NCBI RefSeq assembly: GCF_000004075.3 | Contig: NC_026657.2 | Location: 806,001-870,000, forward strand | Length of the DNA stretch: 64,000 nucleotides | Origin: Cucumis sativus | Taxonomy: Eukaryota; Streptophyta; Magnoliopsida; Cucurbitales; Cucurbitaceae | Reading direction: 5' to 3' | Part shown: positions 1 through 64,000 of the stretch, piece by piece | Layout: each line of letters begins with the position of its first letter | Position numbering within the stretch: position 1 is the stretch's first letter | The notes under the pieces: model-generated | The model's input: only the letters and a program-made list of their open reading frames with translations | Told to the model about the DNA's origin: nothing | The model's database searches: none | Translations under genes and position numbers: made by a program

Positions 1-2006
<2,006 letters not shown>

Positions 2007-5000
2007 TTAGACATTGGCAACCCACTGCTGATGACTATCATCACCATGGGAACCTCCTTCAGAACTTGCAGCAGCTTCCTCACTAGATCCATTACCCTTT
2101 TCTCCGCCCTCTTTGATCTGATTGAGTTTAGCCGAACTGCCATACATTTGTCTTCTTGCCTCCCTCCGTGCTGCCCTCTCAGATAATTTCAGTTCTTTAA
2201 AGCGTTGTTCAAATTTAACTTCGTCCTCTGGTGAGAAGAAAACGACCTCCATCTTCCCAAGTTCTTCATACAGCGTCTCAATCTTTGACTTCCAAAACAG
2301 CCCCAATTCAGTGTCCATTTTGTGGTATGGAGTTTTCAGCAGGTACTCGTCGATCCCACCAGCCTTGTCGATGCATCGAAGGGCATGAGTGGTAACTTTA
2401 ACTCGAATATGGCGGTCTAGAATATAGCTGAAAAGTCGCTTCTCTTGGACGTTTGGTTTCCAATTCCTCCTTGATCTATAAGCACCAGCACACATAAAGG
2501 CTAAATACTCCAAAATTGAAAAAAAAAAAGTGATTGCATGACAATATGAAACGGTATAAGATCACATGTCAATATGAAGGTTTCCTTTTTTTCTTCGAAA
2601 AACAAAAAAGGAACCTTTTATTGATGCAATGAGAAGAGTATAACGTCCAAATACAAGAAACATTAAAGAGAAATACAAGAGGAAGGGGATACGATCATAT
2701 GTCAATATGCATGTCTGTGAGCAAAAGAACTAATAAAAGGCACCAAACTCTTATTATATAACATAAAGCCAATACAAAGGAAGTACACGAAATTATAATA
2801 TCACCCTCAAATATCAGAATATAAGAGAGAGAGGCATACCCGAGAAATGTACACAAGAGTCTACAAAAATACAACAAAAACCAACAAAGCCATGCAAAAG
2901 AAAACCGAATTTTTAAACAGAAAACAACTTCTCATGAATATAATGAAAAAGAAGAAATGAACCTTAGAAATAATCTAATAATTGGTTCAAAAAATGGAAG
3001 GACGGTGAGCAATGTTTTAAAAGGCTAAAGGCGGCCTTGAGGCTTTTCCTCTCCAAGAGGCGACGCCTCAAGGCAGTATAAGGCGTAAGCCTCAAATAAT
3101 GAATTAAATACAACAAAACCTAAATTGGTATGATCAAGTATTACTAAACATTGATAGTTATATAAAAGTGCAAAAAGAAACTTCACCTCCATAATTTTCA
3201 CTTAATAAAAAAAGTTCTAAAAGGACATCTTCATCATCACTAATAATAGCAATATTAACGCTGATGAGGATGTCAAAATATTCCTAGTTCAAATTGTCCT
3301 AGCTCAAACCTTAATATTTTTTAAGAATTAGACAAATTGCTATCATTTTTCCTAGGCGGGGCTAGAGATTTTAAGCTTCCATGTCTTTTCCCAAAGGCAT
3401 AAACCACATTTGTGAGAAGAGTACACCTCTTATGATTCAACAAAGGCGTATGTCTTGAGACTAAAACTTAGAGCCTTGCCTTGAGGCGAGCGCCTCAAGG
3501 TGTAAGCCTCGATAGTTTTTTAAGACATTGACGGTGAGTGCTTGCAAACCAATGCTGAAGCTCCACTACCAATAGCTAATTACCTCTAGAAGGTAACACA
3601 ACCTTAAGTTCATTTTCTCTTCTTAAAATCTAACCATCTGGGCCACAGGTTCTGTGTTTGAAGAGCAAGTCTAGAAAGCTTGGATTGAAAATTGTGATGG
3701 TAAGCCATTGTTCAAGCCGGTTAGTTTCTCCAATCAAACCTAGGTTGTCAAATAGAAGGTTGCCTTAGGAAGCCAAACCTACACACTAAATCCCACCTGA
3801 TGCCCTAATCATCCTTCCTGAGGGATCTTCCACATACATGAGGATTGATATAGGAGCGGGACATAAAAAACACGTTATTTGATTAAAATAAAATCTCCAC
3901 TTGATTCTAGAACTTTCCTAATCAAGCAGTGTGTATAAGAGTTCTAGAAGCACAATAAACTCATGCTTACCCCACATCCAAATGCAAACATTTATCAAAA
4001 TGAGGCATAAAAAAGAAGAAGATAAAATTCACCTTAAACAGCTGTCATGACAATTCGTTATTTCAAACTTACATCAATGAATACCCAATTCCAGTTATGG
4101 TTAGTGATCCAGCAATCTATGAACATTGCTTTCATCGGCACGCGTGGCTATTCATACAAAGTGAAGGAGAGCAGAAAAACAATAAATTCAATAATGATAA
4201 GCCCCAAATCACTATGGTCTATGAGCAGGCATGTGAAGAAGAAAAATGGAATATAATGTGTAACAAGTAGAGGGAGGAGGGTGTCATAGAGGGGAGTGTT
4301 GTTACATAGGGGATCTTTTTGGCTGTGATTTTGTTGTGGTTCTCTGAGGAGAATTGGGAGAGACAGGATGCTCTCAAAGTCAAAACTTCCCTTGATACGT
4401 GGGATAAATAAAAATGTTGACCAAGTCCTATCAAATAACTTCAGCAAAACTTAGAAGCAACAATCTTCTCTTCTTGAAAAGAAAAAATCATGATTTGAAG
4501 TGCAATGAATTTATTTAGGGTACCTTCACCTGCCGTGATTTTTTGTTTTGGATAAGAAACGATTTCATCAACGGTGTGAAATTATAAAAGATGGGATCCC
4601 ATTGGGGGGATTTACAAAAGACTTCACCAACTAAAAGGTACTGAGAGAAAAAAAACAATAAATTAAAAGGGAGATTTCATAAGAGCCTTCTGATGGATCA
4701 ATTGACAAGAAAGAAACAATTGAATCTTCCAAGAGAAAGAACTACACTATCCCAGATTTTTCTTCTTATAAGAAACATGTATATTCCTATAACAAAAGAG
4801 AAGAACCTAAGAGCAAGGCACAAGACTCCCCAAAAGAAACCAAAAAATGATCGCCTTCCAGTTGTTGAATATCATAGAAAGGTTATAATTACAAAAGTGT
4901 TTGGTGTAATTTGTACTCCACCAAGAAGTTGTGTTGCAACACAGTCCAAAAAGAATCAAAAGAATTATAGCTATCTTAAAAAATTCTACTACTCCTTTCT

Positions 5001-5740
5001 TTCCAAATGCACCTCAAAAGGGACCGAGTAGCACATCTCCATAAGATGTTTCCTTTTGAGCTATAACCTCTAATGTTGAGCCCTTCAATCAACCAACTAT
5101 CAATCTTACTACGAAGACAAAGCTCCAAATAAAAAATTCTAACAAAGTGTTCCAAGCTTACCCAGTAGAGAGACAGTGCAAAAATAAGTTATAATTAACA
5201 TTTAGTTTTTTAGTGTAAACGTTCCCCTCTTCCATCCCTATAGCTATTCCTTTCCTCCTTCCTTTCCAATTGGATACATCTTTTGTAATCCATCTCATGA
5301 GGTTTTTCCTTTCTGTAATATAATATTATCAATGAGCTCTCACTCTTTTGCAGTACAATGAGGGCATGCAAATTTGAATATGCAAGAGCTCATAGAAAGA
5401 AGAAGTAGATGTTAATGCCTTAACTCATATTCTACTGGTCTAACACCATAGAATTCAGAAAATAAGTAAAATGTATTCAAATTCAGAGAGAAAAATCAAC
5501 CAATGATTCTAAGAAAGATAAAGAGTATACAAGAGGGTCATACTTGTTACCACCATCTTCACTGACACGATTGCCGAATCGTATGTGACGGCCAGCATAA
5601 ATACCGCGGTTTGCTCTACCCATCACTATTTTGCTGTCCGGAATACATTTCTTCAACGAATCTTTCACTCCAGGTGCCAAATTGTTCTCTCCAACTTTCT
5701 TCAGTATCTTCTTCATCATTTCCTTTCCTCTAAAGGCCAT
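2007..5740 (-). CDS. Mitochondrial ribosomal protein bL28 (L28 family)
   Basis: Two coding exons: 5740-5544 and 2475-2007 (complement), joined by a GTATG...AG intron of about 3.07 kb; 666 nt, 221 aa. The join falls in a split AA|A codon and gives GGNKSRRNWKP, continuous with the L28 fold. L28 signature in exon 1: GRANRGIYAGRHIRFGNRV (about residues 40-58). Exon 2 gives RLFSYILDRHIRVKVTTHAL, followed by a helical charged tail (SERAARREARRQ) and an acidic, Ser/Gly-rich end. From family knowledge this protein belongs to the large subunit of the mitoribosome; length is close to the plant mitochondrial form (about 210-220 aa) and longer than plastid or bacterial L28. The ATG at 5740 is the first in frame; the frame stays open upstream without an ATG. 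The intron contains a hAT MITE. A 5'-UTR intron ending at a CTGCAG near 5808 is possible but unproven. Confidence 0.9.
2580..2680. repeat. Weak dispersed-repeat-like segment in bL28m intron
   Basis: An A-rich block with 'ccttttattgatgcaatga' resembles, by eye, the LINE-tail-type segment at 19905-20215 (a run of A/T followed by 'tttcatt..gaa' and a 'tacaa.g' motif). Similarity is short and low-complexity, so it is offered only as a lead. Confidence 0.2.
3010..3530. mobile_element. hAT-type MITE (521 bp) with 8-bp target duplication
   Basis: The ends are inverted: the left end reads CAATGTTTTAAAA and the complement of the right end reads CAATGTCTTAAAA (12 of 13). Immediately outside lie identical 8-bp direct repeats, ACGGTGAG at 3002-3009 and 3531-3538, the target-site-duplication size of the hAT superfamily. 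Both subterminal regions are crowded with GAGGC/GCCTC and CCTTGAGGC motifs in both orientations, as in other non-autonomous hAT elements. The AT-rich interior has no transposase frame. It sits inside the bL28m intron. Confidence 0.9.
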
Positions 5741-6099
5741 TATGGACTCTCTCTCTTGTAGAATCAACCGTAATGCCAAAAATAGGAGCAGAAGTACAAC
5801 AATCTGCAGCAAGGTGCTTGAATTACTGCCAACAAGCTTCTACAGAAAGAAAATTGAGCTCGATGAAATTCCAGTCTGTACAGGTTGGGTACTATATTTC
5901 AAGCAGCAGGATTTGAGAAGAAATGAAGTTTTCATCAGCCATTAGTTTGTTTCAGTCCTTCGTTCAGTAAATGCCTAAGAAGCAACACAAAAACCCATCA
6001 GCAAAAAGACCTTCACAAAAGAAAGAAAATCTATCAGCAGAATGGAAAAACACAATGAATATGTCGTTGAATCAGGCGGAAATCGGATATGATGCCATT

Positions 6100-7450
6100 T
6101 GTAACGTCCCATATTTCCAACATGCCAAGGATGTTACTTCATGCATGTATAAGCTTAAAAATATATTTCTGGCCAAAATCAACTAAATGAAACAAAATTG
6201 TTTTAATAAGTAAAGTTTCAGAAACAAATTCAATAAATCATCGTTCAGGGTACCCCTAAATCTAAGCTCAAATAATTTTAAAAAATAAATAATTAAACAA
6301 CCAAAAAACTTGTAAAATTTTTTAAAATATAAATATTTTTAAAATGTATGCAGAAGCCACGTCAATAGGCTCAATCACAGATTCTTCTTGACATTCGTTG
6401 GTTTGTTCTTGCCTTTGAAAATGACAAGTATAAGAATACTCAACAAGTGACCCATTATTAGACCCACTAGATGTACCTGTTAACCATTCCTAACAAAACT
6501 ATGTGCATCCCGACATAGTTGTAAACAAAGGCATAAGGGCGAACCCAAAGGCATGCTTGTAGGTAGAAATCCTTGACAAGTCACCAAACATAATCATAAG
6601 TAGTGATCCTCAAAAGGTCATCAAAACATCGTTAAAATGATTTGCAATCACCATCATTCCAACATAATCACAGTCACATATTCATATTTTAGAACCTAAC
6701 TCCTGAGTTATTCAGAACAAGAGTCCATCAATCAAACATAGCAACAGATACGCATAGTATCATAACTTCCATAGCATAACTCCAAAACTCCCTAAAGTAG
6801 CATAATAATTGAATCCATTATACTAGAATCGTGTTTAGCCATCAACATCTTTAACATCAGCTTAGAATCGAGGGAAAACCAGTAATAAGTCACTTAAAAG
6901 TTAGAACCAAAAACAATGTATTACAAGCTAACAAGCCCTTCCCTCCTAAGCAAAGTATAGAACCACCTAAACATTCAACGAATTACTATTTAACTCAATA
7001 CCACTTCAAATTCCAATATCCGCTACAAAAAGTCCCCAACACATAACCAAAGAGTCTCCGATAACACAAGAACCCACTCCCGTTTTTTTAGAACTCAAAT
7101 CTAGGAACCAATGTATGGATAAACACAATCGACTAACTGTTGGGTAAAAATTCAACAAAAACCCACAAAAATATCAAGCCTTACCACCAAAAAAAAAAAT
7201 GCAAGAAACAAGATTCTGACAGTTAAACGGCAGCCCGCGACCCACAGACGGTGTCAAGCAGCGGTGGCGGTGAAGACTAGTAAAGAGAAACGGGTAGAGA
7301 GGAAGAGAGAGAACGCTAGTGACCACGGACAGCGACGAGCGGCGTTCAGTAGATCACGGGGTGCGGCGGCGTCGAAGCAACTGCAACCTTTGGTGAAGAA
7401 GATGAAAGGCAGAGAGGGGTGGTCGGCGGATGTCTCACGAAAGAAATGAA
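6100..7450 (-). mobile_element. Possible LTR-retrotransposon LTR remnant
   Basis: On the minus strand this stretch ends with GGGACGTTACA (plus strand TGTAACGTCCC at 6100-6110), which resembles the 3' terminus of many plant Gypsy LTRs. A distinctly GC-richer block (about 7225-7440) with CCGCCGC/CGTCGC motifs stands out from its surroundings. No partner LTR, primer-binding site, polyprotein frame or clean target duplication was found, so a solo or truncated LTR is only a possibility. The short plus-strand open frame in the GC-rich block has no recognisable family. Confidence 0.3.
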
Positions 7451-9060
7451 AAGAAATGAAGGGTTTTCTTCGTTAAAAGAAAAATTACTCTTTCCAATGA
7501 GTAATTGATATATTACCGGTAGAATACACTTTTGGTGGTAAGATACACTTTATAGTTATATTTTAATTTACTTTTTTTTTTTACTAATTCAATATAATTT
7601 AGGCATCATTAAATATAACCAAGATTTATGTTCATGTTTGGAGGCCAATTTAATAAACATTTCGTTATATTAAGATTAATTAACGAACATTATGAATGGG
7701 AGACAAAGTATCTATATTAGCTCAACTTGAGGTGTAAAAATATAGGTTAAACCCGAATAAGTCGGACTACCCAATCCATATAATAAAGACTAGGAGTGCA
7801 TTTTATCCAAATTATATATTGTCTATATATGTATATAAAAAGATGAATGATATATATAACCATTGTATTTGGTGTTCAAAGTGTTATTTTGGGTTGAAAT
7901 TACAGTTAATTTACTATAAAGATTGTGTTTGAATTAACCCTTGAAAGTGCTTATTTTTGTTCTAAAATATTTAGATATTTTCGAAAAAATGAGTTTGGGA
8001 AAAAATTATTGTTAAGATAACACCTTCAACAAAATTAGATAAAAAAATATTTTTGTGTGTGTTTAATCGAAAATCTCACTTAGTTTTTAAGGCTACATTG
8101 AAATGATAAAACTACATTTTCGTTGCCAATGATTTTGTATGGATGATCGTCTAAAATAGCGTTTTAGTTTCTTAACCCACAATTATCGCATTAATATTTC
8201 ATTTTGTTTATGTAACGTCCATCTAAAAAGTTGTTTCAGTTTCATAACTTGGAATTACCCCGATAATGTTTTATAACATTTTGCTTATGTCATATATATA
8301 TATTTTTAAATAACCAGACACTCGAGACTGCAAACGACTAATTAACCCAATTTTCTACACTACACCATAATCTCAATTATACGTCCCCCGATCTGAATTT
8401 TAATTAGTACTAACTTTTGGTACTTGTGATTACAAGTACCCATTCAAACTCGATATTTGCAATATCACCTAAGCCCCGAGCTTGACTTCAGTGAATTTAC
8501 CTAAGTGCGAAAATTTGAATTTTGTTATTTTGTTAATTTTATTATTTTTTACCATTTCTTTATTTTTACATTAACAAATATAATATTAAATTATATAAAT
8601 TATAAAATTTAAATACAAATATTACATGTTTAACCATAAATAAATAAGAAAAAAATTGATTAAACATTAAACTAATAATTATATTAATTTAAAATTTGAA
8701 TTTTAAGAATAGTATAAATTTAAACCCTAAATTTTATAAAAATATTAATCTAAATCATCAACTTTTTTAAGTCTATAAAGAATGTAATGAAAAGTTTACA
8801 TTCATATAACTCGAATTAAAAGTAATAGTACGAATGTTAGTTAAATCGATACAAATTCTGAAAATTAATATAATTATTAATTTAAGGTCTAAATTGATAT
8901 TATTTTTAGGTATAAGAGTGTAAATTGATATTTTTTTAAAGTTAAAAAAGAGAGAAATGGGGCATTAGTGCTATTTTGATAAACCCATGGGTGGATTATT
9001 GAGATTTACAAATTTCCCATAACTTTTGCAATTTATATTTCTTACCCAACCAAATCCCCA
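7451..9060. other. Intergenic, promoter side of ClpP4
   Basis: AT-rich sequence without credible genes. The 'gaggtgtaaaa' phrase near 7731 resembles the edge of the GGTTGAGTTGGG-type repeat at 12.6-13.0 kb. The last part (about 8950-9123) is presumably core promoter and 5' leader of ClpP4; no convincing TATA box could be fixed. Confidence 0.5.
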
Positions 9061-9123
9061 AAGTAATCGTCTCTCCACTTCTTCCTCCGTTTGACAAGTG
9101 AAGCAGAGCAGTGGCGTAAATCC

Positions 9124-12100
9124 ATGGAGCTTCTTTCACGCTGTTCAACTCTCACTCCTCACGCCTCCTCTCTCGGCCTTCCCAATTCTCATGGAAAACC
9201 ATCTAATTTCTTCCCCAAGCTCAAATCCACTCTCTCTTTTCCTTCGGCTTCATCAGTACTCAAAACAACCGCTCTTAAACCCTCCAGAACCCTACCTCCG
9301 CCGTGCTCCGTTATGACGGCTCCTCAGACGCCGGATGCCGCCCGGAGAGGCGCTGAAACTGACGCCATGGGATTGCTTCTCAGGGAGAGGATCGTCTTCT
9401 TGGGGAACAGCATTGATGATTTTGTAGCTGATGCTATTATCAGTCAGCTCTTACTCTTGGATGCCAAGGACTCTACTAAAGATATTAGACTCTTCATTAA
9501 TTCCGCTGGCGGCTCTCTCAGGTATTCATGAGCTGATTTTTCGTGCATAACGCAGTAGATATGGAATATGTGATTTAGGCTTGTTTTTGTTCTTCCCAGA
9601 CGATTTAGGTAACTTGATTTCTACGAATATGCGTTTTTTTGCCTAATTTTGTCGAGATTTTTCTTCACCTGCATCACAAACAGTTAGCCCACTATTTGGT
9701 GCATTCATTCATGTGATGACTCTCGTTCTAGAGTTGACATTAATAAACAACCAGCTAAAATAATGCTTAACCATTATCGAATAGATGGAAAAGAATCAGG
9801 TAAATCTTTGTAGAGATGCATTTTGTTTGAAGTTTGAAACCTTTGGCTCGTATCCACTTGCAAATCTTCTAACCTCCAGCTGAATAATATAAAAGGCAGA
9901 TTGGAAGAACCCTTTTTATCTTCGGTTTCGGGAGGAAAAGACTTAGTTCTTCATTTGGACTATGGCTCACAAGAGGCTAAACACTTGTTGGATTAAAAAG
10001 AAGAACCCATCCATGGCCTTATCTCCGCCTGTTTGCTCTTCTAATCTAATGAAGAAACGCTCGACCATCTTTTATTTTATTGGGAATATGTTGCACAGAA
10101 GATTCACTTGCCATTTTATTTGTCTTGGGCTGGAAACAATTCTACTGATGAAATGAGATGATACATAAAGGTAAACTCATTCAAAAAATTTATCCAGTTG
10201 GATATAAAAGAATTTAAGCTGCATATATTAGAAGTATCCATACTTCAAGTAGGAAGCTTTATTTTTAAAAAAAAATTATTGAGTTCTTTTCATTCTAAAT
10301 CTTCCAAATAACTGCCTTCAACCAATGGGTATTCTATGTTGACCTGAACAGATGATCTATCAGCTGCAAATTTAGCCAATAAAAAATCCCATTTTCTATA
10401 AGGGCCAATTTCTCAAATCAGTACTTCTTTGGGAAAGTGCCAACTCCTCCTTCTATGAGAGTAAGCATGTAGACCTAATCAAAGTTCTTTTGAACAAGTA
10501 AAAATCCAGGCCTTCTTGTTCATTCTCTATGAGATTCTCAGTGGAGGTGGTGGAAGTTGAAGATACCAAAGGTTCCCTAATTACTACAGTATGGTAGTAA
10601 TGCATCTATCATCGTTTACCCGTCTCTCCCTTTTCATTTATGGTAAATTTTGAATAACTTGATAAGGGTTGTGAAAAAGAACTGAATTCAGAATGTATGT
10701 TGTCAAAATGTCTCATATTATTATCTATTTGTATCATGTTTTTCTTTGCATTTTTTAACACTTAGTCCTCACAGTATAAACTTATAATGAAATCATGTAA
10801 TCTATATATGTAATATGCAACCAATCTAATTTTATGCATTGGAAACATTCTAGAGTAATTTAATTTAGATTTCTGTGCTTTTTGGATGACCTTTTGATTA
10901 TCTTCTCTTCGCATCTTTGATGTGCAGCCACTTTCTTTTCTAATGATAAATCTATCATGCACTACAAAACCATAATTGTTCTAAATGTATACTGAAATGT
11001 AACTTAAGGATGCCCGTGAGACTTAAGAGTTGACAACTGAAGAAATTATGTGCTTTGCCTAACTCAGTTCATTTTTCAGAAAATGTTATGTTTTTCAGTT
11101 CCACAACCACTTATCCTCGTGTTGATAAGGAAAACACCTTCCAACTTTCTCGTATCTCAAACCCAGTTTTTCAATTGTCTATCAAACAGTACCTTCTCAG
11201 CCCATTGCCCCACAATTTCGTGCGTGTCAAGCAATCACTTACAATCTCTCCTTTTGTACTAGCAATGGAGTAGATATTGTGAAACACCTAACTCAAAGAT
11301 GGAATTAAACCAGCTATCTTCCTAGATTCTAAGCTCATTTTCCATTTTATAAAGAAAACCCTGTTCCGACGAACCCATTCATCTAGCTAAATAGGGCCAA
11401 GGGCAAAACACAGATTTGCTTAAATAGTTTTATTTGTTTTTTGTATAGCAGAACTTAAAATTTTAGAAGCGGGAGTGTCATATTCACGACTTGTGAATAT
11501 ATGAATCCTCTTGTTATTTGAAGCCTGAATTATTGATTACTAGGCTTTTTAAATAAATAAGTATATTTTGTCTTCCCCTCTCGGTCTTGAGAATTTAGAT
11601 TAAGAGGACAATCAGTGGTACCTGATCTCATCTAGTTTTGCATCATGTTCTTCGTCACTTTGAAAGTTTATATTTTTCTTAGTTATTTGGTGTTTTGTTG
11701 TAGGACATTAGCCTTGATTGACTTTCTTCTATTAATGGTGTTTTTGTTAGTTCTACCATGGCTATCTACGATGTCGTACAGCTTGTGAGGGCTGATGTCT
11801 CCACTATTGCACTAGGCATTGCAGCCTCAACAGCTTCCATAATCCTTGGCGGTGGCACCAAAGGAAAGCGTCTCGCAATGCCTAATGCACGTATTATGGT
11901 TCATCAACCTCTTGGAGGAGCGAGTGGGCTAGCATTGGATGTGGAAATTCAAGCACGCGAAATCATGCAGAACAAGGACAACGTTATAAGAATCATCTCT
12001 GAATTCACTGGCCATCCATTTGAAAAGGTCCAAAAAGATATCGATAGGGATCGTTATATGTCACCCATAGAGGCTGTAGAATATGGATTTATTGATGGAG

Positions 12101-12234
12101 TAATCGACCAAGACAGCATTATACCGCTCATGCCAGTGCCCGATAAAGTGAAAGGAAAATTCAATTATACAGAAGTTATGAAAGATCCCATGAAGTTCTT
12201 GACACCAGACGTTCCTGATGACGAGATATTTTAG
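9124..12234 (+). CDS. CLPP4: ClpP4, plastid ATP-dependent Clp protease proteolytic subunit
   Basis: Two exons, 9124-9521 and 11751-12234, with a GTATTC...TTGTTAG intron of 2.2 kb; 882 nt, 293 aa. Residues 1 to about 62 are Ser/Pro/Leu-rich with few acidic residues, as expected of a chloroplast transit peptide. The mature part is a ClpP fold: LLLRERIVFLG, then ADVSTIALGIAASTAS with catalytic Ser159, MVHQPLGG with His184, and DIDRDRYMSP with Asp233. The spacing of 25 and 49 residues matches E. coli ClpP (97/122/171). The end, FLTPDVPDDEIF, is typical of plant ClpP4. In the plastid stroma ClpP4 joins ClpP3, P5 and P6 in the P ring of the Clp core. Oddity: the usual NSPGG loop reads NSAGG. The ATG at 9124 is the first in frame; upstream there is only a TTG. 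The intron carries a LINE fragment. Confidence 0.96.
9955..10145 (+). mobile_element. Decayed LINE fragment (RT-associated zinc-binding domain) in ClpP4 intron
   Basis: Conceptual translation gives AHKRLNT...SMALSPPVC in one frame from about 9962, and after a frameshift near 10030, NEETLDHLLFYWEYV in another. This order (HKRLNT, LSP..C, LDHLL/F) matches the zinc-binding domain that follows reverse transcriptase in plant LINE-like elements. At least one frameshift and a lost cysteine show it is dead. Orientation is the same as the host gene. The extent beyond these motifs is not defined. Confidence 0.6.
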
Positions 12235-12599
12235 ATTTGGGCGTTCTGGCAAACTTTTCTCTAGGGCTTTGATTTAAATGTTTTACATGTAGGATCTTAT
12301 GTGTAAGCAAAGTCATGGTGGGTGGAAAGGGAAACCAGAATATGATGGAACTTGATGAGCTAATCATCTTTAGAGTTTCAACTTTTAGCGAAATGTCTCT
12401 ACTTACCAGAAGTTAAAAAGGTACTTGGAGTTTGGACTCTTTTCTTTGGCTATGACATTCTTCAAATGAGCAAAATGAGGATGGAAAAATTGGTATCGAT
12501 TTGTATTGGCAGTGTATATTTTTCATACTTTGCTTGATTATCTCTTTCTCCAAACCTCCAAGCATGTTTTTTTTTTTCTTTTTAGTTCAACACAACATA

Positions 12600-13060
12600 A
12601 ACCGATGTGAATCGTCTAGTCTCCTAGTTGAACGTGAGGTGTAAGTTCAACCCAAATAACCGACAACACAGACTATCAAATTCATATTATATAAGTTGAG
12701 TTGAATATTTTTGTTTGGGTTGAGTTGGGTCTCGGAGGTTGAAGATTTTGGTTCAACCTAACTCAAATTAATATATAATATATAATTTATTTAATAAAAG
12801 TAAAGTTAGGAGTATGTTGTTAGCCGATCGGGTAAGAAATAAGTGATTGTATGAAGGTAGAAAGCAAAATGATTGCATAAATGGTTGTTTAGAAAGCTAA
12901 ACGATCATTGGGTTAGAAATGAAAAGAAAAAAAAAAACAAAACAATTCTTGAGAAATTAATTTGGAACTCAACCAACCCGGAAATATGGGTTGGGTTGAC
13001 TCTCGTTCCCAACCCAACTCAACTTGTTTACACTTCTAGTATCTTACCTATCTTTCTCTC
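12600..13060. repeat. GGTTGAGTTGGG-type dispersed repeat
   Basis: Several copies of TTGGGTTGAGTTGGG and its complement CAACCCAACTCAAC cluster here. The outer parts carry related motifs in inverted sense ('gaggtgtaag' left; 'tttacacttctag', complement ctagaagtgtaaa, right). This looks like a non-autonomous element with imperfect ends in the 3' flank of ClpP4. No target duplication was identified, so boundaries are approximate. Confidence 0.4.
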
Positions 13061-14580
13061 TCAAATATCTTTAAACTCGGGTAAGTGGGCATCATGTCGA
13101 CATCCAATCTTAAAGATAAACATAACTTTTTTTTCTTTCTCGATTGTTTACACTCCTTGAGCTTCTAATTCATCAACTCATTCTTTAGTTTCATTTATAA
13201 TTTTATTTCATTAGAGTTTTTATATTTCCATCAACTTTATCGTCCATTTGGATTAAACTAAAAACTATATATTTTTCAACAAATTTATTTTTGTTTAAAT
13301 TCTTTTTCTAATTATTTAAAATACACCTAAAAATCCATTTTAAGTAACTTCCAAATACTTTAATTTTTTTCAAAATAACTTATTTTCTAAATTAAACTTT
13401 TGAAAATGTTATATAAAAACGCCATTATTTATTTTGTAATCTAATTTATCATTTTCAAACTATCCAATTGATCAAAATTTCAACTTCTTGTATGATAGGA
13501 TAAATCATAATTAAATGTATTAAGTCAAACCCCAATAATCCCACGTAATGGAACATATTTTTTTCCCAAATAAAATGACAAATTTCACCTTTTTCAAATT
13601 ACTATATTTTTATGTGAGAGGGAGTTAGTTAGTCAATCACGTCAACTTTTTTTAATTTTGTATCTAATAACTAATAAGAATGAAACAAAGAGAGGCGACG
13701 GCCTATATATGTATAAATATAATTGAATTATAAAAAATTTGTTGATATTGACTATTTTAATTTAGCTTAATATATATAATTTCAGTTTATATATTACATT
13801 GTAATTTAAAAAAAAAAATACCAGATTTTGTATTTTGTTATTTCCATAAATTTAATCATCACAACTAATTTATTATTGATTGATTTTTTAAAAAATTGTC
13901 ATCTATTAACGTTTTTATTTCAAAGTTTATATTAATTATAAAAAAGAAAATGTTATATATAGCAAACAGATGAAATTGTTTAAAAAAATATAACAAAAAT
14001 ATGCAAATAAAAGAAGAGTTTGGATGAATTTTGTTATACTTTGAAAATAGTGTTAATATTTTTTTTTGTTTTTTAAAAATATTAAAATAAATTAAAATGT
14101 TTACAGGTTATATCAAAATTTTGAATTTTATGAGTGTATATCGATGTCACTAATAGAAACATATTGATGTCTATCAATGTCTATTAATGAATCTGAAAAT
14201 TTTGCTATAGATTATAAATATTTTGACAAATATACTATTTTCGATAATTCTCTAATTTTTTTATGGAGAATGTCTCTTTTAAGTATTTATAGATATTTTC
14301 AAATTAAAAAAGAAAATTCTATTTAAGAAAAAGTTGGCTTTTAATTTTTTTTACATTTTAATAAGCTAAAATTGACTCATTTTTCAGGAACTTTGAGTAT
14401 CAATTTAGTCTCTAAATTTTCATCCGTAACTATTACAATTGTCATTTCAATTCTTCAATTTTTTAGTTGTTTATAAAAAATCTCATTAATCTTATTGGCC
14501 ACAATTCTCTGTATTTATAAATATTGAGAAAGTTTTTTTTTTTTAATTTGAAACAATTAAATAATTGAAAATGATTATTT
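13061..14580. other. Intergenic AT-rich spacer
   Basis: About 1.5 kb of low-complexity A/T-rich DNA between ClpP4 and the CYCLOPS leader. No open frame, RNA gene or element could be supported. The final 100 bases presumably act as the CYCLOPS promoter if the leader at 14.6 kb is real. Confidence 0.5.
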
Positions 14581-14606
14581 AATATTTAAAGCCTTCCTTT
14601 GCCGCC

Positions 14607-14690
14607 ATGCTTCAACTGAACAACTGTTTATCCCATGGGAAGCGAAGACCAAGAATTTCTTCATCCAGAGGAGCAAAAGAGCGATGTTAA
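14607..14690 (+). CDS. Upstream ORF 1 in CYCLOPS leader (27 aa)
   Basis: ATG in a near-ideal context (GCCGCCATGC) opens a 27-codon frame ending in TAA at 14688-14690. It is basic (GKRRPRISSSRG). A second frame starts at 14684 inside its last codons. If the leader exon is transcribed, scanning ribosomes should load here first. No homology recognised. Confidence 0.3.
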   Translation: MLQLNNCLSHGKRRPRISSSRGAKERC

Positions 14691-14887
14691 AGATTTCTTT
14701 AAACAATAATTCATTAACAATGGAACATACAAAACCTCAATCGAAGGAAGATTTGGAGAATCTGTACGAGAAACCGCGTAATTCGCTCGTTAATCGAAGG
14801 CGTCGGCTTCTTTCTGGCCTTAGAAATGCCTTCTTCTGCAACAAACGCGAAAGCTCCATTCCAACAGTTTCATATTTGATTATTTGA
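14684..14887 (+). CDS. Upstream ORF 2 in CYCLOPS leader (67 aa)
   Basis: Open frame of 67 codons starting at ATGTTAA, which overlaps the stop of uORF 1. It contains a Lys/Arg-rich centre (NRRRRLLSGLRN) and ends before the donor at 14948. No family recognised. It may be only a chance frame in the leader, but its overlap with uORF 1 is of the type used for termination-reinitiation. Confidence 0.25.
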   Translation: MLKISLNNNSLTMEHTKPQSKEDLENLYEKPRNSLVNRRRRLLSGLRNAFFCNKRESSIPTVSYLII

Positions 14888-15859
14888 ATATAGAAACCCC
14901 TGATATTTGTCATTTTCATTTTCGTCATCACGATCTGGCTCTATCTCGTGAGTACTCTCAATTTCTTCAGTATACATTTTTTTTTGCTTTTTTTTTTTTA
15001 AATTGTTATTATATTGATTGAATAAGTCCATTCTGCTTGTTTGATTGATTGATTGATTAAATATTGTGGATATAGCTTTTCAATTATAACTACGCCCAAT
15101 AGGGAGGAAATTGGGTTTTATAATATATATGTTAAATGACAAATTATGACATTGGAATTTTCAACAAAACCTAATCTTAATTGATGCCTATTCTTTTTAA
15201 ATCATATCTATGTGCCTACTATCTGCTGGGAAATGAGGAATACTATATCCTTTTTGCAGCATCCCTAAATTCTCACTTTTTTATTACGTCTGTTGTTAGT
15301 TCTAAAGTTCTTACCGGCCTAGTTGGTCGTCTGTGATATTGCTTGGACGGTGTTTTGGAGTTTGGTTGTCAACTCTCAATTCATATGAAGTCAATGATTG
15401 TGGTTTGACAGGCTTGTTAGGGGAAGTTCTTATTTCCTTGTCACTATAGTGGAGACATGTTCAATCATAATTTTTGGTTGAATAAATGCTCCTTTTCGGG
15501 TTTGTGAGATTTGACTCGTAGTTTCAAGTGCTGATATCCTTCCAAGGATATTAGAGTCCACAAGCTTGAAGGGCTTCCAATTATTCATCTGGGTAGGAAG
15601 TGTTGAAGCATCTTGCAAAGGATGATTGCTTCTTACTATATGTGCTCTTCAACAAAACTTTTGGGGATCTCAAAAGAGCAAACAGAATAGTCCGTCTCAA
15701 ATTGAGGTTTTTGATATATATATTTTTTTTTTGAATTTAGGAAATTTCATAGGGTAGCCTTAGCAAATTATCCTTTTTAAGCCCTTGTTTTATACGTAGA
15801 ACATAGGCTTCTTTCTGTCTAGAAAATATTCAAACGTTGGTGTTGATATCATCGTGAAT

Positions 15860-18800
15860 ATGGAAGGAAGAGGTGTATCAGAATTATACAGAAACGCAAG
15901 TGAGGAGCTATTTCTTAAATCTTGGGTAGAAAATTCAATTGGAATGTCAACGCCAACCATGGAGATGATGGGATTTAAAAATCTTTCTCAGAGCTTCCGT
16001 ACAGATAGTGAGGAGCTTTTTAAAAGCTGGCTAACAAATGGAGAGGCAAGCAGCTCTATTACCTTTTTGGCTTTGTTAACTTGTGGTTGAAAACAAAAAT
16101 AAAGCTAAAGCCTAATCTGTTCAACAATCGTGGTTAAAAAAAATCATCTATTCGAGAATTGATAATATTATCGTTATTGTTTATTAAGTTTTACCAGGTT
16201 CACTGACTAGCATGGAAATGGTAATAGTTTGGTTCATTCCCCTGGTTGGAGTTTTTTATATGTGGTCATATTAATGCTGTGCCTTTTCCTATTACAAAGG
16301 GATCTAGTATTTCTAATGATAATATTTCTGTGAAAAAAATTCACAATGGGAGGGCTCAGTTGTAGCTTGCGCTGTTTATACTTTTAAACAAATTTGCAAA
16401 GAAAAGAAACCTCACTGAGAAGAGACAAATCAGCAGATGCTCTAGTGGGCACGAATGACCAAACTCTTGATTTCCAAGATCATATTTGTGATGTTTCATG
16501 TGAAAGAAAAGCCAAAGCGAACTGTTGGATAATTGAATCTTGATGCGACTTCATGTTCATACTTCCCTGTGTCTTGGAAATATGTCTGATGTGACTTAGA
16601 AGAAATCTGGACAGATCAATATATTTTGGAGGCATGATAATTTTGTTGTAATATTTTTTTGTTCTCGAAGAAGTATAGCTCTGTCATCAGACAATTCTAG
16701 ATAATTCAATTAGATTTATTTGGATAAATTACTGTTATCCAAATAAAAGGGTTCAGTAAGAAGCATTAAACATTCAACGTTGTTAACTTGTTTGTATAAC
16801 ACACTAACGTTTCTATAGCTTTTCATTGTGCTTGATTGATTTTTCTCTTGACTGTATCTTAAAATCACCTTCGTGAGAACTTGTATGAATATTTTTGTTG
16901 ATACATTTCTTTTTTCAGAATGTCAACAGCACATCAGGCCCACCTTATCGCACTCGACAGACATCAAAAAGGTTGGTGTGTTAAATTAGTACAGCTACAA
17001 CAAAAGGCTTATGAGGTTGAATATGTCAGATGCTTTGTCTTGATCATGATTGGTTCTGAGTTGTCTAATTAAATATCAGTAACAGTAATTAGTTTTATTT
17101 AGATGCTTGGTACTGATAGTTACAAATAAGGTTGAAACAAAAGCATCTGTTTGTTTTGGACAATGAGTAGAACTTTTTTTCTCTTTATGGTCAGGGCTGA
17201 TCTGCATAGTGATCTTCATGAACCCCTTTATACAACAATTGATAGATAAAATTGGATTTATCTGCCACAGTGAACTGGGCAAATTTAGTACTTAGTTCAC
17301 CTGTAAAAATATGGAGTTCAACAGACTCTGGCACATGGAACTTCTTTTCGGATCAAATGTGATAGACTCGCCAAAATATAAGTTCTAAATATAAAATCAG
17401 AAAAGAAAATGGGAGTTCCATATAGGGAAAATTAGCATTGTTGTATGTAAATTTTTATATTTCCTTTTGGTAAGATCATTCTGAGATCAATTTTCAAAAG
17501 GTTTTTCACCAAGAACATGGTAGGTATACTCACAACAGTTTATTGTCTTAGAGAAAGGGGCTGTGTTATTAAGGTAGGTGTCATTTTTCAAGTGTAATTG
17601 TCAATAAATTGTGATGATCATTAAGTTGCGCCATTCAAGTTTTAAAAGAGTGTCCTAGCTTAGAGACGTGGCTCTCATCGTCTTCCATTCCCTTTGTGCA
17701 GGATTTCCTCTGAGATTGTTGATCTGTCTAGTCCTCAGTATGTGGGAAAGCATCAAAAGAGAATAAGCAATGAAGGCACCTCTACAGTTGATGATATCCC
17801 AGGAGTTCATCAGCAAGCGTTCAGGTTTGCTCTTCAATTTTTTTGAACACAGCTCTAATGCTATTGGCAATATTTCATGGGAGTTTGTTTTTACCTCAAA
17901 TTTCGTCTGTTGGATGATTTATATGTTTTGACCTTTTGAACTTCTTCCAGGAACGTTGCGGAAAGTGAAGTCCAAGGTAGTAACCTATATCTTGCTAAGG
18001 TTTGTTAATCTTCTCTTCGAAACTTGAGGTAATAAAGCATCACAACCTTTTAATATCTCGGTTTTTTTTTTGCAGGCATGGTTCCATAGTTCTCAACCTA
18101 TGACAAGAAGTCGTTCATCTGAGCTAAGGTAATCATTGTATGGACTAATCTTTCACCATGATGATATTGAAAGTTTTTTTAGATGTATATTCTAATTTAA
18201 AGACTCGAGAATATTTCAAGTTTTTTTCCCTTGACAGAAATTACCAAAACTTGATTTCAGAATCCAAATTGAAATTGTAAATTTATACGTTATGGTCAAG
18301 AAACAGAAGTTTCATTTACAAGAGAGAGAATATGGAAAAGGGGAGATGAGATGCCCCACCCATCACGGGTTATAAAAAAGACTGACTAAATCCAAAAAAA
18401 TATGTCCTGATTAGTTTCTTGATCATGAAAAATTCTAGCATTTATTTTCTTTCAAATCATAGTCTCTAGAGAAGGCTATACACCATTGGACCAAAGGATA
18501 TTTTCATGAGTCTATTCAAACTCAACAATTTCCCTGTTGGGATGTGAATGCTCCACATATGAACTCATTTTTGAATAAAAATTTGTTGTGTTGGGACATT
18601 TTTATAAACGCAAGCTTGTGATGAATTAATGAGTTTGTAAAAGTTTCAATTATGCGGGGGAACTTATACTTGCCTGTTCTTCATTGTCTTATTAATGAAT
18701 GCTATCTAGGAGGAGGTATGCTGCAATGCAAAGTAATCAAAGCTTATTTGGTATGGAGTCCGTGTATGACTTGTCCGGGCATGGAATCAATTCCATGAAA

Positions 18801-21800
18801 CTAGATATTGCAAATTCGCAGAGTTTCAATGACATTTCTACTTGTGAAGTTCCAAACCAGCCTGCAACATTTGTATCCCCATCCAATTCATCGTCATCAA
18901 TATTCAATACACCTAACATGTATGACGTAGATAAAATTTCTTCTGTTGTAAACATGCTAAAGGGCACATTAGAACGGAAAAAGCTAAATAACCAGATTGA
19001 TAAAGAGGCACCGGAGGATAGTTCAAACGCACATTTTTGTGCTCAAGAAACTATTGGCAACCCTAGTTTCAATAGAGGTAGCGACAATTATATACATCCA
19101 ATACCAAACAGTTTTCATGACTTCTCTCCTGTTCAAGTCAAGGATAGTAGAATTTTAGAAACGGTTGAGGTATCAGCAGATCTTGGTTTTGAAGCTTTTG
19201 TAAATCCTGTAAATCCCATCCAGTCAGGCAGAGTTTCTCAAGAACCTTCTCAAAGTGAATCTTCTGCTGCAGCAGCAATTGTTTCATCCGGGTTTGAAGC
19301 ATGTGATGGTCCTAGCAATTCAAATCAGACTCATAGCAACGGTGAGAGCTCAAGGAAACAGGTTGCAGGCAGTCGGGGTTTAGAAAATGAATCTCGATCT
19401 AAAGGTAACCAATATATGCTGTGTTTTTCTATCGTTGGTGATTTCTACTCTGACCTTGTTGGCCTTGTACATGGATGCCTATCTGGTGATAATTTTAGAT
19501 TTTTCCTAGCTCAAGGAAACGGTTTTTTTTATTATTAAGTATGTTTCATTTTATGGAACTGCAGATTTCAGAGAGAGAATAATAGACAACTTAAAAGACG
19601 ATAGAAAGGTGCACCCTTTTTCGATATGGTTAATTTTACAAATTAAGCTATTTAAATTTATAGACATGACTCATAATAAGCTTCTTTTGCTGTGCAGAGG
19701 GGGAGTCTAGTTCGTTATGGGTCCGTAACATCAGCTGCTTCTGGTAATTACTTATGTTTTAAGCTACTGATATATACGTATGATTTAACCTATGAGACAT
19801 CCAGTAAAATTGGAATGATACATAGAAGACTTGCCTAGCAGAAGGATAAACCTATGCATTTCCTGTTAGAGGCCTCAGATTATGAACAAAAGAGTTTCTC
19901 TTTTTCTTTTCTTTTTTTAAAGAAATCAAAACTTTCATTAAGAAACATGAAAAGATATACTGGGGCATACTGAATAATAGCCCACACAAGAAGAGCCTCA
20001 ACCTACAAAAAGTCTTCTAGTCCAAAAAGACTAAAAAAACAGAACACCTAACTGATAATTACAAAAGACCTTAGACCACCGCTCACCAGGAAATACTAAT
20101 ATTTTCCCAAAGAATGTCCCAAGACCGTTAACCCCCTCTATATATCCTGCTATTTTTCAGCCAAACACAGCACAAAATTACAGATGAGTCCTCCTAATGT
20201 AACATTCTAAATTAATTCTATTTTGCTGAATGATGCTTCTATTTAGTAACATCTAGAGACGTTTATTATTACAATCACCTTCCTGGGAAGTAGGGAACAA
20301 CTGACTTGCAGAAAGCATGGATTACTTTAAGAATGATAATGTGCTTAACCTTTATTTCTTTCTAAGTTTATTGTTGCTTAATATTTTGTTGGATGTTCTG
20401 AGGTTGTTATTGATTAATAATACAAGCAAAATACCTTTTATAACCAATAAAATTCTGGCAGTGGACAAAGGGGATCCCACGAAAAAGCGCCGGGTGGAGC
20501 GATCACGAAAGTATGTTAAAGATCTCTTCATACCGGGGACGGTATTCGTTTTCTTACCCATGTTGTTTCTAGAATTTCAATCTCTGTTGCTAGCTTTCTA
20601 CTAGAGTGAAATGTTGTTTATGTATTTGGGAAAAGAGAATTACGCTTGTATTTGGGTGTTATCATGAAATTTGAGCAAGAAACTTGTTCATGCTTATGAT
20701 GACAGAATTCAATACTCGAAATTGATTAGATGCAAATTTAGGTTTAATGGTCACCAATTTGGATAAAGTGACAGGCTATTCTATTATTGTTTCGAATTTG
20801 TGTGCAAATCTTAACTCTCAACTCATTCTCAAACACTGTGGAAGTGCAGAATGGCGGAGGCGAAGGAGAGAAATATGACACCAACTATTCCATCGGATAT
20901 ACAATCAGTTATGAAGCGCTGTGAAACTCTTGAGAAGGAAGTGCGGTCACTAAAACTCAATTTGTCCTTTATGAATAGGTAACAGCACCAATTATATTAA
21001 CTCTGTTTCAAGTTCCAACAGAATATTAGAGGTATTTAAGCTTATTACTATTTCTTCTACTTTTAATATTTGAAAAAAGGAAAAAAAATCAGTTATACCC
21101 CTAAAATTCAGGTAGTATAAACCAAATCTCCAAACTAATTATTATGAATTAAAATCTTAATATTATGAATTAAAATCTTAATATTTTATTGACTGAACTA
21201 AGTTGATTTAAATCAAATCAAGTAAAAATGGCTCTAACTTCGCAAAAGTTGAAGGTTTAAATAAATTCAATTATTAGTTTAGAGTTTTAATCCATAAAAC
21301 CACTACTCAAAATTTAAGAGTATGATTTTTTCTCATTTATATGGTTGTCGAGCTTTTGTGAGTCCGATAAGATTTCATATTTTATGATAACAACACATCT
21401 ACTAATTGCATCCAAATGGAACAAAATTATATTTAAATGTATCTGAAAATTTATATTTCGCATGGAATATTATCATTATTTGAATTGGTTTGGAATGATT
21501 TTTTTTAAGGGGAAAAAAGTTGTGTTTGTAAAGCATGTAAAAACTCAATCTAAACCAACCTCTTCTGTCATGTATGTAATAATTTGGTATTACACAATGA
21601 TGACTTGAGTTCTGATGTATTAACTGTTATAAAAGCTTATACAGCATGATGACATTCTGTTTGCTGAAAGGGGAATAATTCAGCTGTTGAAATTTTCTTC
21701 TGATTCTAGTTTTCTACCACATTTTCGAGACATTGACTTCATTCGTCTCATCTCTTGCTTTTGATGATTTCAAACTAAAAAGATTTAAGGAGCAAGTTCT

Positions 21801-21939
21801 TGATACTTAATGCAGGAAGGATTCTGAACAGACTAAGCAAATAGAGGATCTTCAAAAGCAGAATGACGATTTGGCAGATGAAAAAGAACGCTTACTTGAA
21901 GAGATTGAAAGGATTATTTCAGAAACTGGAAGAATGTAA
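15860..21939 (+). CDS. CYCLOPS: CYCLOPS / IPD3, common symbiosis transcription factor
   Basis: Eleven coding exons: 15860-16045, 16919-16971, 17702-17824, 17951-17999, 18076-18128, 18710-19404, 19565-19608, 19698-19743, 20462-20510, 20850-20978, 21816-21939; 1551 nt, 516 aa, all frames continuous. CYCLOPS binds DNA and is phosphorylated by the nuclear kinase CCaMK to switch on mycorrhizal and nodulation genes. Seen here: the conserved N-terminus (SEELFLKSW, PTMEMMGFKNLSQSFR) with Ser50 in RTDSEELF, matching Lotus Ser50. An RxxS site in TRSRSSELRRRY has Ser151, probably equivalent to Lotus Ser154. A Ser-rich segment SPSNSSSSIFNT is followed by MLKGTLERKKL. A basic NLS KKRRVERSRK lies at 424-433 and a C-terminal coiled coil at about 455-516. 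Length matches known orthologs (about 510-520 aa). Intron 1 uses a GC donor. Start chosen by conservation of MEGRG. Confidence 0.96.
16046..16051 (+). other. GC-AG intron donor of CYCLOPS intron 1
   Basis: Exon 1 ends GGA GAG and the intron begins GCAAGC, close to the MAG|GCAAGT consensus of plant GC-AG introns. The acceptor is TTTTTCAG at 16918. Using it gives NGE|NVNSTSG, which lines up with NGE|GYNSSS of Lotus CYCLOPS. The next possible GT (near 16076) would put the following exons out of frame. Confidence 0.8.
19905..20215. repeat. LINE-tail-like dispersed repeat in CYCLOPS intron 8
   Basis: Begins after a T-rich tract with 'actttcattaagaaacatga', then 'gggcatac', 'agcccacacaag', 'taattacaaaagacctta'. 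This order recalls a dispersed segment often seen antisense in legume and cucurbit introns, probably derived from LINE 3' ends. Recognition is from memory of the pattern; no coding frame remains. Confidence 0.35.
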
Positions 21940-23359
21940 GAGTTATTATTGACCTTTAATTGGACTATGAGACTCTATACTTTACTCAAATTATGATGTT
22001 AAGGCTAAGCTTAACTATAAGAAAAACTTCATGAAGGGTCTAACAGTTATTTATTTGCATATGTAGTTTTGGAACATAACTTCTCCTTTCACCTATAATG
22101 TAACTCTCAATAACTTCACAAGCATATTGTTAATTGGTTATTTGATACTTGAGAGTTGAGAAATGTTTGATTATCCAAAACATTCAGTGACCAAAGACAA
22201 GTAGGTGGCAGATGATTGTATTTTGTTTCAATCAGTTACCATAATGTAAAGCTCATAATTTGTGTTGTATATTCTTGGTGTTTTCGGTTTGGCGCATTGG
22301 TTAAAGAGTTCTTTTTTATGTCCCAGTGTTTGAGTTCAATTAAATGCACTTCAACTAATCTTACAAAACAATCCGTCAGACTCTACAAGATTTGAGTGTC
22401 AAGAAAGCTCGAATAAATATCAATTTGTTGACACATAGCTACTATATATTGAATCCCCGAATTCTTAGTCATTTATCCATACTATATTACCTTTCTAGCA
22501 GGTTAAAAAATAACTTTTGATTTCCTAAATTTTTACCAGAATAATAATTTAGTTCCTAAACTTGACAAATTAGTTTGATAACTTTCAAATGTATGAAAAT
22601 TTAATTCCTATTGTAATAATTTTATTAATTTCAATTATGTCAACGAGTTTAAAGTTAACAATCTCATTACATTTTAATAGGTATTTTTTTTTAATCTAAA
22701 GACTAATTTGTTAGAAAATTTTAGATTAAAACTATATATAAAAAGATACCCTTGAACTTTAGTCAAAGTTCGTAATATCATCATCTCTCTGTACCTTTTG
22801 AAATGACCAAGAGACAAATTGCTCCACTAATTAAAAACAAAAACTGATGGGGTAATTAGCTAATCTTTTAGTTGCGATAATTTTACTTAGCTAAGTTCAA
22901 GTTAACACACATATATAAACAGATCAATATGACATTCATGATTAAATTGGAACCCTCAATCAAAATTACAATATAAATTATGCTCTCCAAGTAAAAAGAG
23001 AATGTCAAGATAAGAAAAATCCTTAGCCATACTTTCCATTTTAGGAAGAAAGTGTTACCTTTTGAAGTGGGAATATAAAATAGCAAACCCTGTCCACAAA
23101 ACTTGAGATAGTTTATGTACTTGTGTGTAAGGTAAATCCATATTCTTCTTTTGTATAAAATTTTCACATATGAAGAAGTTACAACGTTATCTCATCTCAT
23201 CAATAAGGACATCATACACATTTTTCTACAAACAGCCGTAATAGGATAATTTCTAACCAACCAATTATCGGGTGTCGTATCGATCCACTGGAAAAAGGCT
23301 ACGTTTACTTTTCACTTATCTCAAATTTTTTAAACTCCACAGTCCAAACTTTCATATGA
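21940..23359. other. Spacer between convergent CYCLOPS and the 303-aa membrane gene
   Basis: AT-rich, no supported gene. It contains a possible tRNA-derived SINE head (22290-22338, listed separately). The edges should hold both 3' UTRs. Confidence 0.5.
22285..22345 (+). mobile_element. Possible tRNA-derived SINE head
   Basis: TGGCGCATTGG at 22290-22300 resembles a pol III A box (TRGYnnAnnGG) and GTTTGAGTTCA at 22328-22338 resembles a B box, about 28 bp apart, as in tRNA-derived SINEs. No clear 3' tail or target duplication was located. Confidence 0.25.
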
Positions 23360-25949
23360 TCAATCTGAGGACCACAGCCTACTTTTTAGAATATTGAAAA
23401 TCTCAGGAAGGCTAAGCCTTTTTCCATATTGGATGATTAACCAACCTACAAAGGAGAAGTATGCTACCAGAAAACAAGCACGATTCAGGTGGATAAAAAA
23501 TCTTGTTGTGAAGTACCTAAGCATCCAGGGAATCAGTGGTTGTAGAATCCTTAAGACAGTAATGGTGATTAACGAAGTCGAGAAACCGGTCACAAGTCCA
23601 CCCAACATATCCCACCTCCAAAATATAGCTTTTTCCTTGCTAGAATACCAAGATAGCAAAATTTTCGTGCACCTGTAAACCAGTAACGATGATATTTGTG
23701 TATTGCGCAAGCACTTTAGTACTAGACCAAGAGAATCCAAACATAGAACTTTTCATTATGGATGAAATAAAAAGAGACTCATGCTCAAAGCTACAATAAC
23801 CTGCCTTCAAGAGAATAGAGAAATTGCAAAAAAATAAAAGGAGAAGAAATACCAATGAGATACAAAGAGGAGAAGACATCAAAAAGCAAACACTTCAAAT
23901 CTAACAAACCAACTCCGTAAAGGAAACCAAAAATAGAGAATTAAAATATATTGAAATATAAGAGATAACGAAATCACAATATAACTCCCTCAAACACTTT
24001 AGGTATTTAGATTTAGAGTCTTCCCTCTCAAGTATACTAACTTAGGCCCTAATCCGACAAAACAATTGTAATTCCATCCCCCCCAACTCACTCTATTTAT
24101 AGTTAATCTCCACTCAACAACTCCTAACCTAAACAATGATATACCATTAATACTTATAGTATTCCCACTTCTTTCATGATTCCATTCCCATCGGCTACCA
24201 TGCAACTAAGCCATCTGGAACATTTTCTTAGAAACTTTAAGTTGTTTTACGTGATAAGGAACATAAGTACAAGTTAATATATTTAATCTTCCAGCTGATC
24301 ATACTGAAAGGAAACATCATCAGCAGTTAGATTATGCAACACTCTGGACTCAAGCAAGAATTCATATTTCAAGAAGTTTCTAAATGGATCAAGATTCAAA
24401 TGTGGGAGAAAGAGATTGTGAACATTAGTTGACAATTATTAAATGAAGGGTGAAAACTATAGTAAAAGATGCAATGAACCATGAGTTTTCCAGTTTAATG
24501 GTGTATGTTGTTCCAAATGTTAATAGTGTGATCGTGTTTAATCTAGCAAGTCAACTAGAAAGATCCAACAAGCCCAAGCTCAGCCTAGTTACGCCTTTCC
24601 CAATATCTAGTCAAGTGTAGCCCTCGTAATTTTGTTGACCAAGTTTGAGAGAAGAAAAAATTTCACAGAAGCGACTGCATGCAAGTATCCATGGGATGAC
24701 AAAAGTGGAAGACTGTGATACATATATAGTTTAAGCTATGAGATAAAAATTTTGCATATGAAGGATGAAAAAAGACAAGAAACATAAGAAGTCATTACTA
24801 TCTGCAAAAATTAACAAGTTGTTCCATTTTTCAAAGCCACAAGAAGTAACATAATTCAGATTGGAAATGGTTGGTAAAAGAACTTACAGGAAGTAGTATC
24901 TTTTAATCATCTCGATTGTTGTAGGTTCTTGAGCTTGACAACCGGAAAAGCCATCATAGTCTAAGCTCACTTTGGAAATGCCAGATGAGTACCAGCAGTC
25001 ATATGTTTCATTCACCTAGTTAAAGAACGATATAGGAAATATATTAGAAGTAAATAAAACAGAAACTGTTTGAGATGGTGAATACCTTATCTGCGTCCTT
25101 TGTAAACAGAATAATCTAAGGACTTCAATCTATGCAGTAAAATCAATCATGGGTGAGATCCATTGCTAGTGCACCTTGAATTTATATTTAGCCAACCATG
25201 CAGCACCAAAATTAGGCCTGCATTTATGAGGAAGGGCTTCATTTGGAGCCTCTGCCAAAGCAACCCGAGCCTTGCCAGAAAAATGATCCTTCATTTCAAC
25301 CTAAAATAGTGAAAGAAGAAATATAAATAAAGAAGAGTAGGGGCCAGTTTTACATAAACAAGATCTATTTTATAGACTGTACACCTGTGTTATTGAGTTA
25401 TAAGAAGGGCAGGGGACAAATACATAAAAACAAATTATTGAAAAAATCTTAATGTAGTTCCAATTTAGAATAAACAGTAATGTAGGAGTAAAATTAGAGG
25501 TGTTTGGTACCTAGTGTGACAAAATATGACAGCAGCAATATGCAAGCATTCAACACTCATCATGTCAAAAACTTTGGATCACACTGTTCCTAAAGATGAA
25601 GGCAACTAATAACACGGGCTTAATCTTGATTACATCGAACTTGGAATTTTAAGTACTCCATTCTAATCGTCTTGCTGACATTTCCTTTCAAATATCAGTA
25701 TTAGCTAGATTATTCAAGGCAGGAAAATAACCTCTAAGACAGATATCCTCAATCCAATGCTCCCTAAAGGGGGAATTTGATTTCTAGTTTCCACCTTGAA
25801 GATCACTTTTTTATTTTAGGAGAACTAAAGCTCTATAAAATTACTTCAAAGCAGTAATAACGGTACTAGTTAGATTATTCAAGGTAGGGAAATAACCTCT
25901 AGAGAGATGTCATCAATCAAATGCTCCCAAAACAGAATTTCCTTTCTAC

Positions 25950-25984
<35 letters not shown>

Positions 25985-27915
25985 GTTGTCAAGCTCCATA
26001 ATTTGATTTCTACTTTCCACTCGAAAAGCATCCAACAAGCAATCTCAAATCTAGCAAATACCCACCCAACAAGGTTTATCCTGACTCTTGGGCCAAAACT
26101 TTAAGGAGGAATGGTGATAAAGGTGAATGAACACTAGATACAAGGATCCATTCCCCAAAACCCACTCGACAATTCTCCTAAAAAGGTGAACTCAAGTTTT
26201 CCCTGAAGAAGGGATTTTTTAAAAACGCCTTAAAATAGGATAAGAAACATACTTACAACTTGATTCCACGTAGGGTCATCATAACCATTCAGCTAGCAGA
26301 GCCTTGTAAAATAAATTTCAAATTACTTAGACCCAACCCTCCTAGGCCAATCAATCATGACACTACCTCCCACCTAATCGGATGAGTATCCCCTCCCTCA
26401 TCAACATTTTCCAACAGAAATTTGTTCATAGTTTTCTCAAGGTTCTAAACAAAGACAAGAATGTTAAACACAAGCAGCAAGTAAGCCAGGTTCCTACATA
26501 AAACCAATAATGTGTGAAGTGTTTTTTTTAATTGTATTAATTGGATAAATCTTTGAGAGGTCCAGGTCCTAATTTCTTAAAAATGGGACGCAACCATGTC
26601 ATTGTTGTGTCATATCATATCTATGTCCCATGTTGTCGCCATACTTCATAGCTTCCCTAAAATGTTCAAAGACTTCTAAAGGAACAAATTCCATAATATT
26701 GACCAAAAAATATAGCAAAATAACATGTAAATAAGAAGCAACCCTAGAATTAATGAATAAGATATTAAGACAATGTATATATAAAAGAATGTATCAAAAT
26801 TCATTGATGAGTCATGAGCATGAAATGAAGAAACGCAAATCTTCAACTTCGTTAGATATTTAATGTCATCTTGTGATGTCTCATAAAACCAATTCATAAT
26901 GGCACAGGGTTATTGGCATGAGGTAAATATTAAGTTGTGTAATGAAGTGGAAATGCCAAAGATATACAGATGAGAAGAATTCACTCTAACCTTGAACACT
27001 GACGCCCAATAGTAATCATAACGGCATCTAAACTTATTTCTTTCATAGGGGTAGAAGACATTCTTGGCTTTATAATTCAGTAGCCCAAGTTCACAAACCT
27101 TGGATGACCTAAGGTCCACACCTGCCAAAAGAAAATTCACTTAAGAACAGATAGTGAAGCCAACTGTCTCTTTTCAGAGAATATTAAAAACCCCACGTTT
27201 ATGAGAGTTTACAGCACTTAAAACCCCAAGTTTATTATGAATCAAAAGTTTTAAACTCTAAATAATTTCTAATCCTTCCCCTGATCAAGATGATAATGTT
27301 GCACATTCAGAATACTGTCGTTTCTGTTATATGGTCACCGATATCTTACTTAGTTTTTCTCTTGTCCATAAAACGGAGTCAATTCTAAGCTAAGTCTGTA
27401 CCCATATAACTCCATCCACTAACTCAATAATGAGATCATTGTTTACAAAATTAAATAATGGTTATATCCGTAGCTGGATTTACAAGAAGATATACAGACC
27501 AATCTTATTACTGTCAGTTACAAATCATCCTGAGATTATCATTTATAAACACCTAGAATGATAGAACCTACTATTTCAATCTCAGATAGTCTCAAATTCA
27601 GCATTCAGCAGCACGTCCCCATCACTTACTAAACCTAAACTATCAAAATTATTTGAAAACAAACCAAAATAGAAGACGTAAAAAAAAAAAAAAAAACTCA
27701 CTGCTGGAAACAATCTTGCACTGAGAACGCAGAGAAATGGGACTAGTAATCGAAGAATTGGCGACAAAAACAGCAACTAAACTCAACGATAGAGTCACAA
27801 CAAAGAATGAAACTACTGGAAGCAAAAGCGCGGCACACCATCGCATAGTTACAGCTAGAAAACCTCTCTTCGTCGTCTTTCCAGAGGTAGAGACCTCGTC
27901 GTCCTCAGAATCCAT
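23360..27915 (-). CDS. Plant membrane protein of unknown function (303 aa)
   Basis: Five exons on the complement: 27915-27702, 27121-26991, 25300-25175, 25015-24888, 23672-23360; 912 nt, 303 aa, every junction GT-AG and in frame. Residues 1-20 are polar and acidic/basic; one hydrophobic segment lies at about 27-52. The middle (about 72-195) is soluble with aromatic and Cys-containing motifs: YPYERNKFRCRYDYYW, CRPNFGAAWL, YDCWYSSG. Two more hydrophobic stretches are at about 222-251 and 265-282, and the tail is short and polar. This suggests a signal-anchored protein with a cysteine-containing extracytoplasmic domain and C-terminal membrane hairpin. I recognise the sequence as a conserved plant type but cannot name it. 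Introns 2 and 4 are long (1.7 and 1.2 kb) and carry repeat debris including a 29-base G run. Head-to-head with RPA70 across 1.6 kb. Confidence 0.85.
25697..25935. repeat. Diverged direct repeat in membrane-gene intron 2
   Basis: The phrase 'tagattattcaaggcagg' with 'aaataacctctaagaca' and 'atcaatccaatgctccc' near 25705-25770 recurs with small changes near 25870-25930. A following phrase 'tttgatttctagtttccac' recurs near 26000. The offset is about 165 bp. Most likely a local duplication within older repeat debris. Confidence 0.55.
25954..25982 (+). repeat. Poly(G) run of 29
   Basis: Twenty-nine consecutive G on the plus strand (C run in the pre-mRNA of the minus-strand membrane gene) inside its intron 2. 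Such long G homopolymers are rare in AT-rich plant DNA and difficult to sequence, so the exact count is uncertain. Confidence 0.95.
26150..26500 (-). mobile_element. LINE-like remnant (antisense on plus strand)
   Basis: The complement of about 26330-26400 translates in part as IDWPRRVG, reminiscent of the region after plant LINE reverse transcriptase in which a 'W..C.P...GGLG' motif recurs. Stops interrupt the frame. Only a weak family resemblance, but it agrees with the repeated texture of this intron. Confidence 0.3.
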
Positions 27916-28191
27916 CAGATTACTGAAATTGAAAACTAATCACTCTAATTTCTGTGATGTACAGCACGAAGTTCTAGGTTGTGAAGAGACGAAATCTCCG
28001 GCCACCGGAAACATCTATCCGGTGATCGGAGTCCCTTTGACCAATTGAAGGAATAGACTTTATTTTGCTGAAGCGATTGGGAAACGATCGACTTTTTTTT
28101 TCTTTATTTCTTTTCTTTTCTTTTCCTTTTTTTGGGACTTTATGAATGTTTAGAACTTCATAAGATATTTACAAAACCATATGTACGTCAA

Positions 28192-28201
28192 GCCACGTGG
28201 C
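28192..28201. promoter_or_regulatory. G-box palindrome upstream of membrane gene
   Basis: GCCACGTGGC, a perfect 10-bp palindrome containing the CACGTG core, lies 277 bp upstream of the membrane-gene ATG (minus strand) and 1.3 kb upstream of RPA70. bZIP and bHLH factors bind this core in plants. Confidence 0.45.
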
Positions 28202-29159
28202 CTTTATGGCTTTTTTCATTCTTTAAATATATGCAATTTTTGTTTGGTATAGTTTCTAAAAATAACCAAATAAATTAAAATATTTATGAACTTTAACAAT
28301 TTTAGGATAGAAATTTATAGATTTTATTGTTAATTATTTATAAAATTTGAAATTTTATTATATGTTGTAAAAATTTTATCAAATTTACTATTTTAAAAAA
28401 TATGTTTATAAATATATATAAAAACATATATACGCACACACTTTTTTTTCTCAAGTTTTGTTTGATGTGTCAATTTGGGAAGTTTCAAATTAATACATTG
28501 AGTGCATAAAATTCTTTAATAGACGTGAAAAACAAAATAGGAGAATATGAAATTTATTGATAAATGTACAAATTTTCTTGCGAACACTATCAAATTTGAG
28601 TTTTAAAATATTACATATGAGGTTGTTTTGAATTTGGCTCTAATGTTTCAAATTATAAATTATTATAATGTTACCCTTTATGTTAGAGTTTTATTTTTAA
28701 TTTGAAACAAATATATTCTCTTAGTTTTGATTTCTATAATATCTAGAAACCAAATAAAAACTATAGCCAAAGTCTAAGTATAGAGATGTATATTTTTATT
28801 AATAAACAAATTTTGAAACTAAATTTAATGTACTATTTACTAGCAACTTACTCTTGTGTTACATTTTAAATCATTATTATTACTTAATCAATTTTGTTTA
28901 AAAAAATTAGAGAAATCGTAATAAACAAAAGATTTGACAAAATATTGACTCTCATTTTCTCGTTTTGTTGTATGAAATGTAAATAGTTTGTCAATTTTTT
29001 ATCTCTTATTTAAATGGAGAAACGACTAAATTCACATTTTAACATAAAATAAAAGTTTACAATTTATTTTTAACCAATTATTTCCACACAAAAGAAGAGA
29101 ATATTTTAAACATAAAATGCAAGTTTATGAGCTAAAATGGATTAAAAATGTAAGTGTTG

Positions 29160-29167
29160 ACACGTGG
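29160..29167 (+). promoter_or_regulatory. ABRE/G-box in RPA70 promoter
   Basis: ACACGTGG about 70 bp upstream of the TATA box of RPA70, followed by AACGTGACACG. Matches the ABRE/G-box class by sequence only. Confidence 0.4.
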
Positions 29168-29236
29168 AACGTGACACGAGGGATCACGATTGGGGATGCG
29201 TATCGTGGAAGCTGGAAGGGATACAATTGTAATTTT

Positions 29237-29244
29237 TATAAAAG
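29237..29244 (+). promoter_or_regulatory. TATA box of RPA70
   Basis: TATAAAAG placed 261 bp before the ATG, predicting transcription start around 29268-29275 and a leader of about 230 nt with no obvious intron. Confidence 0.55.
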
Positions 29245-29284
29245 GCCTTCATGTGTTTTGCTATAATTAATAATTGTAATAGAT

Positions 29285-29292
29285 TTTCGCGG
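29285..29292 (+). promoter_or_regulatory. E2F-like site near RPA70 start
   Basis: TTTCGCGG fits the degenerate E2F consensus WTTSSCSS and lies close to the predicted transcription start of a DNA replication gene, where E2F control is expected. A second GC motif, TGGCGCTTCCC, follows about 25 bp later. Confidence 0.4.
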
Positions 29293-29504
29293 TTTCCCTC
29301 GCAAATTCATGGCGCTTCCCTCACTCCACTTTCTCTCTAGGGTTTTAAACTTTTTGTAACTCATTTTCTCTAATCTCTCGTTTCCTGTCGATTCCACATT
29401 CTCGGATTCAATTCCCATTCCTTCGATTGAAGTTTTAATCTTCCAAGGAAAAAAAAAACTAAATTCTTTGCTGGGGTGTTCGAGTTTCGTTACCATTTCT
29501 TGAA

Positions 29505-32500
29505 ATGGCAGCGTCAATGGCGTCGTCTAAGCTAACGGAAGGAGCAGTGATGGTGATATGCAAGAGGGAATCGTCTGCTGAGACGTTCCAGCCGATTCTA
29601 CAAGTGATTGATTTGAAATTGGTTAACACTTCGCAACAATCAGGTAGCGAGAGGTTCAGATTGTTGGTTTCTGATGGAACCCATTTCCAGCAAGGAATGC
29701 TGGGCACTCAGCTCAACGAATTGGTTAAGTCTGGGAAGTTACAGAAAGGTTCTATCGTTCGACTGCGGCAGTATGTTTGTAACCCCGTTCAAGAACGCCT
29801 GTAAGTCTTTCTGATAAACTGAATCTGTTAAAGTTCGATATTTGTTTGCTTTTTGGACAGAAGATTGTTTGGAATCGGCGTGTAGTTTAAAGTGATGGAA
29901 GCTAGTGTTCCATTATTTAAATTTCGAAATTTGATTGCTGGGAACTACTTGAGTGCAGATTGTGTGTATATTTGAAGTTTACTTCTCTTTTCATTTTGGC
30001 ATCTTTCTTTCTTTTGTTTTCTGATGATAAGATATAAGCCATATCAGTTATGAAAAATAGGAGCAAAGCAGATAGGAAATCTCTCCTCGTTGATTTCTTT
30101 TCATTATATCCTGTGCTTCCTAACTTTTAAAGCTAGGGACTAGATGAAGAGTGTGGATTTTCTCTTTTGAGAGACTCCACTAAAAGAATCACCCTTGTGA
30201 TTTATTTCTCCAATATTCGAGAAGATACTTTGAGAGAAGATCGAGAAGGAAAATTTTATTGAATGACCATCCCAGATTACGAATAATCTATGCTGTATGA
30301 TCATCATTGTAGTTCAAAACCACCACTCAATTTCTATTGCTTCAATGATCAATATCTTCCTTAAGTTTGCTAGGAAAACAACGTTAGGATGTAAAATGTC
30401 AACCAGGGAGTGAAAGGCTCGTCTGTTTTCACAAAACTTGATTTTCAATCCATCACGTAACACTTGCAAGGGCCCTTCTCCATCATCGTGTATTTAAACA
30501 TAGTAGATCAAGTGCCCCTTGATGAACCTGCTAAGAAATTTGCTAGTGGATCAACCCTATTGTATAATTGCCATCAATACCATGCCTACTTTTTTTCAAC
30601 CTCTCAAGTAAATCTCCTCTTCCATTTTTAAAGATAAGAAACGTCTTTATTTTAAGTTTCTAACCCAGATGAACCATTCTGGGTTTATTCTTTTGTTGTT
30701 TGTTGATGTCTAACGTTCAATTGTTAGTGTACAATTTTCCTGAAGAGTTTCGTGAGCATTTCTTCTATTAAGTATTACGGCCTTAAAGGTTGTTTATTCA
30801 ACTGAGTCTACAAAAAAACACATGTATCAAGGTTGTTTTACTGTTTCCTTTTTGAATGCTACCGAGTTTGCCTTTGAAGAGATGATTTATTGCTGATCCA
30901 TAATTATATATATTGCTCCTTGTTTGTGCTCTCTTACTCTTCTTTATATTAATTTTTTGGGGGGAGGTAATATTTTACATTCTTTGTATAACTTGTTAAT
31001 TTTCAACCACAGGATTATAATTGTCATTGAGTTGGATGTGATAGAGGAAATGTGTGACATTATTGGTGAACCTGTATCAGCCACAAGATCGTCAGCTAAT
31101 GCATTAAGTGGAAACCCCCTACCCTCTGTGGGGGGTCTGGGGGCTTCACCTGGTAGTGGAATGATTGGTAAGGGAAATGTATCGAGTGCGTCTTTTGAAC
31201 AGCCTAAAGTGAATCAATCACATGTACCACACATGGGATCTTATTCTAATCCTCCTGAGACTGGAAGATTCTCTGCATCAATTGCGCCTCCTTCTTACTC
31301 TAAGACAGATTCTGGATCAAGATTTAATGGGCCATCTCCTTTAACTGGATCATATGGTGATCAGAAGATGGCATATCACAACAGCGGGTCAGATATTCCC
31401 AGGCCACCTCTAAATTCTAATGCCTATGCCCGTCCTCAGCCAATATATCAGCAGCCTCCTTCAATGTACAGTAACAGAGGACCAATAGCAAAAAATGAAG
31501 CTGCCCCAAGGATAATGCCTATTTCTGCTCTGAACCCTTACCAAGGTAGGTGGACAATAAAGGCTCGAGTTACTTCAAAAGGAGAACTTAGACACTACAA
31601 CAATCCTCGTGGTGACGGGAAAGTATTTTCATTTGATTTACTCGATGCTTACCGTGGAGAAATACGAGTAACATGCTTCAATACAGTAGCTGATCAGTTT
31701 TACAACCAAATTGAATCTGGTAAAGTCTACTTCATTTCTAAAGGAAGCCTGAAACCTGCTCAAAAGAACTTTAACCATCTCAAAAATGACTATGAAATAT
31801 TTCTTGAAAACACATCAACAATCCAACCTTGCTTTGAGGATGACCAATCAATCCCCCAGCAGCAGTTTCATTTCCATCAGATTGGTGAGATTGAAGGCAT
31901 GGACAGCAACAGTGTTGTAGATGTAATTGGTGTTGTTTCTTCCATTAATCCTGCAACTTCTTTGATGAGAAAAAATGGTACTGAGACTCAGAAGAGATCC
32001 CTTCAGTTGAAAGATATGTCTGGCCGAAGTGTTGAATTGACTCTTTGGGGGAACTTCTGTCAAGCGGAAGGGCAAAGATTGCAAAATATGTGTGACTCGG
32101 GGTTGTTCCCAGTTTTGGCCGTGAAATCTAGTAGAGTAAGCGACTTCAATGGGAAGGCAGTGGGAACCATTTCAACAAGTCAGCTCTTTATAGAGCCAGA
32201 TTTCCCCGAGGCTCATTCACTGAGAGAGTGGTTTGAAAGGGAAGGGAGGAGTACTCTTTCTGTCTCTATATCCAGGGAAGTTGCTAGTGTGGGTAGGACA
32301 GATGTCAGGAAGACCATATCTCAAATTAAAGATGAGAGGTTAGGAACCTCTGAGAAGCCAGATTGGATCACGGTTAGTGCAACTGTTTCATTTATTAAGG
32401 TTGACAGTTTCTGCTACACAGCATGTCCTATCATGATCGGGGACCGACAATGTAGCAAAAAAGTTACAAATAATGGAGATGGAAAATGGAGATGTGACAG

Positions 32501-33302
32501 GTGTGATCAGTCTGTTGACGAATGTGACTACAGGTACATACTCCAGCTGCAAATACAGGATCATACTGGCTTAACTTGGGTAACTGCCTTTCAAGAAGGT
32601 GGTGAGGAGATCATGGGCATACCTGCAAAAAGATTGTATTATTTGAAGTATGAAGAGCAAGATGATGAGAAATTTGCAGAAATCATCCGGAAGGTTCTTT
32701 TTACAAAATTTATAATGAAGTTGAAAATAAAGGAAGAGACTTTTAGTGATGAACAGAGAGTAAGATCAACAGTGGTAAAAGCAGAAAGCATTAATTTTTC
32801 AAGCGAATCCAGGTTTCTTCTAAATTTGATGGAAAAACTCAAGCCAGAGAACAGTAGTTCTGCTACCCCAAAAGCAGAAAGCACCATACATAATTTCGGT
32901 TTTCGTGACACTGCTTCTGAAAATATTGGTGGTGGACAGTTCGTGTCACCCATTCGAAATAGTACCAATTTCAGCAGAGAATATGGTACACCCAACCAAG
33001 GTGTTCAGTATGGGAACCAGTACAGTAGCTCTAGGCCTTCTCCATCCACACCGCTTAACTCGAACACATACTGCAACAGCTGTGGGGGTTCTGGCCACAG
33101 CTCAACGAACTGCCCGAGTATCATGAGTGGTCCTGCACTGTCTGTTGGAGGTGGGATGTATTCAAATCAAGCTTCTGGCCCTTCGGGTGGTACCTCCGGT
33201 GAATGCTTCAAATGCCATCAAACTGGGCATTGGGCTAGGGATTGCCCTGGCTTGGCCAATGTCCCTCCAGCTTATGGTAACCGTGGCTTCACGGCTAGGT
33301 GA
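29505..33302 (+). CDS. RPA1C: Replication protein A 70-kDa subunit, CCHC-bearing (RPA70C/E type)
   Basis: Two exons, 29505-29800 and 31013-33302; 2586 nt, 861 aa. The join in a split Leu codon restores QERLIIIVIELDVI. RPA70 is the large subunit of the single-stranded-DNA-binding heterotrimer for replication, recombination and repair. Domains seen: RPA1N (about 8-105); a Gly/Ser/Pro linker; OB fold DBD-A from about 267 (PISALNPYQGRWTIKARVTS); DBD-B (about 390-490); DBD-C with zinc ligands C570, C579, C593, C596 (CPIMIGDRQC...WRCDRC). Two C-terminal zinc knuckles follow: C786-x2-C-x4-H-x4-C (CNSCGGSGHSSTNC) and C830-x2-C-x4-H-x4-C (CFKCHQTGHWARDC). The knuckles distinguish the plant RPA1C/E group, which is linked to DNA repair. 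Length fits Arabidopsis RPA70C (about 850 aa). The in-frame ATG at 30924 is within the intron and not used. Symbol given by group, orthology not proven. Confidence 0.93.
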
Positions 33303-34957
33303 TGCTCAGGGAAGTTCCTAATTTCTCTGAATGACTAGTTTCCATTTTCCTTTTCCTTTCATTTAAAAGAGATATTGCATGCATAGCGCCAATGTGGAAA
33401 GCTTTGCTTGCCATCTCGAGCGCTTAGTTCATGAAATTTTCTTGTACAGATGTTGCTTGGGAACTGTGTTTTGGATCTTAGATGATCTGTAAGCATAGGT
33501 TTTAGTCTACTTGTTTCTTTCGTCCTTTTCTTTTGATGGCTGCGTTTATATCTGGATAAATTATTGTATCCTTTGTACACTTTAAGTTTTCTTTTGCATG
33601 TATCTTTTTTCTTTTCGTTAGTTTCTTTATGGTAAATAGTTTAGTCAGCCTATTGATCAAATAAATAGTTTGTGAGAGTTCTTTTTACATTGTGCAGTTT
33701 CATCTTAAGCTTAATTCATAATCAGGCGACCTTTTCTATTATTATTATTTTGACAAGAGAAGAATCCATCGTATTATTACAAATGACATTCCCAGTTGTT
33801 TACAATCAGCACAAAGTTATATGAAGCCACGATAGAGCTTAAGAATACTTGAAAGGGTAATCATGATAATTGAGGTAAGTTGAGTAGTAATGTAATATCT
33901 CTTGGGAGCACAAAATCCCATTTGAATGCACCGTAAAGTTTACCAAAAAATAGTTTAGGGAAAATGTGCAATGGAGGAAATAGTGATTATGAGATTCATC
34001 AAGGAACATGTACATTGAAAGAAACTTGAAAGAAACTAAGTTTTATGAATCAAAAATTGAGGTGGTGTCAAACGATGTCGCGCACCCAGTTGGGAAAGGT
34101 ATCGACCCAATTTTAAAAAAAATATATTTTACATAATGAGTTACCACATGAGCAATTAGGTTCCTCCGCGTGAGCAACTAGATTTCTATCACGAGGATAA
34201 AATGAGATATTTTCTTAGTGTCTTGGTCCAAGAGTGACTTTGTTATTTAAATTTTCAAGATCACCTAAATCAAAATATTAAGAAATTTTTCTTCTTAGTT
34301 ATTGAAACTGCAACTTGGTAAGTATTGCATGTCATTGAGAATGGGCCATGTTCCAAAAACAAATGCTACCCAGCACCTACCAAAATTTAAAATTACAATG
34401 GATACAATTGTTACCTCCACGTTTAGAGTATAATTTCACGTTCTTTTATTAAAGTTCTTTGAAGTATTTAACCAATTTACCTAACCTATCGGTTTTCTCC
34501 ATTATGACTTCGAGTGAAAAATGCTTTTGGAATAGTGAAAAGCACCCTCGACCGCAGCTCAAAGTAAATAAGAACTCTTGGACCTGAAACTTTTTATCAA
34601 TCTTAAAGATTTAAGGAGCTCTTATGATAACACAAGAACTTCTCCACAAAAATTCGTTATACATATTAGTGCAAAATAGTTATTGTCCATTCCATAAATA
34701 CCACCATGTATGGACTCTAAAGATGGCAACATGAATTGAGATAACATTACAAGACTGGTTTTTTCACATTTAGCCAGTCTTTATAAAGGATTTTTCATTC
34801 ATATTTAGCTATAGAGAAGTTTTTCAAAAGCATGATACACAACATTATATGATAGCCATGACAGAGGTTATCTATTAAATCTACATTTCATCAGGTAGTC
34901 TTATTAACAATATCAATGGCACTTCATTTATTTCGTAATATATCTATAAGAAGTTTC
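33303..34957. other. Spacer between convergent RPA70 and 358-aa gene
   Basis: Presumed 3' UTRs at both edges (RPA70 to about 33600). The middle is AT-rich with repeat-like texture ('gaagaatccatcgtattatt' near 33770), but no element or gene could be delimited. Confidence 0.45.
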
Positions 34958-36850
34958 TTACGTGCATACATTCGCTGGGGTAGACGTTTGCGTACCATCC
35001 TTCCGGAGAGGATCGAACACCATTCTTTCTACACCACAACGACTACCTACTATAGCATCAACCTGGGTTAACTCGTAGCTTGGAGTAGACTCCAGTGTTG
35101 GTATAACTGTTGTTACCTTTCCCTTCTCAGCAATAGCTTTAAGTCGCATACGTTCAGCTCTCGAGCCGATAACCTGCCCTAGTACGGAAGCAGCTATGGT
35201 CATTGCCATGGCGGTCTTTGGCATCAAGACAGATTTCCGAAGCATGGCAATAAAGGGTACAGCTGCATGAATGGCCACAAACCATGAAAATGAAAACTTC
35301 TGAGTGTGTTCCCTCCATATCCCAAGTGGAACATTTGCCGCCATGCCTAAGGCAGCAATGACAAGCATTTTCGAAGGAAGTGGCTGAGGACGCAGATTTT
35401 TTACAAATGCCGTACGAGCGAGGGCAGCACGCGCAGCAACTATAGCTGGTGGACACTTAAGCTTCATACCAGGTGGTAGCTGAAAAGCTGATGCAACAAG
35501 TGGGAGGACTCCGCTAACAGCTCTAAAAGACTTGGCAATTGGACAGTTTCCTGTTTCCAACCACTCATTTCCCAGAGCCTCGTGCTTGGATGAATTTCCT
35601 TTTTTCTGGAAAACAAGCAAGAAACAGAAATGAAACAAATACAGAAAGAATGAGCAAATGCTTGCCAACTTTAATCACACGTGACATTAGTACAAACTGA
35701 AAATCTAGAAATTATCTTTAAATTGCTGTTTTGGATGGATTAAACAATTTTGTTTGGAAAGTTTGCTAGAGATGAAAAGAAAATAAGGAGTTTACAGATA
35801 TAACCATCTTCGTCATTTTCAACAAAAGGGGGTCAGGCAAGGAGAGGACGCTTGAAAATCTTAATTTGTGAGTGAAAAAAGAAACCAAGTGAAATTAGAT
35901 TATCAATTGACAAAGAAATCTTTTGGTTTTAATGAGAGAATTTTTCTTTAAAATCTGGTTTGCTTAGACAATTTTGAGGGACGACAAACAAAAATAGTAA
36001 TGTCCAATACATCGGGATTTAAATCCCTTCAAATCCTAAGGAAACAGACAGGGTTAGACTTCCAAACACTATCAGACTATCTCCTCCACATGTGACGTTT
36101 AAACAAGTTCAAGTCCCATGTTTTCTAGTTTTCCTTCATAACCCTGCTAGATACAAGAATTGTATGCACGCCAAATTCTTGCTCTTTTTTAGCAACGGAA
36201 GCCAATGAAAACCACATTTTGTGAGCAAATTGTATCAAATTCTGAAATCCAGTTTCCATTGAAGTAGGCATCAAAGAAAAAGTACTACGGATGATCTAAC
36301 TTAGGTCAGTTAAGAAGAATGCACATTTAGTCTACCTGTGACGAATTATTTTTCTTGTTGGATGCCTCAGACTTTTGTTTCTTCCATTTCTCAGAGAAGC
36401 TACCGAAGCTGAATGGCCCCCCTGGTCCAAAAGCTGACAGACTGATGGTTGCAGCTTTTGCTGCCAAGGGGTTGAAAGGAGAAGCCATCTCCGGTTCTAG
36501 CGATATTTTATCAGAGCCAGATCTCTCAGATAGTGGGACAACTCCATCTTTACCATGAAAGAGCTTAAATGCTGTATCAAAATTAGGACCATCCTCAAAA
36601 ATTGGCCCTTTCGCTCCTCGAACCTGAACATACAAAAATAATATATTGACTTTTCCAAAATGGATCAGGCATTGCAAATGTGTATGGTAGAGCAGATAAG
36701 GAGGTTTACCGGGAAGTTGAAAGTCAAGGTGGAGAAAGAAAAGCTGGTTGGCTTATTGATATTCCTGAGGAAAGGGCATCTCTGAATGTCCATTTCATTA
36801 GAGTAGCACCCAGATGCCTCATCATTCATTCCTCTTAATATAAAGTCCAT
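34958..36850 (-). CDS. Conserved plant protein of unknown function with hydrophobic C-terminal segments (358 aa)
   Basis: Three coding exons on the complement: 36850-36710, 36623-36336, 35605-34958; 1077 nt, 358 aa, junctions all phase 0 and GT-AG. The N-terminus (MDFILRGMNDEASGCY, then IQRCPFLRNI) is soluble with cysteines. The centre has GPIFEDGPNFDTAFKLFHG and a Gly/Phe-rich AFGPGGPFSFGSF, followed by a Lys-rich linker. The C-terminal half carries CPIAKSFRAV, then three hydrophobic stretches at about 222-240, 248-265 and 272-290, and a basic SRAERMRLKA end. From memory it resembles the Arabidopsis protein at At5g45410, annotated loosely as a B-box zinc finger, but I see no B-box cysteine pattern. 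Function unknown. A 5'-UTR exon (36874-36851) and a further leader exon ending at 37752 are suggested by splice sites. Confidence 0.85.
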
Positions 36851-37900
36851 TCCTGCTTCTTAATATGAGTTTTCCTGCAAAATATAAGGTTAAGAAACAA
36901 AAAGGGATAGAAACTAGAAAGGTCAGATGCCCTCTAGGATCAATAATTACCAACTTCCATGTTTTAAGACATAAAAGGCAAAAGCAAGGCACGGGAGGGG
37001 AACTTTATAAAAGATAACACACCATAAAGATATCAGCTCATTTTGAATCATAGTTTCTCTTCAATTTCAATTTGCTTTTTAAATCATGAGTAATCTTATA
37101 TGCACCCCAACTAATCTCACACGACAATGGTCTCATTCTTCGACTGAACTCCCCCTTAGGGAGTTTAATCCTACTCACTTTACTCAATTCACACACCCCA
37201 AATTCCAAAAGGCTTAAAAGATGTAATTTGTTCTTCCTCAGAGATATTAGATATTGGAAATACATGCTTTAAAATTTCAAGGTATAACCATCATAAAGAT
37301 GATTCTCCATCAATCTTCGAAGAGAAATTGACAATTATCACTAAGGACCAATAAACGGTATATGTTATTATTACACCCAAATGAGAGATGATCCTGAACA
37401 CCCAATTCTCCAATTAAACATTTCAAATCACCAACCAATCCCAAGGGAAAAATTACAGAAAATTAAATAGAAATGCACCGATCGGTAAGAACAAGAAGAA
37501 ATCCATATGAATTTCTCCAGTCTCAAACATACTCCCGCACCAAGAGAGCAATTCGCATAAAATATCATAAAAATACACACAATGAAATATCAGAATCAAG
37601 ACAATGTTGGAAAAACAGGTATCTGATCACATTTAACCCTAAAATTCGGGCTCTCTAAGAGCCAGAGTATGAAGAAACTACAAAATTGACATAGAAAAAC
37701 ATTGAAATGAAGAAAAGAAAAATAAAAAGCGAATCAAAGGGGAGAAAATACCGAAGAAAGTGAATCTGGACGAGTGATTGAAGCCGGAAAATATCGGCCA
37801 AGAAGAGAGAAGGAGCAGGTTGAGACGTGTGGTTGCCACAAACACAAAGTTCTTCGTATTTTTCTCTACTCTACAATGGCTGGCTGCGTTCGGCTAACCA
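36851..37900 (-). other. 5' leader exons and promoter of the 358-aa gene
   Basis: Complement: acceptor TTTTGCAG before 36874 gives a 24-nt non-coding piece joined to the ATG exon. A donor TTCG|GTATTT after 37752 matches a first leader exon starting near 37850-37900. Between them lies a leader intron of about 0.9 kb. Inferred from splice signals only. Confidence 0.45.
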
Positions 37901-40900
37901 CCCCCAATAAATTTGCCAATAATTGTTCCAAAAACAGTCCCTTTACGACGCCGTTTCAACGTCCCACGATGGAAACGTTGAAAAGTCTCCCTTATTCCAA
38001 TTATATTTTGACTAATGATTCTAATTATATTTCGATATAAAATGTATATTATTTTGGAATTTTCTTCAAAAATATACAACGATTTGCTTGTTTAGATTTA
38101 ATCACTTAAAACTTGGTTACTTGTTATTTAAATTATTGATTTATTATTTGGCACGCCATCTTCAACCAAATAATAATTTAAAAAGAAAAAGAAAAAGAAA
38201 AATTAGAGAATAAGAGAAGAAAAGAATGATTTTGTTACACGGTTAAAATAAAAATAGAACTTTCAATCAAATATTTAGAAAAATTAATTGTAACAAATTT
38301 TATCTTTTAGTGGTTTTATCCTGTAGAGTGTAAATAATTTGTCAAAATTTTCTATTTTTGAAAAAAAATATTATTTATATTATATTTACATTAGAGATAT
38401 TTTGTCTTTGTGTGTTTCGTATATTTTTTCATGACGTAGTAAAATGTTGATTAGTTACTCGTATAAAATATTGAAACACGTGAAAATACTGATTGAAAAT
38501 GTTGACATATCATTGCAAATTTAATAATGCCATTACTATCTAACTTCATTAATTGTTCGTCGTAATAATGGTATTTAAGAGTAAACTAATGTCTATACAA
38601 TAAATCAATACGCCACTTGGCGATGTGCCAAATTATGAGTGAAAAAGTGCATATTGTTTCCATACTACTTAGTATGTGTGAATTTGAATGAATGGTACAA
38701 TCAAAATAGGATTAGAAGCAACAAAGTCGAAAAAATAATAAGGTTTTCGTCAAAATAGCACACTAAGCCCAACCGGGATCGAGAGGATTAGTTAATGTCA
38801 AAGCTCCAATTAAATTGTTGGGCTAAGGCCGACCTTAGCAAAATAGCTAATGGCATGTCTTACACAAAGCCTCAACCCAAATCATCAACCTAAGACTGAA
38901 ATGGGTGCGAGTTTCGCCTCAACTTTAGTCAAACACAAAATTAGACACATTTCTCGGTTCAATAGATTATATCATTATTCTAAAGCGACTCTAGTTTACT
39001 CTTTGACTTAAGCATCAAAGTGTCACATTGATGTACATATTTTTTTTTTGCAGGTTATTTTTTATATCCTCTCCAAACGTTTTTGTCACGTGAAAGTTAT
39101 GTGTGTTTTTTCTTGACTAGATTTTGACATCAACATTACTATAATTTTAGTTACGTTTTGTATGCTAGATAACATTGGAATTATTCACATAATTAGAGTA
39201 TTTTTAGATATGTTATTCTTATAATATTTTGTTCATTAAGTGTATTATTCTTTACCTATAATTAGACTCGTGCCCCTAGTAAATTAAAAATTGAAATAGA
39301 TAATCGTTGCAACTTTTAACTTTGACTTTAGAAAATAATATAATCTATATTTGATGGGAAGTGTTTGGTAGATAAAGTGTGATCAAAGAGGATCTTTTAA
39401 CTTCAACTTTTGAAAATGATATTTAAATATTAGATGAGATAGTGTGAAAAGAAATCATTTTTTAAAAAAATTATCCCTTGAAAAAGCGATTTTTAAAATT
39501 TAAAAAATTCACAAATTATTTACGGTCCATAACAAAATTTTAATCCAAGCTCAAAATGGATAACCGTAATCTTAACTCAAGCTCAAAGTATCAATTTCTT
39601 TTTACTATATAGGATGTAAATACTTTTCGTTTTCTTCTATTTATGTAAATTCCCCTATTTTAAATTTAATTCTATGAATATACCAAAATATCAAAAAAAG
39701 ATAAAGAGATACTAAGCTAAAAATAAAAGTCGACCTAAGTTCAAACAAACGCAAAAGCTCAACCTAAGTATAATATTAACGTTCATCGTAACATTTAAAC
39801 CAATATTTTAAAAATTTTGATGTAACATTCAGGACATTTTAGGTGTAAGATCTATAGAGCAATCTAACGTATGGAAAATTCGAATGCGTACAATTTGCAG
39901 GTTTGTCGCACTAGATTTTTCTTCTTTTTCGTAGCACAAAAGTTGAACAATCGTCGTTTAAGATGTTATATTCATTTACCTATTTTTAAACTCATTTACC
40001 TATTTTTGAATTGACATTTGTAGCACAAATTATAATAAAGAAAGATGGAACCAAATTGATATCCTCGAATAAACCAAAATATATAATGTCTACATCAAAC
40101 TCAAATCAAATTGACTAGAAATATTATAATTTATTACATCGAATCTTTATCAATATTTTTTTAAAAGATATTGTAATACAACTTATGGATAGGAAATTTG
40201 AGATCGAAATCTCTTATTATTAGATATATATAAGTGTCAGTTGAGTAAGCTCATGTTAGCAAATTATGAAATTTTCTTAATATTTCAATTGAAACAAAAA
40301 CTCAATATACATATATATAATGGTTATTAGATATCAATAAATTGAGCATAATTGAACCGGTTAAGATACAAATCTTACGATTTAAGAGGTTAGAGAATGG
40401 AATTTTTCACACTTTTCAGTTATTGTTGAACATATGTAAATATTTACTAACTTGTTTGACCTAAATCTCATCCAAAAGAAATAATAAATCCTATCAATCA
40501 AATTCATTAATTATATGAAATTTATTAATCCAACCTAATAAGTCTTTGAACTAAATTTTTTTATTTAGTCTAAAATTTTAATCCAACCTAAAGTAATTCT
40601 ACTAAATCCATCTAGATATCTTTAAAAAATTGTATCAAATTCACCTATAAACTTGTAAGTAGTAGCAATTCATACCATATAAGTTCCAATTTTAATATGT
40701 TTTAAATTATATAAATTAAATTTATATTTTAACACAAAAGTTTTTAAAAAATTTATTTATTTCTTTGGTTGATATAATATCGTCAAACACTGATAGATAG
40801 TTCCTACGTTTCATCCAAACCCTACATACGATATTTTTTTCAAAATATAAAAGGTTGTTTATGAAATTTTAACCTATAAAACTATATTGTATCTTATCAA

Positions 40901-43493
40901 GTAAATGGATTAAACAAAATTTATTTCCAATAATTTCATGATAGCATAAATTTTTTTAGAGAGAATATCAATTTAAGCGTTGAATCAATTTAAACACTAG
41001 ATTAATAATTGTATCGATTTAAATCATAAATTTTGAGGTTTGTCAATTTAAACATCAAACTAATTGTTATATCAAATTAACATTTAACTTCTGTGAGTGT
41101 ATCAATCTAAACCTTAAATTTCATTAATTGTATCAATTTAAACATTTCAATTATAATATGACGGAAAAAATAACTAGAAAAACTCAAACAAAAAATATAC
41201 GTTTTTCAAAGTTCAAAGTTTTATTTGAATTTTTTTTATCAAAAATTCGATTTAAATTGATACTCATGGTCTAATTTAATATAACCCTTAGTCTGAAATG
41301 GTTTAAATTGAAAGAGCAGAAACACATTGGTCTCTTTTATTCATTTCTCAAATATATACGTAAGTACGTAAACACTTTTTTAAATAATAGAAGTGTGGCA
41401 CGTGATGCACGTTTTCCATTAATAATTTGCTGTTGTTTAATTTTATTTTTATAAAAAGAAAAAATAATTATAAACGCATCTACCCTAAATATTCATGCCC
41501 AACTCAGTTCAAAGCCTATGATGGAAATTTGGGTCAAATACGATATTGGGTTCAAACCCAGGCTCAATAAACAATTGGGCCCAAGCCCATTTTGGAAAAA
41601 TCAAAGGTCAAAACTCTCTCAATATCGGCTTATAGTTTTTATGTGCTACATTTTACTACGAGTGCTTTTCAAAGCAATCTATATTTTGGAAACATTTTTT
41701 AAGGCTCGTTTGGTCCTTAGACTACGAACGATCAGTCCATTTCATGTTTTGTTTCAAGGTTCTCATAATTATAGGATTAGGATCACGATCACCAATGAGT
41801 TTAGTATAGATTTAGTCAATTACTACTTAATATTTGTAGGTATTTTAGTATAATTATGCTTATCAACTTCCTTTACAATCAAAGTTCAAGTCTTATTTGT
41901 GTAGTTTGTTTTTTTTGATATGTGACTATACTACTTTTTCTTTATTTCTCATTTATAATATGTCACTATTCTCACTTCCCATTTAATTATTCATAACTTT
42001 CTCAAATATAGATTATAACAACACATACTATAATAATTTGTATCATAAACGTATAGTATAATAATCTATTGGTTATAATAACTCACTTCGCGTCCCTTAA
42101 CTTTTGTGAGTTGTTTTTAATTGTAACAGAAAAAAAAACTAAATTTAAAAAAACGAAAACTTAACAACCAATTTGTTTTTTTGTATTTTATTAGAATTTG
42201 ACTAAAAATTCAACTCATAAACGATAAAAATATGCAAACAACATTACAAAACTAAGAGAAAGTATATTTGGTTTTGTTGATTTTTTTTAAAAGGAAATCA
42301 TTATACCTAAATGAAACTTTAATTTTTGAAAATAACGTCTATTTTATCTCAATTTCTTGCTTTGGTTTTTCATATTTGAATTCAAAACCAAATTATAAAA
42401 AAACAAAATCAAATTTAAAGCTTTGTAGTTTTAAAAATGGAAAAGAAAAAAAGAAATGATTACAAAATCGCCTTAGTCACGTCTTTTTGTGAGTTTTAAA
42501 CGAACATATAATTTGAATTTTGTAAGAATGAGTGGTGGTTGTTTGCAAGTGGACCACCAAATATTGATAATATCTTTTGAGTGAAGATTAATTAATTTCT
42601 CCTCTTCCTCTTCATAAAGAAAAATAACATTTCCAATGCTTTTTTTCAAAAACCTCCATCAAATTTCATTATCTGCTGACAAAAAAAGAAAAGGAAAAAA
42701 ACAATAATAATGGTTATAACTTGTTGAAGATATATACACACAACTAATTTTGTTTCATGAAATTTAAATAGTTTGTCAATTTTCTATTTTTAAAAAATTG
42801 GTTAAAGAAAATGCGTAATAATTTTTTCTCTCTCTTTCCTTAAAATCAGTGGATATAAATGAAAAAAAAAAAACAAAACAAAAGATAGATATAAATCAAA
42901 CGGATCGAAATCTATCTAATCATTTTATACTATTCTCTAAATTTTATTTGACTAATATGGTGTAAAACGTATAATTTCGACACAATTGAACTTTCTAAAT
43001 TTTCATAACATAATTCATTTAGACTTTTATCATGACTACATTTAATAATCATCCACGTATAAACTTTTCAAATGATCATTCTGCAAATTCCAAAATAAAA
43101 TGTCGTTAACAATTAAAAAAGAAATTTGTCTTCTAAAAATCAAGAGGTTAAGTTTTGATAACTATAAGTTTCACACGACAATATTTTTAATAAAACATAA
43201 GAAGTATGTATATTAATATAATAATTATTTTTACATCTCCATCCTTCAAAAAAATGATACATCCTATAATATGATAATATAAAAAATTAAAATATTTACA
43301 AAAAAAATTAGTAAAATTTGAGATTATATGTATAATAACTGATAAATTTTATTAATATTATTTTATGGTGGTCTATTATTAATATAATATAAAAATTTAT
43401 TGCATTTTTTAAATATTTATGAGAAAGTATAAACCGTTTTTTTTTTTTTTTTTGAGGTTGATAAAAAGAAGATGAGATTAGGAGAGTGTGGGG

Positions 43494-43680
43494 ACACGTG
43501 GGCCTAAAAGTAGTAATTACGTGTCGGCCAGCGAATAGATTATGAATCCACCACCCACCCAACCCCTAGGGGTAGGACGAACCTTCGCTTGCCTTTCTCC
43601 TCACTTCAACTTCTTTCTTTCTTTTTTCTATTATCACAATTCTTTCCTTTTCTCTCTTTTTCTTGAATGTTTCTTTTCTC
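43494..43680 (+). promoter_or_regulatory. Orphan G-box / leader-like island
   Basis: ACACGTGG (43494-43501) and ACGTGTC (43519-43525) are followed by a GC-richer block and a long C/T-rich stretch (about 43590-43680) like a plant 5' leader. No coding frame follows within several kb on the plus strand. It may drive a non-coding transcript, be the remains of a lost gene, or be chance. Confidence 0.35.
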
Positions 43681-44499
43681 CATTTTAAAATTTGAAATTA
43701 ATTAAATTATAAATTTAGTCTTTTATCGTTAAAGTTTATGTCCGTTTGGTTATTAGTTTTAAAATTACAAATACAATCTATTCATTACAAAAAATTGAAA
43801 ATTGAAAACTTCTTCAGATATAAAAAAAAAAAAAGTCTCAAAATTAGTTTACCACCAAAATGTAATTGAAAATAATTTTTTACAATTTAATTAGAGTAAT
43901 TTATATAAATGTAAAAAAAATCTAAAATATTTACAATCTGCATAACACAATAAGAAAAACATGGGATGAACTATCATTTTTTTATAAATTTTATATATTA
44001 TTTGTGATTTATTAATCTCAAGCCATTCCGATGCCATTAAGGCTCGAGATATATATATCAAAATTTACATGATCGTGTATCACCCACATGTGATCGATTT
44101 ATAGCATGTTGACTTTATTAGTTTTGATATTTTACATAGTGAATTTGTGAGCTTTTTCTATTTTAAAAAATATTTCATATAATTTAAATATTTTTTTCAT
44201 TTGTTATATTTAAAAATATAAATTGAATTTTAAATTAAAGGTATATTTTGAAATTTAAAATTAAACTACACATATGAAATCATGATTTGTTATTTAATTA
44301 TTATTATTTTTGTCTTATTAGAAACTCTTTCTAGAACGTTCAATTCTCCCACCAAAATTTGATTTAAATATCTTTGAAAATTTAATTAAGTTGATAAAAA
44401 AAGAAAAAAAAAACGAGGTAAAAATATTATAATTTATAAAGAAGATTGCAACTTTACTATTAAAGATAAAATCATATAAAAGGGACAAAAAATGATTGG

Positions 44500-44631
44500 A
44501 TGCCATTCCTTTTCTTTTTCTTTTTTTATTTTCATTATTCTTTTTTTGCTTTTTTTTCTCACATTAAAAAAACAATAATAATTCAGATTCCTTCAATCAA
44601 ATGTTTAAAAAGGATGCAAAAGGAATGGCAT
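44500..44631. repeat. 132-bp inverted repeat, 14-bp perfect arms
   Basis: ATGCCATTCCTTTT at 44500-44513 is exactly complementary to AAAAGGAATGGCAT at 44618-44631. The 104-bp interior is T/A-rich and non-coding. Size and ends fit a tiny MITE, though a target duplication is not clear. Confidence 0.6.
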
Positions 44632-46305
44632 TGAAAATAACTAAATAAAAGTGATTCAAAAATTCTCAATAATAATAAAAGTAGAATTAGGAATCTCTAT
44701 ACACGAATACTAGCACGAACTGTATCTTCCGCTTCGATCTTTTTCTAATTCTATAATCTTATGGTCATTTTTGTTTGGTGAATTGTTATAGATAATAAAA
44801 TAAAATAAAACTATTTACAAAATATAACAAAAATAACACTAGAAAAATCGTCGGCTGTTTTTGAAAATTTATCTTCTCGAATTGTTTTTTTAATAATTTT
44901 ATATTTAATGAGTGGATTGTGTTTTGAAAATAATATAAACATTTGAAGAATTATTATTAATTTTTTTTGTTGTTTTACAAACCTATCGTTTGGTTTTTAT
45001 AAATATAACAAGTACTCGTAAATTTTCGATTTCAAATAAAATGTTAATGGTCTAAGTTAATTTAATTAACATTGTTTTATCATATTTAGATTTTTTTTTT
45101 GTTTGCTTGCCAAACACAATAAGTTGAAATTGACCGTACTCAATTAGTCTATATAAAAAAGTTCAACTAAATTATTTTATTTTGCGAATCTATAATCATA
45201 TATTACATCGTTGCAAAAACATTGCTTTATTCGATAACTGTTTAGTTTTTAAAAACCGTACTTATTTTTTCACCGATTATTTACCCTAATTTTTATCTTC
45301 GATGAGAAACATTCGAATTTGTTGTTCACCATACCAAAAGCAAATTAAGTAGTATTAATAAGATTTTTCTAATCAACTAGTTATTAAACGTGGTTTAAAT
45401 AAAATCGTAACGCATGATTCGTTAATTTTATTTATTATTTTTCCTTTGAAATAAAATTCAAACCTACATTTACCTTTATACATGTATATTTTATATATTA
45501 TATTGCACATCATTATCAATAACAATATCTCTTCGTTTTCTTCCCAATTTGAGATTCGAATATATATTGAAAGCAAAGATTCTGTTGCTTTCACTAATCA
45601 TATTTCAAGATTCTCGAAACCTACCTTTTTATCTTCACACAAATACCCATTTATTCTATTTTTTTGAATTTTCGTATATATCTATTAAATGATATTTTGA
45701 TTCGATCTTATTTTTATTAGTGAGATTTTAATTAGATTCCATTTTAGTTCATCAACTCTACGAATCAAATTCTTATATTTTTTGTATTGATTATCATGTA
45801 CTTCACTTAAAATCTGTCAATGAATTCTGTATTTTCAACATTTAAGTTCCTTTCAATGCTCCCAAGTTTTTCATATCTAATACGTTTAGACGAATTTTAC
45901 ATTTCCCTCTCTCAACGACAACCAAAACGAGCATGTTTTATTATAGATGAACGACTCCATCAAACTATAGTCTTAACTGTTGGATAGATCATTGCCTCTT
46001 TGAATTAGTGGAAACTAATTATTGATGCAACGTAAATGCATAACAATCAGTGTGGGAGCTTTGAAGGCGTTTGGTTGGGATGAATTCATTGAGTGATGGA
46101 GTAAGGTTTGAAATTTGATATTTTGCAACTTGCAAGTGTCTGTATTATATTTGGTCGGCCAACGTGCCTAATATTTACGTAGAGTCTGGTTGCTTTGAAG
46201 TGTCAAGTGATTCATTTCTCTAACAGTGTATCAATGAATATTTTAGGGGTATTCTCCATCGTCAAGGAAGCTAGGTAGAATTTGATCGATAGTTTGGGAC
46301 CATTG

Positions 46306-46905
46306 CTTTTTCTCATATGCAGAGGCGCGTTGCGTTAATTAATTCTATAGTAAACTCGTTTGCACAGAAGATGACGTTTGAGGAAAATTCATCTCTCCCA
46401 ATTTATTTACATATAGTTTTTTCTATCAACCTAAAGGTGAAATGTTCAACTCTGATCACACCTCACTCGTCGTAAAAAGAAAAAAAAAAGTTAATGAACT
46501 GTTATGCTTAATATGAAATATAAAGTTATAGATTATATCAGTTGGCAAATTTTTAAATTTAAGCACATATATCATAAACCACGTATATAATTTAAAATTT
46601 GATTGAGTCGAAGATTATTACTTTTTCTCATATGTTGAGGAGCGCTAATTCCTCACTGAACTCTTTTACGACGTTGTTTGAGCAAATTTCATCTCTCGTA
46701 TATTCTCTTTACTCAGAGTTTGTTCCATCAACCTCGAGGTCAAACGTTCAATTCTCTCACTCGTCCATCGTAAAAAAAATGAACGACCAATAGGTCAATG
46801 AGCTATTATACTTGACATGAAGTACAACGTTTTGGATTATACCGACTTGACACATCTTTAAATTCAGGCACCTATCACAAAACCAAATATAAAATATAGA
46901 CTACC
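46306..46905. repeat. Diverged tandem duplication, unit about 310 bp
   Basis: Unit A begins 'ctttttctcatatgcagagg' at 46306 and unit B 'ctttttctcatatgttgagg' at 46621. Shared landmarks in order: 'ttcatctctc', 'ccatcaacct' or 'ctatcaacct', 'ttcaa', 'cactcgt..tcgtaaaaa', 'ttatgctta' or 'ttatacttg', 'gattatat' or 'gattatac', 'tttaaatt'. Spacing between copies stays about 305-315 bp. Both copies are non-coding. Confidence 0.7.
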
Positions 46906-48181
46906 ACTAAACTAATCATATAATTCTAGAAAGTTCATCCACTAAACTCATGGTGTAAACTTTATGACTTTTTATTTAACAAAGGGTAGCATGGTTTTCA
47001 ATATTAACTTGCTAATGGATACACTAACCAATATTAAATAATGATGCAAATTAATGATAAAATCCAAATTATCACCTTTCACGTTTTAAGTTAAATCGAA
47101 AAACTTAAACTAAAACAAACTGTATAACCAAACAAACCGAATACCTGTTTATAAAAAGATTAAATTTAGTTTTTATAATTTTAAAAATAAAACAATGGAA
47201 ATAAAAACTATATATATAGAGAAAAATTGTTTTAGATAATTGATATAAAAATTAACAAATACAGAAGTTTTTTTTTAAAAATATAACAAAATATCAAAAT
47301 ATATGTATCGAACACGAAAAAGCCACATATCCACAAAGTAAAATACAAAAAATGTCCCCGTTAACCTGACACTGAACACACGTATATTCAGTACATGATT
47401 TTAGATTTAACTATGTAAAATTAAATGATTTTTTTTTCTTTTTTCAAAATTCATTTGGTACTTTAGATTTGGTTATTTGCTAGTATGCCAAATTTAAACA
47501 AGATTTTTCAAGATTTATTTGGTATGTTTAGATTTCGTTCGACTACCAATATCTCAACACAAAGATATAAATATTTGAAAAATTGCATTAGATGACAAAT
47601 TTTTTTTAGAAAAAATAGTTCATAATCGGATGTAAAATGCTTTTAAATTTACTATTTTTGTAAATTTGAAAATGTAAGTAATGTAGATTCTATAATCATA
47701 AATTATTTGACTTGTTTTATAAACTCCCCTAGATATTTAAACGTTAAGTTATATTTATAAAAATTTTGGATAGATGTAGGATATGACATGAAATTTGTAA
47801 TTTTGATATTTTATTTTATAGAAATAAAAGTTAGGTATGAGAAACATTCCAATTAAATATACCTCACGAAGTTACCAACTTAAGTATCCATCACCATTAG
47901 CAAAAAGGAATTTTGAGCGTTTAATAATTCCAAAAGGTGAAAAAGGCTAAATATAAATAAATAAATTAATTTTTTTTTAAAAAGAAAAATGAAGGAAATC
48001 AGTCAAAATTCAGAAATAAAAAGCCAAAAAGAGAAAGAATAACAATTAATTCATAAATTAATATAAAGGGGGACCAATCGGTAGCTGGCAAGTGGCACTA
48101 ACCAACAAATCATAGAGGTCGAAATCCGAGTGCAGGTTAAAAAACGGTGGGTCTGCACGTAGATAATGGAAACCATTGATG

Positions 48182-48190
48182 TATAAATAG
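48182..48190 (+). promoter_or_regulatory. TATA box of the CDKF;4-like kinase gene
   Basis: TATAAATAG, a canonical plant TATA sequence. It predicts a start near 48212, at the beginning of a GA-rich leader block. The coding ATG is 2.1 kb downstream, so one or more leader introns are implied. Confidence 0.55.
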
Positions 48191-48211
48191 CCATCGGTGT
48201 GGGTCATGATG

Positions 48212-50287
48212 GAAAATTAGGTATCTTTACCTTGGTTGGCACGCAGCAAAGATCTCGTGTTTTTTTGGGAATCCGTCTCGTTTTCTTTGTGGCTTTGAGA
48301 AGATTTGAGGGAAGAGGAAGAAGAAGAAGAAGGAGGAGAAAGTAGAAGAAGAGCGTTGAGGGAAGCTCTGGATCCGTATTCTTCCCGTTCTTGGCGACGG
48401 AGGTTATGCTTCTTCATTTATCGGTATCGATCTTTTTCCGATTTCTTTTTGTGTTGTTGTGAAAACTGTGTCTAGGTCATCTTGATGTGGTTTGATTGAC
48501 GGATTAATTGATTGAATTCGGTGTTGGGGCTATTGGGTTTATTTATCTTTCGATTTATGTTTTTTGTGGTTAATTAATGATTCGACGCCGGATGACGGAG
48601 ATATTGTTGCGGTTTTGTTTGTTCATTGATTGAAGAAATTGTCGTCGGGTGGACGTTTGTAGCGAGGTGGTGTTCGTTTTGTTTGCCTATTTGTGAATTT
48701 GAAGATTTGCGACTAGTCGGTTGGTGAATTGGTGAATTAGGGTTTGTTCAGATTCGATGTCGGAAATATTGTGAGATTTTGTTTGCCCACTTATTGTAAA
48801 GAATCTCGTTGGTTTGGAGTTTTGGGGCATTTCTGTTTGCTTCGCTTGCTTATTTGTGAATAGGAATTTTTGTGGACCTAGTTGGTGGATTAGGGTTTTA
48901 TTTGGATGAGCTCGGGATGTATGTCATATTGTATTGGTTATTGATTGGTGTTTTCCTTGATAAGTAATTAATCTTTGTTGGAGTTGGAGTTGGCATTTGC
49001 GTTATTTTTCTTTTCTAATTAGTTTTGTCTCTTGGTTTTATTGTACCAATAATTTTAATATTGTGATCAGTTTTGGGTATCTGGTACCTGGTGATCTTTG
49101 GTATCTGATAAATTGAAGTTTTGTGTGAATTATGTCATTTATGACACCACCTTTTTTTGCTCATTCGATAAAATTATACTGACCTTCATTTTTTATATCA
49201 TTCATGAGTATGTGTCTAATGATTTGGTGGTATTGCGAACTATCAGGTTTTCGAGGGCCTGGATATAAAGGGATTTCTATATTTTCTTGAGATATGGAGC
49301 TTGCTTCTATTTGGACAAATTCCTTCCAGCATCGAGTTTGTTCTTTCCAGGAAGTGCTTGATTGGCGTTTCCTCATTCTTGGAGATTTTCTTTTGGTTTC
49401 CTTTGTCAATTGCACTTAGTGGTCAAGTTCTTCTAAATGATCAGCACGAGAGGCGTAATGAAATTACTTTATAAGATAGGTGTTGGATCGTTAGTGCAAC
49501 TGTTCAAGTATGGACTATATTTAATGATTATTTTGGTCAATTTTATTCTTTTGTTTCATTTTAACGATAATGCTCTCTTTCTGTATTTGTTATTCTGGAT
49601 GCAGAGCGTTGTTGATGCAGCATCGGGACGATTTTCTAGGGGAAACTTCTTTAGGGGTATGATGGAACGTGCACTTTTCTTTTTTATTTATTTTGTTTTA
49701 TTTTTGTATTTAATTCTAACCTCTGTCCCCTTTTCTACAGAGCTGAGTTCTGTTAATGAAACATCGAAGCTTGTTTTCACCACTACCTGAAGTCAAGACT
49801 ATTGTGTTGACCTCTGCTGGAGCTTTTCTTATTCGTTCTTAATCTTTGTTCCTGATTGGTGATGTTTAGAGCGTCATGACCTTTCTTATTGGAGGATATA
49901 TCTTTAATGTCAATGTTGAATAATGAGATAGCTACAAGTTAAGATCATAGTCATCTGGTATCTCCAACTGCTCTGTTGGTTTGGACAGTTAGTCTCAAGG
50001 TTCAACATGTTCAGTGGTGTTTGCCATATATCACCGTATTGTTCCTCTCTAGAAGTTGAAGCTGCGGATTTTGTAATGAATAAAGCTGCACAACCTGCTC
50101 ATCAGAATTTTTCTGGTTTTGTGCATTTGCATTTCACCATGAAAAATTAGTGGTGGTTTTTGCTAGATCAGTGCAAGACAATTGTTTACTTCTTAGTCTT
50201 TTTATAAAGATAAATGCGAATTATCCTTTTGAAGTTTCTTTACTTCTTTTGAATAAGGGAGGTTGTCTTTGTGCCCCTACGAGGAAA
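48212..50287 (+). other. Spliced 5' leader region of the kinase gene
   Basis: A first leader exon is suggested from about 48212 to 48423 (donor TCG|GTATCG), containing a GAA/GGA-rich tract. Possible internal leader exons begin after GGATGCAG at 49604 and CTACAG at 49740. The exact path cannot be fixed by eye. Upstream ATGs exist within these segments. Confidence 0.4.
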
Positions 50288-53200
50288 ATGGAGAGGTTGG
50301 TTGTTTCTCATAGCCTTAATGGTTTCTTTTCTCATTTGGTTGTGCAATTTAGTTGATTGTGTATGCATTACTTTTGTTTATTGATTTTGTTACTACTTTT
50401 AGGTACATGTTAATCAAGGAAGTTGGTGATGGTACTTTTGGAAGTGTCTGGCGAGCTATCAATAAGCAAACTGGGGAAGTTGTAAGCATCTGCTGATATC
50501 TCTTTGTGTATCTTGAGAAAAACTGTCTGAAAAATGATTATTTTCAGTTTTACAATCTTCTATTAATCAACAGGTTGCAATTAAAAAAATGAAGAAAAAG
50601 TATTACACATGGGAGGAATGTGTCAATCTGAGAGAAGTGAAGGTGATGCATCCTTAATTTTCTTTTCTCATTCCGATTGCCTTCTTTTTTTTCTTATTCT
50701 GAAGTTAATTTTCTTTATTTGTTATCCAAATATAACAGTCATTGCGGAAGATGAATCACCCGAATATTGTGAAGCTCAAGGAAGTTATCCGGGAGAACAA
50801 TATTTTGTACTTTGTATTTGAATACATGGTTAGTCAGTCATTTTGAAATTTTTTCCATATTTAGGTTGAAATTATTTTCTACCTGACCTGACAAAAATTT
50901 TATGTTCAGGAATGTAATCTTTATCAACTCATGAAGGATAAAGAAAAACTCTTCTCAGAAGCTGAAGTACGAAATTGGTGTTTTCAAGTCTTTCAAGGTC
51001 TTGCCTACATGCATCAGCGAGGATATTTTCACCGTGACCTTAAACCAGGTATCTCAGTTGTTCTCGTGTCTAGTAGAGTGCACTGATTTTTGTGGGTTCA
51101 CTTATGCTATCTGCTATTAATTTTTTAACTTTTTAAAGTCTTTCTAGTATGTCCTTTTTTTCTGTTATACGGGATGTACTTTTTACATAATAAATATTCA
51201 GAGTTAAAAGTGTTCTATAGATACTTGGAAGAAAATATGAATTGGGTTTCATAGATTGGAAAATAGAAATAGCAACGTAAATTTCATTTGAACACTTCGT
51301 ATAATAGGTGGAAGGAAATTTTTGGATCAGGTTTCCTTGATTTTCTATATTGTGATGCATGACGTTTGTTGTTTATTTTATATGTTGCTATTGGTTGTTT
51401 CCTCAGCATATTCATAATAGTTTCTGCAGAAAAAGACTTGTCTCCTTTTTTTATTTGATTTATTTAAAGAACTTCTTTTTTTCCAGAAAATTTATTGGTT
51501 GCTAAAGACTTGATAAAACTTGCTGATTTTGGGCTTGCTCGTGAAACTAGTGCAATGCCACCCTATACTGAGTATGTTTCAACACGGTGGTAAGTGCATC
51601 TCATCTCTTGCCTGTTGTAAATTCTATTGCATTTTGTTGCCCCTCTGCACTGGTTGCAGTGATGCCATATAGTAAGCCTTAATCTTGTGTCTCAGGTATA
51701 GAGCTCCGGAGGTGCTGCTTCAGTCCTATCTATATGGTCCTAAAGTTGGTGAGGAACAGATTGAACCTACATTTGGTTCAACCCCATTAATGCCTAATCC
51801 AACAGGTGCTTACTCTTTCCTTTTATTTTGCAGATATGTGGGCAATGGGTGCTATAATGGCGGAGTTGTTTACTCTTCGTCCACTTTTTCCCGGAGCAAG
51901 GTGAGCTTATGCACATCCGCTTATTACTTGTCAATGATTTGTGCATCAATATTCTTAGTAGCTTAGTACCAGTCCAAATACTGATGTCTTGATGATTTTA
52001 AGATCATGCTGGTGTTTGCTTTCACCTGTTTCTGTAAAATCTGCCCATCCTCCTTTTTCTTGTCAGTGTCTATTTCATAAAAATAATTATTGGGGTCTAC
52101 TTAAGCATTGACTTTTTAGTGAACGTTTTGGCTTTCTGTCACCTATTTCCATGCTGTTTATGTTTCTTCCAAAATCTAGTCAATCATGCAGTCCTTGGAG
52201 ATTCATATCTATTGCCTGAAATTCATCTCTCCCTTATCTATGCAATTCTATTTTCGAATTAGATTTGTAATTTTTGTTTTTGTAAAATAATAAAACACAA
52301 ATGAAAATTAGGCCTGATTGTAGTCATTTAACATGCCGGTCAAATTGTCAGCTAATTTGTAGAGTTTTCTTATTGTTCCATGCAGTGAAACAGACCAAAT
52401 CTACAAAATTTGCAATATACTTGGCACTCCAACTATGGATACATGGTCTGGTGGGCTTTGTCTTGCAAGGAACATCAATTATCAGTTCCCGCAGGTCAAT
52501 CTCCTTTGTCCTCTTTTGGTTCTGGTATAATAACGATGTAAAATACTGTATTTGATGTATGTGCTTGTTTCCTCTTGTGCAGTTTAATGGAGTTCATCTC
52601 TCTGTTGTTATTCCCTCAGCCAGTGATGATGCAGTCAATCTTATTGCAGTAAGTACAAATAGATGATGGTTGAAATTATTTGATCTTGATCTGTTAAACA
52701 TGAAGCTTCTTGATTTCATTGGATTAAATGCACCTTTATTTATTTATTTACTTTTAATTTTTTCAGTCACTTTGTTCATGGGATCCGTCCAAGAGACCAA
52801 CAGCTATGGAAGCCCTCCAACATCCCTTCTTCCAAGTAATCCTATAGTTTTCAACTAAGACCAGCAAATGTATATAATTTCATTTGAGATTTTCTTATAT
52901 TTATCTTTTGTGTGACAGAGTTGCTACTATGTTCCACCGTCTCTTCGTGCTAGACCACCAATTACTCGGACCCCTCCTTCTGGTATGTTGTGTTTATTTT
53001 AGCTCCCTGTTTTTGAGCATAATAATCTGAAAACTTTACATGGTCGGACAACTTCTGATCTGTTCCTCACTACTACTACTGCAGCTGGAACAAAGGATGT
53101 ATTGGAGCAGCAAACTGCTAAAAAATATCCTGTGGCTTTATCTGATTCAAGAATTGGTGGTAATTTCTCTTCTCCGAAGCTGCCTGCGTTGTTGAGCACA

Positions 53201-53833
53201 GGTACCACATTTATTTCTTGGTAGCCCTTTTCAAAATTGTCTACTAACATTATTATATATACAATTTGATTGGCTTGATTTCTGAATCATCAAAACCTTT
53301 TTGCAGGTGTGCAGAGGAAGTTGGATTTGATGAACCAGGTGAGCTATATTATTATCTGCTCCTTCTTACCCAACCACCCTGAAATTTCTGGCACCCACAA
53401 ATTATCACTTACTTTGTTTCATCTTTTTTTTTTGCTATTTTAGGATTTAAATAAGAATGATAAAACCATGAAGAGTACAGTTAGACAACAGAAATACCGA
53501 CCACCTGTGAGGAATAGCCCTACCAGTAAGTTCATTTTAAACTTTGATTATCGATGAGGATGTGGTTTATGTTATTTTGTGGACCCTTATTAATTTCATT
53601 ATTTGCATGTTTTGACAGACTCTATCTACAAGGGAAACAACGTGCGTGGAGTTTCAGATACAGGTGAAAAGTTGGCAAACATGACAATAGCCCCTCGCAA
53701 GCCGACTATTGGGCAGCTTCCTCGTCCGATGAAAGCAGGTGTTCGTTGGAGCAGTTCCTCTAGCGATCTGTTGATAAGGCCTGCTCAAGAGTTCCAAACT
53801 GGCAACAATTACCCCAGGAAGGTTGCTGGATGA
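50288..53833 (+). CDS. RCK/MAK-like protein kinase, plant CDKF;4 group
   Basis: Sixteen coding exons: 50288-50295, 50403-50481, 50574-50642, 50739-50828, 50910-51048, 51487-51589, 51696-51748, 51834-51900, 52386-52494, 52583-52648, 52767-52835, 52919-52982, 53085-53201, 53307-53338, 53444-53525, 53619-53833; 1362 nt, 453 aa, all in frame. The first coding exon is only 8 nt. Complete Ser/Thr kinase domain (about 4-285): GDGTFGSV loop (11-18), VAIKK with Lys33, HRDLKPEN with Asp125, DFG at 142-144, activation loop [16 protein letters not shown] with a TEY dual site (156-158). The cyclin-binding PSTAIRE helix is absent; the place reads [13 protein letters not shown]. Overall closest to plant CDKF;4 kinases (At4g19110/At5g45430), relatives of animal MAK/ICK. 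The tail (286-453) is basic and Ser/Pro-rich. Substrate unknown. Confidence 0.93.
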
Positions 53834-55496
53834 TAGACAACCCTTCCTCTCGTTATCTGTCCTTATGGGTATTTTTATGTTTTCGTGTCTTTGAAGAGAT
53901 CGTATGCAACGCCCCCCCCTCCTGGGAATTTATGTAATAAGTGATGCCTCTGCTGACTCAGTTTGTTTTTCGTATCTTGTTTGTTACATACTCGTGTTTG
54001 CCTTGTGAAATAGAAGATTATCAGTTTCTTCTTTCTCTATTGATTGCCTTGTGAATAAAAGGCTCCTCTTTCTTTGTTAATCATCATGTGTGGGAGATGA
54101 GAAAGATAGAAGAGTCGTGGGAAGAGGGTGGGAGATGAGAGCTAAAAATTGCCTAAACCTACCATTTTAACTCAACCTCTTGGGTTGGGTAGTTTATACT
54201 GTTTTCCAACTTCTCTCTTTGTTGTATTCTTTCATAGTTTAGATTGTCGCTGTCTTTCTTGTCTCAACTATCTTCTCTTGCTCTCAATCCTTACAAAATG
54301 TACAGCATTTCGTTCTATATTATGATAATAACATCTCAAAGGGGTCAAATTTAAAAATTTCTTATGGTATAGGCATTTAGTTTCATTTTTACCGCAAAAA
54401 ATAATTTGATTTAAATGTATGGATGTCAAAATTGACCACTGCCCTCTTACCAAAGGGGTTATTATTCGTTCAGAATAAAAGAAATGAAAAGTCAAAAAGG
54501 AGAGTCCATTCTCATTCTCTTTGTTTACTGGAAGAAATCATTCAAGTAAACAAACCTTCAATCAATCTAAGTCATGCCCATCTTATCAACGACCGTGTGA
54601 TGCTCCTCTGAAAAGAAATGAAACCCATAGTTCTTAATTATCCACAATTAATGATGTTCACATCTGTTCTTCTTCTCACCAAATTACATTGGTATAAGCT
54701 TTGATGGTGCATTGAATGTCAAATCATCCTCATGTCACTTACGGTAAAAATTGGAAGTTCTAAAAAATTGAAAGGCAAGTCGTAACTACTTAATCTAAAT
54801 TATACAGAAGATTGCTATTGTAACATACCGACTTGAAGAGGGATCATTGGAAGTATTTTCTTCCATCCTAACAAGTATTAGTGGAAACTTGAGTCTATTA
54901 CCACTTGGGTAAAAGTAGAGATGAAGATTTGAGTTTCTAACCAACAGTTGATGATATGTTTCTTAAATAATTAGATAGCTATGTTGTGGTTAAAAGTATC
55001 CAAATTTCTAAAATGCATATGTATTGTAGAGTTTCATGGCACTGATTAAAATACCAAATGCTTAGAAGGCAAGAGATGATATATTAAGCATGAGATAAAT
55101 CCATAAACTCTTTTTTGGATATATGAAAAGAAAGACAGCAACAGGACTTGATAATTTTTTTTGATAAAAATAGATTGTATAATGAATATTTAGAAGAAAA
55201 GAGAAGGAGGAAAAAAAAAGGACATGGCTTGGAAGAAAATAAAAGAATGACTTGGAGAATTCTGATAGAGAAATCAGAAGTTTTGGTTTTTTTTTTTTTT
55301 TTTTTTTCCTTTTGTTGTATCTGTGGTGGCTGGTGGTGAGTAAGTTTTCCTTAGCAAAAAAACACTATATCCAGCTGATGGCTTTTTTTGAATATTACAT
55401 TCTAAAGACAAAATTTTTGGAACTCCTTTTTGGGACATGAAGGTGCTCCTTCTCATACTCTTTTTAGTTTTAAAACCTGTTGCTGCCATCAATAAA
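53834..55496. other. Spacer between convergent kinase and BRX genes
   Basis: Kinase 3' UTR probably runs to about 54065 (AATAAA-like 'gtgaataaaagg' at 54051). The rest is AT-rich with a T run of 23 near 55286-55308 and no supported gene. Confidence 0.5.
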
Positions 55497-58400
55497 TTAT
55501 AGGTATTGAGCTTGGATCCTCTCCCTGTTATGTTCCCACCATTGCTTCGCGTTCATTTCACCAAACCTTTCACGGCTGTCCATGTAGAATTAAAGAATGT
55601 CAATCCATCTTTTAAGTATCTATAATATTATTGTGGATGAATGTAAATGTAGATGTTAATTACCTGAATCTAACACGACGAAGTTCTCTAGTGCCATCAA
55701 CAAGCTGCCTGATAGTTATGTAGACCCCCGGTTCATCTTCCTCGACCCATTCCGCTTCAATGTCGCTTGCATTGCTAATGGAAATTGAAGGCTCGTCTCT
55801 AGAAGAGGTTGTTGTGCGTGATGCTTCCATGGAGGACATGTCACCTTTGACGCTGCCTGCTGGGTAGGCGCTTGAACCTGCATATGGGTGGCTGTTTCCA
55901 TGATCATAATGCTGGTCAGATGGAAATCCTTTACTTCCCGAAGGTTTATAGTTTCTCGGCGTCCAATCTTTGTTCGCAGAAGTCATCGGACTATCCCTTC
56001 CCACTTTTGAGTAAGAAGAATCCCTCTGTTGATTGTAAACTTTTACTTCATATCAGAAAATTTTCTCTAAAGATGATTGCAGATGTTTACTAAATACAAG
56101 GACCCAAACTATTTTTTAAGTACTTTTTATTATATCCGTAAGTTTTCGAGTTAGATTACACATTGTTCGACAAATATCATTGGACAACCTATATAGCGCT
56201 ACAATAACATAATTAACATAATTAAACAAGGCATTGTAATTGGGAGAAATAAAAGTCAAAAGGCAAAGGTTTTAGAAGGCTTACCCCGTCCTCAGTTCTT
56301 GGTGGCGTATGAAGAGCTTGTTGATTGAATCTCTGGACATTATAGAGCTCCGTTATTCTGTCATAATTCTCTCCCCACCATCGCTGAGCTTGCCATTTGT
56401 TAAACATTTCTCGACTTCAAAATAGGAAAAAACGTATCTTAACTTTGCTAGCAATTGTAAATACTACAAGTCAGTCTTTATTAAAATAAACAAGATATTA
56501 ATGAAGCTTGATTACAACTTTTGGCATTTAATTTTCAAAATTATAAATTTCGTCCCTTTCAATTTACACACGTGTATATATCTTTTAAATTTACAAATTC
56601 ATTCGACACTTATGATTCTATGTTAGTACAAGTTGAGGGTATGGTAATTTGAACTACCACCTTGTACTTGAAAAGGGAAAAGCCTAGGATTCCCCCACCC
56701 AACTTATACTAGAAAGGAAAAAGCTTAATATTTTTAGATGTAAAATTTTAATTTTAATTTTTTTAAATTTATTAAGAATTCCTTCGATACACAATTGAAA
56801 ATTTAATAGACGAAGAATTAGATTGACACAAACCACGAAACTCAATAGATTAAACATGTAATTTAATATATTAATTATAGGCATAGTAACCGACAGCGTT
56901 AAGCATTTAAAACTCAACTTACTTGAAACGAATTCGTTTTAAATCATTGCCTCCATTGGGTAGGGACACAAAAGTAATGTGAACGCCGGGCTCCACTTGT
57001 GCCATCCACTCTTTCGGCTCATCCTCATCCTCAAGCACCACATCACATGCTGATATGGTGGAATCGCCTCCAGGGGTCTGGTCTCCTCTGTAAGCCGCTT
57101 TAAATCTAGAGTCAGATCTTGTATGTGGGTGGCGATTAATAGGAGGGAAGTCCCAAGCAGGGGTTGAACTTGCACTTGCCCCTCCTATGTAAGGATATGG
57201 AACCCCTTCTGAAGCTGTGTCAAAATCTGGGTAAGGTCTCTGCCCTTTCTTATAGCTACTGGAGCCTGTGCAAGGCTTGCACTGCCTATAAGCACCAGAG
57301 AATTTCAACGCCATGTCCTTAATCTGTCAAATTTAGCCTTTACATAATCAGAACATGGCCAGCTTAAGCACCTCTTAATATTTTCTAAAGTATAGTTAAA
57401 TACTGAAATTAGGGGTGAAAAAATAGATCGAAAGATTTAAGATGGCTTAAGGTAGTTTTATAAATGTTCAAAATGAGCTAGGAAATCGAACAATGGTGGG
57501 CTTTGAGTCACCATCCGCCACTGAATGTCCTTTCCATTTTGTCTGGACCAACTTATGTATCCTTTTGACTAATCTAATGTGACAACCTGCACGATCTTAA
57601 AATAATATTTTAGTATCAATCATAGGTAGCACTTGCACGAACTCGGTCTTTTATTTACCACACGGCCCGCTATGATCAGTTTATACTTTTTTTTTTACCC
57701 TTTTAACCTAAATAATACGTTCTTCATTGTATTCAATACATGTCACTATATTAATTATGGAGTGACGCATACAGTCCAGCCATCGTGTATCAATAAATAC
57801 GCATGAAATTGAACAATTTTTGCTTGGTGAGAGATACATCCACTTTTGAATTACGTGGAGCATGCTGAATGGTGTTTTGGGAAAGTGGAAAATACAACTT
57901 GAAGAGTTACTTTGGAAAGATATTTTTCTTCTGTATTTAAGAAATGAAATAATAGGCATCATAAGAATTAAAATTTTCCTAAACAATCAATTAGAAAAAA
58001 AAGTAGCTAATTTCTTATTGCCAATCAAGTGGTAGCTCATCCTGCAAAGAAAGGGTTTGGTTAAGAAACAATACTTTTGAAAAACAGTGCGTCGACAAAA
58101 ATTCAATGGTGGGTCACATTCAGGCGTTCATTGGGCTGTCCTTTCTTAAAATGCGTCTTGTCTATTCCAAAGTGAATATGTCAATGACCCCACCGCTACT
58201 TGACGCAAAATGTGCTGCCACTATTTCTTGGCAAAATCACATTTCCAAGACAGACTGGACCAGACACCCCTGCTTAGTTTAAAAAAACCTAATCCCGGAA
58301 ATGAGCGATAATACTTACATTATTATGGAATTCAAACTTGATAAATCGTTGGAAATACTTCATTAGGATGTTCATAATTCCCCTAACTAACTAACTAACT

Positions 58401-59321
58401 ATAGGAACAATAAGGTGCACTATTCCAACATTTCACCTTCCAAAAATTAAATTTATCTAGCGACATTTACTGAAAGTTATAGTAAAAAGAGCAACCCCCC
58501 ACTGTTCTTCACTCGAATATAATTATAAAGTAGTTAGTGGATCAGAAAGGCTATCCTGGAAATCAGATTGCCACTTAATAATAATTCCACAAGAGAAAAG
58601 TAAGCAAACAATTCGTACTGGATGGAAGGCTCGAGGTAGGGAATGTGGATCTTCTCTCCATAAGGGCTAGTACTAGTTTGATCATTTGGGAATTGAGATT
58701 ATTAAGAAACAAAAAACAAAAAACAAGAATCTTTTATTCTATCGGTAATCGGGGGGCCAAGAAGAGCAGCAGGTCAGCAAAGTCAGATTATTGACACGAC
58801 GTGTCTCTAGGAAAGCCACGTGGACAAGAAAGTTGAGACAAAATATTGGTAAGCTATAAAAAAAACCAACTGGGTTTCTTCAAAATGACAAAACAGAAAC
58901 AAAAACGTATTAAGGAGGGAGCGGTTAAGGACAAAAGGTTAGAGCGTGTCATAAACAAAGCACAAATATAAACACTTTCTTACCTAAATTCGATCTTAAA
59001 AAAGATTATAAAAAAGAAACAATAAACATTAGGCACGTTTGTATTGGTGAAAAGATGGAATAGATCATAGATGGTCCCCCATTTATCGGAAGGCTAATGG
59101 GTATTATGAATTTGTCTGTTTTCACAAGATGGAAAAGAAACTGAGAAAGCAAAGACGTAGCCGGAGCAAAACATAAAAAAAAGACAGAAGGGTATAGGAT
59201 TAAGAACCTGCGTTGTCAGGCTTTTGACGGCTTCCTTTGTACTAGGCGTGCCACTCCCACGCGCAGCCCCATCCTCACCTCCGTCGTCTGTCTGTTTCGT
59301 ACATGCTATGCATGTAAACAT
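55497..59321 (-). CDS. BREVIS RADIX-family protein (two BRX domains)
   Basis: Five coding exons on the complement: 59321-59208, 57323-56923, 56414-56285, 56025-55664, 55575-55497; 1086 nt, 361 aa, all in frame. BRX proteins are plasma-membrane and nuclear regulators of auxin transport, root phloem development and cell polarity. Seen: an N-terminus with Cys4 and Cys7 (MFTCIACTK), as in the palmitoylated BRX group; KEAVKSLTTQIKDMALKFSG; CKPCTGSSS; BRX domain 1 at about 141-198 (EWMAQVEPGVHITF, KRIRFNREMFNKWQAQRWW); a Ser-rich spacer with SSRDEPSISISNASD; BRX domain 2 at about 306-361 (EWVEEDEPGVYITI, RRVRFSRERFG, RERIQAQYL at the end). Length matches family members (about 330-370 aa). Which paralog it is (BRX or BRXL) was not decided. 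Intron 1 (1.9 kb) contains G-box motifs. Confidence 0.94.
58793..58823. promoter_or_regulatory. G-box/ABRE pair inside BRX intron 1
   Basis: GACACGACGTGTC (58793-58805) and the palindrome CCACGTGG (58816-58823) lie 11 bp apart, about 500 bp into the transcribed region on the gene's 5' side. Close pairing of ACGT-core motifs is the arrangement of ABA-responsive complexes. Function here is inferred only. Confidence 0.35.
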
Positions 59322-59349
59322 TTTGCTTCAACTTTCCCTTTTTTTTACT
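59322..59349 (-). other. BRX 5'-UTR piece next to the ATG
   Basis: Complement: acceptor TTAACTGCAG just before 59349, then 28 nt of purine-rich leader to the ATG. It pairs with the donor ACGAG|GTGAG at 60886/60885, predicting a 1.5-kb leader intron. Confidence 0.5.
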
Positions 59350-60291
59350 CTGCAGTTAACAAACAAGTAGGTTCCACCTAGAGGTTTAGCGTATACCAAA
59401 TTCATGAAAGAAAGAAAAGGAAATCCCAAGAATTAATTGCATAATCCAACTACTTCCCCTTTAATTCTCTTTCTTTCTCTTCTCCATTGATTGAGTAGAA
59501 GAAAACAAACAAGCCTTCCCTTTACCCAATACTTTTTTATTTTTATTTTTATAAGAGATAAACACGAAATCCACTAATACTCAAGTAATAAAGAGCAATA
59601 GTTTCCATTTTTCCAATTCCACCATCATTTAAAACTAACTTTCATGAAAAGATCAACTGAGCAGAGCAGTAATTTCTCTGTTTTTTCAATAGCTTAAGCA
59701 GTTAAAGAAGGAAAGAAATAAAGGGTGTGAATCATATATGGTGTGTGTAGTAGGTACGCGGCTAAATGGGACAAAAGGGAATTGGGGGAATCTGAAATAA
59801 ATAGAAATTCGTTTATCGATCCGCGGGAAACAGATGGGTCCTGGAGAAAGGAAAAGGGGAATGAAAAAGGAAAAGGGCTGCTCGGGATCAGAGACGACTA
59901 AGAAAAGATCAGAATAGGAACAAGAGAGGGAAGAGTTGATAATTGAAAGGAAAGTAAATGAGGGCACAGCCTATTTGAAAGTAGTCGATTGAGAGAGACC
60001 GAGTGTGGTACATGCTTTGCTTTACTCTTACAAAGACGAATAAAGAATCAAATATTTTGTTAATGCCAAAGTTTCTGACAACTTATTGGCTCTTTCTTTT
60101 TTCCCTATGGGCAAATCGCATCACTCTTCCATGTTCAAGAAATCCAAAATTAAAAAGAAAAGCAAATAAGAGAGAGAAATAATGCATTAATTAAAACCAG
60201 CAGAGATTTCAAAATTAATCGTTTCAGATTGAAAGCTATGTGTGAGACGACAGAGAGACAATGAATATGGGGGAAGATAACAATGCAACAT

Positions 60292-60314
60292 AGAAGAAGA
60301 AGAAGAAGAAGAAA
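60292..60314. repeat. (GAA)n microsatellite
   Basis: About seven GAA/AGA units within the predicted BRX leader intron. Confidence 0.8.
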
Positions 60315-60885
60315 CAGAAGCAGAAGAATGATGTTGATATTTTCTTTTTTCCTTTTGGTTCTTCAATTTAATTCTATCTTTATTATTCGAAAACGACTGA
60401 TCAAAGCAAAAGCCAACTGTGATTTACGTACTTTGTCCATCTTAGGCCCCCTCTATCAACATCCCCACCTCTTCCACGCCCTAATTTAATTCTCTTTTGC
60501 AGACTTTCCGCTGTTCCTCTTTATTTCTCTCCTCCACAAACCTAACCTAATTTCTTCATTTCTAGCAAGAACAACGAAACCAGATTGAAAATCTCGATGT
60601 CCCAAACTGTAGGAATCAACGGATTCAATCAAATGATTCAAATGCACACTTCCACGAGTCATGAAATGACATCGAACGAATAAACGAATGAATCTCTATT
60701 CAAAGAGAATATTACAGAGAATGGATTGAGAAACGATTCGAAACGGTCTGGATCCTCAAAACAGAACTCGAATGGAAAAAAGAAAATTATCAGAAGATTC
60801 CATGAGAAAGCAATGCTCTGTTTACTTGCTTAAAAAGACGATCAAATTGAAGAAAACGGTAAAGTAAAAGTAGTAAGAGTCTCAC

Positions 60886-61418
60886 CTCGTAGCTTATTAT
60901 CCACCGAAAAAATGGAACAGAAATCCGCCGCGCACACACTGATTGGCTGCTAAGAAAATCCTTATCCAGTCACCACTACTACAACCACCGAATTCTCAAC
61001 TCCCCTTTCCTCAAAATCTTTTTCCGTTTCACGCAATCTTCCCTTTAATCACAGCAATGGCAACCACCATCAACCGCAATCAAAATCCCTAAAATATCGC
61101 CAAACAGAGCATCTTCTTGCTTAATTTCTGCAGTTACACAGACAAACAACACATTCTCTCACTCTCACTCTCTCTCACTGATTCTGTGCCAAAACCTCTA
61201 AACAAACAGCAGAATCAAAATGCAATTTAGAACCCAAAATGAACACTCGCCGGTAAACCCGCCGGCGTTCACCGGCGGCGAACAAAAAAAACCCCAGAAA
61301 AATAGAGAAGAAAATAAAAAAAATTGTTCAGAAAGGGAAAGTTTGGGATATTATGGTTCCGGGTTTTACGTTAGAGAGAGCCCAAATATCGGCAAAATTA
61401 AAATCTATAGACAACAAA
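60886..61418 (-). other. BRX first leader exon (predicted)
   Basis: Runs from a start predicted about 30 bp from the TATA box to the donor at 60886. The sequence is G/A-rich in the transcript sense and holds a GC-rich stem-loop. No long frame. Confidence 0.45.
61259..61278 (-). other. GC-rich stem-loop in BRX leader
   Basis: CCGCCGG (7 bp) pairs perfectly with CCGGCGG across a 6-nt loop; all seven pairs are G-C. It lies about 150 nt from the predicted cap site of the minus-strand BRX transcript, in an otherwise AT-rich region. Confidence 0.5.
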
Positions 61419-61441
61419 GAAATCGAATTTGAGAGGCAGTT

Positions 61442-61450
61442 ATTTATATA
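61442..61450 (-). promoter_or_regulatory. TATA box of BRX gene
   Basis: Complement reads TATATAAAT. It lies just upstream of the GC-richer leader block and predicts a start near 61412-61420. Confidence 0.5.
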
Positions 61451-64000
61451 GAGAAATCCGAATTGACGCCGTCTGGTTTTTAGCCGTTAAAGTAACGAAA
61501 AATGTCTTTCTTGTGTAAGGGAGAGAGAGGAGGGATTGTTAACAGTGGATTGACGTTTGGTCATTACCACGGAGGACAGCCTGGGCCCACATGTTTCGGT
61601 GACGTCTTAGTGAGGATGAGGATCTCAAACGTGCATTCGAAGTAGGGTACGTGGCAGAACTTTATTGGATATCAGTGTAATGAGAATAAGATCAACGGCG
61701 GAGGAGATTCGTTTAATGTAAAAACTAAATACAATTTTTTTATATATATTTTGATCAAATCACTGCACGTATTGAAAAGATTTCAATTCTTATTCAATCG
61801 CCTCCTTCGATTTCTTTCTCCTTTTTAAGAGAAAAAAATATATATATATATCCATTTTAAATTGTTTGAGCTTTCTTATATTTCAATCTTTGTTAAATAA
61901 CAAATTCATTCCATCCAGTTATTAATGAATTCTTCACCTTTTACGTTATTTACGTGTCACCTTTCTTTTAATGTTTTTGTTTTTTTGTTATATATAGTCA
62001 TAGGATCGTTTAGGTGTTGGTTGATGTTTCTACTAATGATTAGAATGGTAAAGTTTGTGGTCGTGGGTGACTAGACAAATATATAATGCTATCCACACTC
62101 TTTAAGTCATCTCTTCTACTAACAACCAAATTACGAGGTTTCAAATATTCATGGTCGAAAATGGTGGGAGGAAAGTAATGCACGTTCAAAATATGTGGAA
62201 CTTGTTTAATATATACATTCCAACTTCCTAATGAACCAAACAATCAAATTAGAGATGTAAAATAATCTAAAACTGATTTTTTTTTTTTTTTATCGAAGGA
62301 CGGTTTATTCTAACATATTTCTAGATTGAAGATTTATAATGCATAGTGATCTACAATTTAGTTCTTAAGTTATAAATAAAAGTTTCAAAGTAAATATGGT
62401 TCAATCGATATATATCACGTGTTAATGTCAGTAAGGTCTATGTGTAGCTTGGGTACCTTCCGCTTTGTTGTATTAGTAATTTTATAGAAATTTACATTTT
62501 CGTCAAATAATGATAACGATGAATACATAAACGTAATTACGTGAAGAATACAAACATATTAAAATGACTAATGAAATTTTACTTATAAAAGAAGACTAAT
62601 AAAACATTCCATCACTTTAACTAAAGTTGAATGGTAGATACCTTACTTATGTAATTATTATCGAACTATACTCATCTATTTTTAGTTTGAAAATTGACAC
62701 TACATTGCATATAGGCATTATATAATTTTCTACTAGCTTCATTTAATAATTTCTAACATGTGTAGATTGACATAAAATTTATACCATTGATATCGAAGTC
62801 AAAAGTTTGTTCTTCTATATCATCATACCGTCTCAAAAAGCATTATTTAATAACATTTTTTTATGTGTTGAGTTGAATATGTTTCAATATTTCTCATCAA
62901 AATAACATCTTTTTTTATTATGAGTATTCGAGACCATAAACCTCATATACGTAACCGTACAATAAATTTAAATAATTTAAATAAAAATGTTAATCTCTAT
63001 GTTATTATTGTCTTCATTACTTTTTATACCTAAGAAAACGAGCTAAAAAGACATCTTATCAGTCTTTCAAATTCCATAAGAAAAACCAACGATATAAATA
63101 GTTAACAACTGTAGGGATTAGACAACCATAAACAAATTGTTTTACCTAATTAACTTGTGACGAGCCAAACTAAGAAAAGCACAATTAAGTCCACGAGCAA
63201 TATTATTACCAAACAAACATCTTGAAACCTTACATAGAAGGAAATAATATCCAACCATCATGATAACATTGATCTCCTCATTCCAATAAGAGACAAAATC
63301 TCCAAATGAACAACCAATAAAACTAATATACACACACACGTAAAAGAAAGTTTATTCATAACTTTTTCTTATCTTAATTGACATTCTCTCGAGTTATCGA
63401 GTAAGTTTAACGTAGTCATCATAAATCAACGGAAATATCTTCGTTTTGTAGTCTTTTTCTTTATATGTATTCAATCATATCAATATAGAATTGTCATGAA
63501 TTTATGGTCTTATCCGCTTATCGTTTTAACTGTATATATTTTTATATTTCATAGTTAATACAAAATATAACATAAAACGTTTTTGTTTATAATTAAAGGC
63601 GTATATATATTTAAACAATATAACTTAAAAAAGAAGTTTGCATTGCTTAGCTAGTGACACATTTCCTTAAATATTAGAATTATTAGGTATATTAATGATT
63701 TTTTTTTCAAAAAGAGAGGGAGAAAAACAAAGACAAGGAGACAAAATATTTAGATTTTATTTAGGTATAAATAATTTGGAATGATAAAAGAAAATTGATT
63801 GAGGATTCCATTTTGAATTTTAGTTAGCATTCCACCCAACAAACAAACAATGAGGGCATGTTGTCTCCATATAAAGAGAAAATAAATATTTTCTAAACTA
63901 TTTAGTTTTATATGGTTTAGTGGTTGGATAATGACACTTCCTTATAAGTAAGGTAGTAAACTTAATAATTTTCTCTAATAACAGTAAAATTATAAAAATT
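61451..64000. other. BRX promoter side and AT-rich intergenic DNA
   Basis: Near the gene, 61560-61640 has CTGGGCCCACATG and GTGACGTC motifs of promoter type. Beyond about 61750 the sequence is AT-rich with TA microsatellites (near 61828-61850) and no supported gene to the window end. Confidence 0.5.

What the first reader, a model, noticed from the sequence alone, without database searches (positions are those of the whole stretch)
9124..33302. CYCLOPS sits between CLPP4 and RPA70, which are adjacent in Arabidopsis
Here the order is CLPP4, CYCLOPS, a 303-aa membrane gene, RPA70 (C/E type), a 358-aa gene, then a CDKF;4-like kinase. From memory of the Arabidopsis map, CLPP4 is At5g45390, RPA70C is At5g45400, the 358-aa protein resembles At5g45410, and the kinase resembles At5g45430, all consecutive or nearly so. 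Arabidopsis lacks CYCLOPS along with mycorrhiza. The window therefore appears to show the ancestral interval, and implies that CYCLOPS and its membrane-protein neighbour left a pocket between CLPP4 and RPA70C in the Brassicaceae lineage. The membrane gene's fate there would tell whether this was one deletion.
Basis: partly seen in the sequence, partly recalled or inferred. Interest (0 to 1): 0.75.

Follow-up and report, generated by a model that had tools for sequence, protein, structure and literature searches.

The report
Mycorrhiza gene CYCLOPS in conserved block
A plant genome, very probably cucumber, keeps the mycorrhiza gene CYCLOPS in an old gene neighbourhood whose other members survive in Arabidopsis, and published gene numbers suggest that Arabidopsis lost CYCLOPS separately from its membrane-protein neighbour, which still sits beside its old partner on another chromosome.

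Summary
The gene order is real: CLPP4 (+), CYCLOPS (+), a 303-aa three-span membrane gene (-), an RPA1C-type RPA70 (+), a 351-aa gene (-) and, further right, a MAK/LF4-like kinase (+). The genome is very probably cucumber. Papers give CLPP4 = AT5G45390, RPA1C = AT5G45400 and a kinase = AT5G45430.

Its tomato counterpart Solyc08g075770 is also next to CYCLOPS and resembles AT4G19140. That is one gene number from RPA1E, AT4G19130, the Brassicaceae-only duplicate of RPA1C. The kinases AT4G19110/AT5G45430 look like retained duplicates of the last genome duplication. So the membrane gene was probably not lost; it survives on the chr4 twin of the block. Loss of symbiosis genes is dated before that duplication (PMC4102449). 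The two absences from chr5 are most likely separate events.

That symbiosis genes are missing from their syntenic blocks in Brassicales is published. Order and loss are known; the two-event reading is a small new inference. No Arabidopsis sequence could be aligned.

The parts
9124..12234 (+). CLPP4-type Clp protease subunit; exons 9124-9521 and 11751-12234, 293 aa
   Evidence: open model; Pfam CLP_protease E 2.9e-70
15860..21939 (+). CYCLOPS/IPD3, 10 exons, 496 aa, intact; border of exons 1 and 2 uncertain
   Evidence: spliced alignment to recalled Lotus CYCLOPS, 299 of 514 columns identical; open model; no second copy found in the genome
23360..27915 (-). Three-span membrane protein, 5 exons, 303 aa; counterpart of tomato Solyc08g075770 and, by inference, Arabidopsis AT4G19140
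   Evidence: open model with three hydrophobic regions and all three published motifs (motifs); no second copy found
29505..33302 (+). RPA70 of the RPA1C group, exons 29505-29800 and 31013-33302, 861 aa
   Evidence: Pfam Rep_fac-A_C, REPA_OB_2, zf-CCHC; two CCHC motifs 30 aa apart
34958..36829 (-).
   Evidence: open model; no Pfam match; second copy on C5
50285..53833 (+). MAK/LF4-like protein kinase, rough model; AT5G45430/AT4G19110 counterpart by recall and position
   Evidence: draft model, with false exons upstream; Pfam Pkinase E 1.4e-39; own-genome matches at C3:856907-859830

Best explanation
The window shows an old eudicot gene block with an intact CYCLOPS, the transcription factor switched on by the calcium-decoding kinase CCaMK during mycorrhiza formation. 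On the Arabidopsis side I infer three steps. First, CYCLOPS was lost in a Brassicales ancestor that had given up mycorrhiza, before Cleomaceae and Brassicaceae split, while its neighbours stayed. Second, the block without CYCLOPS (CLPP4, membrane gene, RPA1C, AT5G45410-like gene, kinase) was doubled by the last genome duplication. Third, ordinary gene loss between the twins left CLPP4, RPA1C, AT5G45410 and the kinase AT5G45430 on chr5, and the kinase AT4G19110, RPA1E (AT4G19130) and the membrane gene (AT4G19140) on chr4. The absences of CYCLOPS and of the membrane gene from the chr5 pocket are thus two events of different age. Shown: the window models, and the gene numbers and statements in the papers cited. 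Inferred: adjacency from gene numbers, and the order of events.
For: Window gene order and open models. AtRPA1C = AT5G45400, AtRPA1E = AT4G19130, RPA1E found only in Brassicaceae. CLPP4 = AT5G45390. AT5G45430/AT4G19110: 'synteny and homology suggest they are retained recent duplicates'. Tomato Solyc08g075770 is 301 aa, five exons, three spans, adjacent to CYCLOPS and similar to AT4G19140; the window gene has 303 aa, five exons, three hydrophobic regions and all three of its motifs. In cowpea the counterparts of AT5G45400 and AT4G19140, Vigun02g101800 and Vigun02g101900, are neighbours about 270 bp apart. Symbiosis-specific genes are missing from conserved blocks in four non-host Brassicales; since Cleomaceae, which do not share the last duplication, also lack them, the authors place the loss before it. 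CCaMK is present in this genome.
Against: No Arabidopsis, Tarenaya or papaya DNA could be aligned; adjacency rests on gene numbers. The tomato-AT4G19140 similarity is called 'moderate' with data not shown, though cowpea annotation agrees. The paper's IPD3 block (Table S1, Text S1 of PMC4102449) is in supplements that could not be opened. A dead CYCLOPS remnant could have stayed in place and gone together with the membrane gene from chr5 later. In tomato the membrane gene's other neighbour is a UFM1 gene, not RPA70, and in rice the RPA1C and membrane-gene counterparts have codes on different chromosomes, so the block is not intact everywhere.
Confidence: 0.8

Rival explanations
1. One deletion: CYCLOPS (or its dead remnant) and the membrane gene were removed together from the chr5 copy after the last genome duplication, and the chr4 copy lost only its CYCLOPS.
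For: The two genes are neighbours in the window and in tomato, and both are absent, by gene number, between AT5G45390 and AT5G45400. In tomato one induced deletion did remove both.
Against: Symbiosis-specific genes are already absent in Cleomaceae, which lack the last duplication, so a working CYCLOPS would have to be lost independently there and on chr4. Only a remnant could still have been taken along.
Confidence: 0.13
2. AT4G19140 is not the true counterpart of the window's membrane gene, or came to sit beside RPA1E by chance; the real counterpart was lost.
For: The tomato paper calls the similarity moderate and shows no data; I could not align the proteins.
Against: Cowpea annotation independently pairs the gene next to RPA1C with AT4G19140; tomato has one copy only and this genome too. 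Landing beside the duplicate of its old neighbour by chance is unlikely.
Confidence: 0.05
3. CYCLOPS is the newcomer: it was inserted between CLPP4 and the membrane gene in the lineage of the window's plant, and the Arabidopsis order is the older one.
For: In rice the RPA1C and membrane-gene counterparts carry codes on different chromosomes, so the block is not universal.
Against: CYCLOPS and the membrane gene are neighbours in tomato too, a distant eudicot; symbiosis-specific genes are said to sit in conserved blocks in grape, poplar, peach and papaya.
Confidence: 0.02

Closest known systems
Delaux et al. 2014, symbiosis genes missing from syntenic blocks in non-host Brassicales (PMC4102449)
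   Same: Same phenomenon: hosts keep the genes in conserved blocks and non-host Brassicales lack them there; IPD3 is among the genes queried.
   Different: The parts of the main text that I saw do not name the genes flanking IPD3 or the fate of the membrane neighbour; Table S1 and Text S1 may, and could not be opened.
Tomato Rmc locus (PMC6003170; Larkan 2013 seen only as a reference)
   Same: CYCLOPS next to the same kind of three-span membrane gene, Solyc08g075770.
   Different: The membrane gene's other neighbour there is a UFM1 gene; the tomato loss is an induced deletion disrupting five genes, not an evolutionary one.
Arabidopsis regions AT5G45390-AT5G45430 and AT4G19110-AT4G19140
   Same: Between them they hold CLPP4, RPA1C/E, the kinase pair and the membrane gene.
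   Different: No CYCLOPS; the genes are divided between two chromosomes.

Membership tests
CYCLOPS/IPD3 | Full-length relative of legume CYCLOPS with C-terminal coiled coil | tested here: met
   299 of 514 columns identical to Lotus CYCLOPS as recalled; the only Pfam hit is Cnn_1N, below its cut-off (19.3 against 28.5 bits), over the C-terminal part. The coiled coil itself was not computed.
CYCLOPS/IPD3 | The two serines phosphorylated by CCaMK (S50 and S154 in Lotus, recalled) | tested here: met
   RTDSEELF at aa 47 and MTRSRSSELR at aa 138; the role of the serines is recalled, S50 also appears in PMC10874911
CYCLOPS/IPD3 | Needed for mycorrhiza in this species | not testable with these tools
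   CCaMK is present in the genome; no phenotype data
RPA1C group of RPA70 | C-terminal extension with CCHC zinc knuckles, two about 30 aa apart in most non-Brassicaceae (PMC4731521) | tested here: met
   Two CCHC motifs, 30 aa apart (criterion)
Solyc08g075770 / AT4G19140 membrane protein | About 300 aa, five exons, three spans, motifs VD[LIV]R[SV][SA]K[VTI]C, [ERGK][TSV]Y, CRP[NDSVE]F[GSAD] | tested here: met
   303 aa, five exons, three hydrophobic regions, all three motifs (criteria)
Solyc08g075770 / AT4G19140 membrane protein | Reciprocal best match with AT4G19140 | not testable with these tools
   No Arabidopsis sequence held
CLPP4 | ClpP with Ser-His-Asp triad, and closest to P4 among CLPP3/4/5/6 | tested here: inconclusive
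   Triad stretches present, so ClpP rather than ClpR; best solved relative is 7eko chain C (231.8 bits, next 199), whose subunit name was not shown. The assignment to P4 rests on recall and position.
AT5G45410 family | Sequence match to AT5G45410 | not testable with these tools
   No Pfam match and no Arabidopsis sequence; recalled only

The most novel reading that the evidence does not exclude
CYCLOPS was lost from this block on its own, leaving both neighbours in place, before the last Brassicaceae genome duplication; the membrane gene left the chr5 copy only afterwards. The membrane gene - RPA70 pair has stayed together in cucumber, cowpea and on Arabidopsis chr4. If so, the CYCLOPS loss is dated against the duplication, and its scar can be looked for between CLPP4 and the membrane gene in Cleomaceae.
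Probability: 0.75. Interest if true: 0.4.

Novelty: already known. Interest (0 to 1): 0.3.

Why it matters
It answers, from print, the question the finding left open, and corrects the tempting story of one deletion taking out a symbiosis gene and its neighbour. It also says where to look for the physical scar of CYCLOPS loss: between CLPP4 and the membrane gene in Cleomaceae and other non-host Brassicales. The membrane gene is the reported Fusarium-tolerance candidate of the tomato Rmc locus, so its survival in non-mycorrhizal Arabidopsis argues that its job does not depend on mycorrhiza.

Tried and rejected
Ab initio models from a small codon-usage script gave false extra exons in CLPP4, CYCLOPS, RPA70, the membrane gene and the kinase at some settings. 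The training set held 11 in-frame stops (a frame slip in at least one segment), so I kept models that were open, GT-AG-spliced and agreed with family motifs; the 303-aa membrane model is one of three outputs (329, 303 and 253 aa), chosen because it joins the conserved exons and fits the published five-exon gene. One search printed its result and then stopped with an error while saving a file.

A pattern search for the CYCLOPS start in the own genome found nothing; the real start differs from the pattern. CYCLOPS + CLPP4 + synteny: 0 papers. Five Arabidopsis codes, at least two together: 1 paper. Four tomato codes around CYCLOPS: 16 papers, all for Solyc08g075770. IPD3, RPA1C, RPA70C, CLPP4, 'Tfw locus', Solyc08g075770, at least two: 3 papers, none joining IPD3 to CLPP4 or RPA70. 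AT4G19140: 2 papers. The lupin genome paper lists an IPD3 gene; the passages shown do not describe its block.

I considered that the second copy of the 351-aa gene on C5 marks a duplicate of the whole block. CLPP4, CYCLOPS, the membrane gene, RPA70 and the kinase gave no listed match near it. The membrane protein and CYCLOPS have no relative among solved structures by sequence. Rfam and tRNA scans of the window were empty.

Full report
What is there. The window lies at C3:806001-870000 of a 226.6-Mb genome in 88 contigs. Contig lengths (C1 32.9, C2 24.8, C3 40.9, C4 26.8, C5 31.9, C6 31.1 Mb) match what I recall for cucumber, Cucumis sativus. The species name is an inference.

The genes. From left to right: CLPP4 (+, 9124-12234), CYCLOPS (+, 15860-21939), a 303-aa membrane gene (-, 27915-23360), RPA70 (+, 29505-33302), a 351-aa gene (-, 36829-34958), and a MAK/LF4-like kinase (+, about 50.3-53.8 kb, rough model). 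The first five are open with GT-AG introns. CYCLOPS and the membrane gene face each other tail to tail; the membrane gene and RPA70 stand head to head, 1,589 bases between their start codons. CYCLOPS shows no decay: ten exons, 496 aa, and both serine stretches that CCaMK phosphorylates in Lotus (recalled).

Copy number. The membrane gene gives five matches in the genome, all its own exons. CYCLOPS gives six, all its own. CLPP4 gives 16, of which two are its own; the other 14 are at most 59% identical. The long exon of RPA70 gives five matches at three loci: the window, C2 (65%, a match that stops before the zinc-knuckle end) and C1 (35-49%). The window RPA70 has two CCHC knuckles 30 aa apart, as PMC4731521 describes for RPA1C of tomato, cucumber and maize. 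The 351-aa gene has a second copy on C5 (70-79%).

Arabidopsis side, from papers. CLPP4 is AT5G45390. RPA1C is AT5G45400 and RPA1E is AT4G19130; RPA1E was found only in Brassicaceae and is read as a duplicate of RPA1C. AT5G45430 and AT4G19110 are kinases which 'synteny and homology suggest' are retained recent duplicates. So AT5G45390-AT5G45430 and AT4G19110-AT4G19140 are, by inference, twin blocks from the last whole-genome duplication.

Fate of the membrane gene. In tomato, Solyc08g075770 is adjacent to CYCLOPS, found once in the genome, 301 aa, five exons, three spans, and similar to AT4G19140; the authors state that it is present in non-mycorrhizal Arabidopsis. The window gene has the same make-up (303 aa, five exons, three hydrophobic regions, all three motifs). 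In cowpea the neighbours Vigun02g101800 and Vigun02g101900 are matched to AT5G45400 and AT4G19140. AT4G19140 is the next number after RPA1E. The simplest reading is that the old membrane gene - RPA70 pair survives on Arabidopsis chr4, while chr5 kept only RPA1C.

Order of events. [quoted passage not shown] PMC4585188 names CYCLOPS among the missing genes, citing that work. The membrane gene, by contrast, was beside RPA70 when the block was duplicated, if the chr4 reading is right. Hence two events. What this does not exclude: a dead CYCLOPS remnant that lingered and went with the membrane gene from chr5 later, or an independent CYCLOPS loss in Cleomaceae.

Limits. No Arabidopsis, Cleomaceae or papaya DNA was available; adjacency is read from gene numbers, which can hide later-added genes. 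AT5G45410 as counterpart of the 351-aa gene is recalled only. In rice the RPA1C and membrane-gene counterparts carry codes on different chromosomes, so the block is supported here for eudicots only. In tomato the membrane gene's second neighbour is UFM1. The supplement with the published IPD3 block could not be opened.

Verdict. Observation confirmed; interpretation partly supported. The gene loss from conserved blocks is published; the separation of the two absences is a modest new inference, which I did not find in print in the searches.

Noticed in passing
window 1-675: A near-perfect AAT array of about 224 copies, 98% matches, at the left edge.
   Followed up: no
window 2007-2561 (-), an earlier exon perhaps near 5544-5839: A ribosomal protein L28 gene, probably organellar: Pfam Ribosomal_L28 E 1.4e-15 on the last exon, no Pfam match on the possible earlier one.
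   Followed up: no
window about 55497-57326 (-): A BREVIS RADIX-like gene with BRX_N and two BRX matches, right of the kinase.
   Followed up: no
window 38000-48000: A 10-kb AT-rich stretch (GC 23-28%) between the 351-aa gene and the kinase, where Arabidopsis numbering has AT5G45420; no long ORF stands out, but only one ORF at its edge was put to Pfam.
   Followed up: partly
L042, L044, L046 (C5:20957564-20959209): A second copy of the 351-aa gene, 70-79% identical, with no listed match of the other block members nearby.
   Followed up: partly
window 27915-29505: The membrane gene and RPA70 are head to head here; in cowpea the pair is about 270 bp apart. A shared promoter might help keep them together; cowpea strands were not seen.
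   Followed up: no
cowpea Vu02 (PMC9832699, no window coordinates): The cowpea RPA1C - membrane gene pair sits among RGA4-type resistance genes in an aphid-resistance region.
   Followed up: no
PMC10346619 against PMC6003170 (no window coordinates): A review says that knocking out Solyc08g075770 gave Fusarium resistance, whereas the original abstract reports susceptible knock-outs.
   Followed up: no
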